Source: Marinobacter sp. BGYM27
GTDB taxonomy: Bacteria > Pseudomonadota > Gammaproteobacteria > Pseudomonadales > Oleiphilaceae
Length of the DNA: 64,000 nt
Assembly (NCBI GenBank): GCA_025153445.1
Contig: JANZNS010000007.1
Coordinates: 62,001 to 126,000 of the forward strand
Direction of reading: 5' to 3'
The position numbers were made by a program, and so were the translations under genes. Shown here piece by piece: positions 1 through 64,000 of this stretch. Within the stretch, counting starts at the first letter, position 1; every line of letters begins with the position of its first letter. The notes beneath the pieces are model-generated. The model saw only the letters and a list, made by a program, of their open reading frames with translations. It ran no database searches and was not told the origin of the DNA.

Positions 1-1
1 G

Positions 2-271
2 AATGGCCGGCACACCGAACTGACCGGGATCCCTGCCCGACTTTTCGAGTTGCTGATACGCGCCTACCCCAGTTTTCTCAGCCATGAAGCGCTGAGTGAT
101 GCGATATGGGGGCACAATCACAACGACAACGACGGTCACACTCTGCGGACGCACGTTTACTCACTGCGCCAGACCCTGCAAAAAACCTATGGCCATTCAC
201 TGGTCAAAACGGTCTATGGACGTGGCTATCGTCTTGACCCACCTGCCGTGGAAGGGAGTTCTGACGCTTGA
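2..271 (+). CDS. Response regulator, C-terminal DNA-binding domain (5' truncated)
   Basis: The window opens inside this gene; the frame is open from base 2. The visible 89 residues form a winged-helix domain of the OmpR/PhoB type: a TGIPARLFELL first helix, a recognition region around THVYSLRQTL and the closing wing VYGRGYRL. The phospho-acceptor receiver domain lies outside the window. The stop codon overlaps the TTG start of the downstream histidine kinase by 4 bases, so the two very probably form a co-translated two-component pair. Nothing here shows the target genes or the signal. The domain is clear; the subfamily is inferred from the wing signature only. Confidence 0.85.
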   Translation, partial: NGRHTELTGIPARLFELLIRAYPSFLSHEALSDAIWGHNHNDNDGHTLRTHVYSLRQTLQKTYGHSLVKTVYGRGYRLDPPAVEGSSDA

Positions 272-1569
272 TCAAATCGCTGGGCACTCGCCTCTATCGC
301 ACGATCTTTCTGGTCAGCCTGGTGACTATCCTGCTGTCATTGGGAGCTATCGAATTTTTCTATGAAGATATGGAAGACACGATCCTGGATCTGGAACTGA
401 CCCAGGAACAGGACTATTTCCGGAATCACATTCAGGGTGATGGGTTTCAAACATGGAAAACCGCACGACTGAACGCCATATTCCTGCCTGAAGGCCAACC
501 CGAATCGCTATTACCGGAATACCTGAAAGGGCGCCCGACACCGGATTCTTCGGAAATAGAAACCGGCGATGAAACCTTTCTGGTTTTGGTAGAGGCGATT
601 TCCCAACCACCGGGACGGCTGTATCTGTCGCAAGATATTTCAATCATGGAGTCCCAGGAAACACTGTCCCAGATCACACTGATCAGCATCTTCCTCGGCA
701 TGTCGCTGATCGGTTTTGTGCTGGCGAGGCTGAGCACCCGACAACTGGTGGACCCGCTAAAACGCCTGACCCATCAGATCCAGGCGACCGAACCGGACAA
801 ATCCATGCAGCGGCTTGCAATCGATTATAAGGACATCGAATTCATCAACATCGCCAGCGCATTCAATCGTTTCCTGGATGCGCTGGAAGCCTTTGTGGAT
901 CGGGAAAAATCGTTCGTCAAACTCGCCAGCCACGAGCTCAGAACGCCGCTGGCCGTTATCACCGGCGCCCTGGATATCATAGAGAAACGCGACCAACTAT
1001 CCGGTGCCGACCGCCTGACGCTGGGGCGCATTCGCCGCGCTACCAGCGACATGCATGCCGACGTGGAAGTACTGCTGAAACTCGCCCGGGGCGAGAGTGA
1101 GCAGGGGCACCGGGTAAAGATCAGTCTGCTGAGGAGTATCCGCGATACCATCGCCGATCTCGAAAGCACCCATGCTGATCACGCGGGCCGCTTTATTGTC
1201 GCCGAGGACGCCTCAGACCAAACATTGCATACCGACCCCGCGCTGCTACGAATGCTGATTCGTAACCTGCTCCAGAACGCCCTGAAACACACCCGTGGCG
1301 AAATCCGCATTGCGCTGCTCAACAACGGCATGAGCGTATCGGATGACGGTCAGGGGCTACCTGACCCGGTGATCAAGCGGCTCCAGCGTCCCCTCCCGAC
1401 ACCTTCCCTGACGGTGAAGGAAAACAGTTTTGGCTTGCTGATCGTGCAGCTGATTTGCGAACGACTGGGCTGGCATCTGACGATTCCACGGTCCGACGAC
1501 AGCGGGACTGATCTCCACATCCGGTTTTCTTCCCCAAAACCGTCATACGATACGGAAAATCCAGACTAA
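268..1569 (+). CDS. Sensor histidine kinase
   Basis: 433-residue membrane histidine kinase, partner of the upstream response regulator (TTG start inside the regulator's stop region, 4-base overlap). A first membrane segment lies at about residues 11-31 and a second at about 135-155, enclosing roughly 100 periplasmic residues that probably form the sensor. A linker follows, then the H-box ASHELRTPLAVIT with phospho-accepting His222, the N-box RNLLQNALKHT, the G1 box SDDGQGLP and a G2-like NSFGLLIVQLICERLG. The ATPase domain is compact but all key motifs are present, so it should be active. The input signal cannot be read from the sequence; no sensor family such as PAS is evident. Confidence 0.9.
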   Translation: MIKSLGTRLYRTIFLVSLVTILLSLGAIEFFYEDMEDTILDLELTQEQDYFRNHIQGDGFQTWKTARLNAIFLPEGQPESLLPEYLKGRPTPDSSEIETGDETFLVLVEAISQPPGRLYLSQDISIMESQETLSQITLISIFLGMSLIGFVLARLSTRQLVDPLKRLTHQIQATEPDKSMQRLAIDYKDIEFINIASAFNRFLDALEAFVDREKSFVKLASHELRTPLAVITGALDIIEKRDQLSGADRLTLGRIRRATSDMHADVEVLLKLARGESEQGHRVKISLLRSIRDTIADLESTHADHAGRFIVAEDASDQTLHTDPALLRMLIRNLLQNALKHTRGEIRIALLNNGMSVSDDGQGLPDPVIKRLQRPLPTPSLTVKENSFGLLIVQLICERLGWHLTIPRSDDSGTDLHIRFSSPKPSYDTENPD

Positions 1570-1868
1570 CCGGCGGTCAATCATTACAAATCGATTGACC
1601 ATTTTAAGTGCATGGCTCGTCGCTCTGCTTTCCCCTGACAGCCAAAAACGTAGCAGATGTCGCGCCAAGGCCCCGTAATAACAGCCTTTGACGCGAACCT
1701 GCCCCGCCCCCGGTCTGCGCCCTGCTTCGGTTCATTCACACCGCGAATAGGGGCAAGTTGTTATTTCGATTGCCCACCCGCCAAGCTGTTACTAGTTTGT
1801 TATCTAATGTGCCCGGTATAACGGGTGCTAGAAAAACAAACCTCAAAAAAACAGCGACGGAACACGCT

Positions 1869-3440
1869 ATGAAACGATTTCTCACAGCGCTTGTAAGCTG
1901 CGCGGCTCTCTCTACACTTGCTTCTGCTCCCGCTTTTGCAGCGGATGCAAACAAATCGCTTAAAATGGCGTACGACGCCGACCCGGTCACCCTGGACATC
2001 CATGAGCAACTGTCCGGCGGTACACTGCAACTGTCCCATATGGTGTTTGATCCACTGATTCGCTGGACCAAGGATCTGGAGTTCGAACCCCGCCTTGCCA
2101 AAAGCTGGGAACGGGTGGATGACAACACCATGCGCTTCACGCTCCGTGAAGGCGTAAAATTCCACTCCGGCAACACCCTGACCACCGAAGACGTCAAGTT
2201 CACCTACGAGCGACTCAAGAAGAGCCAGGACTTCAAGGCTATCTTCAAGCCATTTACTGAACTGCGCGTCATCGATGACACCACGTTTGAGCTGGTCACA
2301 GCCGAGCCTTACCCACTGGTCCTGAACGCAGCGACCTACATTTTCCCGATGGACAAGGCGTTCTATACCGGCAAGGACGACAACGGCGACGACAAGGCTG
2401 CCATCAGCAAACAGGGCAGCACCTTTGCCTCGCGCAATCAGTCCGGCACCGGGCCTTTCAAGGTCACCTCCCGCCAGCAGGGCGTCAAAGTCGAGTTCGA
2501 ACGTTTTGATGGCTACTGGGACAAGGAATCACCAGGCAACGTGGGCAAGATCACGTTGACCCCTATCAAGGAAAACAACACCCGCGTATCAGCCCTGCTG
2601 TCAGGCGGCGTGGACTTCATTGCTCCGGTGCCACCGACCGATCTTGATCGCATCAAGCGTGATCCCAAAACGGATCTGGTGACCATGAGCGGCACCCGCA
2701 TTATCCTCCTTGATCTCAACCAGAAGCGGGTTGAAGCATTCAAGGACGCCCGTGTCCGCCAGGCGGTTGCCTACGCCGTCAACCAGGAAGGCATCGCCGC
2801 CAAAATCATGAAAGGCTTTGCCACACCGGCTGCACAGTTGTCACCTGAAGGTTACCAGGGACATGTCGACAGCCTGAAGCCTCGCTTCGATGTTGAAAAA
2901 GCCAAGAAATTGATGAAAGAAGCCGGCTACGAAGACGGCTTTACCGTCACCATGATGACCCCGAACAACCGCTACGTGAACGACGACAAGATCGCACAGG
3001 CGGTCGCCGCCATGCTATCGCGCATCAACATCAAGGTAGACCTCAAAACCTTGCCAAAAGCCCAGTACTGGCCTGAGTTTGATGCTCGCGCTGCTGACAT
3101 CATGATGATTGGTTGGCATGCGGATACCGAGGACTCAGCCAACTTCTACGAGTTCCTCACCATGTGCCCCAACGCCGACACCGGTGCTGGCCAGTACAAC
3201 GCCGGCAACTACTGCAACCCGGAACTGGATGCGCTGGTTGAAAAGGCCAACGTGGAAACCGACCTCGACAAGCGCGCCGAAATGCTGCAGCAAGTTGAGC
3301 AAGCCCTTTACGACGATGCCGCATTTGTACCCCTGCATTGGCAGGATCTGGCGTGGGCCTCGAAAAAGACCGTTAAAATCGAGCCTATTCTTAACGTCAT
3401 GAACTTCCCTTACATGGGTGATCTGGTCATTGAAGACTGA
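1869..3440 (+). CDS. Peptide ABC transporter substrate-binding protein (family 5)
   Basis: 523-residue periplasmic solute-binding protein of the DppA/OppA family (SBP_bac_5). The frame is open further upstream, but ATG 1869 is chosen because it begins a classic signal peptide (MKRFLTAL, hydrophobic core, cleavage near APAFA-AD). The mature protein starts with LKMAYDADPVTLDIHEQ and carries the family pattern FEPRLAKSWERVDDNTMRF around residue 75. A TATAAC hexamer at 1817-1822 could be a -10 box, but no convincing -35 box accompanies it. It is first in a five-gene transporter cluster, separated from the permeases by a terminator-like hairpin. It probably binds di- or oligopeptides, in keeping with the dipeptidase gene downstream. 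Confidence 0.9.
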   Translation: MKRFLTALVSCAALSTLASAPAFAADANKSLKMAYDADPVTLDIHEQLSGGTLQLSHMVFDPLIRWTKDLEFEPRLAKSWERVDDNTMRFTLREGVKFHSGNTLTTEDVKFTYERLKKSQDFKAIFKPFTELRVIDDTTFELVTAEPYPLVLNAATYIFPMDKAFYTGKDDNGDDKAAISKQGSTFASRNQSGTGPFKVTSRQQGVKVEFERFDGYWDKESPGNVGKITLTPIKENNTRVSALLSGGVDFIAPVPPTDLDRIKRDPKTDLVTMSGTRIILLDLNQKRVEAFKDARVRQAVAYAVNQEGIAAKIMKGFATPAAQLSPEGYQGHVDSLKPRFDVEKAKKLMKEAGYEDGFTVTMMTPNNRYVNDDKIAQAVAAMLSRINIKVDLKTLPKAQYWPEFDARAADIMMIGWHADTEDSANFYEFLTMCPNADTGAGQYNAGNYCNPELDALVEKANVETDLDKRAEMLQQVEQALYDDAAFVPLHWQDLAWASKKTVKIEPILNVMNFPYMGDLVIED

Positions 3441-3454
3441 TTACCTGCAATGAA

Positions 3455-3496
3455 AAAGCCGTGGTTCCGGCCCTCCCGGAGCCGCGGCTTTGTTTT
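3455..3496 (+). terminator. Hairpin plus T-run after the binding-protein gene
   Basis: A 16-bp stem (3455-3470 paired with 3476-3491, two G-T type mismatches) with a 5-base loop is followed by TGTTTT. It lies 14 bases after the binding-protein stop codon and about 70 bases before the first permease. It is likely a partial terminator or mRNA-stabilising hairpin that allows more binding protein than membrane components, as in many peptide transporters. Confidence 0.75.
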
Positions 3497-3566
3497 ACCG
3501 CACTTCCACAACGGTGTGTTTTACAGCCATGCATGTATACAACGATAACAACCCCGGAATGACGCC

Positions 3567-4616
3567 ATGTTAGCGTTCTTGGTACAGCGAATAGGTCAGG
3601 CGATGCTGGTCATGTTCGTGATCAGTGTGATCGCTTTTTCCATCCAGGATGGGCTCGGCGATCCCCTTCAGCAGATGGTGGGTCAGTCCGTCTCGGCCGC
3701 CGAACGGGTCAAGCTCCGCGACGATCTGGGACTGAATGATTCGATCGTGGTTCAGTATGCCCGCTTCGCCGGAAAAGCAGTCCAGGGTGATCTGGGCACG
3801 TCCTACTTCTACGGCGAACCCACGCTGGACGTGATCATGGAACACCTGCCAGCCACTTTGGAGCTGGTGATTGCCGCCAGCCTGATGATTGCGTTCCTGT
3901 CGGTCCCGATTGGCGTCTATGCGGCGATCAAACCCCGGGCCTGGCTATCCAAATTCTTTATGGGCGTGAGTACGGTCGGGATATCCATTCCGGTCTTCCT
4001 GACGGCCATCGTGCTGATTCAACTGTTTTCAATCGGCGTCACCGTGGACTGGTTCCCGGATGACACCGGCTGGGGGCAATGGCTGAATGGTGCACTATCG
4101 ACCAATGGCGGCATGCCGTCCTACGGACGCGGCGATGATCTGACGCACTTGTTCGGCACCTGGTATTCAGGCTTCTTTTCGGAGAACGGTCTGCTGCACC
4201 TGCTGCTCCCTGCTGTATCGCTGGCATCCATCATGCTGCCGCTGTTTATCCGGTTGATCCGCGCGGAAATGATGGAAGTGCTGCAGAGCGATTACATCCG
4301 CTATGCCCAGGCCAAGGGTCTAGCGCCGCGGCGGATTCACTTTTTGCATGCGCTGAAGAACACCATGCTGCCCGTCATTACGGTCGGCGGCGTTCAACTG
4401 GGCATCATGGTGGCCTACACCATTCTGACCGAGACAGTATTCCAATGGCCTGGTGTGGGACTGATGTTCCTCGAGGCGATTACCCGCAGCGATATTCCTC
4501 TGATTGTGGCCTACCTGATGGTCGTCGGGCTGGTCTTCGTGATTACCAACACGGTGGTTGATCTGATTTACGGTCTGGTGAACCCCACCGTCAAACTGAC
4601 AGGGAAAAAAGCATGA
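3567..4616 (+). CDS. Peptide ABC transporter permease, DppB type
   Basis: 349-residue inner-membrane permease. It starts LAFLVQRIGQAMLVMFVISVIAFSI, the typical first helix of DppB/OppB proteins, and has about six membrane segments. The EAA loop, which contacts the ATPases, is seen as YIRYAQAKGLAPRRIHFLHA near residue 245. The C-terminus DLIYGLVNPTVKL is characteristic. It overlaps the next permease by ATGA, so the two are translationally coupled. It forms a heterodimeric channel with the product of 4613-5545. Confidence 0.93.
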   Translation: MLAFLVQRIGQAMLVMFVISVIAFSIQDGLGDPLQQMVGQSVSAAERVKLRDDLGLNDSIVVQYARFAGKAVQGDLGTSYFYGEPTLDVIMEHLPATLELVIAASLMIAFLSVPIGVYAAIKPRAWLSKFFMGVSTVGISIPVFLTAIVLIQLFSIGVTVDWFPDDTGWGQWLNGALSTNGGMPSYGRGDDLTHLFGTWYSGFFSENGLLHLLLPAVSLASIMLPLFIRLIRAEMMEVLQSDYIRYAQAKGLAPRRIHFLHALKNTMLPVITVGGVQLGIMVAYTILTETVFQWPGVGLMFLEAITRSDIPLIVAYLMVVGLVFVITNTVVDLIYGLVNPTVKLTGKKA

Positions 4617-5545
4617 GCACAGCGACCCTCTCTCGCTGGAGCCGCTTCCGCGAGTCGTTTCTCTGGTACAGCTTCAAACGCGACAAGATAGCGATCGTCA
4701 GCTTCGTTGTGTTTGTGCTGATCGTCGCCGCTGGCGTGTTTGCACCGCTGCTGGCACCCGCCGATCCCTACGATCTGACCCAGATCAACATCATGAATTC
4801 GGAATTGCCACCGATGTGGCTTGATGGTGGCGATCCGCAGTTCCCGCTGGGCACCGACGCCCAGGGCCGCGATCTGCTATCCACGATTCTCTACGGCACC
4901 CGGGTGTCACTGCTGATCGGCTTTGGCGCCGTACTGCTGCAGTCGTTGCTGGGTATCCTGTTCGGCTTGCTGGCGGGTTACCTCGGTGGCCGCGTTGATG
5001 CCTTGCTGATGCGGGTTGCCGACGTGCAGCTGTCGTTTTCCACACTGATGGTTGCGATCATCGTAGGCGCGGTATTCAAGGCCAGCTTCGGTAACCTGAT
5101 GTTTGGCGAAATCGCCATCTATATGCTGATCCTGATTATCGGGGTTGCAGAATGGCCGCAGATTGCCAGAACGGTAAGAGCGTCCGTACTTGCGGAGAAA
5201 AAGAAAGAGTATGTCGACGCGGCCAAGGTGATGGGGTTCCGGACCAACCGCATCATGTTCCGCCATATTCTGCCTAATACCTTATCGCCGATTTTTGTTA
5301 TCGGCACAGTACAGATCGCCAACGCGATCATCTCCGAAGCGGCCCTGTCGTTTCTCGGGCTGGGGATGCCGGAAACGCAACCCTCGCTGGGGTCACTGAT
5401 CAAATCCGGTTTTGACTATATCCAGAGCGGCTCCTGGTGGATCACCTTGATCCCGGGGCTGGTACTGGTCGTGCTCGTACTGGTCATCAACCTGTTGGGT
5501 GACTGGCTGCGGGATGTCATGAACCCAAGACTGTACAAGGGGTAA
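4613..5545 (+). CDS. Peptide ABC transporter permease, DppC type
   Basis: 310-residue inner-membrane permease, second half of the channel. The N-terminal cytoplasmic stretch and first helix (FKRDKIAIVSFVVFVLIVAAGVFAPLLAP) are typical of DppC/OppC. The TDAQGRDLLSTILYGTRVSLLIG segment and the EAA loop YVDAAKVMGFRTNRIMFRHILPN are both present. The C-terminus GDWLRDVMNPRLYKG is the family hallmark. It starts inside the stop codon of the first permease and ends 3 bases before the first ATPase. Confidence 0.93.
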   Translation: MSTATLSRWSRFRESFLWYSFKRDKIAIVSFVVFVLIVAAGVFAPLLAPADPYDLTQINIMNSELPPMWLDGGDPQFPLGTDAQGRDLLSTILYGTRVSLLIGFGAVLLQSLLGILFGLLAGYLGGRVDALLMRVADVQLSFSTLMVAIIVGAVFKASFGNLMFGEIAIYMLILIIGVAEWPQIARTVRASVLAEKKKEYVDAAKVMGFRTNRIMFRHILPNTLSPIFVIGTVQIANAIISEAALSFLGLGMPETQPSLGSLIKSGFDYIQSGSWWITLIPGLVLVVLVLVINLLGDWLRDVMNPRLYKG

Positions 5546-5548
5546 GCC

Positions 5549-6547
5549 ATGGCACTGCTCGAAGTCAAAAACCTCGATGTCCGTTTTGCCGTACGCGGCG
5601 GCGACCTCAAAGCCATTCGCGGCATCAGTTTCTCGCTGGACAAGGGCGAGCGTCTGGGTCTGGTGGGCGAATCCGGTGCGGGCAAATCCGTCGCCGCATT
5701 CTCGATTCTCAACCTGATCGCACGGCCCGGCTATATCGCCGGCGGCGAGATCCTGTTTGAAGGCCGCAACCTGGCCGCCATGAGCGAACGCGAGTTGCGC
5801 AAGATTCGTGGCGACCGGATCGCAATGATCTTTCAGGACCCGATGATGACCCTCAACCCGGTGCTGACAGTCGGCACCCAGATGGTCGAGGCGCTCAAGG
5901 CACACCGGCGCATCAGCACAGCCAACGCCCGCAAGATCGCGCTGGAGCGACTGAAGCAGGTCCAGATTCCGTCACCGGAAAAACGGCTGGACCAGTACCC
6001 GCACGAATTGTCGGGGGGGATGCGCCAGCGGGTCATTATTGCAATCGCGCTGCTGCTTGATCCGGAAATCATCATTGCGGACGAACCGACGACCGCGCTG
6101 GATGTCACCATTCAGGCCGAGATCATGGCGCTGCTGCTCGAACTCTGCGAGCAGCACAACGTGGCGCTGATGCTGATCACCCACGACCTGGGGGTGGTGT
6201 CTCAGGTTTCCCAACGGATGCTGGTAATGTATGCCGGCCGGGTCATTGAACAGGGGCCGACCAAGGAAATCATCAACGACGCGCAACACCCCTACACGCA
6301 AGGGCTGATCAATGCGCTGCCGCAGATGGGAGAACCCGGGCGCCGACTGTTCCAGATTCCGGGCTCCATGCCATCACTCAACCGGATTCCGACCGGCTGT
6401 CCGTTCAATCCCCGCTGTCAGTTTGCCAACGACCATTGCCGCGAAGTGATGCCCGAATACGTCCGCTCCGGCAATGTCGATGTAGCCTGTCACGAGGTCG
6501 CGGCCCTGATTGAAAAAGAAAAACAACTGCAAGAGGAGCAACCATGA
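5549..6547 (+). CDS. Peptide ABC transporter ATP-binding protein, DppD type
   Basis: 332-residue cytoplasmic ATPase that powers the transporter. Walker A GESGAGKS is at residues 40-47, the signature LSGGMRQR near 152, and Walker B IIIADEPTTALD directly after it. The C-terminal oligopeptide/dipeptide extension carries the cysteine pattern GCPFNPRCQFANDHC, which in this family can bind an iron-sulfur cluster. It overlaps the second ATPase by 4 bases (ATGA). All catalytic motifs are intact. Confidence 0.94.
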   Translation: MALLEVKNLDVRFAVRGGDLKAIRGISFSLDKGERLGLVGESGAGKSVAAFSILNLIARPGYIAGGEILFEGRNLAAMSERELRKIRGDRIAMIFQDPMMTLNPVLTVGTQMVEALKAHRRISTANARKIALERLKQVQIPSPEKRLDQYPHELSGGMRQRVIIAIALLLDPEIIIADEPTTALDVTIQAEIMALLLELCEQHNVALMLITHDLGVVSQVSQRMLVMYAGRVIEQGPTKEIINDAQHPYTQGLINALPQMGEPGRRLFQIPGSMPSLNRIPTGCPFNPRCQFANDHCREVMPEYVRSGNVDVACHEVAALIEKEKQLQEEQP

Positions 6548-7560
6548 CTGCGCCTGCGCCACTGGTTGAGATCCGCAACCTTGAAAAACGTTTTGATCTG
6601 TCGGGTAACTTCCTTGAGCAGTTGCGGTTTCGCAACGGCAAGCTCACCCGTCATCAGGAATATGTACACGCCATCAACGGGGTCAACCTGCAGGTTCAGA
6701 AGGGCGAAGCCCTGTGCGTAGTGGGCGAGTCCGGCTGCGGCAAATCCACCGTTGCCCGCACGGTCATGGGCCTGCTCTCGCCATCAGGCGGCGAAGTACA
6801 TTATGGCGGCAAACGCATTGATGACATGAGCGGCAAAGCCGTGCTGCCATACCGTCGCAAGATGCAGATGATCTTTCAGAACCCCTACGCGTCGCTGAAT
6901 CCACGCATGACCATTCAGCAAACGCTGGAAGAACCGATCCGCTTCCATCACCCGGACTGGACCAAGGCCGATATCAAAAACCAGGTACAGGACGTGATGC
7001 AGTCGGTCGGTATCGATCCGGATTGGGGGGTGCGTTACGCCCACGAATTCTCCGGCGGCCAGCGCCAGCGAATTTCCATCGCCCGGGCACTGGCCGTTGA
7101 CCCTGAATTTATTGTGGCAGACGAGCCGATTTCGGCACTCGACGTCTCCATTCAGGCCCAGGTCCTGAACCTGATGATGGATGCACAGGAGGCCCGTGGC
7201 CTCACCTATCTGTTCATCACCCACGATCTGGCGGTAGTGGAGCACTTCGGCACCCGGGTCGCGGTAATGTATCTGGGTACCGTCTGTGAACTGGCGGATA
7301 CTGCAACGCTATTCGACAGTCCGCGACACCCGTACACTCAGGCACTGCTGTCTGCGATTCCGCGACTGGAAGATCACCGACCCAACCATATTCGCCTGCA
7401 CGGCGAGGTGTCGACCCCGGTAAACCTGCCCTCCGGCTGTGTTTTTCACGGTCGCTGCCCATACGCCAACGACCGCTGCCGGCAGGAAATACCCGCTCTG
7501 ATCGCAACCGATAGCGGCAGTCAGGTGGCGTGCCATGCGGTTGAAGAAGGACGTCTGTAG
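6544..7560 (+). CDS. Peptide ABC transporter ATP-binding protein, DppF type
   Basis: 338-residue ATPase, partner of the DppD-type protein. Walker A GESGCGKS is at residues 61-68, followed by the Q-loop IFQNPYASLNPRMT, signature FSGGQRQRISIARAL and Walker B FIVADEPISALD. The C-terminal cysteine-containing tail (GCVFHGRCPYANDRCRQEIP) matches the oligopeptide transporter family. It is the last gene of the transporter unit; a 120-base gap separates it from the LysR gene. Substrate preference is inferred from the family and from the neighbouring peptidase, not shown directly. Confidence 0.94.
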   Translation: MTAPAPLVEIRNLEKRFDLSGNFLEQLRFRNGKLTRHQEYVHAINGVNLQVQKGEALCVVGESGCGKSTVARTVMGLLSPSGGEVHYGGKRIDDMSGKAVLPYRRKMQMIFQNPYASLNPRMTIQQTLEEPIRFHHPDWTKADIKNQVQDVMQSVGIDPDWGVRYAHEFSGGQRQRISIARALAVDPEFIVADEPISALDVSIQAQVLNLMMDAQEARGLTYLFITHDLAVVEHFGTRVAVMYLGTVCELADTATLFDSPRHPYTQALLSAIPRLEDHRPNHIRLHGEVSTPVNLPSGCVFHGRCPYANDRCRQEIPALIATDSGSQVACHAVEEGRL

Positions 7561-7680
7561 TGCAAAAACAGGTGCAAGCAAAACCCGCGCACTCGCACAG
7601 TTTTGCCGCACATTATAAAACGCCGCGATTAGTCTATGCTGCCTCAGGCATTGTCCTGAAGAGGATGGGATGAGGTAGCG

Positions 7681-8595
7681 ATGGAAGTACGCTGGTTAGA
7701 AGACTTTATGGCGCTGGCCCGAACCCGGCATTTCTCCCGTGCAGCCGAAATTCAGCATGTGAGCCAGCCGACGTTCAGTCGCCGGATAAAGCTGCTGGAA
7801 GAGGCCATGGGGACCACTCTGATTAACCGTCAGACGTTGCCCCTGTCGCTGACACCGGCTGGTGAAGCCTTTCATGACATGTGTGTCCGGGTCACCCGGG
7901 ACGTACGGGATACCCGCGACCAGATTTCGGCCCTGGAAGCCGAAGCCGCCACACGGATCAGTGTCGGCGCAACCCAGGCCCTGTTTTCCCACTTCTTTAC
8001 CAACTGGGCAGAGCGCACTGGCCTCAGAGACCGGCTGGAGATCAACCTCAAATCCACCAACTGGATTGGCGAGGACTTCCTCAACGCGCTCGACAACGGC
8101 GAGTGCGACCTGATCCTGTGTTACTGGCACGATCATTTACCTTGGAAACACCGGCTTGACGGCGATCGGTACGAGTACCTGACGCTGGATACCGAACGAC
8201 TGGTGCCCTTCAGTATCAACAAGGAAAACGGGGAACCGCGGTTCCAGTTGCCCGGCACCGAAGAACAGCCCGTGCCGGTGATTGCCTACCACCATCGCGG
8301 TTTCATGTCGTCGGCCATCATGGGCAAACTGAACCAGACGTCCCCCCAGGCTTACCTGCTACCCCTGAATGAAAACAGCCAGTCATCCAGCATCAAGGCG
8401 TTGGTCAAACAGGGATTTGGCATGGGCTGGCTGCCACTGCGATTGAGCGAGAAAAGTGAACAGTTCGGCAAGCTGCAACGTGCCGGAGACGAACGCTGGG
8501 ATGTGACCGTTGAAATCCGCCTGATCCGTCTGCGGGACACGCGCGCCGACGACACCCTGACCCTTTGGAATGAACTGGTGAAACAAAATGCCTGA
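7681..8595 (+). CDS. LysR-family transcriptional regulator
   Basis: 304 residues. The N-terminal winged helix-turn-helix (about residues 1-60) contains the standard LysR pattern FMALARTRHFSRAAEIQHVSQPTFSRRIKLLEE. The rest is a periplasmic-binding-protein-like effector domain. It overlaps the dipeptidase gene by 8 bases and follows the peptide transporter, so it may control peptide or amino-acid use. That role is inferred from context; the effector is unknown. The ATG at 7681 is preceded by a purine-rich GGATGGGATGAGG stretch that can serve as ribosome binding site. Confidence 0.92.
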   Translation: MEVRWLEDFMALARTRHFSRAAEIQHVSQPTFSRRIKLLEEAMGTTLINRQTLPLSLTPAGEAFHDMCVRVTRDVRDTRDQISALEAEAATRISVGATQALFSHFFTNWAERTGLRDRLEINLKSTNWIGEDFLNALDNGECDLILCYWHDHLPWKHRLDGDRYEYLTLDTERLVPFSINKENGEPRFQLPGTEEQPVPVIAYHHRGFMSSAIMGKLNQTSPQAYLLPLNENSQSSSIKALVKQGFGMGWLPLRLSEKSEQFGKLQRAGDERWDVTVEIRLIRLRDTRADDTLTLWNELVKQNA

Positions 8596-9883
8596 TACCG
8601 ACCGCGATGCCTTGCAACTCGAGCATATCCAGCAGCTGGAATCAGCCTACGCCAGGCTGCTCGAACAGCACCGCTATGATGCCATCCTGATCAGTTCCGG
8701 CGCTGCCCCGATACGGTATGCCGACGATCAGTATCACCACCATCAGGGATACGGCCACTTCCTCCACTGGACCGGGCTGACCGGTATCGAACACAGCTGG
8801 CTGCTGATCCAGCCAGGCAAGCGCCCGCAACTGTGGCTGCATGCACCGGTTGATTTCTGGCATGCCACACCGGACCTGCCCAACGAACCCTGGACCCGGC
8901 GTTTCGACATTACCCCCACAACATCCGCTGAAGCACCGGACCTTGCCTCCGTCGGGCGCCTGGCGGTCATTGGCGATCCAACAGGCCTGGCCGGGATCGC
9001 CGGCGACCATAACCCGGAGGTGCTGACAGCAGCCCTTGATGAATTGCGCGTTCACAAGTCAGCCTATGAAATCGATTGTATCGAGTACGCCAATGCACAT
9101 GCCGCACTGGGACATGACGCGGCTCAGGATGCCTTTCTAAACGGTGGCAGCGAATTCGAGATTAACCTGGCATACCAGCGGGATACCCGACAGCGCGAAG
9201 CAGATGCGCCCTATCACAGCATCATTGGCGTGAACGACCACGCCGGCATCCTGCATTACCAACACTATGATGCTCGCCGCCCGGTTCAGCCCCGCAGCCT
9301 GCTGATTGATGCCGGGGTTCGTTACCGGGGTTACTGTTCCGATATCACCCGCACGGTGCACGGCCCCGGCGAATTGCGCTTCAAAACGCTGATTGATGGC
9401 GTGGACCGATTGCAAAAACGCCTGTGCGATGCGGTTGGGCCAGGTGTGGATTACATCGACCTGCACATGAAAACCCATCTGGGCATCGCCGCCTTGCTGC
9501 GCGCCAGCGATCTGGTTCAAGGGCTGGATGAAGAGGCAATCGTCGAGACAGGTATCAGCCGAGCCTTTTACCCTCACGGGCTCGGCCATCTGCTCGGCAT
9601 TCAAGTGCATGATGTCGGCGGCAAGCCCACACCGCCGCCTGCCCATGCGCCTTTTTTACGATTGACCCGTCCGCTGGCCAGCGGCATGGTGCTAACCATC
9701 GAGCCGGGGCTGTATTTCATCCCGTCACTGCTGGCCCCCATTGCCAGCGGACCGCACGGCCAACACCTGAATCTGCCCCTGATCGATGAACTCAAAGGCT
9801 GTGGCGGCATTCGCATTGAAGACAATGTACTGGTCACTGACAGCGGTTCCCGCAACCTGACACGCCCTTACCTGCCACGCTGA
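8588..9883 (+). CDS. pepQ: Xaa-Pro dipeptidase (M24B)
   Basis: 431-residue cytosolic metallopeptidase that splits dipeptides with C-terminal proline. The pita-bread catalytic domain shows the five metal ligands of family M24: two Asp in LLIDAGVRYRGYCSDITRTVHG, His in YPHGLGHLLGIQVHD, Glu in MVLTIEPGLYF and Glu in GIRIEDNVL. Length matches PepQ (about 440). It overlaps the end of the LysR gene and lies downstream of a peptide importer, a sensible pairing of uptake and hydrolysis. PepQ proteins can also hydrolyse organophosphorus esters; nothing here tests that. Confidence 0.92.
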   Translation: MPDTDRDALQLEHIQQLESAYARLLEQHRYDAILISSGAAPIRYADDQYHHHQGYGHFLHWTGLTGIEHSWLLIQPGKRPQLWLHAPVDFWHATPDLPNEPWTRRFDITPTTSAEAPDLASVGRLAVIGDPTGLAGIAGDHNPEVLTAALDELRVHKSAYEIDCIEYANAHAALGHDAAQDAFLNGGSEFEINLAYQRDTRQREADAPYHSIIGVNDHAGILHYQHYDARRPVQPRSLLIDAGVRYRGYCSDITRTVHGPGELRFKTLIDGVDRLQKRLCDAVGPGVDYIDLHMKTHLGIAALLRASDLVQGLDEEAIVETGISRAFYPHGLGHLLGIQVHDVGGKPTPPPAHAPFLRLTRPLASGMVLTIEPGLYFIPSLLAPIASGPHGQHLNLPLIDELKGCGGIRIEDNVLVTDSGSRNLTRPYLPR

Positions 9884-9909
9884 AATCAACGAAAGCCAAC
9901 GGAGTCACC

Positions 9910-10944
9910 ATGCCACGGGACGAGCAGTTCGCAAGTGATAACTACGCCGGTATCTGCCCTGAGGCCTGGCAATTCATGGCGAAAGCCAACGAACAGGATG
10001 CCAGCGCTTACGGCGAAGATCCCTGGACGCAGCTCGCTGCAGACCGACTGCGCGAGACGTTCGAGTCCGACTGCGAAGTATTCTTCGTATTCAACGGCAC
10101 AGCCGCTAACTCGCTGAGCCTCGCCGCCATGTGTCAGTCGTTCCACAGCGTCATCTGTCACGAGCTCGCTCATGTGGAAACAGACGAGTGCGGCGGGCCG
10201 GAGTACGCCTCCAACGGCTCCAAGCTACTGGTCGGCACCGGCCCCAACGGCAAGCTGACACCGGACAGCATCGAAAAACTGGTGACGCGCCGTACCGATA
10301 TCCATTACCCCAAGCCCCGGGTAATTACCCTGACCCAATCCACCGAGGTGGGCACGCTTTATTCCATCGAGGAGCTGAAAGCGATTCGTGAGGTCGCCGA
10401 TCGCCACGGCTTGCGGATTCATATGGACGGTGCGCGCTTCGCGAATGCGGCGGCTGCGCTGGGCGTCTCCCCTGCCGATATCACCTGGCGCTCAGGCGTC
10501 GATGTCCTGTGTTTTTCGGGCACCAAAAACGGCCTGGCTGTGGGTGAAGCCATCCTGTTTTTCAATCGGGAACTGGCAGAAGATTTTGAGTGGCGCTGCA
10601 AGCAGGCCGGTCAGCTGGCGTCAAAAATGCGATTTATCTCCGCTCCCTGGTGCGGGCTGCTTGAGCAGGATACCTGGCTGAAAAATGCAGCTCACGCCAA
10701 TGCCTGTGCCGAAAGGCTGGAAGCAGGCCTGCAACAGCTGGATAACATTGAGCTGACCTTCCCTCGCCAGGCTAACGCGGTTTTCGTTGACCTGTCTGAC
10801 AAGGTGCAGTCGGTATTGCGTGCAAAAGGCTGGCGCTTTTACACCTTCATCGGCGGCGCGGCGCGCTTTGTCTGTTCCTGGTCGAGCACGCTCGAAGGGG
10901 TTGATGCGTTGGTGCGGGATATCGGGGAAGCCGTAGCGGAATAA
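9910..10944 (+). CDS. Low-specificity threonine aldolase
   Basis: 344-residue PLP enzyme of the beta-eliminating lyase/threonine aldolase family, splitting (allo-)threonine to glycine and acetaldehyde. It begins FASDNYAGICPEAWQ and shows the family patterns HELAHVETDECGGPEY, RIHMDGARFANAAAALGV, and the cofactor lysine in CFSGTKNGLAVGEA (Lys206). An AACGGAGTC ribosome binding site precedes the ATG. It follows pepQ by 26 bases and may share its transcript. The L- versus allo- preference cannot be read from sequence. Confidence 0.9.
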   Translation: MPRDEQFASDNYAGICPEAWQFMAKANEQDASAYGEDPWTQLAADRLRETFESDCEVFFVFNGTAANSLSLAAMCQSFHSVICHELAHVETDECGGPEYASNGSKLLVGTGPNGKLTPDSIEKLVTRRTDIHYPKPRVITLTQSTEVGTLYSIEELKAIREVADRHGLRIHMDGARFANAAAALGVSPADITWRSGVDVLCFSGTKNGLAVGEAILFFNRELAEDFEWRCKQAGQLASKMRFISAPWCGLLEQDTWLKNAAHANACAERLEAGLQQLDNIELTFPRQANAVFVDLSDKVQSVLRAKGWRFYTFIGGAARFVCSWSSTLEGVDALVRDIGEAVAE

Positions 10945-11079
10945 TCCGGTCACGGCCCATTCGCAAAGCGTCCGGGCCAGAGCGTGAAACGCGCCGGACA
11001 GAACCGGACTATCGGACCGGTCAGGCAATCGGAGGGTGTTGCAAAACGCCGCATGCGCAGCTTTTCTGCAACCACCGCC

Positions 11080-12075
11080 TCAGCCTGACAGCAGTTCAAT
11101 CGGATAGCGAATGGTCGTCCTGTCGACGCCCGGCCGGGCACCGAAGTTGACCAGCCTCAGGCGGCTGCAGATTTTCTGTTCCAGCGCCGGCTCATTGAGA
11201 GTGGAATCCACCACTGAGCAGTTCGACACCACACCGTTCGATTCGATAACCAGCTCGGGCGTAATCTGGCCCTGCAGCGACGGCTTCTTGCGCAGCGCGC
11301 GGTTATAGATGCTGTAGATCGCCGACTTGTTGGCGTCCATCGTACGACGCAGTTCCTCACGGGAACGCTGGGTTTCCTGACTGCGTGACGTCTGCTTACG
11401 CTCTTCGGCCTCAACTGCCGCCATCACAGATTCAGACTGCTGAACCTCTGCACGCTGGCGAGATGCCAGTGCAACTTGCTCGGTCTTCAGACTCAGCTGG
11501 GCCTCATCGACACCCTGACTGCGAGTGGTCCGGGTTGCCTGGGCCGTCAGCTTGTCGTTGGACTTGCGAGCAATCGGCTGGGCGGTCACGGTTTTAGGCT
11601 TATCCAGCTTGACGGTCTCGGCCATCGCGCTCAGCTGGGACAACTGACTGCTCATCGCCAGTACGCCTGAGGTCTTTGCCTTTTCACGCGCCTTCTGTAC
11701 TTTTTCAGGCGCGGGTTCCGGCTTCTTCGCGACCTGAGGTTTGGGTGTTGGCTTGACCTGCACCGGCTTTGGCTCGGGTTTCGGTTTGGGCTTCTCGGCA
11801 ACTTCCGGCTCGGGCTTCTTCGGTTCCGGCTCCGGCTTCTTCTCCTCTTTCTTTACCACCGGTTTAGGGGGGTCTTTCTTTTCGAGGATCAGTTTGGCCA
11901 GCTGCGGAGGCAGCGCTTCGCGTTCCTCTCTGGCCTGTTCAGGCAAGGTCACCCAGGTCACGTACACTGCCATCACCAGAAACAGCGGCAACAGAACAGA
12001 CGCGATAATCAACAAGCGCCGGCGCTCTCCCGGCTCCTGGTTCCAGGCCAGACCACGGTTCGTCAATGTGCTCAT
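11080..12075 (-). CDS. TonB-like protein with AgmX/PglI C-terminal domain
   Basis: 331-residue envelope-spanning protein. A short cytoplasmic N-terminus is followed by one membrane helix (about residues 21-43), then a long Pro/Lys/Glu-rich rod (about 70-135, repeated KPEPEPKKPEPE type) and a coiled stretch. The C-terminal domain (about 245-331) begins AIYSIYNRALRKKPSLQGQI and matches the AgmX/PglI C-terminal family known from Myxococcus gliding proteins and related to TonB. It contains two cysteines (NCSVVDS and KICSRL) that could form a disulfide. It is the last gene of the minus-strand cluster and overlaps the upstream exbD by 4 bases. It should carry energy from the ExbB/ExbD motor to partners in the outer membrane. 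Confidence 0.85.
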   Translation of the reverse strand: MSTLTNRGLAWNQEPGERRRLLIIASVLLPLFLVMAVYVTWVTLPEQAREEREALPPQLAKLILEKKDPPKPVVKKEEKKPEPEPKKPEPEVAEKPKPKPEPKPVQVKPTPKPQVAKKPEPAPEKVQKAREKAKTSGVLAMSSQLSQLSAMAETVKLDKPKTVTAQPIARKSNDKLTAQATRTTRSQGVDEAQLSLKTEQVALASRQRAEVQQSESVMAAVEAEERKQTSRSQETQRSREELRRTMDANKSAIYSIYNRALRKKPSLQGQITPELVIESNGVVSNCSVVDSTLNEPALEQKICSRLRLVNFGARPGVDRTTIRYPIELLSG

Positions 12076-12575
12076 CCGGCCTCCCTGGTGCCGTCCTGAC
12101 TGACCGCGAGGGATATGGCGGCATAGCCCGCATCAACACAGGTCGACATGATTTTCTTCAGGAGTTCGTAAGGGAGCTCCCGATCCGCAAGAATCGTAAT
12201 CGGGCGACCGGCTTCCGGCACTGACTGGCTTGAGCGACCGGCCTGATAATCCAGCTCGGTTTTCAGCGTCGGCTCCACATCACCGTCAAAAGCCAGCAAG
12301 GCCTGACGCTTGAGTACCGGCCGGCCACTGACCAGGATATCCTCGTCGGTTACCGTCAGCGCCAACACATCCGCAGGCGGCTGATCGGCATTCGACACAG
12401 GCAGCTCGATTCCGCTTTCAGGATTCAACACCTGCACATCGTTGGAGGAGTTCACCATCAGGAAGAAAACCAGAATAGTGAAGATATCCATCAACGACAC
12501 CAGGTTCAGCTTGCTCGTCTGCTTACCACGGCGCTGATGTCGCTTGATGCGCTTTGCTTTGGCTGACTCTTTCAT
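12072..12575 (-). CDS. ExbD/TolR-type motor protein, proton-site Asp present
   Basis: 167 residues: a basic cytoplasmic N-terminus, one membrane helix (about 24-42) and a periplasmic domain. The helix NLVSLMDIFTILVFFLM carries Asp30 at the place of the proton-carrying Asp of ExbD/TolR (compare the family pattern N-x-x-P-L-x-D). The periplasmic part ends in a typical ExbD fold pattern with ITILADRELPYELLKKIM. It works with ExbB (13175-13879) and the second ExbD (12620-13117) as a proton-motive-force motor. Tight spacing to both neighbours shows operon membership. Confidence 0.88.
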   Translation of the reverse strand: MKESAKAKRIKRHQRRGKQTSKLNLVSLMDIFTILVFFLMVNSSNDVQVLNPESGIELPVSNADQPPADVLALTVTDEDILVSGRPVLKRQALLAFDGDVEPTLKTELDYQAGRSSQSVPEAGRPITILADRELPYELLKKIMSTCVDAGYAAISLAVSQDGTREAG

Positions 12576-12619
12576 GCCTTACCCTTGATTCTGATATCAA
12601 TACGCGTTGAAACCGTCAC

Positions 12620-13117
12620 TCAGGATTCACCCACGTTTTGCGGCGCGTCAGCGATCGATATTTCGGGAAACAACTCGGCATCGACAACACTGCCTGCCAC
12701 CACGGTTTCGTAGGAGCGGACGGTGTCCATCGCCGATACCAGGCTCTGATAGGAGGTTTGCTTGCGCGCCATGATGACGATGTCACGCTTGTCCGGAACC
12801 CTCGCCTTGACCTCTTTCATGACCTGACCGAGCATGGCGAAATCGTGGCCCTGCTTGTTATCCGCGATGCGCTTGATCACCCCTGCCTTGCTATCCGACA
12901 CCACCAGCGCATTATCCAGAATGATCACCTGCAACTGCAGCGATTCGGCCTGCTCTGCGGCGCTGCCTTCCGACTGGGGAAAGTTCAGCTCCAGCACGCT
13001 GGTGTGTGCAAAAACCATATTCAGCAACAGCACGGGCACCAGCACGATCATGAGATTCATGAACGCGGTGATATCCAGTTCTGGCTCGGTGTGTAACCGG
13101 CGGTGTTTACGCCTCAT
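12620..13117 (-). CDS. ExbD/TolR-type motor protein, proton-site Asp replaced by Asn
   Basis: 165 residues with one N-terminal membrane helix and a periplasmic domain (IVIMARKQTSYQSLVSAMDTVR is typical ExbD). In the membrane helix the segment ELDITAFMNLMIVLVPVLLL aligns with the ExbD pattern NITPLVDVVLVLL; the proton-carrying Asp position is Asn21 here, while an Asp (Asp15) sits six residues earlier. This copy may therefore be a structural partner and the other ExbD the proton-conducting one. That is inferred from a by-eye alignment. It is encoded between exbB and the second exbD. Confidence 0.87.
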   Translation of the reverse strand: MRRKHRRLHTEPELDITAFMNLMIVLVPVLLLNMVFAHTSVLELNFPQSEGSAAEQAESLQLQVIILDNALVVSDSKAGVIKRIADNKQGHDFAMLGQVMKEVKARVPDKRDIVIMARKQTSYQSLVSAMDTVRSYETVVAGSVVDAELFPEISIADAPQNVGES

Positions 13118-13174
13118 GACCTGGCTCCATAACCTGCGTCAATCTGTTCCTTGCGGCTAACCAGCAACCGGCGA

Positions 13175-13879
13175 TCAGGCCGGCGTGCCGGCTTTGCCTG
13201 CGGCGCCGACGCTGGCCGGAGCTGGCTGAGCTGCGGCTGCAGTCTGGGCAGCGGCCTTGGTGTCACTGACGAGGTTCAGTACCTTGACGCCGGCCATCTC
13301 GAAGCTGTCGACAATTTCATTGGTCTTGGTCTGCAACAACGAATGAATCAGCAGTAGCGGAATGGCTGACATCAGACCAAATGCGGTCGTGTTCATCGCC
13401 ACCGAAATACTCTGGGACAACAGGCTGGCTTTCTCCGCCGGGTCGGCAGAGGCAACCGCAGTAAAGGCTGCGATCAGGCCGATGATGGTGCCCAACAGCC
13501 CCATCAGGGTGGAGATGTTGGCCAGGGTCGCGAGGTACTGGGTGCGTTTCTCGAGCCGGGGCATCACTTCCAGCAGCCCTTCCTCCATGGCGTATTCGAT
13601 TTCCTCACGGGACTGGCGACGGGCCAGGCGCTGCAGGCCACCACCGACCATCTGTGCCATCGCGCTACCGGACTCCGTCGCGTATTTGATAGCGCCACGC
13701 AGTTCACGGTTTATCAGCAACTGGTGCAGTGTCTGAAAGTCTTTGCGGTTGGTCCGTTTCTGGGCCGAGAGGTAGACATAACGTTCAATGGCAACAATCA
13801 GTCCGATCAGCAAGACAACAGCAATCGGATACATGAAAAAGCCACCTTCCTGAAAAAAGCGAATGGCGGTTTCAATCAT
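13175..13879 (-). CDS. MotA/TolQ/ExbB proton-channel protein
   Basis: 234-residue inner-membrane protein with three membrane helices. ATG 13879 (MIETAIRFFQEGGFFMYPI) is preferred over the longer frame to 13915 because the added residues are not typical of the family. The large cytoplasmic loop carries RKDFQTLHQLLINRELRGAIKY; helices 2 and 3 show LATLANISTLMGLLGTIIGLIAAF and VAMNTTAFGLMSAIPLLLIHSLL, the conserved ExbB/TolQ/MotA core with the Thr and Pro channel residues. It heads a four-gene motor block and is preceded by a palindrome of CRP/Vfr type at 14000-14019. A Pro/Ala-rich C-terminal tail is unusual. Confidence 0.92.
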   Translation of the reverse strand: MIETAIRFFQEGGFFMYPIAVVLLIGLIVAIERYVYLSAQKRTNRKDFQTLHQLLINRELRGAIKYATESGSAMAQMVGGGLQRLARRQSREEIEYAMEEGLLEVMPRLEKRTQYLATLANISTLMGLLGTIIGLIAAFTAVASADPAEKASLLSQSISVAMNTTAFGLMSAIPLLLIHSLLQTKTNEIVDSFEMAGVKVLNLVSDTKAAAQTAAAAQPAPASVGAAGKAGTPA

Positions 13880-13999
13880 TGTGGGTTCACTCCCGGTCAT
13901 AAGGTTTGTCGGCATTAGAACAGCAAATGCGCGCTCGCAGGGTAAGTTCGCGCAAGCATTTGTTGCTTATTGTTTTCACAGGATTTTACGCACAACGAA

Positions 14000-14019
14000 A
14001 ACGTGACACAGTTCACGTT
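14000..14019. promoter_or_regulatory. Candidate CRP/Vfr-type operator (possibly a weak terminator)
   Basis: A perfect 7-bp inverted repeat, AACGTGA-N6-TCACGTT, matches the spacing and core (GTGA-N6-TCAC) of CRP/Vfr sites. It lies about 120 bases upstream of the exbB start and just after the stop of the preceding minus-strand gene, in the only sizeable gap (156 bases to the chosen exbB start) of the lower half of the cluster. A Crp/Vfr protein is encoded at 41472-42113. The minus strand reads TCACGTTTTCG, so a weak terminator is an alternative. Confidence 0.5.
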
Positions 14020-14035
14020 ATGCGTCAGTTTCGAG

Positions 14036-14371
14036 TTATTGGTCGCGGGTTTCGTCTTCGTCCAACGGCGCATGCTGGGCTTCAAACTGGCGGTGGTAGC
14101 TCAACATGCGCTGGAACTCCGCTCGCTCGAGAGGTGCAATTGACGACTGAACCATCAGCTTTTCATCCGGCCGTTCGAGACCCTGCACTTCCGGCGGCTG
14201 CCAGGGCACAAGGTACATAACCGTCGGCATTTCCTGATCGCCCCGGATCAGGGTGCCATCAATGGTCAGCACCTCGGTCTCTTGCGCACCGGCAATGCTG
14301 GCGAGCATCGCCATAACCGCCAGGGCCAGCCGCTGGAGAACAGCTATTCTCTTGTTCGTTCCCGTTCTCAT
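14036..14371 (-). CDS. Small secreted protein of unknown function
   Basis: 111 residues with a signal peptide (LALAVMAMLASIAGAQ, cleavage after GAQ). The mature part of about 80 residues includes LTIDGTLIRGDQEMPTVMYLVPWQPPE and is charged at its C-terminus (EDETRDQ). I do not recognise a family. It starts 3 bases after the TPR lipoprotein stop codon, so it belongs to the operon and probably acts in the periplasm with the TPR and TonB-like proteins. Confidence 0.7.
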   Translation of the reverse strand: MRTGTNKRIAVLQRLALAVMAMLASIAGAQETEVLTIDGTLIRGDQEMPTVMYLVPWQPPEVQGLERPDEKLMVQSSIAPLERAEFQRMLSYHRQFEAQHAPLDEDETRDQ

Positions 14372-14374
14372 GGT

Positions 14375-14974
14375 TTACTCCCCGATCCGATTCTTGAGGT
14401 CAAAGATCCAGTCTTTCAGACGTGGGTCCGGCTCATCCGCTATCGTCTGGTAGTGCTGGTAATAGCCCAACGCTTCGGCTAACTCGCCACGATAAAGATC
14501 CAACAGAATGGCCAGATTCAATACCGCCGGGGCGAAGTCAGGATCGGTTTCAAGTGCCTGCCGATAATCGTTTTCGGCGGTGTCGAAATCGCCACGCTCC
14601 CGCGCCAGCATACCCAGCGCGTTGAGACTCTGAAGCTGTGCCGGATCGATCGCGACGGCCTGTTCGAACAGTACTTCCGCGTCATCCGGCTTATCCTGCG
14701 CCATTGCAATCGAGCCCATATTCACCAGCGGCGCGGCCAGTTCCGGATGGGCTTCGTGCAAAGCCAGATAAATCTCCTTTGCGCTGTCCAGGTCGCCCGC
14801 ATTCTGCAATACAACGGCCTCGTGGAAGTGTGCCTGTATTTCAGCCTGCTCTTCGATAAGCGATGCGTTTCCGTCAACTGATCCGGTGTCCGGCGCACTG
14901 ACACAGGCAGCCAGCAGGCTGGCAAAGCCGGCGACCACCAGATAGCGGATCAGCGCCGTTGGTTTAATAGACAT
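14375..14974 (-). CDS. TPR lipoprotein
   Basis: 199 residues; ATG 14974 is chosen because it opens a lipoprotein signal (SLLAAC, lipid-modified Cys24) and slightly overlaps the end of the upstream gene. The mature protein is made of tetratricopeptide repeats: ILHEAHPELAAPLVNMG-like units, with AEVLFEQAVAIDPAQLQSLN and AENDYRQALETDPDFAPAVLN clear. It is probably anchored in the outer membrane facing the periplasm. In the Myxococcus Glt complex a TPR lipoprotein (GltE) plays a scaffold role; equivalence is inferred from context only. Confidence 0.82.
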   Translation of the reverse strand: MSIKPTALIRYLVVAGFASLLAACVSAPDTGSVDGNASLIEEQAEIQAHFHEAVVLQNAGDLDSAKEIYLALHEAHPELAAPLVNMGSIAMAQDKPDDAEVLFEQAVAIDPAQLQSLNALGMLARERGDFDTAENDYRQALETDPDFAPAVLNLAILLDLYRGELAEALGYYQHYQTIADEPDPRLKDWIFDLKNRIGE

Positions 14975-17813
14975 TTTCAACGATCCCCGCATTCAGCTCA
15001 GGTTTGTTGTAACGGCCGGGCAGCAAGCTACGGAGCGATTCAAAGCTATTACGCACCCATTCATCGTAAATGCCATCCCAACTACGCTGCGCATTCTGTT
15101 CATGGATAGCGATGGCGTTGTCTTCAAACGGATAGGCCTGCTCTTCCAACAACAACTCGTACTGGGACAGCTCCAGTTCGCTCAGCCCGTCCGGCCGCTC
15201 TGATTCCATCAGTGCGGTGCCCAGCTGGGCATAGAGATCGGCAATCCGGTAGCCTGCTTCGGTGGAGAACTTCGATACGCCGTAGTCTGCCGTTTTCTGA
15301 TAGGCCGCGACGGCTTCTTCCAGTGCGCTTATCTTGGCACCGAGGGTTTCCTGCAGCGGCTGGGTGATGGTCAGCGCGCTGAAGTAGCGGTAAGCGTCGT
15401 CAGCAAACACGGCCGATGCGGCCGCCGCCTGATAGCGCATGCGATCATCCGCTGAAGCCGGGTTGCGATCGACCGCGTCCATCTGCTTCTGCAACCAGAG
15501 CCGGCGCTGAGTGGGCTCGCCGGTGTCTTCATACAATACAGCCAGCCTGTCGGCGGCATCCATGTAATCCGCCAGTGGCTCGGGATAACGATTGGCATAA
15601 TCACTGTAGGCGCGAATGGCTTTCTGCTGGTTGTCAGCGCGGTCGTATAGTTGCGCGGTGATAAACTGGGTGTCGCGCTTCTCGTCGTCGGTAGTGGCAA
15701 GCCCGACCATACGCTGTGACTCGTCGGCGGCCTGCTCCCACTGCCCGGTTTCACGATAGGCCAACGCCATCTTTGCCGGCAGGGTGTCGATCATTGCATG
15801 CTGCGGATAGGCCGCACGGAAAGCCGCCATTACGCCAACAGCTTTGTCCCACGACTTCATTTCGATCAGATAATTGGCCGCATCGTATTCAGCATTCGCC
15901 CGCAGCGCAGAAGTGGGTGCCACCTCGCCAACCCGCAGCAATTCATCGACAGCCGCCGCTTTGTCACCCGCCGCAAGAAATGCCTCGGCTTGCTTGTAAA
16001 CGGACGCCGCCAGATTCTCCAACACATCAGCGCGTCGAGTATCGTCTTCCGGCAAGCGCAGAAGCGCATCCTGGTAGGCCATCTCGGCAAACGGATAGTC
16101 GCCCATCCGGTAGAGGCTGTGCGCCTTGATCAGTCGGGCATCCAGCAATACGGTTTCGGCCGGAACCGGCTGCCAGTCGATGATCTGTTGGGCATGTGCC
16201 AGCGCATCCAGATACTGCTGCTGCTCGAAATCCTGCTGGGTGGCAATGTAGAGAATATCGATGGCCCGCGGGTCTTCCGGGAAACCGGTGACAAATCGCA
16301 GACGACTTTGCTGTTCGCGCTGCTTCAGCGACGCCAGAATCTCGGGCGAGCTGTCAGCCGAGGCTTTCAGATAATCCTGATACGTCAGGATGCCGGCATA
16401 AGCGGCTTCTGCGCCTTTGGGCTGCGGACCGAAACCATAGGCCACCCGCTCAAATGCCTCAATCGCCTGTGGCCACTGCTGCAACTCAACATGGGTTTCC
16501 GCTAGCAGAAACACCATGTCCGGCGTGTCAGGGTGGCGCGGGAAGGTCGCCACAAATGCCGCATAATAGTCGGCCGCCGCCTGGAACTCCTTTCGGGCCT
16601 CTTCAGGTTTGTTCACTTTTTTGACACGCTGGGCGATCACATAATGCCGGTTGGCCAACTCGGTCAGGAGCGGTTCAAGCTGGGTCAGCAGGTATTGCCG
16701 GTCTTCGGCAGACGCCTGCTGCCAGTAAGTGCCGGTAATGCTGTAATCCCGCACAAAAGCGGCTTTGCGCTCGACGATCGTGCTGGTGAAGCCAGCCTTT
16801 TGCAGGGTGTCGATAATGGCAATGTGATAGCGCGGTGCCCAACGGCTGTCCGGGTGCAGCGCAATATAGCGTTCGTAGACATCGATCGCGTCGGAATACT
16901 GTTCCTTGGCAACCAGCAAGTCGCTGTATCGATCGTAGACGACAATCTCATAGGGCTTGCTGCCGACCTTTTCAAACAGCGCCTGCAGGCTGTCTGCTCC
17001 GCCGGACTGGGTGAAGCCCAACCCCATGACACGGAACAGGTCGTTCAACAGTGTCTGGCTGCGCTGATCAACCGCTGTCGGTGACTGCCCTTCAGGCATG
17101 ACCCGGTCGAGCACACGGGTGTAGCTCACCAGGCTATTGTCGTAATCCCCCAGCTTGAACAGGCACCAGCCGCGCATATACCAGGCATCGGTAACAAAGC
17201 GCTGATCGCTGGCGTCGTCGCTGTTTTGGGCAAGACCAATAACCGACTGGAACGCCTCATCAGCTTCTGCGTAATAGCCCTGAGTGAATAACAACTCACC
17301 CCGACGGAACTGGGTTTCGATGCGGAAATCGGAATCCGGGTAGCCTGCCACCAGCGCATCCAGCGTCGCCATATGGGCCTGGGTGTCGCCATTCAGATCC
17401 TGCGCTTTGGCGAGCTGGTATAGCACCTGATCGTTGGACTTGCGGTCAGGGTACTTTTCCAGCAACTGCTGATAGGCATCAATCGCCACATCAAGATCTG
17501 CCTGCGCAGTCTCGACCATCCGGTCCTCGGCCTGATGGAAGCGCAGGTCCGCCAGCCGGTGCTGTACCTGTACAATCCGCTCGGGATCATCCAGCAACGG
17601 CAGCAGATCCTCGTAATCCTGTATCACCTGATCAAGGCTGACCGGCGTCCTCTGCCCGGTCTCCACAATGGTGGGTGCGGGCTGGAGGCTTCCGAGTGTA
17701 TCGGGTCGGGCTTGCGGTTCACCGGCGCCAAACAACCCCGAAAGGCTCTGACAGCCCGCCAAGGTACCCAGCAACACCGCAACCGCCAGCGGACGCAATC
17801 CAACAGACGTCAT
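14964..17813 (-). CDS. Large TPR lipoprotein
   Basis: 949 residues. The signal peptide ends in a lipobox (GTLAGC, Cys21). The rest is an all-helical array of tetratricopeptide-type repeats over nearly its whole length, for example IDVYERYIALHPDSRWAPRY, AADYYAAFVATFPRHPDTPD and AIRAYSDYANRYPEPLADYM. No catalytic motif was seen. It overlaps both neighbours by a few bases (ATGA with the upstream gene). It is likely a long periplasmic scaffold tethered to a membrane, linking the ExbB/D-TonB-like motor to outer-membrane partners. Such giant TPR proteins occur in Agl-Glt type clusters; the assignment to a named Glt subunit is not attempted. Confidence 0.82.
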   Translation of the reverse strand: MTSVGLRPLAVAVLLGTLAGCQSLSGLFGAGEPQARPDTLGSLQPAPTIVETGQRTPVSLDQVIQDYEDLLPLLDDPERIVQVQHRLADLRFHQAEDRMVETAQADLDVAIDAYQQLLEKYPDRKSNDQVLYQLAKAQDLNGDTQAHMATLDALVAGYPDSDFRIETQFRRGELLFTQGYYAEADEAFQSVIGLAQNSDDASDQRFVTDAWYMRGWCLFKLGDYDNSLVSYTRVLDRVMPEGQSPTAVDQRSQTLLNDLFRVMGLGFTQSGGADSLQALFEKVGSKPYEIVVYDRYSDLLVAKEQYSDAIDVYERYIALHPDSRWAPRYHIAIIDTLQKAGFTSTIVERKAAFVRDYSITGTYWQQASAEDRQYLLTQLEPLLTELANRHYVIAQRVKKVNKPEEARKEFQAAADYYAAFVATFPRHPDTPDMVFLLAETHVELQQWPQAIEAFERVAYGFGPQPKGAEAAYAGILTYQDYLKASADSSPEILASLKQREQQSRLRFVTGFPEDPRAIDILYIATQQDFEQQQYLDALAHAQQIIDWQPVPAETVLLDARLIKAHSLYRMGDYPFAEMAYQDALLRLPEDDTRRADVLENLAASVYKQAEAFLAAGDKAAAVDELLRVGEVAPTSALRANAEYDAANYLIEMKSWDKAVGVMAAFRAAYPQHAMIDTLPAKMALAYRETGQWEQAADESQRMVGLATTDDEKRDTQFITAQLYDRADNQQKAIRAYSDYANRYPEPLADYMDAADRLAVLYEDTGEPTQRRLWLQKQMDAVDRNPASADDRMRYQAAAASAVFADDAYRYFSALTITQPLQETLGAKISALEEAVAAYQKTADYGVSKFSTEAGYRIADLYAQLGTALMESERPDGLSELELSQYELLLEEQAYPFEDNAIAIHEQNAQRSWDGIYDEWVRNSFESLRSLLPGRYNKPELNAGIVENVY

Positions 17814-19882
17814 GGCTGCGCCTCCCCACTGGCAGGCGCTTCAGGCGTCGCTGTGGCGCCTGACTGGAACAGCAGATCTGACAACCGGGCCTGGGCATGA
17901 CGGGCCGCCAGCAGGTAGCGTTTGACCTCCGATTCCTGGCGCGCGATCTCACCACTCACCTGCCCGATCAATGCCTCACGGGCCGCATTCAGGGCGCTGT
18001 CGAGATCGGCATCAAGGCTGGCAATACGCTGCTGGCTCACGCTGACTCGCTCGGCCAATGCTGCGTTGCGATCATTCGAACCCATTTCACGTACCAGCAT
18101 CCGGTTCTTCTCGCGGAACGCTGCCATCGACTGATTCAGCTCACGCAGCTGCTTCTGGGCAGCCCAGCGGTTGACCGCGTACTGATTACTTACTTGCCAT
18201 TCGAAGTAGGCCTTTATCCGGCTGATCTTATCCCGCTGGGCGGCGGTGCTGTCGTCGTTCGGTAATGCGGCGAGCGTGCTCTCAACCTTGCGAATACGCT
18301 CAGCAAATGCCTTCTGTTCGTCAGACATGAAAAATGCCGCGTCACCGGCCTGATCGGCCGCTTCAATCTCGGCGTTGAAGGTCGCCTGCTGTTGGTGCCA
18401 CTCATCAGCACCCAGTGATGCCAGCACCGTTTCTGTCTTGTCGATCTTGACCCGGCGCTGCTCCGCTCTGGTTTCGAGCATGACCTCGAATGACTGGAGC
18501 TGGCGCTGCCAGCGGGTCATCTTGTTGCCCAACTGATACAGCGCGTGCAGATCCCGCAGAGCCAGCTGAAACTTCTCGGAGGACAGCAGTAATGCCAGAT
18601 TGAAGTCGTCTGGCTGCACGTCAAGACGGCCGTATGCATCAGCCGTTATGCCATCTTCGGTGGCAAAGGCCTGCAGGGCCGGGGAAAGAGCACCCACTTC
18701 AGTAGATGAGCCATCTGCATCAAACCGGAGCGCGGCCAGAATACCGGCTTCCGTTAACGACTGACGGGACTGAACCAGTGTGTCGAGCAGGGACTGATAA
18801 TGATTTGCCGCCGCACGATAAGCCTGTAGTGCAGACTTCTGCTGATCCAATTGCTCAAACACGAATCCTCGGGCATAGGGGACTTGCTGCAGCCATGGCG
18901 TAAAGAGCGGCCGCTCCTGCAAGGTATTCAATGCCTGTAATGCCAGCCCCCAGGACTGCGCCTCGGAAGCTGCAACCGAATACCGGTAAAGCGCTTCGTC
19001 AGAGAACGCGCTGGTCAGGCTAATTTCCGCCAGTCGCGCCAGCGCCAGATCGGTATCACCCTGCTGCTGGTAGACCTGCCCCAGGCTCAGCAGTGTTCTT
19101 TCACGCAGAGCCAATTGCTCACGCTTCAGGGCGAGCTCGTCCCGGCTTTCCGGGTCATCTGCGTTTTCCTCAAGGTCAGCGATGGTCTCGCTGTCCACGC
19201 CGGCAAGGTCTTCGCTTAAACGCTCCAGGCCCAGAATACCCGCGTTCTGACCGCCGTCGGCTGTTCCCTGGTCAAGTTCAAAAGCCGCCAGGTTGTAGCG
19301 CAGGTAGGCCTGCCAAAGCGGTGCATCGGAGAGGGATTCAATATCGTTTGTCACTGCCTTGAGAGCCTTCGCCGTGCCTGCACGCAATGCCAGCTGGCCT
19401 TTGAGGTAGTGCCATTCGGCAGTCAGCGGCTCTTCTTCATCTTCCCAGGCTTCGGGGTCGACACGGTTCAGTGCATCAAAGGCGTTGGCGTTATCGCCTT
19501 CCAGATAAAACACCTTCCCCAGATAGAACCAGGCCTGGCTGCGGGTTGACGCCGGAATGTCCTCCGTCAATAACTGCTCAAACAGGCTGCGGGCTTCACG
19601 GCTCATGCCGTAGGCCAGCATCAGGCCGCCTTTGACGAGCAGCGGATGATCGCCGTGTCCCTTGATGCCACCTTCGTGCTCGGCAACCGCCATGCGGGTC
19701 AGCGCGTCGAAGCTCTTCCCCTGATAGTAATCATAGAGAATCGCACCATAGCGCAGGTCCTGCGCGCGCTCCGGCAGATCATCGTCCGCCACAACCGGAC
19801 TGGCCGCCAACAGCGCAGTAGCCAATGCAGCGCCCTGCCACATGGTTTTTTTCAGGAAAGACAATGACACGGGCCTGCTCAT
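17810..19882 (-). CDS. Secreted TPR/coiled-coil protein
   Basis: 690 residues. ATG 19882 overlaps the upstream stop codon (ATGA) and is preferred to GTG 19888. An N-terminal signal peptide (GAALATALLAASPVVADD) is followed by TPR-like repeats (MLAYGMSREARSLFEQLL, QAWFYLGKVFYLEGDNANAFDALN, ALQALNTLQERPLF). The C-terminal third is strongly helical and charged with a probable coiled coil (VSVSQQRIASLDADLDSALN, EIARQESEVKRYLLAARHAQ). No enzyme motif. It should be a periplasmic partner of the large TPR lipoprotein encoded directly downstream. Confidence 0.8.
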   Translation of the reverse strand: MSRPVSLSFLKKTMWQGAALATALLAASPVVADDDLPERAQDLRYGAILYDYYQGKSFDALTRMAVAEHEGGIKGHGDHPLLVKGGLMLAYGMSREARSLFEQLLTEDIPASTRSQAWFYLGKVFYLEGDNANAFDALNRVDPEAWEDEEEPLTAEWHYLKGQLALRAGTAKALKAVTNDIESLSDAPLWQAYLRYNLAAFELDQGTADGGQNAGILGLERLSEDLAGVDSETIADLEENADDPESRDELALKREQLALRERTLLSLGQVYQQQGDTDLALARLAEISLTSAFSDEALYRYSVAASEAQSWGLALQALNTLQERPLFTPWLQQVPYARGFVFEQLDQQKSALQAYRAAANHYQSLLDTLVQSRQSLTEAGILAALRFDADGSSTEVGALSPALQAFATEDGITADAYGRLDVQPDDFNLALLLSSEKFQLALRDLHALYQLGNKMTRWQRQLQSFEVMLETRAEQRRVKIDKTETVLASLGADEWHQQQATFNAEIEAADQAGDAAFFMSDEQKAFAERIRKVESTLAALPNDDSTAAQRDKISRIKAYFEWQVSNQYAVNRWAAQKQLRELNQSMAAFREKNRMLVREMGSNDRNAALAERVSVSQQRIASLDADLDSALNAAREALIGQVSGEIARQESEVKRYLLAARHAQARLSDLLFQSGATATPEAPASGEAQP

Positions 19883-20418
19883 TCCCACTCGACGATATTG
19901 ACGCTGGGTTGGTAGCGGGATGACTCGTCCTGAATCCGGATTTCCAGGGCTGCTACATCAGTGCCCTTGTCCATCATCAGTGTTGCAGCCTGTTTGTAGG
20001 CCCGGTTGTCAGGCCCCATGCCTTCAATAAATGCTGTCACTTCATGAGGCCCGGTTTTGAGGTTGCCGATATACAGCCGCTGCATACCGCCGCGCTGGAG
20101 AGCTTTTGCCTGTCGCTCGGTATAAAGATGCGCCGCCACGATATCGTCATCGACTTTTAGCTTGACGCTATCGAGCTTGAGAAACTCACCGGCATTCAGA
20201 CTCAGGAATACCGTGAACTGGGTGCTGGCGGGAAACAGCAGATCCTCTTCCAGAATAAACAGGTCCCGGTTCAGTTCGATCACCTTTTTCTTCATGCTTT
20301 CAACGCTGTCCGCAACAGATGCACCGGCGCTCTCATCGGCAGCGCTGGCCGTGTTCATGGCGCCCAGCAATACCAGACCGGCCAGCAGAAAAATCATTGA
20401 TTGAATGCGTTTACCCAT
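19879..20418 (-). CDS. Secreted protein of unknown function
   Basis: 179 residues. ATG 20418 has AAGGGA five bases upstream and is preferred to TTG 20439. It has a signal peptide (SMIFLLAGLVLLGAMNTASA-AD), a short coiled coil (VESMKKKVIELNRDLFILEEDLL) and a beta-rich domain (TQFTVFLSLNAGEFLKLDSVKLKVDD, LYIGNLKTGPHEVTAFIEG). Homologs are, as far as I recall, found beside DUF3570 and TPR genes in other gammaproteobacteria and sometimes misnamed AraC family; no DNA-binding motif is seen here and the signal peptide argues against a regulator. Likely periplasmic. Confidence 0.75.
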   Translation of the reverse strand: MGKRIQSMIFLLAGLVLLGAMNTASAADESAGASVADSVESMKKKVIELNRDLFILEEDLLFPASTQFTVFLSLNAGEFLKLDSVKLKVDDDIVAAHLYTERQAKALQRGGMQRLYIGNLKTGPHEVTAFIEGMGPDNRAYKQAATLMMDKGTDVAALEIRIQDESSRYQPSVNIVEWE

Positions 20419-20435
20419 AACCGTCCCTTGAATGC

Positions 20436-21578
20436 TCAATACTCGATAATGATTGATGCCCGGGTGACAAAGGCATCAAATCCATAAAGGGGTTCTTGTC
20501 CCGGCAGGTAGTTCCCGCCGGTGGTGACATCCCGAAAGTTGTCATATTCAAAATTCAGATAATCCAGCAGCAGATTGAACTGCAACCGGTCGATACCGGG
20601 GAGTGATGCCTGACGCAGCTCGTAGGTCACGCCAGTGCCAAACGTGGTACCCGAGAAGGTACTCAGTTCCTTGTCCCGTCCCAGGTGATTTTGCGAGTTC
20701 GCATAGGCGTAGAGATCACTGTAGAAATCAGCCTGATCCTGCATGTAGTAGCGCACCCGTCCTTCGACCGTCCATTGCGCTGTCAGCGGATGCACATAGG
20801 CCATCTCGAAGGTGTGAGCCTGGATGCCCCAGCTATCATCGAAGTAGCGATACTCGCCACGCAACGACGCCCGGTACGGCAGGTAGTACATGGCCCGGGT
20901 GGCCACCGCAAAGCTGGTGCGGGTTTCGGGATACTGCTCCGGCTGATACAGGTATTGGGTGCTGTCGGCCGGATCCAGATAACGGTTCTGGCGATAGGGG
21001 TTCTCCAGAAACCCCTCATCAGTAACGGCTTCCAGATCAATGCCCATTACCGTGTTTTTGGTGATGACCTGTGACAGGCCCAGCTGGTAATTGCGGCGGT
21101 CTGCCTGTTCATCAAAGTTGGTATTGCCCACTTTGCCGACATTATCCCAGCCCTGGGCATAGCCCATTCTCAGGGTCGACAATCCGCCGAAAAATTCCTG
21201 ACTGACCGAGAAGAAGACCGTGTTCGCCTCGTAGTCGTTCTCGCTGCTGTTGGTGTACCCGAGGCTCAGAATGGCGCTGTCATGCAGGTAGTCCACGCCT
21301 GCGGTGTACTCCGTGCGTTCTTCTTCATATTTGCTTGCAGTCGCCAATACATCCACCGAGGCTGCGGATACGGAATCCACATAATACTGCCCCGTGAACG
21401 ACACCTGAGAGCCGGCACTTTTGCGCACCAGCACCGACGGGCCATCAATGACCATGCCGCCGCCATCGTAGCGATGATAGAGCACATCGACATTGTCGAC
21501 CGGCAGAGTCGCCGCCTGAACACCCGACGCCACCAGGCCCGCAAGCAAGATGCAGGCAGCACGGCAGATCGCGGACAT
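20436..21578 (-). CDS. DUF3570 family predicted outer-membrane protein
   Basis: 380 residues. ATG 21578 (MSAICRAACILLAGLVASG) gives a good signal peptide ending GVQA and starts 10 bases after the DUF4266 stop codon. The mature part begins VDNVDVLYHRYDGGGMVIDGPSV, a pattern typical of DUF3570, followed by many amphipathic beta strands (ILSLGYTNSSENDYEANTVF, RASLRGEYRYFDDSW) and a C-terminal aromatic strand (RASIIIEY), so a beta-barrel is likely. Its position in a TlpA - DUF4266 - DUF3570 row is a recurrent association for this family. Function unknown. Confidence 0.85.
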   Translation of the reverse strand: MSAICRAACILLAGLVASGVQAATLPVDNVDVLYHRYDGGGMVIDGPSVLVRKSAGSQVSFTGQYYVDSVSAASVDVLATASKYEEERTEYTAGVDYLHDSAILSLGYTNSSENDYEANTVFFSVSQEFFGGLSTLRMGYAQGWDNVGKVGNTNFDEQADRRNYQLGLSQVITKNTVMGIDLEAVTDEGFLENPYRQNRYLDPADSTQYLYQPEQYPETRTSFAVATRAMYYLPYRASLRGEYRYFDDSWGIQAHTFEMAYVHPLTAQWTVEGRVRYYMQDQADFYSDLYAYANSQNHLGRDKELSTFSGTTFGTGVTYELRQASLPGIDRLQFNLLLDYLNFEYDNFRDVTTGGNYLPGQEPLYGFDAFVTRASIIIEY

Positions 21579-21588
21579 GCGCAGCCCG

Positions 21589-21828
21589 TCAGTTACAGCC
21601 ACAACCACCCCCGGTTCCACCTTCCGCACCACGCGCGCCTTCGCGTGCACCGTAGACGTGATGAATGTAACTGTCGGCATAACCATGGCGGCTAATGCTC
21701 ATCACCGGGTCGGCCAGATTCGCGCGCTCGTAGGGTTTGACCCAGGGCTTGATCGAGCTGCAACCGGTGGCGCTGAATACCAGCGCCACCATTAATCCGG
21801 CCATGACGGCTGCTTTGATCGGTTTCAC
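21589..21828 (-). CDS. DUF4266 small lipoprotein with Cys-rich C-terminus
   Basis: 79 residues. The GTG at 21828 is chosen: it lies 7 bases after the tlpA stop codon and opens a lipoprotein signal ending ATGC (Cys23). The mature protein, about 57 residues, carries the DUF4266 pattern: KPWVKPYERANLADPVMS, then HHVYGAREGARGAEGG and a terminal GGGCGCN. The Gly-rich tail with two cysteines could bind a metal, form a thioether or disulfide, or be a modification site; none is shown. It is found between a thioredoxin and the DUF3570 barrel, so it may be their shared outer-membrane partner. Confidence 0.85.
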   Translation of the reverse strand: MKPIKAAVMAGLMVALVFSATGCSSIKPWVKPYERANLADPVMSISRHGYADSYIHHVYGAREGARGAEGGTGGGCGCN

Positions 21829-21835
21829 AGGCGAC

Positions 21836-22333
21836 TCACTCACGCACCAGCTGTTTGATCTGGGTGACATAATCGTCTTCATAACCCGGCAAATAGCCGT
21901 GGTGCAGGAAACGGGCGTTGCCATCGCGGTCAATCATCACGGTCGTGGGCATCGCCTCAACGTTGTAGCGTTCGCTTACTTTGCTGTCGTTGTCGTACAG
22001 CACCGGATAGCTCACCGGTACCGCCTCGAGGAAACGGTTGGCATCGGTGGAATCTTCATCCACATTCACCGCCAGCACAGCGAAGCCCAAGTCCTTGTAC
22101 TTGCTGTAGATATCATCAATCAGCGGCATTTCCTGACGACAGGGGCCGCACCAGGAAGCCCAGAAATTCAGCATCACGACCTGACCGCGATAGTCTTCCA
22201 GCCGCAGGTTTTCGCCTTGATTACTCTTCAGCGTGAAATCAGGCGCCGGCTCATTCATTTCACCAGCCAGCGCAGACGTTGCTATCAGCAGGCTGAGCGC
22301 CGCCGTAAACATTCGAAGAAAAGCGCGTTGCAT
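21836..22333 (-). CDS. TlpA-family thioredoxin-like protein
   Basis: 165 residues, exported (signal peptide ending SALAG). A thioredoxin fold of the TlpA/ResA type: APDFTLKSNQGENLRLEDYRGQ leads to LNFWASWCGPC with the redox pair Cys62/Cys65, and the cis-proline loop is VEAMPTTVMID. It should reduce disulfides in the periplasm, plausibly keeping CXXCH cysteines of the nearby cytochromes or the DUF4266 cysteines reduced. That partner choice is inferred from position. It has its own ATG with a 77-base gap to the upstream barrel gene. Confidence 0.92.
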   Translation of the reverse strand: MQRAFLRMFTAALSLLIATSALAGEMNEPAPDFTLKSNQGENLRLEDYRGQVVMLNFWASWCGPCRQEMPLIDDIYSKYKDLGFAVLAVNVDEDSTDANRFLEAVPVSYPVLYDNDSKVSERYNVEAMPTTVMIDRDGNARFLHHGYLPGYEDDYVTQIKQLVRE

Positions 22334-22410
22334 ATCTGTTCACTCCTTTTTCCCGGTGTGCCAGACCCGATTTCGGCCCGCTTACCGGCGGTTATGCTTC
22401 TAAACCCGAA

Positions 22411-23058
22411 TCAGAAAAATACCGACAAGCCGGTGCTCAACTCAGTATTGAAGGCGGTTTTGTCTTCACCCAGCACATCGATCTGATACATGTGCTCGCG
22501 GGCGCTGAAGTTCAGCGCGAGGCTATCGGTCAGCAAAATCTGGTAGCCCATACCGACGTTCCAGGTAAAGCGGTTGTCTCCGGCAAAATCGGTCGAACCG
22601 GCACCGGCCACCAGATAGAAATTGGTATTGAAGGCGTAGCTTTCGCCAATAAACGCTTCACCGGGCAACACCCGGTAGCCGAAATTGACGTTGTAGTAGG
22701 TGTACTCACGGTCGTCATCGGAGAGCAACTGCACGTTGCCAGCCAAGGTCTCGAAACTGGTTTCACCCCCCTCGGCAAAACCAATATTGGCCTCCATGAA
22801 GAAGGACTCGCTGAGGTTGTAGCCCAGCCGGCCACCCCAAACGAAAGACGAGCCAAAATCTTCGATATTGAGCACACCGGCGAAAGCACCGAGTTCAAAG
22901 TTTTCGGTATCGATCAATGCTTCGTCGACATGCTGTGGCCGCACGTCAGGTTCGATCAGTGGCTTGTTATCGTCGGCGGCTAACGCCGGCAGCGATAAGA
23001 GTGCCAACAGGCTGCCCCCGCTGAGGGTCAGAAAAATACGCTGAGTCCAACTTTCCAT
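22411..23058 (-). CDS. Small outer-membrane beta-barrel protein
   Basis: 215 residues with a signal peptide (GGSLLALLSLPALA-AD). The mature domain alternates strands such as FELGAFAGVLNIEDFGSSFVWGGRLGYN, SFFMEANIGFAEGG and TYYNVNFGYRVLPGEAF, ending LSTGLSVFF with a terminal Phe as needed for BAM insertion. It resembles the outer membrane beta-barrel domain family shared by Myxococcus and some gammaproteobacteria. It overlaps the upstream barrel gene by 31 bases. Both barrels may be the outer-membrane part of the complex. Confidence 0.82.
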   Translation of the reverse strand: MESWTQRIFLTLSGGSLLALLSLPALAADDNKPLIEPDVRPQHVDEALIDTENFELGAFAGVLNIEDFGSSFVWGGRLGYNLSESFFMEANIGFAEGGETSFETLAGNVQLLSDDDREYTYYNVNFGYRVLPGEAFIGESYAFNTNFYLVAGAGSTDFAGDNRFTWNVGMGYQILLTDSLALNFSAREHMYQIDVLGEDKTAFNTELSTGLSVFF

Positions 23059-23825
23059 TCTGTCGCTTCTTCGTCTGTTTCGCGGTTAGTGAAAATCTTG
23101 TAGTCCTTGAATTCGGCCCGGAGGAAGTAACGATCCGCCAGATAAACCCGCAAGCCCAAGCCGGCATGAGCCGTCCAGTTGGTGCGGTCGCCGGGTTGGG
23201 ACAGGGTCGCCTTCGGCTTGATGTAAATCTGCCCGCCCCCAAGAGTGAAAAACGGTGACACCCGCCAATAAGGGAACGGCTGGTGCACGAGGTTGCCGTT
23301 GATCATCAGTATTTCCGACGCCGAGCCCAGCACCTGGGAACCCGACAGTTCGACCGACAGGTTCTCCGTCATCCCGTAGCCGCCGTAAAGGGATGTCACG
23401 GTGCCGCCTTCGAACTGCCCCATCATCAGCCCGGCCTCCCAGTTGCGGCTGCTGAAGTCATCAAAGCGGGGACGCGAGAGCGCTACCTGCTTGCCCTGAC
23501 CGTCCAGCGTCAGCAACAGATCGTCGATATGCACCCAGCCTTCCCGGCCATGATCATCCTGCACCTTGAACCACTGGGTTTTGCGCATCAGCAACGTCAG
23601 CCACTCCCCCTTTTCGCTGACCCGAATCACCGGATAGGCGGACGCCGGCCCTGTGTGCCACTCAATAAAGGGTTCCGCTACCTGCACCTGTGGCTGCGGC
23701 TCGTCATCCCACCACCAGCCATCTGCTGACGCCGTGCCGGCACCCAGCGCGAGCAACGGCATGAGCAGCCACAGAAAACGGGTACAGCACAGTGTCGATG
23801 TCTTACTCCGCATGGCGTGTCGCAT
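23028..23825 (-). CDS. SH3-domain plus outer-membrane beta-barrel protein
   Basis: 265 residues. ATG 23825 is taken over GTG 23828. After a signal peptide (LLMPLLALGAGTASADG) comes a bacterial SH3-like domain (EPFIEWHTGPASAYPVIRV, WFKVQDDHGREGWVHIDDLL; about residues 48-105), then an eight-strand type barrel ending EWKVGLSVFF. The C-terminal motif is shared with the next gene (LSVFF versus LSTGLSVFF), so the two look like related barrels. The SH3 part could bind peptidoglycan or a periplasmic partner. It begins 42 bases after the heme lipoprotein. Confidence 0.83.
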   Translation of the reverse strand: MRHAMRSKTSTLCCTRFLWLLMPLLALGAGTASADGWWWDDEPQPQVQVAEPFIEWHTGPASAYPVIRVSEKGEWLTLLMRKTQWFKVQDDHGREGWVHIDDLLLTLDGQGKQVALSRPRFDDFSSRNWEAGLMMGQFEGGTVTSLYGGYGMTENLSVELSGSQVLGSASEILMINGNLVHQPFPYWRVSPFFTLGGGQIYIKPKATLSQPGDRTNWTAHAGLGLRVYLADRYFLRAEFKDYKIFTNRETDEEATEWKVGLSVFF

Positions 23826-23870
23826 CACTCTCGCTGTAGGGCATCACCGCCCGCACGTCGGCCGTCGTCA

Positions 23871-26573
23871 TCAATCTTCCGGAGCGTCAAAGGGGTTGTT
23901 GTAATACTGGGCGCCGATATCGAGCCACTCGGCTATCAGTTTCAATTCGATATCCGTGAGGAAGCCCTCATGAGCACCGCCGGTGCGAAACAGGTTCATA
24001 AACCGTCCGCTCGCTCTGGCGCCCCCAGTGCGCATGGACGAAGGCACGTTCACGGTTGTCAGAATCGGAATCGGGTTGTCCATATCGTCCAGTACAAGCT
24101 CGCCGTCTTCATCACGCTCGAATTCACCGGTTTCAACCAGCCTGTCGACCAGGATGCCCCCCTCGACTTCCTGTTCATTGTCGTTAAACAGGAGTTCCCG
24201 GTAGGCCTTGAATTGATCGGGATCGTTATTGGACGGGCCGTCAGTCAGGTCGAGTTGGGCTGCGGGCACCTGCAACACATCAGCAGCGTCTTTTTCGGTA
24301 TGGCAGCCAGTGCAGGTGAAATTATCAATTTCAGTCACGCCATCCACGTCATAGAGCGGGCGGTCCAGACTCCACATTGGGTGGATGTGCTGCTCGTAAT
24401 TGATGACGGTGCGGCAGAACGCGGACCACTCAGCGGCGCAGGCCGCAATAATGGGCTGCGCTGTCATCAGATCCGCATAGGCATAACTGAACGGCTGTGC
24501 TTTGGCTGTCACAGCTGGATTGGTCCATTGGTCTTCAAATACAGCATCCGGCGTCAGCTTGCGCACACCGTTGATACGAGCAAACGTCTCGGCCATGGTT
24601 TCACCCATATTGGCCGTCAACGCAGGTTCCGAATTGGGGAATGGCAACCCACTGGTCGTCGCGCCCGAATAAACCGCCGCCGACCCTGCACCAGGGCGAC
24701 CGTGCGGCACCTTGCTGCCGGCATCATGGCAGCCGTGACAGGTCACAGTTTCACCTGGCCGGACCTGAAGCCAGTTCTGGTGGCGATCGGTAATCCGTTG
24801 GCCTTTCTGATCCAGCACACTGATCGCAAACGCCACATTGGCGGGCACGGCAACACGCACAGAGCCATCCGGCTCGACCGGCACATAACCCAGTATTTCG
24901 CGCATTGACTGGGCCGAACTGCGCCCAAAAGCGGAGTTATCAAAATCCCGCACCTCGTCATCCGGGATCGATACTGCCTTCTCGATCCGCACAAACCACG
25001 CGGGCCGGTTCTGAGGCAACGTTTTCACCGGGTCTGCTGCAGCCCGAATACCACCCGGTGCTGTATCAACACCATCCTCGTCGTACACACTGCGGATATC
25101 GATGACACCCAGCCCTTCCGATGCCAGTGTCTGAGATTCGCCATAGAGCGTGGCATCCGGAATATAGGTAGGCAGAGCGCGAGCTGTCATCAGCACGGCT
25201 TCGTCAATCTGCTGACCTTCCACCGGCCGCTCGATCGGCAACTGGGTATCGCTGTCAGCATCCAGCAGCCACAAGCCGTACACAGGATCAGCCGCGTCAT
25301 ACTCATCAGAGGCCAGACGCGCTTCAGTGCAGTTGGTAATCGTGCCATCATTCAGTCGAGTCAGCCGGCAAGGGCTCCAGCTCGCCAGGTAGCGACGGGT
25401 CCCATCGAACAGGGGCGACGTCATGCCATAGCGACCATTCAGCCCTTGCTCCCCGGCAACCTCAAAACCGGCAACCAGCGGCGTTTGCCCCTGCCCTTCA
25501 ATGCCCTCCAGAGTCGTGCCTGCATCCACATAACGATCAATGTCGATGGCCGTAGGCAACAGGCTCAGATCGTTCGATTCAAACCCGCGCAGTTGGGCCA
25601 GCACGGTGCCGGTGTCTGTTTCGACAGGGTTAAAATACTGAACCGTGATCGCATCGCCGGCGGAATCGTGCGAGTTGCGCCCATAGAGATAAGTCAGACC
25701 GGTGCCGTCTGGGTTTACCTGATACAGGTTAACCCCGTTGTCGCGGGTCTGGCCGGCGTTATCCCAACGACTGAACAGCACCTTCCCATCGGCTCGCACC
25801 GAGGGATCCAGATCATGACTCTGGTTGAAAGTGATCTGGTCGATATCATCCCCATCGCCGGTCATTACATGCAGCACGAATGCAGGCACATCACGCTCTT
25901 CTTCCAGCGCACTGAACTGGGGTTTGCCTTCATCCAGGAGAATCGATTTGGAAGCCCGCTGGCGGGTCGAGGAAAACACGATACGACCGTCCGGAAGGTA
26001 GGCAGGTGCAATATCCTGGCCTGCTTCAGCAATGGTGTCGGAGCTAATCAGGCGGCGCAGCGCCCCCTGGGTAACGTCGTATTCCCAGATATTCCAGGTG
26101 GGCTGATCTTCTTCGTCGGCGTTTTCTATCTCGGGCGCGCGCATGGCAAACACAAGGCGATTGCCGTCGTAAGACACATCCAGGTCCCGGACGTCATAGC
26201 GCAACTGGCCCGCATCATTCAGGAAGGACGCATCAGCAAATGCAGCAGATGTAATATCCCGGGAGACTGCTCCGGGGGAGGCGCTGTTTTTCAGGAACAG
26301 GCGAGCACCGGGGCGAAACATGGCGGGGTCGCGACGGTCATCGCCCATCAACTCACCGTTTTCGTCACCGAACTGCAGCGGGCGCTTGATAAACGCCACT
26401 GCATTTTCAACAACAACGGGGTCGGATTTTTGCTCACTATCGCTACCGCATGCTGTCAGCGATAGCAAAACGCCCAACAGCAGCCCCCCTGAAAAAAAGG
26501 AACGGGCCGGGCGTCGAGAGCGATCAGTGCAACCTGATGCAGGGGGAATCTGGTGTGTTTTACGGTAATGCAA
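23871..26573 (-). CDS. HzsA-like diheme c-type lipoprotein
   Basis: 900 residues. The TTG start at 26573 is supported by TTTGAGG seven bases upstream and by the lipoprotein signal that follows (SLTAC, Cys42). The first two thirds are beta-propeller-like with TolB/hydrazine-synthase-alpha style repeats (LDVSYDGNRLVFAMR, DIAPAYLPDGRIVFSSTRQ, DLDPSVRADGKVLFSRWDN). Two heme-binding motifs follow: CHGCH at residues 612-616 and CTGCH at 754-758. A YSGATTSG stretch (Ser636) lies just after the first heme site. I recognise the family called HzsA-related; it is not itself evidence for anammox, and most members are uncharacterised. It is first in the minus-strand set. Confidence 0.83.
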   Translation of the reverse strand: MHYRKTHQIPPASGCTDRSRRPARSFFSGGLLLGVLLSLTACGSDSEQKSDPVVVENAVAFIKRPLQFGDENGELMGDDRRDPAMFRPGARLFLKNSASPGAVSRDITSAAFADASFLNDAGQLRYDVRDLDVSYDGNRLVFAMRAPEIENADEEDQPTWNIWEYDVTQGALRRLISSDTIAEAGQDIAPAYLPDGRIVFSSTRQRASKSILLDEGKPQFSALEEERDVPAFVLHVMTGDGDDIDQITFNQSHDLDPSVRADGKVLFSRWDNAGQTRDNGVNLYQVNPDGTGLTYLYGRNSHDSAGDAITVQYFNPVETDTGTVLAQLRGFESNDLSLLPTAIDIDRYVDAGTTLEGIEGQGQTPLVAGFEVAGEQGLNGRYGMTSPLFDGTRRYLASWSPCRLTRLNDGTITNCTEARLASDEYDAADPVYGLWLLDADSDTQLPIERPVEGQQIDEAVLMTARALPTYIPDATLYGESQTLASEGLGVIDIRSVYDEDGVDTAPGGIRAAADPVKTLPQNRPAWFVRIEKAVSIPDDEVRDFDNSAFGRSSAQSMREILGYVPVEPDGSVRVAVPANVAFAISVLDQKGQRITDRHQNWLQVRPGETVTCHGCHDAGSKVPHGRPGAGSAAVYSGATTSGLPFPNSEPALTANMGETMAETFARINGVRKLTPDAVFEDQWTNPAVTAKAQPFSYAYADLMTAQPIIAACAAEWSAFCRTVINYEQHIHPMWSLDRPLYDVDGVTEIDNFTCTGCHTEKDAADVLQVPAAQLDLTDGPSNNDPDQFKAYRELLFNDNEQEVEGGILVDRLVETGEFERDEDGELVLDDMDNPIPILTTVNVPSSMRTGGARASGRFMNLFRTGGAHEGFLTDIELKLIAEWLDIGAQYYNNPFDAPED

Positions 26574-26868
26574 AAGGTCGCCTCAAAGCATCCTGCCAAC
26601 AAACCCCGTAGGGTATGTGTGCAACTCTCATCCTTACTAAACAAATTGTGTTAATTTCTGTAAAACCTTGTTCCACACCTCAAAACTACACTTGCTTACA
26701 TTTCGGCTTTATGGAAAGCCCTTAAGACCGCTTATTATGTTGCCTTCCTAAGAATTTTGGCCTAAAAAGACCAGCCAGAATACACTTGCGTCCTGAATTA
26801 AGCACAGGGAAATTCAGTGTATTAGCCGGTTAACGTCCCCCGGTTACCGAAAACCCAGGATGAATAGA
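26574..26868. promoter_or_regulatory. Divergent intergenic region between the heme clusters
   Basis: About 295 bases with no coding frame of note, richer in A+T than its surroundings (roughly 26630-26780). It must carry the promoters of both the minus-strand HzsA-like gene and the plus-strand trio. I see no clear -35/-10 pair and no FNR (TTGAT-N4-ATCAA) or CRP palindrome. Two copies of CCGGTTA (26827 and 26840) lie just before the plus-strand start. Confidence 0.4.
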
Positions 26869-28086
26869 ATGACATCACGCAGTCCTATCGGACGCAGTTC
26901 GCTCTGCAAAACCATCACAGCGGCCTGCCTGCTCACAACGTTTGTAATCGCACCAGGCGCTGCCAACGCCATTAGCCGTGACCAGGCCAAACGCATTCAC
27001 GAACGGATCACCGGCGTGCCGCCAACTGCAGAAAAGCTGACAGAGATGGCCGGAGAAGATGCAATTACCGCAGCGCTCGATGCCACCGAAAACCCTGCGT
27101 TTTACGATGTCACCCTGAAAAACTTTGCCGCACCCTGGACGAACGAAGCCATGTCCAGCTTTGTGCCGCTGAATGATTACACTGCAACAGTGATCGGCGC
27201 GGTGCGTGACAATCGCGACTTCCGCAGCATTCTCTTCGGCGACTATCTCTACACCGGCGGCAGTGGGCTTGGCCTGCCAGCCTACTCGAACACGAACAAC
27301 GCACATTACGAGCAACTGGAAGAGAGTGGGGTCAGCCTCAAAGACAACCTGCAGTATGTGACGCAGTCTGCGGTCAACGGCCTGCCTCCAGAAGCCACCG
27401 CCGGCATCATGACCTCGCGCGCGGCATCCCAGGCGTATTTTAGTGGCGGCACCAATCGCGCCATGTTCCGCTTCACCTTGTTGAACCATCTGTGCAACGA
27501 CCTCGAGCAGGTCAATGACGTGACCCGGCCCACCGACCGCATCCGACAGGACATTTCCCGCAGCCCCGGCGGCGACAGCCGGGTGTTCCTGAACAGCTGT
27601 GTCGGTTGCCATAGCGGCATGGATCCAATGGCCCAGGCCTTCGCCTATTACGACTTTGAGTATGACGCCGATGCCGATCCCGACGGCAATCTGGGCCGTC
27701 TGGTATACAACACCGTTGGCACTGTTGATCCCGAAACCGGTACCCGGGTACAGGGCAAGTACCTGATTAACAGCGCGAACTTCGAGCATGGATATATCAC
27801 CCCTGACGATCATTGGGACAACTACTGGCGCCAAGGCCCCAACGCCCGTTTGGGGTGGTCATCAAACGGGCCTGACGGTTCTGGCTCAGGAGCCAAATCA
27901 CTGGGCGAGGAACTGGCGAAGTCAGAGGCGTTTGCCGAATGTCAGGTTAAAAAGGTGTTTAGAAATGTCTGCTTCCGCGAGCCGAATCAAAGTCAGATCA
28001 CTACCCTCGTCGGAGGCTTCAAGACGAGCAATTTCAGCTTGCGACAGGTGTTTGCCGAGTCCGCCGTCCAGTGTATGGGGGACTAA
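26869..28086 (+). CDS. Monoheme DUF1588-like secreted protein
   Basis: 405 residues; ATG 26869 has AGGA eight bases upstream and is preferred to ATG 26860. A signal peptide ends GAANA. One heme motif, CVGCH (near residue 244), is followed by SGMDPMAQAFAYYDFEY, which closely follows the DUF1588 pattern C-x-x-C-H-x-x-M-D-P-x-G-x-A. The N-terminal part (RDQAKRIHERITGVPPTAEKL) is alpha-helical. In planctomycetes DUF1588/DUF1592 proteins pair with DUF1501/DUF1552 partners; here the DUF1501-like gene is two genes downstream. Periplasmic or outer-membrane. Its reaction is unknown. Confidence 0.78.
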   Translation: MTSRSPIGRSSLCKTITAACLLTTFVIAPGAANAISRDQAKRIHERITGVPPTAEKLTEMAGEDAITAALDATENPAFYDVTLKNFAAPWTNEAMSSFVPLNDYTATVIGAVRDNRDFRSILFGDYLYTGGSGLGLPAYSNTNNAHYEQLEESGVSLKDNLQYVTQSAVNGLPPEATAGIMTSRAASQAYFSGGTNRAMFRFTLLNHLCNDLEQVNDVTRPTDRIRQDISRSPGGDSRVFLNSCVGCHSGMDPMAQAFAYYDFEYDADADPDGNLGRLVYNTVGTVDPETGTRVQGKYLINSANFEHGYITPDDHWDNYWRQGPNARLGWSSNGPDGSGSGAKSLGEELAKSEAFAECQVKKVFRNVCFREPNQSQITTLVGGFKTSNFSLRQVFAESAVQCMGD

Positions 28087-28089
28087 TCC

Positions 28090-30570
28090 ATGAACCATTG
28101 TCGTCTTCTACGTCACCTGCCACTGCTGCTCATTGCTCTGTTCGCACTTAGCGCCTGTAAAAGCGGTGAAGAGACCACGGTACTGCCTAATACCGCAGGC
28201 CCTGGCGCCAACAGCAACTACTCAGGGCCCCCGCCTGCCACCGATGACGTTCAGAATTTCAAGCGCGCAGTCTGGGATAACCTGGTATCGAACGATCGCT
28301 GTGGCGGTTGCCATAGCACTGGTGGCCAGTCACCCATGTTCGTTCATGACGGCGACATCAATGTGGCTTATGCCGCGGCCAATACCGTGGTTAACCTGAC
28401 TGACCCCGGCCAGTCCCGAATGGTCACCAAGGTAGCCGGAGGCCATAATTGCTGGCTATCCAGTGACCAGGCTTGTGCCGACACCCTGACCCGCTATATC
28501 GCCGAATGGTCTGGCAACAGTGCCGGTGCTGCCAAAAAAATTGATCTGACGGCGCCCACGATAAAAGAGCCCGGTCAAACCAAGTCTTTTCCAGTTGACC
28601 CTACTCGGTTTGGAGACACGGTCTACCTGGTACTTCGCAATCACTGCGCGGACTGTCATGTTGAAGGTATCCAGACGCCCTATTTCGCAAGTGCTGATCT
28701 TGATACCGCCTACTCAGCAGCTCAAAGCCGTATTAATCTGGAAACCCCAGGTGACTCTCGACTGGTGCAGCGCCTGGGCAACGATTTCCACAACTGCTGG
28801 TCCGACGACTGCGCGGCCGATGCCCAATTTATGGCAGACGTTATCGCCGAGTTCGCAGGCGACCTTAGCCCAACCGAAGTCAATCCTGATTTTGTTACCA
28901 GCAAGGCGCTTTCCTTGCTCCAGGACGGTCTGGCAGCCAACGCCGGCGGTCGCTTTGAAGACAACATCATCGCACTCTATGAATTCAAATCGGGCTCGGG
29001 CTATACGGCATTTGATACCAGCGGCGTCGAACCCGCGCTACAGCTCAACCTGACCGGTAACGTCGAATGGGTTCAGGGCTGGGGCATTACCATCGGCGCC
29101 GGCTATGACGACGACAGCGGAGCACGGGTCGCCAACGGCAAGGCGCAAGGTTCAACAGCGGTGAGTCGCAAACTTTACGACAGCCTGACCGGCTCGGGCG
29201 AATTCAGCATCGAGACCTGGATTGTGCCCGCCAACACCACGCAGGAAGATGCCCGCATCGTCACTTACTCAGGTTCCAGCACGGCGCGTAACGTCACCCT
29301 GAGCCAGACGCAACAGAACTACCAGGTACTGCAGCGCAGCTCGACGACCGATCAGAACACCCCCTTTTCGACAGCTGACGGCGATCAGGTGCTACAGGCA
29401 TCGCTGCAGCATGTCGTTGTCAATTTCACTCCGGGCAGAGGGCGTGAGATCTTCGTCAATGGGGAGTCGACCGGCGACGTCGATCCCGACAATGCGGGCC
29501 TGCTCAATGAATGGGATGACAGTTTCGCTCTGGTACTGGGTAACGAAACCGACAGCAACTCGCTGTGGCAAGGCACATTGCGGATGGTCGCCATTCACAA
29601 TCGCGCGCTCACCCCCGCCCAGATCAAAACCAATTTTGAGGTGGGGGTCGGCCAGAAATACTACTTGCTGTTCAATGTCGTGGAGCTGTCAAAAATTCCC
29701 GAAAGCTATGTGGTATTCGAAGTCAGTCAGTTCGACAGCTACAGCTACCTGTTTAGCGAACCCTTCTTTATCAGCCTTGATGACAGTCAGACTCCCGGCA
29801 GCATTCCGGTGAAAGGCATGCGGATTGGCATTAATGGCAAGGAAGCAACGGTTGGCCAGTCGTTTGCCAATCTGGATATCGTGCTGTCCGATTCGGACTA
29901 TCAACCCGGCGTTGGGCAAAGCATGTCCCCGCTGGGAACGGTGATCGGCGCTGAGAATGGACCCGAGGTGGATGAGTTCTTCCTGACCTTTGATGTATTC
30001 GGTGACCAGTCGCACGCCCGCACCGAACCGTCAGTTCCCACGCCATCGACACCTGATCCAGTGGTTCCGGAGTCAGACCTTGGCCTGAAAACCTTTGATG
30101 AGATCAACGCGTCCATGTCAGTCATGACGGGCATTCCAAAAACCGCCAGCGGTGTGCAGCAGACATTCAATACGGTCCGCCAGCAACTGCCTTCGGTAGA
30201 AACCATCAAGGGATTCCTGTCATCACAACAGATGGCGATCACCCAGATGGCAATTCAGTACTGCAATGCGCTGGTGAACGACACCGACAAGCGGGATACA
30301 CTCTTCCCCGACGTTAATTTCACTGCTGACCCGACTACCGCATTCGGCGATGCCAGCGGCCGGAATCATGTGATCGACCCACTGCTCACACAGTTCGTGG
30401 GGACGGGATTGACTAGCCAACCTGACGAAGCGGACATGCGTACAGAGCTGGATTCGCTGATGCAATCGCTAAGCAGTTGTTCAGGTACTTGTGACGCTGA
30501 ACGCACAGCTACCGTCGTTAAAGCCACCTGTGCCGCCGTTCTCGGCAGCGCTGTTACGCTGGTGCAATAG
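28090..30570 (+). CDS. Diheme LamG-domain lipoprotein
   Basis: 826 residues. The lipoprotein signal ends ALSAC (Cys23). Two heme motifs lie in the N-terminal part: CGGCH at 71-75 and CADCH at 186-190, each inside a similar repeat (NLTDPGQSRMVTKV versus NLETPGDSRLVQRL), which suggests a duplicated monoheme unit. Then comes a LamG/concanavalin-like domain (about 295-520; FSIETWIVPANTTQEDARIV, IFVNGESTGDVD, MVAIHNRALTPAQI), a beta-rich linker and a helical tail. It starts 3 bases after the previous gene. Likely exposed on the outer membrane, where LamG could bind a polymer or a partner. Confidence 0.82.
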   Translation: MNHCRLLRHLPLLLIALFALSACKSGEETTVLPNTAGPGANSNYSGPPPATDDVQNFKRAVWDNLVSNDRCGGCHSTGGQSPMFVHDGDINVAYAAANTVVNLTDPGQSRMVTKVAGGHNCWLSSDQACADTLTRYIAEWSGNSAGAAKKIDLTAPTIKEPGQTKSFPVDPTRFGDTVYLVLRNHCADCHVEGIQTPYFASADLDTAYSAAQSRINLETPGDSRLVQRLGNDFHNCWSDDCAADAQFMADVIAEFAGDLSPTEVNPDFVTSKALSLLQDGLAANAGGRFEDNIIALYEFKSGSGYTAFDTSGVEPALQLNLTGNVEWVQGWGITIGAGYDDDSGARVANGKAQGSTAVSRKLYDSLTGSGEFSIETWIVPANTTQEDARIVTYSGSSTARNVTLSQTQQNYQVLQRSSTTDQNTPFSTADGDQVLQASLQHVVVNFTPGRGREIFVNGESTGDVDPDNAGLLNEWDDSFALVLGNETDSNSLWQGTLRMVAIHNRALTPAQIKTNFEVGVGQKYYLLFNVVELSKIPESYVVFEVSQFDSYSYLFSEPFFISLDDSQTPGSIPVKGMRIGINGKEATVGQSFANLDIVLSDSDYQPGVGQSMSPLGTVIGAENGPEVDEFFLTFDVFGDQSHARTEPSVPTPSTPDPVVPESDLGLKTFDEINASMSVMTGIPKTASGVQQTFNTVRQQLPSVETIKGFLSSQQMAITQMAIQYCNALVNDTDKRDTLFPDVNFTADPTTAFGDASGRNHVIDPLLTQFVGTGLTSQPDEADMRTELDSLMQSLSSCSGTCDAERTATVVKATCAAVLGSAVTLVQ

Positions 30571-30583
30571 GAGTATTTGCCGG

Positions 30584-32104
30584 ATGTTTATCAAACCCTC
30601 ACGCAAAAAGGCATTGGCAAATCACGCGCCGCTCAAGCATGGCGATCACCGCCGTCCGATCACCCGGCGGGAATTCATTTCTCAGGGATTTATGGCCGGC
30701 GCGGCGACAGTGTGCGGTACCTCACTGTTCAGTTTGCTCGCACCCAGAACAGCACTCGCGGCAATTTCGCAGGATGATAAAGAGGCGTGCGGCATCCTCA
30801 CCGCAAGCACCGGCAAGGTGCCGTTTATATGCTTTGACCTGGCGGGCGGCGCCAACATCGCCGGCTCCAACGTGCTGGTTGGCAAACAGGGTGGCCAGAA
30901 GGACTTCCTCAGTACCCAGGGCTACAGCAAACAGGGACTGCCCGGCGATATGGTGCCGAACAACCCAGCCTTTATTGACGAGGAAATGGGACTCGCGTTC
31001 CATGCTGACAGTGCCTTCCTGCGCGGTATCCGGGCCACCACCAGTGCCGGTACCCGTACCGCCACCAATGGCACCGTGTTTGCCGCGCGCTCGGAAAACG
31101 ACACCGGCAACAACCCGCATAACCCGATGTACGGCATCAACCACGCCGGTGCCGATGGCCAGCTGGTGTCACTGATCGGATCGCGCAGTTCCGAGTCTGG
31201 CGGTAACTCCATGGCACCGATGAGCATGATTAATCCCAAGGTGCGCCCCACCAAGGTCGATCGTCCCAGTGATGCCACAGGTCTGGTCGATCTCGGCGAT
31301 CTGACCAGCCTGCTAAGCCAGGACGATGCTGTCGCCGTGATGGAAAGCATTGCCCGAATCAGCGACGACAAGATGAGTAAGGTTTCCAGCGTGGCGGACA
31401 TCAACAAGCTGGTGAATTGCGGCTACATCAAGAGCGCGGATCTGGCTGCACGCTTTGGCAACCCGACGTCCCTTGACCCCGCCGGAGACCCTGACGTCGT
31501 CGGTGCTCAAGGCGTGTTCTCGGTGACCGATTTCAATAGCGAACGGGAATTCCAGAAAACCGCATCGGTGATGAAGCTTGTCATTGACGGCAATGCCGGT
31601 GCCGGCACCATCACCATGGGCGGGTACGATTATCATACCGGCGAGCGCGGCACCGGTGAACGCCGGGACTACCTGGCCGGACGTTGCATGGGCGCTTGCC
31701 TGGAGTATGCGGCCAAGAAGGGACGCCCGCTGATGCTATACGTGTTCAGCGACGGCTCGGTATCCAGCAACGGACGAATTGATGACTCGGCAGACGGCCG
31801 AGGCAAAGGCGAATGGACGGGCGACAACCAGCAGACAGCGGCTTCGTTCGCGCTGGTCTACAACCCCAATGGAAGGCTGGCCGATGTGCGCAATCAAATC
31901 GGTTACATGCGGGCAGATGGTTCTGTGGAAACAGCATCAAGCCCTGCCGCCAACAACGTCAACCAGCTGGTTCAGGCGGTGGTACTCAATTACATGGCAC
32001 TACACGGTGAGCAGGGGCAGTTTGATGCCAAGTTCCCGGGACACGGCCTTGGCAATACCGCCACCAAAGACAGTGTGATTGCCTTCCCGACGCCAATTAT
32101 CTAA
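30584..32104 (+). CDS. Tat-exported DUF1501-like protein
   Basis: 506 residues. ATG 30584 is chosen over the longer frame because it lies 13 bases after the previous stop codon and directly precedes a twin-arginine signal (TRREFISQGFMAGAATV; Arg28-Arg29). Tat export implies folding in the cytoplasm. The mature part contains FICFDLAGGANIAGSNVLVGK and MGGYDYHTGERGTGERRDYLAG with YVFSDGSVSSNGRID, resembling the DUF1501 family (a sulfatase/alkaline-phosphatase-like fold). Relatives are sometimes misnamed GspF; no GspF feature is present. It forms an operon with the two heme proteins. Confidence 0.75.
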   Translation: MFIKPSRKKALANHAPLKHGDHRRPITRREFISQGFMAGAATVCGTSLFSLLAPRTALAAISQDDKEACGILTASTGKVPFICFDLAGGANIAGSNVLVGKQGGQKDFLSTQGYSKQGLPGDMVPNNPAFIDEEMGLAFHADSAFLRGIRATTSAGTRTATNGTVFAARSENDTGNNPHNPMYGINHAGADGQLVSLIGSRSSESGGNSMAPMSMINPKVRPTKVDRPSDATGLVDLGDLTSLLSQDDAVAVMESIARISDDKMSKVSSVADINKLVNCGYIKSADLAARFGNPTSLDPAGDPDVVGAQGVFSVTDFNSEREFQKTASVMKLVIDGNAGAGTITMGGYDYHTGERGTGERRDYLAGRCMGACLEYAAKKGRPLMLYVFSDGSVSSNGRIDDSADGRGKGEWTGDNQQTAASFALVYNPNGRLADVRNQIGYMRADGSVETASSPAANNVNQLVQAVVLNYMALHGEQGQFDAKFPGHGLGNTATKDSVIAFPTPII

Positions 32105-32125
32105 GGCGTCTGTTTTACTGAGGCA

Positions 32126-33127
32126 TTACTCCGGAGCGGAGGCATCCTGCGGATCCAGCAGACCTCTGGAGTAATGCAGTTTCCGGTCCGAATCTATAAT
32201 GATGGCATCAATGCCATCCAGCTTGTTAATCATTGCCAGGCCTTTCTCTACGCCCAGAACAAAAACGGCTGTCGACAGGCCATCTGTTGTCAGGGTGTCA
32301 TTCCCAATGATGGTGACGCTCTGAATTCCCTCGACCGGGCGACCACTTTTGGGCGACAGAATGTGATGCACCCGATTGCCTTCCTCATCGATAAAGAAGC
32401 GCTCGTAATCACCAGAAGTGGAAATAGCCACATCCGATACAGGCAACACGACCGCATTTTTTGCCGCCTGTCGTGGATCGCGGACACCCACAACCCAGGG
32501 ACGGCCGCGCTTGTCGCCGAGAAGGTACATATCCCCGCCCGCACTGAGCCTCGCGTGACGAATACCTTCCGATTTTAGAATGGCAATTCCCCGATCCACC
32601 GAATATCCCTTGGCGATGCCGCCCATATCGGTCAGCAGGCCGGCCTTGCGGAAAGACACGCTGCGCTCAGCCTTGTTGAGCTCGATATCGCGGTAATTGA
32701 TCTCAGGCAGATGCTGCTCGACTTCTTCGGCAGTGGGCTGTTTCTTTTCCCGAAAATCATAAAGATAACCGACTGATCCGAAGCTGATATCGAAGGCTCC
32801 GTCGCTCAGTTCTGACACTTCCTGCGCTTTCTCAAACACACGAAAAAGCCCACCGCTCACAACCACCGGGTGCTCAGCTGCTTCACGGTTGACGGCGGAG
32901 AGTTCAGAGCGCTCGCGATAACGGCTCATCTGCGCATCGATGCGGTCAAACTCGTCAAACACCCGCTGGCTGATACGTTTTGCTTCGGTTTCGCTGTCAC
33001 CCCAGAACTCCACCTGGATAGGCGTTGTCATCGCCGTACCGGAGAACTGAAACCACTCAGCCTTCGCCATCGCCGGAGCCAATAACAAGCCGACAATCAG
33101 GCTGGTGCGCCGAAGAAAAGAATCCAT
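32126..33127 (-). CDS. apbE: FAD:protein FMN transferase (ApbE family)
   Basis: 333 residues; ATG 33127 (MDSFLRRTSLIVGLLLAPAMAKAE) gives an exported protein. ApbE proteins attach FMN from FAD to Ser/Thr of periplasmic proteins, usually at S/T-G-A-S/T. Family motifs: GTAMTTPIQVEFW at the start, MSRYRERSELSAVNR, GAFDISFGSVGYLYDF, LTDMGGIAKGYSVDRGI, RLSAGGDMYLLGD and the metal-binding TTDGLSTAVFVLG near the end. It converges on the heme trio. No NQR, RNF or FMN-bind protein is visible in the window, so the target may be in the adjacent cluster. Confidence 0.92.
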   Translation of the reverse strand: MDSFLRRTSLIVGLLLAPAMAKAEWFQFSGTAMTTPIQVEFWGDSETEAKRISQRVFDEFDRIDAQMSRYRERSELSAVNREAAEHPVVVSGGLFRVFEKAQEVSELSDGAFDISFGSVGYLYDFREKKQPTAEEVEQHLPEINYRDIELNKAERSVSFRKAGLLTDMGGIAKGYSVDRGIAILKSEGIRHARLSAGGDMYLLGDKRGRPWVVGVRDPRQAAKNAVVLPVSDVAISTSGDYERFFIDEEGNRVHHILSPKSGRPVEGIQSVTIIGNDTLTTDGLSTAVFVLGVEKGLAMINKLDGIDAIIIDSDRKLHYSRGLLDPQDASAPE

Positions 33128-33306
33128 AAACCATCGTCCTGGGAGCAGTGAGTGCGGCAAAGACATTAACGAGTTAACGGCAATGGCTCAACAATATTCA
33201 ACACAGGTTTAATCACCAAAAGGGCCATCGGAGACATAGGCCTTCGTTCATCCAGCGCTGCGCTCAGGTAGCCGTTTCGTTCAGGGGTCTATCAGGAGGG
33301 CACGGA

Positions 33307-33654
33307 TCAATGCTGCAAAATATTGATCAGCTTCCCGAAAGGATCACGGACGTAGAATCGGCGGACACCCCAGGGTTCGCTTACAGGCCCGTACTCGATG
33401 GGCACCTTGGCATCCTTGAACCTTGCCAGCGCGGTATCCAGGTCATCCACCTCGATGGACAAATCGGGCACCGCAGTGCCTGAGCCCCCTTCCACGCCAA
33501 AGCTCACCTGAACCGTCATCTTTTCACTTGAACCGTAACTCTGAAACCAACCATGATCCATCAGTAGCTCAAGACCCAGAATGTCCCCATAAAAGGCGGC
33601 GGCCTGCTTGAGATCTGATGTCGCGGTATTGGCCATAATCCGTGTTACTTTCAT
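33307..33654 (-). CDS. VOC-family (glyoxalase/bleomycin-resistance-like) protein
   Basis: 115 residues. ATG 33654 follows a strong AGGTGG site and is preferred to GTG 33666. A single VOC module pair: DLKQAAAFYGDILGLELLMDHG and ALARFKDAKVPIEYGPVSEPWGVRRFYVRDPFGKLINIL. The C-terminal Pro-Trp-Gly and DPFGKLI patterns are typical. Members include lyases, dioxygenases and resistance proteins; the substrate cannot be deduced. Transcribed separately from apbE. Confidence 0.85.
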   Translation of the reverse strand: MKVTRIMANTATSDLKQAAAFYGDILGLELLMDHGWFQSYGSSEKMTVQVSFGVEGGSGTAVPDLSIEVDDLDTALARFKDAKVPIEYGPVSEPWGVRRFYVRDPFGKLINILQH

Positions 33655-33735
33655 ATCCCACCTCACGTTCTGCCGTATGCTCTGGTGAGACTATAGAAAA
33701 CAATCTGACTGCCGGACAGCAGCGGCTGCGACCAT

Positions 33736-34221
33736 TCAAGCCCCCCCTTCAACGTGCTGACTGATCCACAAAGGCACCTCGCGTTTGGTCCACTTGGCGA
33801 ACCCCATTTTCTCACCAAGATAAAACTGTCGATAGGCCGATACCGGATCACCCACCTGCTTGTACTGGTCGGGCATCGCCTGAGCGAACGGGGTCAGGCC
33901 GAGGCGCTCGAACCTGAACTTGTCAATCTCAGACAGCACGGCGATAGATTTGTGATCACCGGTCTTGTCGAACCGAAACCGGTACTCCGCATTCAGCGCC
34001 AAAGTGAGCTGAACCAACCACTCGAAGTTGTCATAGGAGGCTTCCACCCAAAGTACGCAGGGATGCTTGGCATGGGTGGATTTGTAGGGCGTACTGAAAC
34101 CCTTTTTGTTGAGCGCCGTACACAGTAACTGGACGCTCTCCAGGATCATCTTGATGGCATGCTGGTCACAGTGATACTCAGCACATTTGGTGATGTCGTC
34201 ATCCAGTACAAAGATATTCAT
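33736..34221 (-). CDS. Conserved hypothetical protein of phage type
   Basis: 161 residues. It begins MNIFVLDDDITKCAEYHCDQHAIKMILESVQLL and contains KSTHAKHPCVLWVEASYDNFEWL. I recognise this as a conserved family met mainly in phages and scattered bacterial genomes, without known function. The His/Cys-containing N-terminus (EYHCDQH) and the THAKHPC segment could bind metal; that is a guess. No other phage gene is nearby, so this is probably a stranded accessory gene. Confidence 0.7.
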   Translation of the reverse strand: MNIFVLDDDITKCAEYHCDQHAIKMILESVQLLCTALNKKGFSTPYKSTHAKHPCVLWVEASYDNFEWLVQLTLALNAEYRFRFDKTGDHKSIAVLSEIDKFRFERLGLTPFAQAMPDQYKQVGDPVSAYRQFYLGEKMGFAKWTKREVPLWISQHVEGGA

Positions 34222-34411
34222 GCTTTAACTCAGGCGCAGAGAGATGGATTAAATCGATAACTCCCCTCTTATACGCTTGCCTGCGATTGCAGATCGCACT
34301 GTTGAGAAATCAGGGTTGAATGGTTCCAGAAGAGGCCTGCAGCGGGAGGGAAAGATTTCAACTTCGAAGCAGTAACAGGGCGATCGACGGGACACCGAAA
34401 GTTCACGACGA

Positions 34412-34693
34412 CTATTTGCGAGGCGATCCGCTCGACCCAACTATCAGCGAATGCACCTGAACCAGCGCACTGCTGATACCCAGCACTATCCCCAGAAATA
34501 TGGCGATCGCCAGAGGGGAGGTAAGATATTGCAGGGAGTAACCGGTGCCACCGTCACAACCCTGCATCAGCCCAAGCCAGCGTCCACCGGCACTCAGGCA
34601 CGCTTCTTGAACAGAAGAGCGAATAAACCAGACAAGCCCCATAAAGGAAATCAACGCTGAAATCGCGAGGCTAAGAAGCCACTTTTTCATCAT
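34412..34693 (-). CDS. Small hypothetical membrane protein
   Basis: 93 residues with two hydrophobic segments (about 4-24 and 58-80). Between them lies EACLSAGGRWLGLMQGCDGG with two cysteines that could pair in the periplasm. No family recognised. An AGGCGGTGG stretch precedes the ATG codons at 34693 and 34690, either of which may be used. Stand-alone gene. Confidence 0.5.
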   Translation of the reverse strand: MMKKWLLSLAISALISFMGLVWFIRSSVQEACLSAGGRWLGLMQGCDGGTGYSLQYLTSPLAIAIFLGIVLGISSALVQVHSLIVGSSGSPRK

Positions 34694-34771
34694 ATCCACC
34701 GCCTGCCCTGGCGTCCCTTGAATGGCCCCTATTGCACGCCAGAAACAGTAAAACAGACTTCAGGACGGGCG

Positions 34772-35035
34772 TTATCCGGCGTCTGGCGCCGAACCCGGCT
34801 CCTCGGCCTTTTTGACGCGAATTTTATTGTTGCCAATCATTTTGTCATTCAGGTTCTTGATCGCAGCTTTTGCTTCGCCTGCCTTTGGCATCTCAACAAA
34901 CCCGAAGCCTTTTGAAGTACCGCTGTCTCGATCCATGACCAGATCGCATGACTGAACCGCACCGAACGCCTGAAACAGACTTTTCAGTTCGTCTTCTGTA
35001 GTCGATCGATCCAGGTTCCGTATTAATAATTTCAT
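34772..35035 (-). CDS. RNA-recognition-motif (RRM) protein
   Basis: 87 residues, one RRM. RNP2 is LLIRNL at the N-terminus, RNP1 is KGFGFVEM in the middle; the pattern STTEDELKSLFQAFGAV fits helix 1. ATG 35035 (MKLLIRNLDRS) is taken because the longer frame adds unrelated residues. Small RRM proteins of this kind are common in marine gammaproteobacteria and cyanobacteria and bind single-stranded RNA, in some cases linked to cold adaptation. The target is unknown. Confidence 0.9.
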   Translation of the reverse strand: MKLLIRNLDRSTTEDELKSLFQAFGAVQSCDLVMDRDSGTSKGFGFVEMPKAGEAKAAIKNLNDKMIGNNKIRVKKAEEPGSAPDAG

Positions 35036-35237
35036 TGGTATTCCTAGCGGTGTGCTTATCAACAATAAGCGTGGGTTTATTTCGATGATGCCAATGTAAC
35101 AGAGCACTCTTCGACAAATCCGTCTTCGACACTATTCAACGGAGAGCGAGCATTCACCGCTGTGGCTCCTGTAATGTGAGACATACCCAACAAGAACACC
35201 ACCTGCTTTTTACTTCTGAGCGTCAAATCAAAACCTG

Positions 35238-35555
35238 TCAGATGCCATAAGCCCGTTCAACCCTCGCGACCCGGACCCTGAAATCGGCATACCAGACGTT
35301 ATGGCCCAGGCGCTGGGCGTCAAGATGTTCAGCGTTTTGCTTCCAGTTCTTGATCGCTTCTTCGCTCGCCCAATACGAAACTGTGATTCCCACTTCCTCC
35401 CGCGCGGATTCAATACCCAGAAAGCCTTCCTGTTGGGCAGCCAACTCAAGCATCCTGTCAGCCATGGCGCCGTAACCTCGATCACCTTCTGTGCGAACAG
35501 AGCTGAAAATCACAGCGAAGTATGGTGGCTCCGGAGTTTCCGCGATCCCCGACAT
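35238..35555 (-). CDS. Antibiotic-biosynthesis-monooxygenase (ABM) domain protein
   Basis: 105 residues. The ABM fold pattern is visible: FAVIFSSVRTEGDRGYGAMADRMLELAAQQEGFLGIES, then ITVSYWASEEAIKNWKQNAEH and a C-terminal strand FRVRVARVERAYG. Such small dimeric proteins often act on quinones or heme, or are of unknown function. Single gene. Confidence 0.88.
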   Translation of the reverse strand: MSGIAETPEPPYFAVIFSSVRTEGDRGYGAMADRMLELAAQQEGFLGIESAREEVGITVSYWASEEAIKNWKQNAEHLDAQRLGHNVWYADFRVRVARVERAYGI

Positions 35556-35612
35556 GACAACCTCCTGGCAATATTCTCGACAAAGCCCGGCTAAGCGCCC
35601 GCTCCCATTTCA

Positions 35613-35990
35613 TCAATTGGCTGATGGCAGATTTCCCCCGAGCATGTTCTCGACCACCGCCGCGTTATAGAAGGCTTCAACCGTCTGGATCTTGTCGTCG
35701 CGAACACGAAACCAGACCGCCAGCCGCACATCGCCGATCGGCTCAAAGTTGGTCCGGTAATCCAGAACCGCAAACACGTGCTCACCGTCTGCGCTGAGCT
35801 GGCGGAGGATCAGGTCTTTCTGGATCGCGGCCATACCAAACTGGTATGACATCATGTCGTCGGGGCTGAGGAAACGCATATTCGGCCCCACATATTCAAA
35901 CCCCTCCGCAACCAGCAAGGTCTTTGCCTCATCAAAACGCTGGGCATGGATATCAGCAATAAATTGCGCCACGGTATCTTTTGGCTGCAT
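35613..35990 (-). CDS. NTF2/SnoaL-like protein
   Basis: 125 residues from ATG 35990 (MQPKDTVAQFIADIHAQRFDEAK). An alpha/beta cone fold typical of SnoaL/NTF2-like proteins: N-terminal helices, then FAVLDYRTNFEPIGDVRLAVWFRVRDDKIQTVEAFY. The same fold serves isomerases and dehydratases as well as binding proteins; the role here is unknown. Confidence 0.78.
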   Translation of the reverse strand: MQPKDTVAQFIADIHAQRFDEAKTLLVAEGFEYVGPNMRFLSPDDMMSYQFGMAAIQKDLILRQLSADGEHVFAVLDYRTNFEPIGDVRLAVWFRVRDDKIQTVEAFYNAAVVENMLGGNLPSAN

Positions 35991-36257
35991 GAATAAACTC
36001 CACTTCCTGACTAAGGGGATAATTTTAAAAACCAAGTTCGCGTATATGCCAAGAACATTCGCGGCTTTACTCTACCGGTATACCAACACCGGGAGCAGTG
36101 ACAAATCAGATTGTTAACACTATACCCTAACACCCGGGCAGGTCGCGCCGGAGCCCATCGGTAGTATCTTGTGTAACGTCCATATTCAGCAACGACCTGT
36201 GCGTAGCGAAACTGAGGAAAACCAGCCACTCTGCAGCCGATAGCTTTGCTACGCAAA

Positions 36258-36917
36258 CTAAGGTGCGTTTCGCTCAGATGGATGAGTCCTGAAGTCTCTG
36301 ACCAACTCGTGAGGATCAACCTGCGCTCGCTGCTCCCTCGCTGCCTGCGCCCACCAGACCAGTTGATTGAGTGTCCGGCCAAAATAGTCAAACCAGGCGT
36401 CTTGATCCTCCCCGGCCTGCGGATTTCCATTCGCTTCAAAGACTTCTTGTGCCTTAGGCACGTGTATCATCGCGGAAACCGGCAAACAGCCCAACTCTGA
36501 GAGAAACGCACGCATCGCGACCGCCGCACGCATACCGCCCCACTGACCGGCTGAATATGTGACGATCGCGCTCGGCTTATAGGAAAACAAAGAACTGCCA
36601 AAGTGGTTCAGCAGGTTAGCAAGTGCCGGACTCATTGAATGGTTATATTCGGGGCTTACCATCACAAATCCATCGGCATTCTCTATTTTCTCTGCCAAAT
36701 GGTTGAGCTCAGAAGGTGCTTTACTTTTCGGATAGGCAAAGTGCGGCTTAAAAACGGCTTCAAGAGGATAATCTAAAGCATCGATCAGCTCTATTTCATG
36801 CTCTTCATACCGGCTTTGCAGGCAGGCAAGGATCGATTCTACTACTCTAACACCCAGGCGGGCCGGCTTCGGCGGTGTGCTATCGCGCACCGTGCCCAAA
36901 AAAACCAGGAATTTCAT
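36258..36917 (-). CDS. NADPH-dependent FMN reductase family protein
   Basis: 219 residues; ATG 36917 has GGAG six bases upstream. A flavodoxin-like fold with FMN-loop GTVRDSTPPKPARLG near the N-terminus and VSPEYNHSMSPALANLLNHF in the middle, typical of NADPH-dependent FMN/quinone reductases. SAGQWGGMRAAVAMRAFLSELG also fits. It may reduce free flavin, quinones or chromate; unspecified. Confidence 0.87.
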   Translation of the reverse strand: MKFLVFLGTVRDSTPPKPARLGVRVVESILACLQSRYEEHEIELIDALDYPLEAVFKPHFAYPKSKAPSELNHLAEKIENADGFVMVSPEYNHSMSPALANLLNHFGSSLFSYKPSAIVTYSAGQWGGMRAAVAMRAFLSELGCLPVSAMIHVPKAQEVFEANGNPQAGEDQDAWFDYFGRTLNQLVWWAQAAREQRAQVDPHELVRDFRTHPSERNAP

Positions 36918-37243
36918 ATCAAACTCCATCTGATATTAGCTTTGGTACATAACGTCTGGCCAAGCACCGCCATCAAGGTTCCACGACTACATGGCGAATA
37001 AAGTCCTTTAAACGGCCCGAGACCCAAGCGTGCAAACAGCCTTTCACGAGCCGGCTTGTTGGAAATGGATAACGAATGCACGCCCAAAGACACACCTGAC
37101 CTACGACCAGCAGTGCCATGATCTCTCTTCTGTTTTAAAGGCAGCTTAGATCAGGCGTGGCACAACATAAAGAATAAGGCGGAAGGGCGGGAATGTGCGG
37201 AAAATAACCGGAGTCGACTCTTAAGACGGCTCCGGTGGGGATA
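36918..37243. other. Intergenic region without a visible gene
   Basis: 326 bases between the FMN reductase start and the YebC-family stop codon. No open frame with coding character. It contains the terminator of the YebC-family gene (37207-37237) and should hold the promoter of the FMN reductase. Nothing else identified. Confidence 0.5.
37200..37237 (-). terminator. Terminator of the YebC-family gene
   Basis: On the minus strand ACCGGAGCC and GACTCCGGT pair (7-bp core, imperfect inner part) and are followed by TATTTTCC. It begins 7 bases after the stop codon at 37244. Confidence 0.65.
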
Positions 37244-37966
37244 TCAGGCTTCGACTTCTGCGTTGTGATAGACGTTCTGTACGTCGTCCAGATCGTTGAG
37301 CATGTCGATAAACTTGTCGAACATTTCCACGTCTTCACCGCTGACCGTGGTGTAGGTCTGTGGGATGAACTGGATTTCGTCGACATCAAAGTCGATATCG
37401 GGGATGGCATCGGTAAGCGCCTGACGGGCTTTGGCATATTCGGTATTGGGTGCGAATACGGTGATTTTACCGTCTTCGTTCTCGATATCAGTGACATCGA
37501 CATCAGCCATCATCAGGGCTTCAAGTGTGGCTTCTTCGTCGTCGCCGGCGAACACAAAGATCGCGCAGTGATCGAACATGTGGCTGACGCTACCCGGTGT
37601 GCCGATTTTGCACTTGGTCTTGGTGAAGCACAGACGGACATCACCGAACGTGCGGTTCGGGTTGTCTGTCAGGCAATCCACGATGACCATGCAGTTGCCC
37701 GGGCCGAAACCTTCATAGCGTGCGGGGGAGAAATCCTCACCACCGGCACCCTTGGCCTTTTCGATGGCCTTTTCGATGACGTGGGTTGGTACCTGGTCTT
37801 TCTTGGCGCGGTCAATCAGACTGCGCAGCGACAGGTTGCCATCCGGATCTGGCCCGCCCTGCTTGGCGCACACATAAATCTCACGACCGTATTTACTGTA
37901 AACCTTGGTCTTGGCGTTGGCCGTTTTGGCCATGGAATCTTTGCGGTTTTGGTAGGCTCTGCCCAT
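37244..37966 (-). CDS. YebC/PmpR-family (YeeN-type) protein
   Basis: 240 residues from ATG 37966 ([21 protein letters not shown]), the standard start. Family motifs: [62 protein letters not shown] and the C-terminal [12 protein letters not shown]. This N-terminus is that of the YeeN-like branch rather than classical YebC (MAGHSKW). Members are described as DNA-binding regulators or, for the related TACO1/YebC group, as translation factors that relieve ribosome stalling. Single gene with its own terminator. Confidence 0.92.
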
Positions 37967-38037
37967 CACCCTGCCCCGTTGTTTTTCAATAAGAGGGCGA
38001 ATATTACACGCAGACGCGGGGGCATATCCATGCCCTG

Positions 38038-39222
38038 TCATGTCCTTGTGCGTGAACCCTCTCGAAATGCCTGTAATAGCAGCCTTGCAGCGACGCCAAT
38101 AACGATACCCCAAAATGCCGAACCAATGCCAAATAGGCTCAGACCGGAGACCGTGACAAGAAATGTGATCAATGCCGCTTCCCGCTCATCCGGCTCAGCC
38201 AGCGCCGCATGCAGGCTGTTGCCGATTGTTCCCAGCAGTGCCAGACCTGCCAATGCCACTACAAAAGCTTTGGGGAATGCGGCAAACAATGCCACCACCG
38301 TTGCGCCAAACAACCCCACCAGAATATACACACCCCCGGCACAGACCGCCGCCAGATAACGGGTGCGGCGGTTTTCGCCTGCTTCGTCGCCCATGCAGAT
38401 GGCCGCAGTTATCGCCGCCAGATTAAAAGCAAAACCGCCGAATGGCGCCAGTATCAGCGTGGTCAGGCCGGTCGCGGTTAGCACCGGCGATAAGGGCGTG
38501 CGATAGCCATTGGCTCGCATTACGGCCAGTCCCGGCACGTTTTGGGAGGTCATGGTCACAATAAACAACGGCAGGCCAACGCTGATCAGAACCGGCCAGG
38601 AAAATGCCGGCGTCACCCAGACAGGCTCAGCCAGTTTCAATGCAACACCGCCCCAATGGAGCTGCCCCTGAATTGCTGCCAGTGCGACACCCACCACCAG
38701 CACCATCAGGATGGCATAGCGCGGCAGTAGTCGGCGGCAAAGCAGGTAGGTCATCAGCATGATACCCACCAGCAACAGGTTGCCCTGCAACGAGACAAAA
38801 GCATTCAGGCCGAATTCAAACAGAATGCCCGCAAGCATCGCCGCCGCCAGCGATTGCGGAATGTGATGGAGCATACGCTCAAACCAGCCGGTGTAGCCGG
38901 CAATCACGATGAGCACAGCAGAGAACACGAAGGCGCCCGTTGCCTCGGGCAAGGAGACACCAGCAAGGCTCGTGACCAGCAATGCGGCCCCGGGGGTCGA
39001 CCAGGCCGTGAGTACCGGCTCGCGATAGTAAAATGACAAACCGGCACTGGTGATGCCCATTCCCAACCCCAGCGCCCAGATCCACGAGCTGACCTGCTCA
39101 GGCGTTGCACCGGCGCTTTCAGCCGCCTGCAGAATAATCACCACTGAACTGGTGAAGCCCACCAACACCGCGACGAAGCCTGCAGTGACGTGGGAAAGCG
39201 ACAGTGACCGAAGCATGTTCAT
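38038..39222 (-). CDS. BenE-family benzoate/proton symporter-like transporter
   Basis: 394 residues from ATG 39222 ([26 protein letters not shown]). About twelve membrane helices, with the BenE hallmarks [31 protein letters not shown] at the start, [38 protein letters not shown] and a C-terminal hydrophobic block. BenE of Acinetobacter imports benzoate with protons; no benzoate catabolic gene is in the window, so the substrate is open. Divergent from the XRE-cupin regulator, 137 bases between starts. Confidence 0.9.
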
Positions 39223-39359
39223 GAATCGGATCTCTTGAGTTGGCTGGAAAGGCAAATGCGTGCGCTTTAACACACAGCGCAGTGAGGTTAGCATTTGTGC
39301 GTTATAGCGCTCAAGCGTTAAACTTGGCGCTAGCCCGCTAACCCAGGATCATCGCTTTC

Positions 39360-39929
39360 GTGGAAATTGGCACTCACCTCGCTTCAACCTTGAAGTCACT
39401 GCGCCAGCAAAGAGGCTGGAGCCTTGATCGTGCATCCGAAGCAACCGGTGTCAGCAAAGCCATGCTCGGACAGATCGAGCGCGGCGAATCCAGCCCTACG
39501 CTGGCTACGCTCTGGAAAATCGCCACTGGCTTTAATACCTCATTCTCGGGCTTGCTGACCGTCCCTGCATCAGGCCTGAAAGAGCCCCTTTTCGTCCTTG
39601 GCTCTCAACAGCAAGCAGACCTTCCCGATGAACAACTTCAGGTGCGACCGCTGTTTCCATTTGATGCCCGGTTCGGGTTTGAACTGATAGAGCTTACCCT
39701 GCCGCCTCATACCGAACATGCCTCGGAGCCTCATGAAGATGGTGTCGTCGAGCATGTTACCGTAACGGCAGGTACGCTCGAGGTACTGATCGACGGCCAC
39801 TGGCACCCACTCAACACGGGCGACGCCGTCCGGTTTGCTGCAGACGCAGCCCACGGCTACCGCAATGTCTGCGACGCACCGGCCACGTTTCACAACCTGA
39901 TCCACTACCCTGCCGGCACGCGGGCATAA
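39360..39929 (+). CDS. XRE-family regulator with cupin sensor domain
   Basis: 189 residues, GTG start. A helix-turn-helix at residues 5-60 (LKSLRQQRGWSLDRASEATGVSKAMLGQIERGESSPTLATLWKIA) is followed by a C-terminal cupin (ELTLPPHTEHASEPHEDGVVEHVTVTAGTLEV with metal-binding style His residues, DAVRFAADAAHGYRN). Such proteins regulate a neighbouring gene in response to a small ligand; the divergent BenE-type transporter is the obvious candidate target. The ligand is unknown. Confidence 0.92.
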   Translation: MEIGTHLASTLKSLRQQRGWSLDRASEATGVSKAMLGQIERGESSPTLATLWKIATGFNTSFSGLLTVPASGLKEPLFVLGSQQQADLPDEQLQVRPLFPFDARFGFELIELTLPPHTEHASEPHEDGVVEHVTVTAGTLEVLIDGHWHPLNTGDAVRFAADAAHGYRNVCDAPATFHNLIHYPAGTRA

Positions 39930-39965
39930 AGCGCGCCGTTGGCTGGGCAATCTGGATAAGCTATC

Positions 39966-41072
39966 GTGCAACACACCAAGCACACTCTGGCGCCGGACAC
40001 TGACTCTATGACCACACCACTGGGCATCATCGAAGGCTTCTACGGCCAACCCTGGTCCTGGCAGAACCGGGCCGACCTTGTATCTTTCCTTGCGCCTCAC
40101 GGCTACGGTTTTTATATCTACGCCCCCAAGGCTGATCCGTTCCTGAGGCGACGCTGGCAGGAACCACACCCGCAAGAGATGGCCGCAGGACTCAAAGCCT
40201 TTGCAGCACACTGCCGCCAGCTGGGCGTGCGTTTCGGGATCGGCCTCAGCCCCTATGAGCTGTATCACCACTTTGACGACGACGCCCGTATCGCACTGAA
40301 AGCCAAGCTCGCGTTTTTCGACGACATCGGTGTCCAGGATCTGGCTATTCTGTTTGATGACATGCGCGGCGACACGCCAGATCTGGCGGACAGGCAGATC
40401 GAGATCATGCACTGGATACAGGCCGAGTCAGGCGCTGAAAGGCTGATGGTCTGCCCCAGCTATTATTCGGATGATCCGGTACTGGATCGGGTATTCGGCG
40501 AGCGGCCTGCCGGTTATCTCGAAAAACTTGGCGCCGCCCTCAATGCCGACATCGATATATTCTGGACCGGTGAAGAAGTCTGCTCCCGTGAGATTTCGCC
40601 CGGTCACCTACGTAAAGTCGAAACCCTGCTGCATCGCAAGCCGCTATTATGGGATAACTACCCCGTGAACGACGGCCAGAGGATGTCGCAGCACCTTCAC
40701 CTGCGCGGCTTTACCGGACGCCCTGCTGCCATCGGCAATCATCTCAGCGGTCATGCAATCAACCCGGCACTGCAGCCTACGTTGACATGCATTCCCGCAC
40801 TGACGCTCACCGACAGTTACCTGCAAGGTGATGACTACTGCTATGCCGCGTCCTTTCGCCGCGCCGCCGAATCCGTGCTGGGGTCAGATCTGGCGGCACT
40901 GGTGGAGGCCGATATTATGGCCCTGCAGGATGTCGGACTTGATCAGTTGGAAAACCGTGAAGAACGGCTGCGCAGGCACTATACTGAAAGCCAGCACACC
41001 GGTGCCCGCGAAATCATGGCGTGGCTGGATGGCGACTACCGCATTACCGATGAGATCGTGCAGACCCAATAA
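39966..41072 (+). CDS. GH84-like beta-N-acetylglucosaminidase domain protein
   Basis: 368 residues (GTG 39966 with GGATAAG upstream; ATG 40008 is an alternative). The catalytic barrel starts GIIEGFYGQPWSWQNRADLVSFL and FYIYAPKADPFLRRRWQEP; the active-site pair is in LAILFDDMRGD (Asp-Asp, general acid and substrate stabiliser in GH84), followed by WTGEEVCSREIS and LLWDNYPVNDG. GH84 enzymes remove N-acetylglucosamine from glycoproteins or hyaluronan. No signal peptide is seen, so it should be cytoplasmic, which is unusual among bacterial members. Its substrate may be an internal GlcNAc conjugate or imported sugar. Confidence 0.85.
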   Translation: MQHTKHTLAPDTDSMTTPLGIIEGFYGQPWSWQNRADLVSFLAPHGYGFYIYAPKADPFLRRRWQEPHPQEMAAGLKAFAAHCRQLGVRFGIGLSPYELYHHFDDDARIALKAKLAFFDDIGVQDLAILFDDMRGDTPDLADRQIEIMHWIQAESGAERLMVCPSYYSDDPVLDRVFGERPAGYLEKLGAALNADIDIFWTGEEVCSREISPGHLRKVETLLHRKPLLWDNYPVNDGQRMSQHLHLRGFTGRPAAIGNHLSGHAINPALQPTLTCIPALTLTDSYLQGDDYCYAASFRRAAESVLGSDLAALVEADIMALQDVGLDQLENREERLRRHYTESQHTGAREIMAWLDGDYRITDEIVQTQ

Positions 41073-41108
41073 TCACCCTCATGGACATCGCGCTCAACGG
41101 AGACAAAT

Positions 41109-41393
41109 ATGGCGGCTTACCTGATCGGGCAGATCAAAGTGAACGATTCTGAGCGCTGGGGGCAATATGTGGAAGGCGTCGCGCTGTCTCTCAAGCCTTT
41201 CGCGGCGTCCATTGTGATGCGCGGAGAAAAGCACAGCATGCTGGCAGGCGAAAACCCGAAGGACCGGGTTGTAGTGGTCGAGTTCGACACGATGGAAACG
41301 CTGGAAAGCTGGTTTCATTCGGATGTCTATCAGGCTTTGATTCCCTTGCGGGACAGCGCCGCCGACGTGATCATCACAACCTATACAGCCTGA
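41109..41393 (+). CDS. DUF1330 family protein
   Basis: 94 residues, complete for DUF1330: AAYLIGQIKVNDSERWGQYVEG at the start, RVVVVEFDTMETLESWFHSDVYQALIPLRDSAAD at the end. A dimeric ferredoxin-like fold; function unknown. It follows the GH84 gene by 36 bases and a strong bidirectional terminator follows it. Confidence 0.9.
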   Translation: MAAYLIGQIKVNDSERWGQYVEGVALSLKPFAASIVMRGEKHSMLAGENPKDRVVVVEFDTMETLESWFHSDVYQALIPLRDSAADVIITTYTA

Positions 41394-41425
41394 CGTCGAG
41401 GCGGCACACGGCGGATTACAGGCAC

Positions 41426-41453
41426 AAAAAAAGCGGGCAAGGCCCGCTTTTTT
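41426..41453. terminator. Bidirectional rho-independent terminator
   Basis: A GCGGGC/GCCCGC stem with a 3-base loop is flanked by runs of A on the left and T on the right, so it can end transcription in both directions. It separates the DUF1330 gene from the convergent crp/vfr gene. Confidence 0.93.
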
Positions 41454-41471
41454 ACTGATGAGTACAACGTG

Positions 41472-42113
41472 CTAACGCGTGCCGTAGACCACCATGGTTT
41501 TGCCTTTTACCTGCACCAGACCCTGTTCTTCCAGGGTCTTCAAAACGCGCCCTACCATCTCGCGGGAACAGCCGACGATGCGCCCGATTTCCTGGCGGGT
41601 GATTTTGATCTGCATGCCATCCGGATGCGTCATTGCATCCGGTTCCTTGCAGAGGTCCAGCAACGTGCGGGCGACTCGGCCCGTCACGTCGAGGAAAGCG
41701 AGGTCCCCTACCTTGCGGGTAGTCTGACGCAAACGTGTCGCCATCTGCTCGCCGATAAAATACAGCACCCTTGGGTCCTGCTGGGCAATTTCACGGAACT
41801 TGGTGTAGCTGATCTCCGCCACTTCGCATTCGCTCTTGGCTTTCACCCAGGCGCTGCGAGAATCCATGTTGTCGAAAAGCCCCATCTCGCCGAAGAAGTC
41901 GCCCGCGTTCAGGTACGCCATAATCATTTCGCGGCCGTCGTCGTCTTCAATGATGACAGTGACGGAACCCTTGACGATGTAGAACAGTGAGTCGCTCTTG
42001 TCGCCCGCATAAATAATGGTGCTCTTTGCGGGATAGCGCCTGCGATGGCACTGAGACAGGAAATAATCGAGGTGTTTGGTTTTGTGTTCAACCGGTCTGA
42101 TAATGGTTGCCAT
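41472..42113 (-). CDS. vfr: CRP/Vfr-family cAMP-dependent regulator
   Basis: 213 residues from ATG 42113 ([19 protein letters not shown]). The cAMP-binding domain has the phosphate cassette [29 protein letters not shown] with the Arg-Ser-Ala-type contact; the C-terminal helix-turn-helix is [30 protein letters not shown] with the Arg-Glu-x-x-Gly-Arg contact residues for GTGA. The gene order with osmC and speD matches the Pseudomonas vfr locus, which supports the name. Candidate target in this window: the palindrome 14000-14019. Confidence 0.93.
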
Positions 42114-42528
42114 AATGCGTGTTGTGCCTCCTTCAACGGCTAATCCCGGTGCTTTTTGTAATCGCCCAGCTTCCATGTGAGCACTTGTTTTTTGTCTGTC
42201 TGTCGTCTGATGTCGATACAATGTCTGTCTGTTATCGCCCCGTCGGCCTAAAGTCCCCCTTGGCGGGTTTTGCTCACCTGCCAATCCAGCCGAGATACGG
42301 ATTACCACTTATATCAGGAAGGTCGCAGGGCAGCAACGCCGGTGCACGCCCACAGTTAACCGCGCGATGCGCCCGAAAGCTGGCACGGCGTCTTCATCAG
42401 CTGCGGCATTATAGTACAAATGTACCGGATTATCCCCAGTCACCAGCAGCCTGCTCCCACGCCAGGCTGAGCGGGCTGTGTTAGCATTCGGCCTTTGATA
42501 TCCGCAAATACACGGCAGGAGACGCTTC
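42114..42528. promoter_or_regulatory. Divergent crp/osmC intergenic region
   Basis: 415 bases with no convincing gene. It must hold the promoters of crp/vfr and osmC. One small palindrome, GTACAAATGTAC at 42415-42426, lies upstream of osmC; no clear CRP autoregulatory site was found. I cannot exclude a small RNA. Confidence 0.45.
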
Positions 42529-42951
42529 GTGAAAGCAACAATTGATTGGTCCGGTGATGCAAGCTTCAAAGCGACCAGCGGCACGGGCCACACGGTTCAG
42601 ATGGATGGCCCGCCCGACCACGGCGGTCGTGATCTCGGCCCCCGGCCGATGGAGATGTTGTTGATGGGCCTGGGCGGCTGCTCATCCTTTGATGTGATGA
42701 GCATTCTGCAAAAATCCCGACAGGACGTGACCGATTGCCGGGCGGAACTTGAAGCAGAGCGGGCCGATGCAGTCCCGGCGGTCTTCACCCGTATTCATCT
42801 GCACTTTATCGTCACCGGACGCAGCTTGAAGGAAAATCAGGTGAAACGCGCGGTAGCGCTGTCTGCTGAGAAGTACTGTTCAGCGTCTATTATGCTGGAG
42901 AAAGCAGGCGTCGAAATCACCCATGATTATGAGATCCGCGAAGCGGACTAA
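42529..42951 (+). CDS. OsmC-family protein
   Basis: 140 residues, GTG start with GGCAGGAG eight bases upstream. OsmC/Ohr fold: PMEMLLMGLGGCSSFDVMSILQKSRQDVTDC with the first reactive cysteine and AVALSAEKYCSASIMLEKAGVEITHDYEI with the second. Members reduce organic hydroperoxides or act in sulfur chemistry; this one matches the OsmC-like protein that sits between vfr and speD in Pseudomonas. Confidence 0.92.
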   Translation: MKATIDWSGDASFKATSGTGHTVQMDGPPDHGGRDLGPRPMEMLLMGLGGCSSFDVMSILQKSRQDVTDCRAELEAERADAVPAVFTRIHLHFIVTGRSLKENQVKRAVALSAEKYCSASIMLEKAGVEITHDYEIREAD

Positions 42952-43175
42952 AGCCTGACAGATACGCGGCTTCCATTGCGGAAAAGCGTAAGAAAAAACG
43001 GGGGCAAAAACCTATTCAACACTCCTGTGGATAGGCATAATACGCCCCCTCTCCGCCGGTCTGCGCAAAAGGTGATCAACCGATCAGTTCCCGGTGGCGG
43101 TCTTTGCGGTCAATGTTGCATTTATCCGATGCAAATCGACCGCTGTCATTCATCTCCTTAACCGGGGGGGCTGTG

Positions 43176-43967
43176 ATGGAATCAAAGCTAGAGCTTCATG
43201 GTTTCAATAACCTGACCAAATCGTTGAGCTTCAACATATACGATATCTGTTACGCGCAGACCGAAGAGCAGCGTAGAGCCTACATCGACTATATCGATGA
43301 AATGTATAACGCTGAACGTCTGACCCAGATCCTGTCAGATGTGGTTAAAATTATCGGTGCCAATATCCTGAACATTGCTCGTCAGGACTACGAGCCGCAC
43401 GGCGCTTCCGTGACCATGCTGATTGCCGAGCATGAAGTCGGCCCCAACCCGGCTGACAACGAAGAGAGCCCCGGCCCACTGCCGGATGCCATTGTTGCGC
43501 ATCTGGACAAGAGCCACGTGACAGTTCACACCTATCCGGAGAGTCACCCGTACGAAGGTATCAGTACCTTCCGCGCGGATATCGACGTTTCCACCTGCGG
43601 CCTGATTTCACCGCTAAAGGCGCTGAACTACCTGATTCACAGCTTTGATTCCGACGTGGTGACGGTCGACTACCGGGTGCGCGGCTTTACCCGCGACGTG
43701 GATGGCAAGAAGCACTATATCGATCACGACATCAACTCCATCCAGAACTATCTGAGTGAAGATACCCAGAACGGTTATCAGATGATCGACGTGAACGTGT
43801 ATCAGGAAAACCTGTTCCACACCAAGATGAAGCTGAAAAACTTCGATCTCGATAACTATGTGTTCGGCGTCAATGCCAAAGATCTCGACGACGTAGAAGC
43901 GAAAGAAATTTCAGAACGACTTCAGCGTGAAATGCTGGAAATCTTCTATTCCAGAAACGTCGAATAA
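43176..43967 (+). CDS. speD: S-adenosylmethionine decarboxylase proenzyme
   Basis: 263 residues from ATG 43176 ([17 protein letters not shown]). The proenzyme cuts itself before Ser113 in [16 protein letters not shown], forming the pyruvoyl group; this matches the E. coli-type enzyme (264 residues, Ser112). It makes decarboxylated SAM for spermidine synthesis. The upstream frame to 43104 is not needed. A GC-rich hairpin follows the stop codon. No speE is in the window. Confidence 0.96.
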
Positions 43968-43984
43968 GCTAGAACCCCTGTCAC

Positions 43985-44005
43985 GGCAGGCCCTCACGGC
44001 CTGCC
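43985..44005 (+). terminator. Hairpin after speD
   Basis: Perfect 8-bp stem GGCAGGCC/GGCCTGCC with a 5-base loop, 18 bases after the speD stop codon. No T-run follows directly (the nearest TTTTTT is about 20 bases further), so termination may be partial. Confidence 0.5.
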
Positions 44006-44121
44006 AGACGATCGTTCATATTTTTTGAACAAGCCTTCCAGATTTATCCGGTTTCTTCTATCGGTCAGTCACTGTTCAATAGCTTCATCAAACCAGTCAA
44101 CTGCACTGAGAGGCTATTCCA

Positions 44122-44724
44122 ATGACATCTATTCTTATTGTTACCGCCAGCATGTTCGGCCAGAACGGCCAGTCATCACAACTCGTGTCACAGACCCTTG
44201 AGAAGCTCCGAGCTCAATACCCCGATGCCAAAGAAGTGCATCGCGATCTTGCAGAGCAACCGGTGCCCCACCTGGATGCGACACGCTTTGGCGCATTCCT
44301 GACTGGCGCAGACGAGCGCAACAGCGAGCAGCAGGACGTGGTCGCCTACTCTGACGAGCTGATTCAGGAAATACAGAGTGCTGACGTTATTGTGATGGGC
44401 GTGCCCATGTACAACTTTGGCATCCCCTCGACCCTGAAGGCCTATTTCGACCACATTGCACGTGCCGGCATTACCTTCCGCTACACTGAAAACGGCCCTG
44501 TCGGGCTGCTGAAGGATCGTCCGGTTTACGTTCTGGCCGCTCGCGGCGGGATCTACGCAGGCACCGCCAACGACTCGCAGACACCTTACATCCGTTCGTT
44601 TCTGGGTTTCCTCGGCCTGACACAGGTTGAGTTTATCTACGCCGAAGGATTGAACCTGGGTGATGACCATAAAGCATCGGCCATTACCAAGGCCCACGGT
44701 GATATCGCGGCACTGGAAGTCTGA
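44122..44724 (+). CDS. azoR: FMN-dependent NADH-azoreductase
   Basis: 200 residues. Flavodoxin-like fold with the AzoR patterns SILIVTASMFGQNGQSSQLVSQ (phosphate loop), VMGVPMYNFGIPSTLKAYFDHIARAGITFRYTENGPVGLL and LAARGGIYAG. It reduces quinones and azo compounds with NADH through FMN, usually as a stress-protective quinone reductase. It lies 47 bases upstream of a pirin gene, a frequent neighbour in quinone or redox-stress loci. Confidence 0.92.
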   Translation: MTSILIVTASMFGQNGQSSQLVSQTLEKLRAQYPDAKEVHRDLAEQPVPHLDATRFGAFLTGADERNSEQQDVVAYSDELIQEIQSADVIVMGVPMYNFGIPSTLKAYFDHIARAGITFRYTENGPVGLLKDRPVYVLAARGGIYAGTANDSQTPYIRSFLGFLGLTQVEFIYAEGLNLGDDHKASAITKAHGDIAALEV

Positions 44725-44771
44725 ACGCCGCATACAACGCTCGACACCTGAACCGGTAAAGGAGGTTAATC

Positions 44772-45629
44772 ATGACAACGCATCCATCGCGCTCAATCAG
44801 GCAGGTCATTCCCGGCGCTGAAACCTCCGACGGTGCAGGTGTACGCATCAAACGCTCATTGGGCCAGCAACCGTCGGTCAGGCTGGACCCGTTTCTGATG
44901 CTCGACGAGTTCGGCTCATCGGACGCAGCAGACTACATTGCGGGCTTTCCGTCTCATCCGCACCGAGGCTTTGAAACGGTGACCTACATGATCGAAGGGC
45001 ACATGCTGCATGAAGATCATATGGGTAACCGGGGCGACTTGCGAAACGGCGGCGTGCAGTGGATGACCGCCGGCCGCGGCATTATCCACTCGGAAATGCC
45101 CCAGCAGGAATCCGGTACCATGCGCGGCTTCCAGCTTTGGCTGAACCTGCCCGCAGCGGAAAAGATGCAAGACGCCGGCTACCACGACATCCAACCGGAG
45201 GATATTCCAGAGATTCGCATTGACGGCGGATTAGTGAAACTGATTGCCGGCGAAACCGCCATCAACGGCCAAAGCGCCACCGGTGCGGTATCCGGTAGCA
45301 GCACGGCACCAATCTACGCCGACATACAACTGGAGCCGGCCGCCAAGGTCAGCCTGAACGTACCCGCAAGCCATCAGGGCTTGCTGTACCTGTACGAAGG
45401 CGATGCCACGCTCGGTCAACAGCCGCTGCAACGCAGTGCGGCCAACATACTGGCTGACGACGGCGACAGCATCACCGTCAAAAGCGGCCCCACCGGCGCA
45501 CGGTTGTTACTGATCGCAGGCAAGCCCATCGGCGAACCGATCGTCCAGTATGGCCCCTTCGTGATGAACAGCCGTGAGGAGATCGAACAGGCATTGCAGG
45601 ATTATCGGGATGGCACGCTGACCGCCTGA
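44772..45629 (+). CDS. Pirin-family protein
   Basis: 285 residues, bicupin. Metal-binding cupin 1: DYIAGFPSHPHRGFETVTYMIEGHMLHEDHMGN, then RGIIHSEMPQ and LQLWLNLP-type pattern. YhaK/YhhW-type pirins can act as quercetin dioxygenases or redox-sensitive regulators. An AAAGGAGG ribosome binding site precedes the ATG. Probably co-transcribed with the azoreductase. Confidence 0.92.
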   Translation: MTTHPSRSIRQVIPGAETSDGAGVRIKRSLGQQPSVRLDPFLMLDEFGSSDAADYIAGFPSHPHRGFETVTYMIEGHMLHEDHMGNRGDLRNGGVQWMTAGRGIIHSEMPQQESGTMRGFQLWLNLPAAEKMQDAGYHDIQPEDIPEIRIDGGLVKLIAGETAINGQSATGAVSGSSTAPIYADIQLEPAAKVSLNVPASHQGLLYLYEGDATLGQQPLQRSAANILADDGDSITVKSGPTGARLLLIAGKPIGEPIVQYGPFVMNSREEIEQALQDYRDGTLTA

Positions 45630-45669
45630 GGCGAATGCGTTGTAGGGGGTCTTGCAAAAAGCATTCGCC
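45630..45669. repeat. Inverted repeat after the pirin gene
   Basis: GGCGAATGC at 45630-45638 and GCATTCGCC at 45661-45669 form a perfect 9-bp inverted repeat across 22 bases, starting on the last base of the pirin stop codon. It could end the pirin transcript or be part of a mosaic repeat, together with the two elements that follow. Confidence 0.6.
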
Positions 45670-45678
45670 CCCCGCAGT

Positions 45679-45792
45679 TGTAGCCGAAGCTTCAGCTTCG
45701 GAGCAGCACGCAGGGCTGCCGGTGCCAAATCCCGGAAGTGGCGGGGAGTTCGGGAGCCTGACGGCTCCACCAAAGCTGAAGCTTCGGCTACA
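45679..45792. repeat. Pair of REP-like sequences in opposite orientation
   Basis: A 23-base element at 45679-45701 recurs in opposite orientation at 45770-45792 with one mismatch. Each copy contains the internal palindrome GAAGCTTCAGCTTC-like core and begins TGTAGCCGAAGC. About 68 bases lie between. This looks like a BIME/REP pair typical of intergenic space in Pseudomonas relatives. Confidence 0.75.
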
Positions 45793-45815
45793 AAGAGCAC
45801 TCCCCCAGTGTATAA

Positions 45816-45930
45816 GCGTTTCTGAGGCATTGAAGTGCAAGGCGCACGGCGCGGAGGAAGCGGAGCCTACTGCCCGGTAGGTGAGCTGACGAGCACCGCG
45901 CAACGCCGCAATTCAACGCCTCAGGAACGC
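45816..45930. repeat. 115-base imperfect palindrome
   Basis: The ends GCGTTTCTGAGGCATTGAA (45816 on) and, on the other strand, GCGTTCCTGAGGCGTTGAA (45930 back) match at 17 of 19 positions. The centre is a CCTAC-TGCCCG-GTAGG hairpin at about 45869-45884. The whole could fold into one long cruciform. It lies between the convergent pirin and prk genes and resembles dispersed palindromic repeats of gammaproteobacteria. Confidence 0.75.
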
Positions 45931-45936
45931 CACCCC

Positions 45937-46803
45937 CTAAGCGAATTGTTTGTGGGCCATTAGCTCCAGCACCATCGGCCTGACGATCAGGTCCATCGCC
46001 AGCCCCAGTTTCGTGCCCGGAATCACCAGCGTATTGTGCCGTGACATATGACTCCCGGGGATCATCTGCAGCAGGTACGGGAAATCAATATCGCGGTGAT
46101 CGCGAAAGCGGATCACGATCAGGCTTTCGTCGTCGTTGGGCAACTCGGTGACCACAAAGGGGTTGGAGGTATCCACCATCGGCACCCGCTGGAAATTGAC
46201 GTGGGTGTGGGAGAACTGGGGCACGATGTCCTGAACGTAGTCGTCCATCCGGTTGATGATGGTTTTGACCACCGCTTCCTGGGAGTAGCCGCGCATATTG
46301 GTATCGCGGTATATCTTCTGCATCCACTCCAGATTGACGATGGGCACGACGCCAATCAGCAGGTCCACATACTGGGCGATGTTGTAGTGCTCTGACACCA
46401 CACCGCCGTGCAACCCTTCGTAGAACAGCAAATCGGTATCCGGCGCCAACGGTGACCAGCGAGTGAACGTACCGGGCTCGAACCCCTCCCGCATCAACTC
46501 GAAATCGTCGTCGTGTACGTACTCGCGTGACTGGCCGCTGCCGTTAATGCCGTAGTCGTGAAACAGGCCCTCGAGCCGATCAATATGGTTGGCATCCAGC
46601 GCAAAATGGTTACGCTGACCGTACTTGCCTTTCTCGGCGAGCACTGCCATCTGGTCACGGGTGTAGCGGTGGAAACTGTCACCGCTGACCCGTGCGGCGG
46701 CGATGCCCTCGCTGGAAAAGATCTGGCTGAATATGCGGCCAGTGGTGGTGGTGCCGGCCCCAGAAGAACCGGTCACCGCAATAATCGGATGGCGTTTGGA
46801 CAT
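45937..46803 (-). CDS. prkB: Phosphoribulokinase
   Basis: 288 residues from ATG 46803 (MSKRHPIIAVTGSSGAGTTTT). The P-loop GSSGAGTT is at residues 12-19; RVSGDSFHRYTRDQM, NHFALDANHIDRL and LLFYEGLHGGVV are class I phosphoribulokinase motifs. It phosphorylates ribulose 5-phosphate. No RuBisCO or other Calvin-cycle gene is in the window; a similar stand-alone PrkB exists in E. coli and other heterotrophs, where its role is unsettled. Stop codon just after the long palindrome. Confidence 0.92.
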   Translation of the reverse strand: MSKRHPIIAVTGSSGAGTTTTGRIFSQIFSSEGIAAARVSGDSFHRYTRDQMAVLAEKGKYGQRNHFALDANHIDRLEGLFHDYGINGSGQSREYVHDDDFELMREGFEPGTFTRWSPLAPDTDLLFYEGLHGGVVSEHYNIAQYVDLLIGVVPIVNLEWMQKIYRDTNMRGYSQEAVVKTIINRMDDYVQDIVPQFSHTHVNFQRVPMVDTSNPFVVTELPNDDESLIVIRFRDHRDIDFPYLLQMIPGSHMSRHNTLVIPGTKLGLAMDLIVRPMVLELMAHKQFA

Positions 46804-46908
46804 AATCAAAAAAGTCCTGACTCACAGGGCAAGTAACGGGCGGGCGCCTCGCCTGACTGCCAGCGGGCGCCGCAATATGGGGCAGCATAGCGGGGATGTG
46901 AGAATCTG

Positions 46909-49900
46909 TCAGCTCAGGATGGTATTCAGCAACTGCGGCTTTTCAATCACATAGCCCTGAGCGTAGTCGACACCCAGGCTGCGCAGCATGTCCAGGGTAG
47001 CCCGGTCTTCCACCTGTGAGGCAATCACTTCACGCTTGGTGTAGTGGACCATATCCACCATGGAGCGCACCATCGCCCTGTCGGCTTCATTGCTGACAAT
47101 GTGGCGGGTAAAGGCGCCATCAAGTTTGATCAGGTCCACCGGCAGGCTTCTCATGTACTCGTAAGACGTCGGGCCGCTACCGAAATTGCCAAGACAGAAC
47201 CGGCAACCCAGTTCTTTCATCTCGATCATGAAGTCAGCGACTTCCTGTAGATTATGGATAGCCGCCGCTTCAGTGATTTCAAACCAGAGGCGCTCGATGG
47301 GGGCGTTCTTCTGGCTCAGCTTTTCATATATAAATTCAAGCAACGACGCGTCGTTGAGCGAATAACCGGACAGGTTGATACAGACTCCGCCCAGCTTGCG
47401 GGCGGCTGATTCCGAATCGCGCAGTGCGTCCAGCATTCGGCCCACCACCCAGCGATCGACGGCCTGCATACGGTTGTAACGCTCAGCCATACGCACGAAT
47501 TCTGCGGCGGTAATCAGATTGCCGGCATCGTCATACATACTGATCAGAATTTCATACTGGGTGCCCATGTTGGCGTCAGCATGAAGCGGTATCAGCTTCT
47601 GGCCCCGGAGCAGGACCTGATCTTCATCGAAGTTGCCCAACCCGGCCACCTTGGCGGCAATTTGCTCCTGCTGGGCCTGTACCTGGGCATTCATGGTGTA
47701 AGTGACCACACGCCCGTTACCCAGCTGTTTGGCGCTCTTGCAGGATGCATCCGCAGCCTTGAGCCAGCGCTCGGCTGTCACCAGCGCAGGTTCGTTGGGG
47801 GCAATACCGGCGCAGGCAGAAAAGCGATAGTGGCGACCGTTGTACTCGAAATCGAGCGCCTCGATCCCCGCGATCACGACCTTGACCGCCGCCTCGCAAC
47901 CCTCCGCCGGGAACAGGAATGCGAACTCGTTGCCGTCCAGACGCGCCAGCGGCAATTCAGGCGCCACATGCTGACGCAGCGTTTCTGCCACTCGGGCAAG
48001 GGCGTCATCGCCCGATTTAAATCCGGCTGTATCGTTAAGCAACCGGAACTGACGAAGATCGATCTTCACGAGGCTCAATGCCTGCTCATCAGGCCGGGTC
48101 AGATGCTGCTCAAGCACCCGCTCGAATTCCCTGCGTGCCAGTAATCCGGTCAGCTCATCATGAGTAGAAACCCAGGACAGCTGGTCGTATACCTGCTTGA
48201 CCATCCGGTCGATACTGTCGTCGACCAGAGGCCGCTCGTAACTTTCGTCCGGCACCAGAATGCCCTGCTTGAGCTGATGCGCCAGCTGCTCAAGTGTCAG
48301 CTCGACAACTCGCATCCCCTGATGATTGACGAAAACAAAGCGACTGAACGCCCGGGCAATCCAGACCAGCCGGACATAGTAGGGCTCATTGGGGTTATCC
48401 TGATTACGCAGCCAATCCCCCACAGACAGGCGCTGGGCGCGCGCAGTCCAGCGCTGAAGACTACGCAACTGCCGCTCGGTGGCCTTGTCTTCCGGCGTTT
48501 GTACCGGTGCGGCTTCGCGCGGAACATCGACCCTTTCAACCTCAGCACCCGGCCCTTTAACCAGAAACGACTTGAGCTCGTCCCTGATCTGGGCAGATGG
48601 CAGGTGATTGCTCGAAATAGACGCCAGGCCGTCCTGAATCATCCGCAACAACTCGGGAAGATTGATGCTGGCGCCCTCGTTATCGGCGAAGGCCATCAAG
48701 GAATCCAGTACCGACAGGTAATCCTGCCACAGCTGACTATCCGGCCCTTGCCGGATCCATGTCAGCGAAAGCAGATCACGCCAGCCGCCGTTCAGCAAAC
48801 TGAGCACCGGCTTGGGTACCTGGCGGCCACCCAGGCGCTGGTCCAACACATCAGTCACGGCTTTTTTGGCCTCCGCGACTTTCTGTGCGCCTTCAGCGGC
48901 TGCGCTGACCCGCTCGACATTGCGACGGTAAACCAGATTCTGGCGCTCGATCAGCGTATCCAGCTCGCCCCGCACACTCTCGAACACGGCCGTGTCCTGG
49001 TCGAATTCCCGCGTGATGCGCTGAACCATTTCGTCCATACGGCGCTGAATCACCGGGTTCACACGTCCACCCTTGATACCCAGTTGGGCCATCCGGTTCA
49101 TGACACCTCTCACCGGACTGCTTTGGTCGTCAAAAAACGCCCGGTCGCGCAGCACGACTTTCAATACGGGCACTTCCAGGTGGCGCATCTGCTGACGCAC
49201 CGCATCATTCAATCTTGGGCTATCGACCACACTGCGAAAGAACTGGTCGACCACATCAACCGTTTCCTGTTGGGCCTCATCCAACGCCGCATTACTGGCG
49301 TCGCGCACCTGCTCTACGACCCGTTCACGCAATGGCTGGTCACTAGCAGCTGACGCCTCAGTGGCGGATTGCTGCATCGATTGCAGTTCGCGCTGAAACT
49401 CACCGGCAGAGAGCTGTCTGGCGTCCGGCAGGTAGGGCGCAGGTGCACTGACACCGGCCTCCTTGCGACGGGTACTGAGCGTCGATAACAGATTGCGCAC
49501 GGTGGCGAATGCAGTCTGGGCGCTTTGGGAATGACTTCTGAAGGTATCCGGGGACGGCGTGCCGCCGGGCTTCACGCCGCCATGTCGAGTCGATGCGGGC
49601 AGCACCGGCTCGGGGGCTTTGGCTGGCGATGCCGGAGCCGCCTTCACCGTTGGCTTTTCCGGCTCCTTGCGGGGCGTTCGGTCACTGAGATAACGACTGA
49701 GGTCGAGATCTGGCAGAACGCCCTGACGAATCAGTATCTGGTTCAGTGAGGTGTAAAGCGATTCGAGCTGCTGTAATACCAGTTTGTCGAATACCTTAAG
49801 GCAGATTTTCTCGACGTCCCGCGACGCCTTGAAATGCTGCAGGCCGTTGTGGAAAGCCTCACAGATCAACGCCGGCCCCAACGGATTATGATGGCCTGTG

Positions 49901-50661
49901 GCGTTACCTACTCCCAGCTTGTCCAGTCGCATACGCAGCTGAAGCAGCTCGCCACGGTAAAGCGTATCCGCTTTCGTCACCATAACCTTTATGGTCAGCC
50001 AGTCCTCAAACTCGCTCTTGTCTACCAACGACAGCTCGCTACCGGGCGCCCCCTTGCGCTCGGGCTTGAGCGGCGATTCCAGCGCAATCATCATCTGATG
50101 CCAGATTGCCCGCTGGCGTGAAGCCAGTTGACCCGACGCATCGAGCAACTCGTTTGCCAACTGATCCGAAGGGGCATGCTGGGCAGCCTCACTGAGGGTG
50201 CTGACCATGCCGTCAAAGCACGGCTCCATCAGCTGTTCAATGTGCTGAATAACGGTCTTGGCACACTGATGCAGTACAAACTGCACGCGCTCGCTGGGAG
50301 GCTTGAGGTGGGAGCGTTCCTGATTGGCACTGGAGCCGAGCTGTTGCAACATCGCGTTTAGGGCAGCCGGGCTTTCCCGGGTGAAATAAACCCCCATCGC
50401 GCCATCCATGAGACGGGCAACCTGCACATGCATGTCATGACGCGACGCACCATCGGCACTGCGAAAGCGGATTAGCAGGTCATCCGGGCGATGCGCCTCG
50501 GAGAGCGCACCACGGACCCGCTTGGCGGTATCGCCCGAGAAACGGATGAACAGCCCTTCCGCACAGAAATCAGCAATCTGGCAAGGCCATGACTGATCGT
50601 CCGTGAGATAGAGTTGTGCTGCGAGCTTTATGGGTTGCCGAGTACTGGCACGTCGTTCCAT
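46909..50661 (-). CDS. PilZ-DUF1631-GGDEF-EAL protein with degenerate catalytic sites
   Basis: 1250 residues from ATG 50661 (MERRASTRQPIKLAAQL). Order: PilZ at the N-terminus (RRASTR and DFCAEGLFI, close to the RxxxR and D/N-x-S-x-x-G c-di-GMP motifs), a long DUF1631 helical region (about 110-770), GGDEF (about 820-970) and EAL (about 1000-1250). The GGDEF motif is LDGNEF (909-913), and the EAL DDFG motif is GNFG (1158-1159 replace both Asp), though the EAL-position Glu, Asn, Lys and final Glu remain. It is therefore probably a c-di-GMP receptor or scaffold, not a synthase or hydrolase. Single gene, divergent from the metallopeptidase. Confidence 0.9.
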   Translation of the reverse strand: MERRASTRQPIKLAAQLYLTDDQSWPCQIADFCAEGLFIRFSGDTAKRVRGALSEAHRPDDLLIRFRSADGASRHDMHVQVARLMDGAMGVYFTRESPAALNAMLQQLGSSANQERSHLKPPSERVQFVLHQCAKTVIQHIEQLMEPCFDGMVSTLSEAAQHAPSDQLANELLDASGQLASRQRAIWHQMMIALESPLKPERKGAPGSELSLVDKSEFEDWLTIKVMVTKADTLYRGELLQLRMRLDKLGVGNATGHHNPLGPALICEAFHNGLQHFKASRDVEKICLKVFDKLVLQQLESLYTSLNQILIRQGVLPDLDLSRYLSDRTPRKEPEKPTVKAAPASPAKAPEPVLPASTRHGGVKPGGTPSPDTFRSHSQSAQTAFATVRNLLSTLSTRRKEAGVSAPAPYLPDARQLSAGEFQRELQSMQQSATEASAASDQPLRERVVEQVRDASNAALDEAQQETVDVVDQFFRSVVDSPRLNDAVRQQMRHLEVPVLKVVLRDRAFFDDQSSPVRGVMNRMAQLGIKGGRVNPVIQRRMDEMVQRITREFDQDTAVFESVRGELDTLIERQNLVYRRNVERVSAAAEGAQKVAEAKKAVTDVLDQRLGGRQVPKPVLSLLNGGWRDLLSLTWIRQGPDSQLWQDYLSVLDSLMAFADNEGASINLPELLRMIQDGLASISSNHLPSAQIRDELKSFLVKGPGAEVERVDVPREAAPVQTPEDKATERQLRSLQRWTARAQRLSVGDWLRNQDNPNEPYYVRLVWIARAFSRFVFVNHQGMRVVELTLEQLAHQLKQGILVPDESYERPLVDDSIDRMVKQVYDQLSWVSTHDELTGLLARREFERVLEQHLTRPDEQALSLVKIDLRQFRLLNDTAGFKSGDDALARVAETLRQHVAPELPLARLDGNEFAFLFPAEGCEAAVKVVIAGIEALDFEYNGRHYRFSACAGIAPNEPALVTAERWLKAADASCKSAKQLGNGRVVTYTMNAQVQAQQEQIAAKVAGLGNFDEDQVLLRGQKLIPLHADANMGTQYEILISMYDDAGNLITAAEFVRMAERYNRMQAVDRWVVGRMLDALRDSESAARKLGGVCINLSGYSLNDASLLEFIYEKLSQKNAPIERLWFEITEAAAIHNLQEVADFMIEMKELGCRFCLGNFGSGPTSYEYMRSLPVDLIKLDGAFTRHIVSNEADRAMVRSMVDMVHYTKREVIASQVEDRATLDMLRSLGVDYAQGYVIEKPQLLNTILS

Positions 50662-50823
50662 CGAATCTCTGAATACCCTGCCTGTGAATCGCACTTGCGG
50701 GTGTGCGACACCGGCTAACGTGTTGAAGTCGCCGCCTGCATCATGAATAAAGCGGTATGCTGAAGTATAGTATCTGCCACCGGCTCCACGACCGGCATTG
50801 ACAACCTTTTACAATCCGCAGTA

Positions 50824-50847
50824 CCCCGGCGGCGATCACCGCCGGGG
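50824..50847. other. Perfect GC-rich hairpin before the metallopeptidase gene
   Basis: CCCCGGCGG and CCGCCGGGG form a perfect 9-bp stem with a 6-base loop, 27 bases upstream of the ATG at 50875. No T-run follows. It may shape the 5' leader of this mRNA. Confidence 0.55.
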
Positions 50848-50874
50848 ACGGCCTTCCCTGAGTGATTCTGCCTG

Positions 50875-51969
50875 ATGTATCAGCTTAGCCAGATCTATCT
50901 ACTTTCGCTACTGATCTTTAGTCTGACCGGTTGTTCCGGCATCCATTACTACCAGCAGGCAGTGACCGGTCAAATGACACTACTGTGGGACCGCACCCCC
51001 ATTGAAGACGTACTGGATGATCCTGCCACTGATGAAGCTTTACAGCAAAAGCTGAACCTGGCGATAAGGGCACGCCAGTTCGCCGGCGACAACCTGGCGC
51101 TGCCAGTCGACGGTACGTTTTCGTCGTACGTAGAGCTGAACCGGCCCTATGTGGTTTATAACCTTGTGATCGCGCCCCGTTTTTCACTGGCGCCGCAACA
51201 GTGGTGCTATCCGGTCATTGGCTGTCAGGCTTATCGCGGCTTCTTCCATCTGGAGGATGCACAGGAGGAAATGTCCGGTTACCCATCGGATGAGTACGAT
51301 CGGTTCATTGGCGGGGTCAGTGCCTATTCGACCCTCGGCTGGTTCGATGACCCTCTCCACAGCGGTTTTACCAATTTGCCGGACGACCGGATGGTGGCGC
51401 TGATTTTTCACGAACTGGCGCACAAGGTGGTCTATGTTGACGGCGACACCACGTTCAACGAAAGTTTTGCAACAACGGTGGAACTGGAAGGCCTGAAGCG
51501 CTGGCTGATTGCAGAGGGGCAACCAGAGACCTATAACCAGGCCAACGTCCGCTGGCAGATGCGACGCGACACGATCCAGCTGGTTGAGCAAACGAGTGAG
51601 CAACTGAACCGGCTTTATCAGGCAGCTGATACCCTGCCCGAGCAAACCCTGATGGCCCGCAAGCAGGCATTACTGGAAGCACTCAAGACAGACTACGCTG
51701 CGCTCGAAACACGATGGGGCGAACCCGGCCCACTCGGAGGACTTGTCGACCAGGCCAATAACGCGATTATCGGCCTGCTCAAGCAATACAATGGTGACGT
51801 CCCGGCCTTTCAGCAATTGCTGAAGGACAGTAATGGCGACTTCCTGGTGTTCTTCGATAAGGTCCGTGCGCTGGCTGAGCTGGATGCCGAACCACGCCGG
51901 CAGCAGCTCGACAACCTGAGAAGCCGCCAGACGGAGCCCGCTGAAGTGACGACTAGGCCAGACGCTTAA
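50875..51969 (+). CDS. Lipoprotein zinc peptidase of the Aminopep family
   Basis: 364 residues. The lipoprotein signal ends SLTGC (Cys20). The zinc motif HELAH is at residues 179-183 and the third-ligand region FNESFATTVELEGLKRW follows about 17 residues later, the pattern of the predicted aminopeptidase family (COG4324). Upstream LGWFDDPLHSGF is also conserved. It should be periplasmic, anchored in a membrane. The end overlaps the convergent argA by 17 bases. Substrate unknown. Confidence 0.85.
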   Translation: MYQLSQIYLLSLLIFSLTGCSGIHYYQQAVTGQMTLLWDRTPIEDVLDDPATDEALQQKLNLAIRARQFAGDNLALPVDGTFSSYVELNRPYVVYNLVIAPRFSLAPQQWCYPVIGCQAYRGFFHLEDAQEEMSGYPSDEYDRFIGGVSAYSTLGWFDDPLHSGFTNLPDDRMVALIFHELAHKVVYVDGDTTFNESFATTVELEGLKRWLIAEGQPETYNQANVRWQMRRDTIQLVEQTSEQLNRLYQAADTLPEQTLMARKQALLEALKTDYAALETRWGEPGPLGGLVDQANNAIIGLLKQYNGDVPAFQQLLKDSNGDFLVFFDKVRALAELDAEPRRQQLDNLRSRQTEPAEVTTRPDA

Positions 51970-53263
51970 CAAACACTTTGGAATTTCGCTTCACGTTGTA
52001 ACTGGCAAGCTTCGGCCCGGGCAAAGACTGGACGCTGCTGGGCTCAAATCCACGCTCGCGGAACCAGTGTTCGGTCTGAGTGGTCAGAACAAACAGACGC
52101 TCAATACCTCTCTCACGCGCGGTCTTCTCAACCATCTCCAGAATCTCGTCACCACGGCCGGAACGCCGGTACTCCGGATCAACCGCAAAGCAGGATAGCT
52201 CGCCGGATTTTTCCTCCGGATATTCATGCAGTGCGGCACAGCCCACGATAGTGCCGTCGCGCTCAACTACGGTGAAGCGGTCAACTTCTGTTTCCAGCAT
52301 CTCACGCGAACGGCGCACCAGAATGCCCTGCTCTTCAAGCGGCTGTATCAGGCCCAGGATTCCGCCGATGTCCTCCACTACGGCCCGGCGAATCTGCTCA
52401 TAATCATCATCGCTCACCAGGGTGCCGGAACCATCACGCGTGAATAGCTCTTCAAGCAGCGCGCCATCGCGTACGAAGCTGATAATCTGGCTGCGACGAA
52501 CCCCGCGAACGCAGGCATCACAGGCAGCACGGATCAAATCAGCGTCATGACCTTCCAGCGAACTGTGCTCCAGCAATCCACGCGCCTGACGCACTGTCAG
52601 CTCACGAATCAGCTCGCCATCTTCATCAAGGACCCCATCTTCATCGGTGAAAATGATCAGTTTTTCTGCTTTCAGCGCCGAGGCAACCTGGCTGGCAACG
52701 TTCTCGTAGGACAGGTTGAATACGTCACCCGTCGGGGAATAACCCAGGGGTGGAAGCAACACAATATGTCCCAGCGCCAACAGGGATTCGATGCCGGCCA
52801 CATCGACACGACGGACTTTACCCGTATAGCCGAAATCCACCCCGTCCAGAACGCCCACAGGACGCGCTGAAACAAGATTACCGCTGCTGACCCGGATCCG
52901 CGCGCCATGCATCGGCGAGTTCACAAGCCCCATCGAAAGCCGGCTTTCCAGATGTGATCGCAGCGCGCTGGCCGCTTCAATTACCAGCGGCAACTGATCT
53001 TCCGGAGTCACGCGCAACCCGTCGCAGAAGGTAGAATCCAGCCCTGCCTGATCAAAGCGCTCCTGAATCTGGGGGCGCGCACCAAATGCCACCACCAGCC
53101 GCACGCCGAGGCTGCTCAACAGTGTGATGTCGTGGATGATGTTGATCAGATTTTCATGGGCGAGTGCTTCCCCGCCCAGAGTGAGCACAACGGTTCGGCC
53201 CCGGTGGGCATTAATATAAGGGGATGAATGGCGGAATCCGTGCAGCCAGTCATTGGATTTCAA
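51953..53263 (-). CDS. argA: N-acetylglutamate synthase
   Basis: 436 residues. TTG 53263 is chosen: GAGGAG lies nine bases upstream and the protein then starts LKSNDWLHGFRHSSPYINAHRG, matching Pseudomonas-type ArgA in length (about 432). An N-terminal amino-acid kinase domain (VVLTLGGEALAHENLINIIHDI) is followed by a C-terminal GNAT domain (CAALHEYPEEKSGELSCFAVDPEYRRSGRGDEIL). It makes N-acetylglutamate from glutamate and acetyl-CoA, first step of arginine synthesis, inhibited by arginine in this family. Confidence 0.95.
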   Translation of the reverse strand: MKSNDWLHGFRHSSPYINAHRGRTVVLTLGGEALAHENLINIIHDITLLSSLGVRLVVAFGARPQIQERFDQAGLDSTFCDGLRVTPEDQLPLVIEAASALRSHLESRLSMGLVNSPMHGARIRVSSGNLVSARPVGVLDGVDFGYTGKVRRVDVAGIESLLALGHIVLLPPLGYSPTGDVFNLSYENVASQVASALKAEKLIIFTDEDGVLDEDGELIRELTVRQARGLLEHSSLEGHDADLIRAACDACVRGVRRSQIISFVRDGALLEELFTRDGSGTLVSDDDYEQIRRAVVEDIGGILGLIQPLEEQGILVRRSREMLETEVDRFTVVERDGTIVGCAALHEYPEEKSGELSCFAVDPEYRRSGRGDEILEMVEKTARERGIERLFVLTTQTEHWFRERGFEPSSVQSLPGPKLASYNVKRNSKVFVKRLA

Positions 53264-53357
53264 GCGCGTTGTCTCCTCGTTGTGACACATTAGATGTGCG
53301 GTCAAATAAAAACAGTCAGAACCGATACAATCGGTCAGTATGGGTTTCAGCCGAAAC

Positions 53358-54572
53358 TCAGCTCTTCAGCTCAGCGGCTGATGCGTCATCGACACAAAAA
53401 TGCTGGATCAGACGCGACAAGATATCCACCGCCGGCTTGACCTGGGACAGGTCGAGATATTCATCCGGTTGATGGGCCTGATCGATGTAACCCGGCCCCA
53501 TGACCAGCGTTTCCATACCCAGCTTCTGCAGCCAGGGCGCCTCAGTTGCAAACGCCACCGATTGTGCGCTGTGACCCGTCAGACGCTCGCAAACTTTCAC
53601 CAGCGCCGCATCCGGCGAGGTTTCAAAAGGCGGCACACCATCGAACAGCGGCTCGAAACGCATACCAAGATTGCGCTCGCGAGCCAGCGGCTGAATCCGA
53701 TCGAGAATAGCCTGACGCAATTCATCCATCTGCATGCCCGGTAACGGGCGCAAATCAAAGTGCAGCTCGCAGTTGGCGCAGATCCGGTTGGGATTGTCTC
53801 CGCCATGAATGCATCCCAGGTTCAGGGTCGGCACCTGCACATCAAAATTGGGATTCTGGTAGCGGTTCTGCCATTCCCCTCGCAGGGTCAGCAGCTCCCC
53901 AATAGCAGCATGCATGCCTTCCATCGCGTTACGGCCCAGAGAAGGGTCGGACGAGTGGCCTGACTGGCCGTCAAACACCAGCCGCTCCATCATGATGCCC
54001 TTGTGCATGCGCACGGGTTTAAGCCCGGTGGGCTCGCCAATTACTGCGTAGCGCGCCTTGGGCCGGCCCGATTCCGCCAGCGCCCGGGCACCGTTCATAG
54101 AGCTCTCTTCGTCGGCGGTCGCCAGAATAATCAGTGGCTGCTTCAGGGGCGTTCCGGTAAACGCTTTGGCCGCTTCAATCGCCAGCGCAAAGAAGCCCTT
54201 CATGTCGCATGTGCCCAGCCCGTACCAGCGATCATCACGATCGGTCAGCTTGAAGGGATCACTCTGCCAGCGTTTGTCGTCATAAGGCACGGTGTCGGTG
54301 TGACCGGAGAGCACCAGCCCGCCGGAACCACTGCCGAGCGTCGCGATAAGGTTATATTTACCGGGCATGCCCGGCACCGGCAAGATTTCCACTGCGAACC
54401 CCATAGGTTCCAGCCAGTGGGCCAGGGTCTGAACGACCGATTCGTTGCTGTGATCCCACTCCGGCGATGCACTCGAGATCGACGGCTGAGATACCAGTGA
54501 CGCTATCATGTCCCGGATTCCCGGAGGCTGGGCACCTGCAACCGCATTCGCCCGCACTTTTTCGCCACTCAT
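53358..54572 (-). CDS. argE: Acetylornithine deacetylase
   Basis: 404 residues, M20 metallopeptidase family. Metal ligands and catalytic residues appear in VLSGHTDTVPYDDKRW, GLGTCDMKGFFALAIEA (bridging Asp) and ATADEESSMNGARALAE (catalytic Glu). It frees ornithine from N-acetylornithine. The C-terminus SVAFATEAPWLQKLGMETLVMGPGYIDQAHQPDEYL is typical of ArgE. It starts 3 bases after the unknown gene at 54576, suggesting one transcript, and lies upstream of argA on the same strand. Confidence 0.95.
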   Translation of the reverse strand: MSGEKVRANAVAGAQPPGIRDMIASLVSQPSISSASPEWDHSNESVVQTLAHWLEPMGFAVEILPVPGMPGKYNLIATLGSGSGGLVLSGHTDTVPYDDKRWQSDPFKLTDRDDRWYGLGTCDMKGFFALAIEAAKAFTGTPLKQPLIILATADEESSMNGARALAESGRPKARYAVIGEPTGLKPVRMHKGIMMERLVFDGQSGHSSDPSLGRNAMEGMHAAIGELLTLRGEWQNRYQNPNFDVQVPTLNLGCIHGGDNPNRICANCELHFDLRPLPGMQMDELRQAILDRIQPLARERNLGMRFEPLFDGVPPFETSPDAALVKVCERLTGHSAQSVAFATEAPWLQKLGMETLVMGPGYIDQAHQPDEYLDLSQVKPAVDILSRLIQHFCVDDASAAELKS

Positions 54573-54575
54573 GGA

Positions 54576-56168
54576 TCAGTTCTCCAATTCACCATTCACG
54601 TTGTTCGGCCCGGTTGACGGCGCATCCTGCACCGGCTGCTCGGCCGGTGCCAGTTCATCATCATTGCCGGCCGGATCGAGTAGCCGGTCAGGCTCTTGCA
54701 CCGGGGTGCGCCTGACGCTGGTATCGTCCGGTACCTGCGATTGTTCTGGCGAGGCATCAGGCCCTGTTGTAGCGCTTTCAGCGCCTGTAGCGGGCTGACC
54801 CTCTGCATTCACATTTTCATCCGTACCCGCTTCGTCGCCGGCAGAGCGGGGGTTGGCCTCGTTCTCCGGCGTTGCAGCAGGCGCTTCGGGTGCGGGTGGT
54901 TCAAGGCCGCGATCGCCCTGGCGGCGCCATACTTCAAACAGTGTAATCGCAGTAACCGGCAGCGGATAGGCCACTTCGCCACCATCCACAATTCGGGTCA
55001 GGTTGAGGCGACGATCATCCGTTCCGGACAATCGCCCCTCCACCACACGGCCACTACTCAGCGTCACCCGCACATCACGCCCCACCCACCGACTAGCTTC
55101 CGCCGCATCCGAGATGCGAAAACGCTGCTGGGTCGGCGACTTGTCGGCCTGCATTTGCGACTGGGATCCGGGGGTCAGCACGGGGTTCGGTTTTTCGATC
55201 TGGCGCACGAACAAATCCGGAACACGGGCGCCGTTGTAAAACACGTCAAAATTATCAAGCTGCGGATCGGCACCAATTTCAGGCGCTGAGACACCACGGC
55301 GAGGTAAACCATACAAAGGATCACCCGCAGTGAGCGTTGCCTTGAGTTCACCTCCATCCCGCATCCAGACCTTGTAAAGTGCCAACAGCTGATCACTGGG
55401 CTTGTAGCCCAGCTTCGCCAGTCGCTGCGCAAAGTCAGCGGCAGCCTTGCCGGCCCAAACATTCACATCCGTATCCGCTTCGCGGGCGCAAAACGCGGCT
55501 ACACGCCGCATGAATCCACCATCACGCAGGGTGAACAGCACCTGGCCGCTGTAGGCTTCCAGACCTTCCTCTGTAAGCCCCTCTGTCAGCCCATGGTCCG
55601 GCAATCGCAAATCAAGGCTACCGAGCTTGCCGCCGTTGACCTCAAGCGCCAGACCACCTTCAGAGCCGTCCGATGCGCTGCGGGATAGCTTCAGGTCAGC
55701 CGCAATCTGATCCACTCCCAGTGCCATCAGTTGCGACAACCCGAGTTCGCCTGTGCCGCATGGGACTTTTAACAGGCCAGACTGCTGAATGCCGTCCTCC
55801 GACGCCACCCAGTCACGCATGAGGTTGGTATCCATCGCCATCCGGGCATTCTCGACATCCGCTTCCCAAACCTGTGGGAGCGGCCCACCGGTGAGCATGC
55901 TGATCAATGAGGAAGGCGAATCTGCAATAAACGTAACGCGGTTGATTTTCAGCGGTTGGGTCACGCTGAAGTGCTGGTATTCAATATCGTAGACCGAGAC
56001 CTGCCCGGCAATACTGGAGCCGATCCCGCCCCATTTCAGCACCCCCTCACGGGCAACTGATTCCTGTAATTGCGTCAGGGTTTGGTTCACCTGATACCAG
56101 GCTGCGCCCTTGAATGCGACATACCCCAATAGCAAGAGACCCACGAGAGACAAAAACAGCTTTTTCAT
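54576..56168 (-). CDS. Membrane-anchored protein of unknown function
   Basis: 530 residues. One N-terminal hydrophobic helix (LFLSLVGLLLLGYVAFKGAAWY) anchors a periplasmic body with beta-rich stretches (GSSIAGQVSVYDIEYQHFSVTQPLKINRVTF) resembling DUF945-type or AsmA-like folds without certain match. Residues about 375-440 look like an Sm-like strand pair (VRVTLSSGRVVEGRLSGTDDRRLNLTRIVDGGEVAYPL). The C-terminal 90 residues are acidic, Pro/Ala/Glu-rich and disordered. I do not recognise its function. It is followed by argE with 3 bases between. Confidence 0.75.
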   Translation of the reverse strand: MKKLFLSLVGLLLLGYVAFKGAAWYQVNQTLTQLQESVAREGVLKWGGIGSSIAGQVSVYDIEYQHFSVTQPLKINRVTFIADSPSSLISMLTGGPLPQVWEADVENARMAMDTNLMRDWVASEDGIQQSGLLKVPCGTGELGLSQLMALGVDQIAADLKLSRSASDGSEGGLALEVNGGKLGSLDLRLPDHGLTEGLTEEGLEAYSGQVLFTLRDGGFMRRVAAFCAREADTDVNVWAGKAAADFAQRLAKLGYKPSDQLLALYKVWMRDGGELKATLTAGDPLYGLPRRGVSAPEIGADPQLDNFDVFYNGARVPDLFVRQIEKPNPVLTPGSQSQMQADKSPTQQRFRISDAAEASRWVGRDVRVTLSSGRVVEGRLSGTDDRRLNLTRIVDGGEVAYPLPVTAITLFEVWRRQGDRGLEPPAPEAPAATPENEANPRSAGDEAGTDENVNAEGQPATGAESATTGPDASPEQSQVPDDTSVRRTPVQEPDRLLDPAGNDDELAPAEQPVQDAPSTGPNNVNGELEN

Positions 56169-56371
56169 GCCGACTACTCTTTAAATCTGATGATAAGAAC
56201 CCCAGAACTGATCGTGAAGACACCCACTTTTCAGAGGTATTCTGAAGTGTTATTCCCTGGCATAGAGCCTGGCAAGCTATACTCTAGCAGGTTGCGGGCC
56301 ATTCGCAGGGAGTGACCGCGCATTTTCGGCTGAGACATATCTCGAAATCATATCGGAGAGACTTCAGCGGC

Positions 56372-56806
56372 ATGATGAGTCAGCACGAACGCGCTTTTAT
56401 TCGCCACCCGGCTGATATTCCACTGGAGGTCAGCCCTCACACGGTCGCGCGCACCACCGGTGCAGTCCGGAACCTGAGCCCGGGCGGACTGGCGTTTTCG
56501 TCCACTCGTCCCTACCCAATCGGCAGTGATATCCGCCTCTGCATTCGCTGCTCACCCCACCCACTGGATGTACTCGGGCAAGTCATGTGGTGCGAAAGCA
56601 GCTCCGAGGGATATGAGGTCGGCATCGCGTTCTACAGCCCCAATGACGCCTATCACGTCAGAATGGTGGAGCAGATCTGCCAGATTGAACAATACCGTCA
56701 GGATGCGTGGAGGCAGGAAGGGCGTTGCCTGTCACAGGAGCAGGCCGCGCGGGAGTGGATTGACCTCTACGCCGATCAGTTTGCCCAGGGTGGCTGGTCA
56801 GAATAA
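56372..56806 (+). CDS. PilZ-domain protein
   Basis: 144 residues from ATG 56372. The c-di-GMP motifs of PilZ are visible: RAFIRHP (RxxxR) and NLSPGGLAF (N-x-S-x-x-G). The middle (IRLCIRCSPHPLDVLGQVMWCE) completes the barrel; the tail is helical. It should be a single-domain c-di-GMP receptor. Divergent from the unknown gene at 54576-56168. Confidence 0.88.
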   Translation: MMSQHERAFIRHPADIPLEVSPHTVARTTGAVRNLSPGGLAFSSTRPYPIGSDIRLCIRCSPHPLDVLGQVMWCESSSEGYEVGIAFYSPNDAYHVRMVEQICQIEQYRQDAWRQEGRCLSQEQAAREWIDLYADQFAQGGWSE

Positions 56807-56854
56807 GCTGCCAGCCAGCCTGGGCAATCACTGCCGACGATCCAGTCCGAAACC

Positions 56855-57913
<1,059 letters not shown>

Positions 57914-57922
57914 TTAACGCGC

Positions 57923-60595
57923 TCAGAACGTAATCGTCACATCCGGTGCCACCTTCGCAAGCTGGGCGCGGAAAATCTCCCGGATCCGCTCCAGACCGGC
58001 ATCGGTTTCAGACTCGAACCTCAGCACCAGCACCGGGGTCGTATTGGAGGCACGGCACAAACCCCAGCCATCCGGGTAGTCCACCCGCACGCCATCAATA
58101 CTGGACAGATTGCCGTCACCAAAGTCGCCTTCGGCACTCAGCTTTTCGATGATGGCGAACTTGTTTTCATCGGTCACCGCAACATTGAGTTCGGGCGTGC
58201 TGATATCGTCGGGCAACTCTGCAAAAACATCATCGCTGTCGCGATCTTCAACCCCGAGTATTTCCAGCAGACGGGCAGCCGAATAAAGCCCGTCATCAAA
58301 ACCGTACCAGCGCTCCTTGAAGAAAACATGACCCGACATTTCGCCGGCCAGCAAGGCACCCGTCTCGCGCATTTTCGCTTTCATCAGCGAGTGGCCTGTC
58401 TTCCACATAATGGGGCGGCCGCCCGCTTCGTTGATAACACCGGCCAGCCGGCGGCTGCATTTGACGTCGTAAATCACATCCGCGCCGGGATTGCGCGAGA
58501 CCACATCGCGGGCAAACAGCATTAGCAAACGGTCAGGCCAGATAATCTTACCGGTATTGGTCACCACGCCCAGACGGTCGCCATCGCCATCAAATGCCAG
58601 ACCGATATCCGCCTTCTCGGCTTTTACCTTGGCGATCAGCGCCTCGAGGTTTTCCGGCTTGCCCGGGTCCGGATGATGATTGGGGAAGTCGCCGTCAACT
58701 TCACAGAACAGCGGAATGACCTCACAACCCAATTCCTCCACCAGTATCGGCCCCAGCTCACCCGCGATACCGTTACCGGCATCCATCACCACCTTGAGCG
58801 GCGCGGCGACGGCAATATCCTCGATGATCCGGTCAAGATAGGGACGGCGCACATCCTGCTCCGAATACTGACCCTGGCCCTCGGCAAAATCTTGCGCCTG
58901 TATACGTTGCAGCAAATGCTGAATCTGATCGCCAGACAGGGTATCGCCGGCAAGCATCATTTTCAGACCATTATAGTTAGCCGGATTATGACTTCCGGTA
59001 ACCATGACGCCGGAGCCGGTATTCAGCTGATGGGTGGCAAAGTACAGCACCGGCGTTGGCACCGCGCCCACATTGATCACGTTACACCCGGTGCTCATGA
59101 TGCCGCGTGCCAGTGCATCTGCCAGTTCAGGGCTGGAGTGGCGGCCGTCATAGCCTATGCACAGGTCCGTCACCTGACGCGCAAGCGCCTCGGAACCGAT
59201 AGCCTGACCAATCAGACCCACGATTTCGCCCGTCAGGGTTTCGCCCACTACACCGCGAATATCGTAGGCGCGGAAGATAGAAGGAGCCACCTCAACCGAA
59301 GGCAGCAGGGTTTCTTCCACATCAAATCCTTCGGCGCCAAAGATATCGTCGCCACCACCGACAGGCTCACCAAAGCCCAGGACGTCTTCATCACCGTCCA
59401 GCATATCGATATCAAGCGCGTCAGTTTCCTGAAACAAGGGTTCGTCCACAGCGGATTGCCGACCGCCCTTGCCAGCTGACGCTTTGCCGGAGGCATTGGC
59501 GCTGGCCTTAGCCGCCTCTTCAGCCTTGGCCAGGCGCTTCTCGGTGACCTGCGCCAAACGCTGCAAGGCTTCACCGACCGATGCGGCAAGCTCCCACTGG
59601 TAAGCCGGCGCTTTCACCCGCTCTCCCACAAAAGCCTTGTGTGCCCATTGGATCATAGCGGCGACATCCCGGCGCACGCCGGATTGGGCTCGATTGACCA
59701 GCACCCATACCAGCAGCATGGCAATCACCGCAGGCACGACGACAATCAGCAGCGCCATGACGGGATCAACCACCGGGGACAGTGTGTTGGCCGGGTTATA
59801 GGCAATCGACCAGTTGGGCGCTGACAAATCCAGCGACTTTTGCTCGCCACCACCGGCGCCTGCCGCAATCACCGTCTGCGTAGGCCCGGATACGGTCTGA
59901 TTCAACGCCAGACGCCCGCCCAGCGCCGTGTCCGATACCTGAAGTGCGGGTGCCAGTGCCGAGGCCTCAAAAATAACCAGCAGGGTGCCTTTGATGGCAC
60001 GGCTGTTGGGATCAGCGACAGGTGTCGCGTACTGGACATACCACTTGCCATCACGAGGGAAGGCATCGGGATGCAACTGACGCCCGGTTTCAGCCCGCTT
60101 GGCCAGATCCAGGTTGACAAAACTCAGCTCAAACTGACGGCCAGACTGACGATTGATCTCACCGTAAGGAAAAACGAAAACAGCTTTTGTACCGGGCAGC
60201 ATCTGCTGCATCTCATCTACCAGGGCACGGCGTTGGGTGGGCTCATCAATCGCCTGCCGCACGCTACCTTGCAGGCTATAACCGGTCACCACGCCTTTGA
60301 CCAACGCAAGCCGCTGCTCCAGGCGCGATTTTGCCGCAGCCACAACCTGATCAGTCCGTTCTGCCTGCTGGGCATTTTGCGCTGGCTGCAAAACGAGAAC
60401 GTAAAGCAGCGCGGCCGCAACCAAGCCACATAAAAGCACGACAGCGGATTGCTGCAGGGCAATACTGCCCAAACCTTTCAGTTTTGGCCCTTTAGCGTCC
60501 TTTTTTGTCCCTTGCTGCGCCGCCGCTTTTTCCTTCGTCGCCTTCCCTGATTTCTCTGTTGGCGCGTCTGATTCTTTTTTCTTTCCGAGTTTCAT
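57923..60595 (-). CDS. algC: Phosphomannomutase/phosphoglucomutase, long membrane form
   Basis: 890 residues. The C-terminal part (about 430-890) is a complete PMM/PGM: IFRAYDIRGVVGETL, phospho-serine loop VTGSHNPANYNGLK (Ser535), metal loop AFDGDGDRLG, sugar loop GEMSGH and the phosphate site RASNTTPVLVLRFE. The N-terminal 430 residues add a Lys-rich start, one helix near 48-72, a periplasmic domain and a second helix near 290-312, then a linker. Such long AlgC proteins are known from several pseudomonads, whereas P. aeruginosa AlgC is 463 residues. It supplies sugar phosphates for polysaccharide synthesis. Confidence 0.94.
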   Translation of the reverse strand: MKLGKKKESDAPTEKSGKATKEKAAAQQGTKKDAKGPKLKGLGSIALQQSAVVLLCGLVAAALLYVLVLQPAQNAQQAERTDQVVAAAKSRLEQRLALVKGVVTGYSLQGSVRQAIDEPTQRRALVDEMQQMLPGTKAVFVFPYGEINRQSGRQFELSFVNLDLAKRAETGRQLHPDAFPRDGKWYVQYATPVADPNSRAIKGTLLVIFEASALAPALQVSDTALGGRLALNQTVSGPTQTVIAAGAGGGEQKSLDLSAPNWSIAYNPANTLSPVVDPVMALLIVVVPAVIAMLLVWVLVNRAQSGVRRDVAAMIQWAHKAFVGERVKAPAYQWELAASVGEALQRLAQVTEKRLAKAEEAAKASANASGKASAGKGGRQSAVDEPLFQETDALDIDMLDGDEDVLGFGEPVGGGDDIFGAEGFDVEETLLPSVEVAPSIFRAYDIRGVVGETLTGEIVGLIGQAIGSEALARQVTDLCIGYDGRHSSPELADALARGIMSTGCNVINVGAVPTPVLYFATHQLNTGSGVMVTGSHNPANYNGLKMMLAGDTLSGDQIQHLLQRIQAQDFAEGQGQYSEQDVRRPYLDRIIEDIAVAAPLKVVMDAGNGIAGELGPILVEELGCEVIPLFCEVDGDFPNHHPDPGKPENLEALIAKVKAEKADIGLAFDGDGDRLGVVTNTGKIIWPDRLLMLFARDVVSRNPGADVIYDVKCSRRLAGVINEAGGRPIMWKTGHSLMKAKMRETGALLAGEMSGHVFFKERWYGFDDGLYSAARLLEILGVEDRDSDDVFAELPDDISTPELNVAVTDENKFAIIEKLSAEGDFGDGNLSSIDGVRVDYPDGWGLCRASNTTPVLVLRFESETDAGLERIREIFRAQLAKVAPDVTITF

Positions 60596-60658
60596 AGGAT
60601 TCCCGTTGTTCTTTTTCTATCCCGCTGGTAGCCACCAGTATAGATGGATCTTTGCGAA

Positions 60659-61120
60659 TCAGGCGGTGCCGGTAGAACCAAAACCACCGGCACCCCGATC
60701 GCTCGCGTCAAAGGCCTCAACCACCTCGAAATCAGCTTGCACCACTGGCACCAGCACCATCTGGGCAATGCGTTCTCCCGTTTCAATGGTGAAAGCCGTA
60801 TTGCCGCGATTCCAGCAGGACACCATTAATTCTCCCTGATAGTCCGAATCGATCAGGCCTACCAGGTTGCCCAGCACGATGCCGTGCTTATGCCCCAACC
60901 CTGAACGAGGCAGAATCATCGCCGCCAATGACGGATCACCGATATGAATCGACAGGCCGGTTTTGATCAGTTGGGTATCGCCCGGATTGAGAGTAAGCGG
61001 ACCATCAAGGCAGGCCCGCAAGTCCAGCCCGGCGGAACCGTCAGTAGCGTAGGTCGGCATCGGCAACTCGTTACCGATGCGTGAATCAAGAATTCGAACC
61101 TGGAACGTCTGTCGCGTCAT
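60659..61120 (-). CDS. dut: dUTP diphosphatase
   Basis: 153 residues, trimeric dUTPase. All five motifs are present: [33 protein letters not shown] (catalytic Asp in the loop), [11 protein letters not shown] and [10 protein letters not shown]. It converts dUTP to dUMP and pyrophosphate. Located between coaBC and algC as in Pseudomonas. Confidence 0.97.
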
Positions 61121-61171
61121 GAATTACGCCTTGCTGCCTGATAGAACACATGTGAATGAAGCGTGTATCGC

Positions 61172-62365
61172 CTAGCGCGATCTTTCTGCAATTAATTCAA
61201 TCAATTCCCGTGCCAGAACGGTTTTTTCAGCCGCCGGAAAAGCACAACTGCCATCCGGCCAGAATACAGTGACGGCATTGCTGTCGCTGTTGAAGCCCAA
61301 CCCGGGTTCTGACACATCGTTGGCGACGATCATATCAAGGTTCTTGCGGCTCATCTTGTCCCGCGCGTAGTGCTCGACATCACGGGTTTCCGCTGCGAAG
61401 CCCACTGTAAAAGGCTTGTCTGGCCGGCCAGCCACGGTGGCCAGCGTGTCTGGATTGCGTACCAGTGCCAGCGCCATCGCACCTTCGGTTTTCTTGATCT
61501 TGTCACCGGCACAGGTTTCGGGGCGATAGTCCGCCACTGCCGCAGTTGCGATAAACAGGTCGCACCCTTCATCAATGACCTGCTGAGTTCTGGCCAGCAT
61601 CTCGTCCGCAGTTTCCACCATTTCCCGACGCACACCCGCCGGGCAAGGTAGCGTAACCGGCCCGCTAACCAGCACAACGTCCGCGCCCGCGTTACGGGCA
61701 GCCAGCGCCAGTGCGTACCCCATTTTCCCCGAGCTGTGATTGGTAATGTAGCGCACGGGATCAATCGGTTCACGGGTCGGGCCGGCCGTAATCACAACCC
61801 GGCGCCCTGCCAGTGCTGTGCCTTTTGCTTGCTCCTGCAGCATGCGCTCCAACAACATCTGCGGTTCGAGCATTCGCCCGGCGCCTACATCCCCGCAAGC
61901 CTGCTCTCCCGCATCCGGCCCCCAGATGGCAACCTGAGGGTCAGCCTCAAGCAGTGCGACATTGCGCTGGGTACGAGCATTACCCCACATGGCTTGATTC
62001 ATGGCTGGGACCACGATGATCGGGGATTCAGTCGCGCAACAAACGGTGCTCAAAAGATCGCTGGCCAGACCATGGGCCAAACGCGCCATAAAATCCGCCG
62101 AGGCTGGCGCAATCATCACGTAATCAGCCCATTTGGCCAGCTCAATATGACCCATGCCGGCTTCGGCTTCCGGGTCCAGCAATGATGTTCTTACCGGCTC
62201 GCCGCTGAGTGCCTGAAATGTCATCGGCGCAACGAACGCTTCTGCCCCGGCCGTCATAACGACCCGAACCTCATAACCGGACTTTTTCAGCAGGCGAACA
62301 AGCTCTGCACTTTTATAGGCTGCAATGCCACCGGTCACTCCCAGTAGGATGCGTTTTTGGGTCAT
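61172..62365 (-). CDS. coaBC: Bifunctional phosphopantothenoylcysteine decarboxylase/synthase
   Basis: 397 residues. The N-terminal flavoprotein domain (CoaC) has GVTGGIAAYKSAELVRLLKKSG and VVPAMNQAMWGN; the C-terminal synthase (CoaB) has ITAGPTREPIDPVRYITNHSSGKMGYALA and FIATAAVADYRPETCAGDKIKK with the dimer lysines. It makes phosphopantetheine for coenzyme A. Divergent from radC, about 160 bases apart. Confidence 0.97.
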   Translation of the reverse strand: MTQKRILLGVTGGIAAYKSAELVRLLKKSGYEVRVVMTAGAEAFVAPMTFQALSGEPVRTSLLDPEAEAGMGHIELAKWADYVMIAPASADFMARLAHGLASDLLSTVCCATESPIIVVPAMNQAMWGNARTQRNVALLEADPQVAIWGPDAGEQACGDVGAGRMLEPQMLLERMLQEQAKGTALAGRRVVITAGPTREPIDPVRYITNHSSGKMGYALALAARNAGADVVLVSGPVTLPCPAGVRREMVETADEMLARTQQVIDEGCDLFIATAAVADYRPETCAGDKIKKTEGAMALALVRNPDTLATVAGRPDKPFTVGFAAETRDVEHYARDKMSRKNLDMIVANDVSEPGLGFNSDSNAVTVFWPDGSCAFPAAEKTVLARELIELIAERSR

Positions 62366-62525
62366 GCCTGCTCCGCGCTTTACGGTGACGGGCCGGGCTT
62401 CGGCCAGTCAGAATGATAGTGCCGATAAGATAGCATCGCTGGCCTTCTGCCGACAGCCTGAACCACGTGGTAAACTGCCGGCGCGCAGGACGCGCACTAT
62501 CTTTTGATCCCGGAGGGAATCGGGC

Positions 62526-63230
62526 ATGACAACACTTGAACACAACCACCAGACCGCCCATAAATCCAGTTGGCCGGCGGATGAACGTCCGCGTGAGCGA
62601 CTGATGCGCCACGGCGCAGATAGCCTCAGTGATGCCGAACTACTCGCTATATTTCTACGTACCGGAACAGCCGGGCAGCCAGTCATGGCCCTGTCACGAT
62701 CGCTGATCGACCAGTTTGGAAATCTCCGCAATCTGATGACCGCGTCATCCCGGCACTTCTGCAGCATCCATGGCTTGGGCGTGGCGAAATATGCACAGGT
62801 GCAGGCCGCCATGGAAATGGCCCGCAGAGTGCTGGATGAGCCGCTGCGCCAGGGCGATCCACTGACATCGCCTGACGATACACGGCGCTATCTCAGCAGT
62901 CGGCTGGCGCACCACCCCCACGAAATATTTGCCGGCCTGTTTCTCGACAACCGACACCGGATTATCCGTTATCAGGAGCTGTTTCGTGGCACGATCGATG
63001 GCGCAGCCGTCTACCCTCGGGAAGTGGTCCGTGCAGCGCTTGAGCATAATGCAGCGGCCGTTATATTTGCCCACAACCACCCCTCAGGTGTCGCTGAGCC
63101 CAGCCAGGCTGATATCAGCCTGACAAAGCGGCTGAAAGACGCACTGCAACTGCTGGACATACGGGTGCTGGACCATATGGTGGTCGGCCACGGCGAGGTT
63201 ATCTCTCTGGCCGAAAGAGGGTTGATGTGA
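62526..63230 (+). CDS. radC: RadC-family JAB/MPN domain protein
   Basis: 234 residues. N-terminal helix-hairpin-helix region ([25 protein letters not shown]), then the JAB domain with metal ligands in [20 protein letters not shown] and [15 protein letters not shown]. Family name comes from DNA repair, but its biochemical role is unsettled. Divergent from coaBC, upstream of rpmB as in Pseudomonas and E. coli. Confidence 0.96.
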
Positions 63231-63257
63231 ATAATTGGACAAATTCCCAACAATTTT

Positions 63258-63286
63258 TTGCTTCGACCTCGCCATTCTGGTATAAA
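63258..63286 (+). promoter_or_regulatory. Sigma-70 promoter for rpmB-rpmG
   Basis: TTGCTT at 63258-63263 and TATAAA at 63281-63286, 17 bases apart, about 97 bases before the rpmB start codon. It is the best promoter seen in the window by eye. Confidence 0.8.
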
Positions 63287-63383
63287 GGCGTCCCTCTTTC
63301 TGGCGGCTTCTGGCTAACATCCAGAGGCTCGAAACAAAGAATTCCGTATATAAAGACCCTTTTAGCTCAGGTCGGAGGCAAAA

Positions 63384-63620
63384 ATGTCCAGAGTCTGTCA
63401 GGTTACCGGTAAGCGTCCGGTCACCGGTAACAACGTTTCTCACGCGATGAACCACACCCGTCGTCGTTTTCTGCCTAACCTGCAGAACCATCGTTTTTGG
63501 GTAGAGTCAGAAAAGCGCTTCATCAAGCTGCGCGTTTCGACCAAAGGTATGCGTATCATCGATAAAAAAGGCATCGACGCTGTACTGGGTGAACTTCGCG
63601 CCCGCGGCGAGAAAGTATAA
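63384..63620 (+). CDS. rpmB: Ribosomal protein L28
   Basis: 78 residues. Typical L28: [40 protein letters not shown] and the C-terminus RARGEKV. GGAGG lies six bases before the ATG. Part of the large ribosomal subunit; co-transcribed with rpmG. Confidence 0.98.
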
Positions 63621-63632
63621 GGATCCCTAGTC

Positions 63633-63788
63633 ATGCGCGAAAAGATCAAGCTGGTTTCATCTGCAGGTACTGGTCACTTCTACACGACCATCAAAAACAA
63701 GCGCAACACGCCCGAAAAAATCGAGATCAAGAAGTACGATCCGGTTGTTCGCAAGCACGTTGCCTACAAGGAAGCCAAGATCAAGTAA
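63633..63788 (+). CDS. rpmG: Ribosomal protein L33
   Basis: 51 residues: [19 protein letters not shown] at the start, then [23 protein letters not shown] and EAKIK. This is the zinc-free form without CXXC pairs. Twelve bases separate it from rpmB, with AAGGATC as ribosome binding site, and a strong terminator follows. Confidence 0.97.
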
Positions 63789-63806
63789 TTCTGATCGACG
63801 CCTCTG

Positions 63807-63843
63807 AAAAGCCGGCCTCTCTCACGAGAGCGCCGGTTTTTTT
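63807..63843 (+). terminator. Terminator of the rpmB-rpmG operon
   Basis: GCCGGC-CTCTC paired with GAGAG-CGCCGG around a 4-base loop, followed by seven T and preceded by four A. It should also serve the convergent gene at the window end. Confidence 0.9.
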
Positions 63844-63899
63844 ATGTCTGAAAAAAAAGCAACGGCAAACCGGCGACACACGCAGAGCGATCGCTCCGA

Positions 63900-64000
63900 T
63901 CAGAACTTGCTGAGGTAGCCTTTGGGCAGGGCTATATCCATTGCGATGGGCAGGTGATCGGACATCGGGTGATTGACCACTTCAGCTTTGCGTATTTCCA
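63900..64000 (-). CDS. Endonuclease/exonuclease/phosphatase family protein, C-terminus (partial)
   Basis: Only the last 32 codons are in the window. They read EIRKAEVVNHPMSDHLPIAMDIALP; the SDHLP motif is the C-terminal catalytic Asp-His signature of the EEP family (exonuclease III/phosphatase fold). The rest lies beyond the window edge, so the exact member is unknown. Confidence 0.75.
   Translation of the reverse strand, partial: EIRKAEVVNHPMSDHLPIAMDIALPKGYLSKF

Follow-up and report, generated by a model that had tools for sequence, protein, structure and literature searches.

In a 64-kb stretch of DNA (the window), ORF and profile inspection revealed a minus-strand run of 15 genes, from 26573 down to 11080, in which an Agl-Glt-type motor core is joined to a set of redox genes (Table 1). 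The gene order was found again in many genera and families, a recurrence far beyond chance, and the co-inheritance of the two halves across many families suggests a motor-redox coupled surface machine. The reading we prefer, to which we give about even chances, is one machine in two blocks, in which a trans-envelope motor driven by protons acts on redox proteins of the outer membrane. It is supported by the conserved order, by co-occurrence that includes unlinked blocks, and by conserved heme motifs and CxC, and it agrees with the related Myxococcus motor, which uses proton flow to move cargo at the surface (PMC3858216). The motor core itself has been known since 2011; its redox partner is new, and no paper joining the two was found in searches of an open-access library.

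An earlier note on this DNA had described the run as 15 co-directional genes, and all of them were present with strand and span in agreement. Gene ends mostly overlap or lie less than 80 bases apart, again as described; the exception is the 120 bases between the u111 (111-aa) gene and the ExbB gene. Pfam and NCBIfam matches recovered the ExbB, the two ExbD proteins, the AgmX/PglI C-terminus, the two small barrels, TlpA, DUF4266, DUF3570, and the diheme lipoprotein that the note had listed. Two of its three TPR proteins had TPR matches, and the third (17810-19888) matched TPR models only below cut-off. The limit at 26573 had to be given up, since divergent plus-strand genes F1-F3 (26860-32104) and a minus-strand ApbE gene (32126-33166) recur alongside the run and belong to the same unit. 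Promoter footprinting of the DNA between F1 and the HzsA-like gene gave no nameable motif. Genome searches ranged over the window's phylum with profiles seeded from window proteins, and gene calls in relatives were automatic.

Table 1. Genes of the motor-redox unit in the window, with profile matches or recurrence.
Feature	Position	Strand	Match or recurrence
GltG-like TonB-type transducer, AgmX/PglI C-terminus	11080..12075	-	NF033768 66.7 bits, cut-off 40
ExbD/TolR protein 2, AglS by order only	12072..12575	-	PF02472 2.4e-16
ExbD/TolR protein 1, AglQ by order only	12620..13117	-	PF02472 4.4e-14
AglR-like ExbB/TolQ channel protein	13175..13915	-	PF01618 3.7e-29
u111, small secreted protein	14036..14371	-	no family match
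GltE-like TPR lipoprotein	14375..14992	-	TPR_2 4e-17
GltD-like TPR lipoprotein, 949 aa	14964..17813	-	TPR_6 3.4e-26
GltC-like TPR protein	17810..19888	-	sub-threshold TPR matches
u186, secreted core marker, no known family	19879..20439	-	no Pfam family over cut-off
DUF3570 outer-membrane beta barrel	20436..21578	-	PF12094 1.7e-42
DUF4266 lipoprotein, C-terminal CxC	21589..21828	-	PF14086 5.9e-21
TlpA/ResA-like thioredoxin, WCxxC	21836..22333	-	PF00578 3.4e-31
OMPm, small outer-membrane barrel	22411..23058	-	TIGR04565 151 bits (cut-off 60), PF13505 1e-10
SH3omp, outer-membrane barrel, N-terminal bacterial SH3 domain	23028..23828	-	PF13505 2.7e-8, PF08239 3.3e-6
HzsA-like lipoprotein, diheme (two CxxCH), with PD40 propeller and central HZS_alpha domain	23871..26573	-	PF18582 2.4e-17, PF07676 2.1e-6
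F1, secreted monoheme protein, one CxxCH	26860..28086	+	relatives at 12/40 loci
F2, diheme lipoprotein, LamG-like domain	28090..30570	+	PF13385 9.3e-19; relatives at 9/40 loci
F3, secreted protein of Tat type, judged by eye from its twin-arginine start	30584..32104	+	relatives at 8/40 loci
ApbE, FAD:protein FMN transferase	32126..33166	-	PF02424 5.3e-82

The Agl-Glt core complex (Group B: gltC, gltD, gltE, gltG, aglR, aglQ, and aglS) has been described in Gammaproteobacteria with its function left open (Luciano et al., 2011; PMC3169522), and was called standalone in a later paper (PMC3858216). The window has the same gene types in the same single-cluster arrangement: one ExbB/TolQ and two ExbD/TolR genes stand together, the transducer is of the AgmX/PglI type, and three TPR-type genes lie beside the motor in an order kept elsewhere. 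A relation to the Agl-Glt core, as the note had proposed, is supported and is already in print (PMC3169522). Searches against Glt/Agl families gave a divided answer: NF033768 was exceeded, whereas the GltG-like protein reached 45.2 of the 650 bits demanded by the GltG model (NF033760) and the GltE-like protein 37.2 of 225 bits (NF033758, 1.6e-9). Because both equivalog cut-offs were missed and a profile search found no FHA domain in the GltG-like protein, the window encodes a core-complex relative and not a Myxococcus-type Glt machine. Besides the missing FHA domain, the window differs from the published complex in ExbD protein 1, where Asn replaces the usual channel Asp (Asn in 83 of 86 relatives); ExbD protein 2 retains the Asp (86 of 86). 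The window core also has a heme/thiol/flavin set, which is absent from the available text of the 2011 account.

GltC-like relatives are present in 48 of 229 class genomes, and 40 loci were drawn from 37 of these 48. The u186 gene adjoins the GltC-like gene in all 40 loci fetched, and a u111 relative was called at 30. An alignment of 28 u186 sequences has 24 invariant residues; a plasmid search with u186 and a PDB search with its profile found no match.

The motor was not placed with ordinary siderophore systems. A siderophore TonB-ExbB-ExbD system was rejected on equivalog scores (ExbB 50 of 206.2 bits, TonB_C 16.8 of 24.6 bits, with the ExbD proteins also far under curated cut-offs) and on the lack of any match to a TonB-dependent receptor family among the cluster proteins. 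Tol-Pal models likewise scored far from their cut-offs (TolQ 62.2 against 221 bits; TolR 31.7 and 27.1 against 127.3 bits). It is therefore unlikely that the redox proteins reduce and free a metal or nutrient which the motor then imports through a barrel in TonB-like fashion; parts of the ExbB/ExbD/TonB type are present, but TonB systems are not known to include the three TPR proteins or the two additional barrels. Such uptake would fit the 25 published DUF3570 clusters that include an iron transporter (PMC8238504).

The most constant partners of the core are the HzsA-like protein and the two small barrels. The former shares its HZS_alpha middle domain with hydrazine synthase alpha (PDB 5c2v; 4.1e-10 over 71 residues), but scored 60.5 bits against a HzsA equivalog cut-off of 800; a broader hzs-like family acting on different substrates has been proposed (PMC10732223). 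Among 100 relatives, truncated proteins included, 78 have two CxxCH motifs, 10 have three, seven have one, and five have none. The small number of hemes in the heme proteins would hardly make up a long wire.

The thiol/flavin genes form a known module that can be separated from the rest, and its flavin site is altered here. Flavinylation clusters of ApbE, DUF3570, thioredoxin, and DUF4266 have been described (Meheust et al., 2021; PMC8238504); all four families occur in the window, with TlpA-DUF4266-DUF3570 in the order seen in standalone loci. The available text of that study mentions no motor, and its DUF3570 proteins have two [ST]GA[ST] sites, whereas the window's has neither (SAAS and ATAS instead). 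The first site was found in 15 of 86 motor-linked DUF3570 members and the second in none, making a flavin step doubtful. The thiol motifs are well kept (WCxxC in 90 of 93 TlpA-like proteins called; the C-terminal CxC in 84 of 84 DUF4266 relatives). ApbE lies about 10.5 kb from DUF3570, on the far side of the divergent genes, and has relatives at 14 of the 40 loci. Upstream of u186 it is the first gene called in seven of the 40, and in 16 of 78 among matches listed, a Marinobacter-heavy set made up of the best 80 nearest the window's u186 minus two without a u186 call (L131 and L136).

In the divergent genes, a single CxxCH was found in 80 of 82 F1 relatives and two in 69 of 80 F2 relatives. 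None of 18 F3 members matched Pfam, and a PDB search with F3 found nothing. The best PDB rows for the F3 model (pTM 0.79) belong to the alkaline-phosphatase superfamily (Z 12.1, rmsd 4.8, 239 residues, 9% identity; Foldseek E only 4.6e-3), and by its predicted structure F3 may have the fold of a hydrolase rather than that of an electron carrier. This putative phosphatase/sulfatase-like fold, and the LamG-like domain of F2, would suit a machine that builds or moves a surface polymer, much as Agl-Nfs handles the spore coat of Myxococcus; heme, flavin, and phosphatase-fold proteins would then modify or anchor the polymer. The functions published for the Agl class involve polymers, and Agl-Nfs is of the same motor class with exchangeable cargo (PMC3858216). 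Its cargo, however, is tied to a polysaccharide coat, while the partner genes here encode redox proteins. The DUF3570 model (AlphaFold2; pLDDT 88.6, pTM 0.81, nearly all strands) resembles the polysaccharide exporters PelB and AlgE among other outer-membrane barrels, but these matches are non-specific, with TM-scores mostly below 0.5, and a PDB search with the DUF3570 profile found none. None of the 19 cluster proteins matched a glycosyltransferase or capsule-export family over cut-off, the only hits being TPR matches to PgaA and Wzy_C_2 that stayed below it, and we regard a polymer function as rather unlikely.

Co-inheritance of the two halves is strong even where the blocks lie apart. Across 229 genomes of the class, u186 was found in 51 and HZS_alpha in 35, with both in 33 (p = 1.8e-24); counted by family, 24 of 26 HZS_alpha families have u186. 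The tie of motor to redox set that the note had drawn is real. HZS_alpha lies within 15 kb at only 23 of the 66 u186 matches in the class, and DUF3570 within 8 kb at 24; redox blocks away from the core were also found, in genomes possessing a core. In the window's family (61 genomes), high-scoring u186 (E < 1e-60, a split set after a gap between 6.7e-63 and 3.2e-56 had been seen) and HZS_alpha share an identical 29 genomes (p = 4.6e-18), three of the HZS_alpha matches (G517, G518, and G520) being under the family cut-off. An identical 21 of the 61 have F3, DUF3570 beside u186, and a core with HZS_alpha about 5 kb off (p = 8e-17), where DUF3570 beside u186 is partly defined by place and one genome (G470) is included despite genes on separate contigs. 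DUF3570 of any kind also occurs in 29 family genomes, which are not the 29 with high-scoring u186. That two unrelated operons are merely adjacent is most improbable; each half has relatives alone, but co-occurrence with unlinked blocks and matching presence within one family contradict chance adjacency, and it was rejected.

The heme gene accompanies the motor genes in most genomes with top-scoring u186 (HZS_alpha in 30 of 33) but in few of those with only lower-scoring cores: HZS_alpha is absent from 18 of the 51 u186 genomes, and 15 of these have only lower-scoring u186, a class in which 15 of 18 genomes are without it.

In the motor-redox machine that we favor, the first block would be the Agl-Glt-type core, with the ExbB/two-ExbD proton channel and the GltG-like transducer probably in the inner membrane and the GltC/D/E-like TPR proteins and lipoproteins, u186, and u111 probably extending to the outer membrane. 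The second would be an outer-membrane and periplasmic redox assembly, with the HzsA-like lipoprotein and two barrels as its most constant part; the window form would add the thioredoxin, the DUF4266 CxC lipoprotein, the DUF3570 barrel, F1, F2, F3, and ApbE. The motor most likely transmits force through the periplasm onto the barrels, a direction that we infer, and this force would move or open a surface redox complex or hold it in position. Electrons would be relayed between periplasm and cell surface by thiol, flavin, and heme carriers, the path and substrate being conjectural. Tentatively, gliding and coat assembly may be joined by a third role of the Agl-Glt class, in which a proton-driven motor works mechanically on a redox complex of the outer membrane, a proposal we lean slightly against. 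If true, surface electron transfer or redox catalysis would depend on a moving envelope machine, and envelope motors of the Mot/Tol/Exb family would be linked to surface redox chemistry. The partner genes supply concrete candidate cargo for the core complex in non-gliding bacteria, in Marinobacter, Hahella, and Shewanella among other genera. Functional context is also gained for DUF3570, DUF4266, gammaproteobacterial HZS_alpha proteins, and F3.

A third arrangement (type III) was found in which the two barrels flank u186 in all 10 loci and an HzsA-like gene is about 10.5 kb away. Large multiheme cytochromes adjoin a few cores. Both observations favor the motor-redox reading. The Mtr extracellular electron-transfer conduit consists of surface heme proteins and an outer-membrane barrel, a combination predicted here too; in contrast, no MtrA/B/C family match was found among the 19 cluster proteins. 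An mtrCAB set lies beside the core at one type III locus, and a link of mtrCAB to the core was rejected, as it is confined to this one genome and absent at the other nine loci. Multiheme and Mtr neighbors are not conserved, which together with the putative hydrolase-like fold of F3 counts against the preferred reading. So do the cores far from redox genes or with VWA/MoxR partners, the trees described below, the altered flavin motif, and the low number of hemes.

Redox genes are not the sole partner of this motor class. The second core of the source genome adjoins VWA/MoxR genes, as do four of four other lower-scoring family cores inspected; among loci L039-L158, a relative of the second core's VWA/MoxR trio was found only at L074, and of the VWA protein alone. 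Cores without redox genes would fit a purely supporting role in which the redox genes serve to mature the motor or barrels or to protect them, as housekeeping of thiols and hemes in the same envelope complex, with no surface redox role; envelope cysteines could be targets of TlpA and DUF4266. The most constant partner, however, is the diheme HzsA-like protein, and TlpA-DUF4266-DUF3570 is also found as a standalone unit with no convincing motor gene, leaving housekeeping a distinctly improbable explanation. A tree of u186 (43 rows), with few supported branches and labels per genome rather than per core, did not separate genomes with HZS_alpha from those lacking it (seven changes, with counts as low in 71 of 500 shuffles), and cores without redox genes did not form one clade in a six-gene tree of 36 loci. 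In the latter, the second core of the source genome groups with Marinobacter/Oleiphilus cores and therefore looks like a lineage duplication with a changed partner.

The earlier note had read fifteen co-directional minus-strand genes between 26573 and 11080; all of them were found in the window, and their families were assigned by scan. For the DUF3570 gene a start at 21578 is preferred because the longer frame overlaps DUF4266.

Features of the window and of related loci (window positions unless a locus is named)
Feature	Position	Strand or orientation	Basis or remark
HzsA-like diheme lipoprotein	first in order 26573 to 11080	minus	family scan
Barrel with SH3 domain (SH3omp)	second	minus	family scan
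Small barrel	third	minus	family scan
TlpA-like thioredoxin	fourth	minus	family scan
DUF4266	fifth	minus	family scan
DUF3570	sixth; start 21578	minus	family scan
u186, 186 aa	seventh	minus	family scan; no family
Three TPR-type proteins	after u186	minus	family scan
111-aa protein	after TPR-type proteins	minus	family scan; no family
ExbB	after 111-aa protein	minus	family scan
Two ExbD	after ExbB; 12620-13117 (Asn), 12072-12575 (Asp)	minus	family scan
TonB-like protein, AgmX/PglI tail	last	minus	family scan
F1, one heme motif	26860-28086	divergent	relatives at 12/40 class loci
F2, two heme motifs and LamG-like domain	28090-30570	divergent	relatives at 9/40 class loci
F3	30584-32104	divergent	relatives at 8/40 class loci
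ApbE	32126-33166		relatives at 14/40 class loci
PLP-dependent enzyme, beta-eliminating lyase/threonine-aldolase type	9910-10944	opposite	adjoins motor operon end
NADPH-dependent FMN reductase family	36258-36929		few kb past ApbE
1261-aa protein	46909-50694		
Second core, own genome	L159 10884-15695 and L159/L160 core, contig C12		VWA/MoxR/CoxE-like trio upstream
Giant multiheme cytochromes, adjoining core genes in two different families	L221 7362-10835; L220 2-2176		45 and 21 CxxCH

The motor half is already known. Passages of Luciano et al. (2011; PMC3169522) report that Gammaproteobacteria carry a single cluster holding gltC, D, E, G and aglR, Q, S, named the "core complex"; its role is given as unknown, and two Marinobacter are among the bacteria in which it is duplicated. 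In a passage of Wartel et al. (2013; PMC3858216) it is a standalone machinery, perhaps a basal transport system. Our labels (GltC, GltD, GltE, GltG, AglR, AglQ, AglS) follow family, size and order. The proposed kinship with the Myxococcus motor was borne out in part by profile search: GltG- and GltE-type profiles matched, but both scored under the curated thresholds set for their Myxococcus counterparts, and no other Glt/Agl profile did. The ExbD pair is asymmetric in an almost invariant way, the channel-Asp position of ExbD/TolR being Asn in one (83 of 86 relatives; two Asp, one gap) and Asp in the other (86 of 86). A D28N exchange in Myxococcus AglQ is reported to abolish proton conductance (passage in PMC3858216); the AglQ and AglS labels used here denote gene order only.

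Sequence comparison clearly shows the tie between the motor and the redox block. Among 229 gammaproteobacterial genomes, u186 was found in 51, HZS_alpha in 35 and both in 33 (p=1.8e-24; 24 of 26 when counted by family), G066 and G201 being the two with HZS_alpha only. Fifteen of the 18 genomes with u186 and no HZS_alpha hold only lower-scoring u186; the others are G017, G048 and G093, with contigs at that place of about 12 kb (G048) and 11 kb (G093). In the 61 Oleiphilaceae genomes u186 of any score was present in 49; u186 at E<1e-60 and HZS_alpha occurred in the identical 29, with HZS_alpha in none of the 32 others. F3 and a u186-adjacent DUF3570 shared an identical 21 of the 61, those with the window's arrangement. 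A draw of 249 genomes across Pseudomonadota yielded u186 in nine, all Gammaproteobacteria.

The earlier note proposed to check whether the heme gene stays with the motor. Nearly all genomes carrying HZS_alpha also have u186, but not every core has HZS_alpha close by: HZS_alpha lay within 15 kb of only 23 of 66 u186 matches in the class set (DUF3570 within 8 kb of 24), and the 41 HZS_alpha matches had u186 within 15 kb in 23 cases and DUF3570 within 8 kb in 30. In core-carrying genomes, partner blocks therefore also sit apart from the core, their internal order unchanged.

The novelty lies in the partner half. A search with the GltC-like protein matched 48 of the 229 class genomes, and 40 loci from 37 of these were examined. 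u186 adjoined the GltC-like gene in all 40; any redox-set gene lay within the examined stretch in 28, two or more of DUF3570, DUF4266, TlpA, SH3omp and the small barrel in 21, and, counted more strictly, at least four of six partner genes upstream, in order and on the same strand in 19. A u186 alignment, run against named genomes, gave at least 570 related stretches. The best 80 of these, a set leaning to Marinobacter, also include Oleiphilus, Hahella, Aliiglaciecola, Aestuariibacter, Shewanella, Aliikangiella and many unclassified Gammaproteobacteria; u186 was called in 78, with at least one redox-set gene in 73 and at least four of six partners in order in 52. In the open-access papers searched, preprints and supplements aside, none was found to join the two halves; DUF3570 or DUF4266 was named in a single one of them.

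Clusters of ApbE, DUF3570, thioredoxin and DUF4266, and flavinylation of a DUF3570, are reported in passages of Meheust et al. (2021; PMC8238504). Of 47 DUF3570 matches away from HZS_alpha and u186, 20 were examined. All had at least one of TlpA, DUF4266 and ApbE close by, 15 of them ApbE, and none of the 20 loci showed a convincing motor gene (one weak u186 call, one TPR-type GltE call). The first [ST]GA[ST] site is retained in 17 of these 20; among motor-linked DUF3570, 15 of 86 keep the first site and none of the 86 has the second, with an Asp, an Ala and mostly the Ser/Thr still conserved around the first. The DUF3570 model predicts a barrel.

Two further arrangements were recognized. In type II, u186 is immediately preceded by F1-F2-F3, often with ApbE, and the HzsA gene faces away; at the five places examined further (G128, G131, G137, G154, G206) barrels and DUF3570 lie beyond HzsA. 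In type III (10 family loci) the HZS_alpha match is about 10.5 kb from u186. L200 and L202, the two loci that were read through, have the HzsA-like gene after GltG within the core operon, and the distance suggests the same at the other eight. The two barrels adjoin u186 divergently in all 10, and DUF3570 and F3 are absent from all eight family genomes with type III only. Across arrangements, the HzsA-like protein and two barrels are thus the constant partner and the thiol/flavin set is optional. F4, a small protein with a secretion signal and about 170 aa long, is absent from the window but precedes SH3omp at 8 of the 21 redox loci (L044, L046, L050, L052, L055, L063, L064, L077); all six sequences inspected show a CX4CH motif, and F4 is perhaps another heme protein.

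By analogy with its class, known as proton-driven motors moving envelope cargo, the motor may act on the redox proteins. Surface redox work is the most likely task; polymer work ranks second and uptake third. Multiheme neighbours hint at electron transfer, although they are not conserved. A large cytochrome (1157 aa, 45 CxxCH) adjoins the partner locus of G056, and another, seen in part, that of its relative G193, whose AglR-like gene lies at another place in the genome. In G086 a 724-aa cytochrome with 21 motifs follows GltG. The type III core of G392 (L200, L201, L219) lies beside a NapC-type tetraheme gene and mtrC-mtrA-mtrB, a set absent from the nine other type III loci.

The window's own genome has a second core, directly preceded by a VWA protein, a MoxR-type ATPase and a CoxE-like VWA protein. 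This trio also precedes all four of the further lower-scoring family cores inspected (L206-L209), but it is missing from the lower-scoring cores of the 40 class loci. Elsewhere in the window, the 1261-aa protein combines DUF1631, GGDEF and EAL domains.
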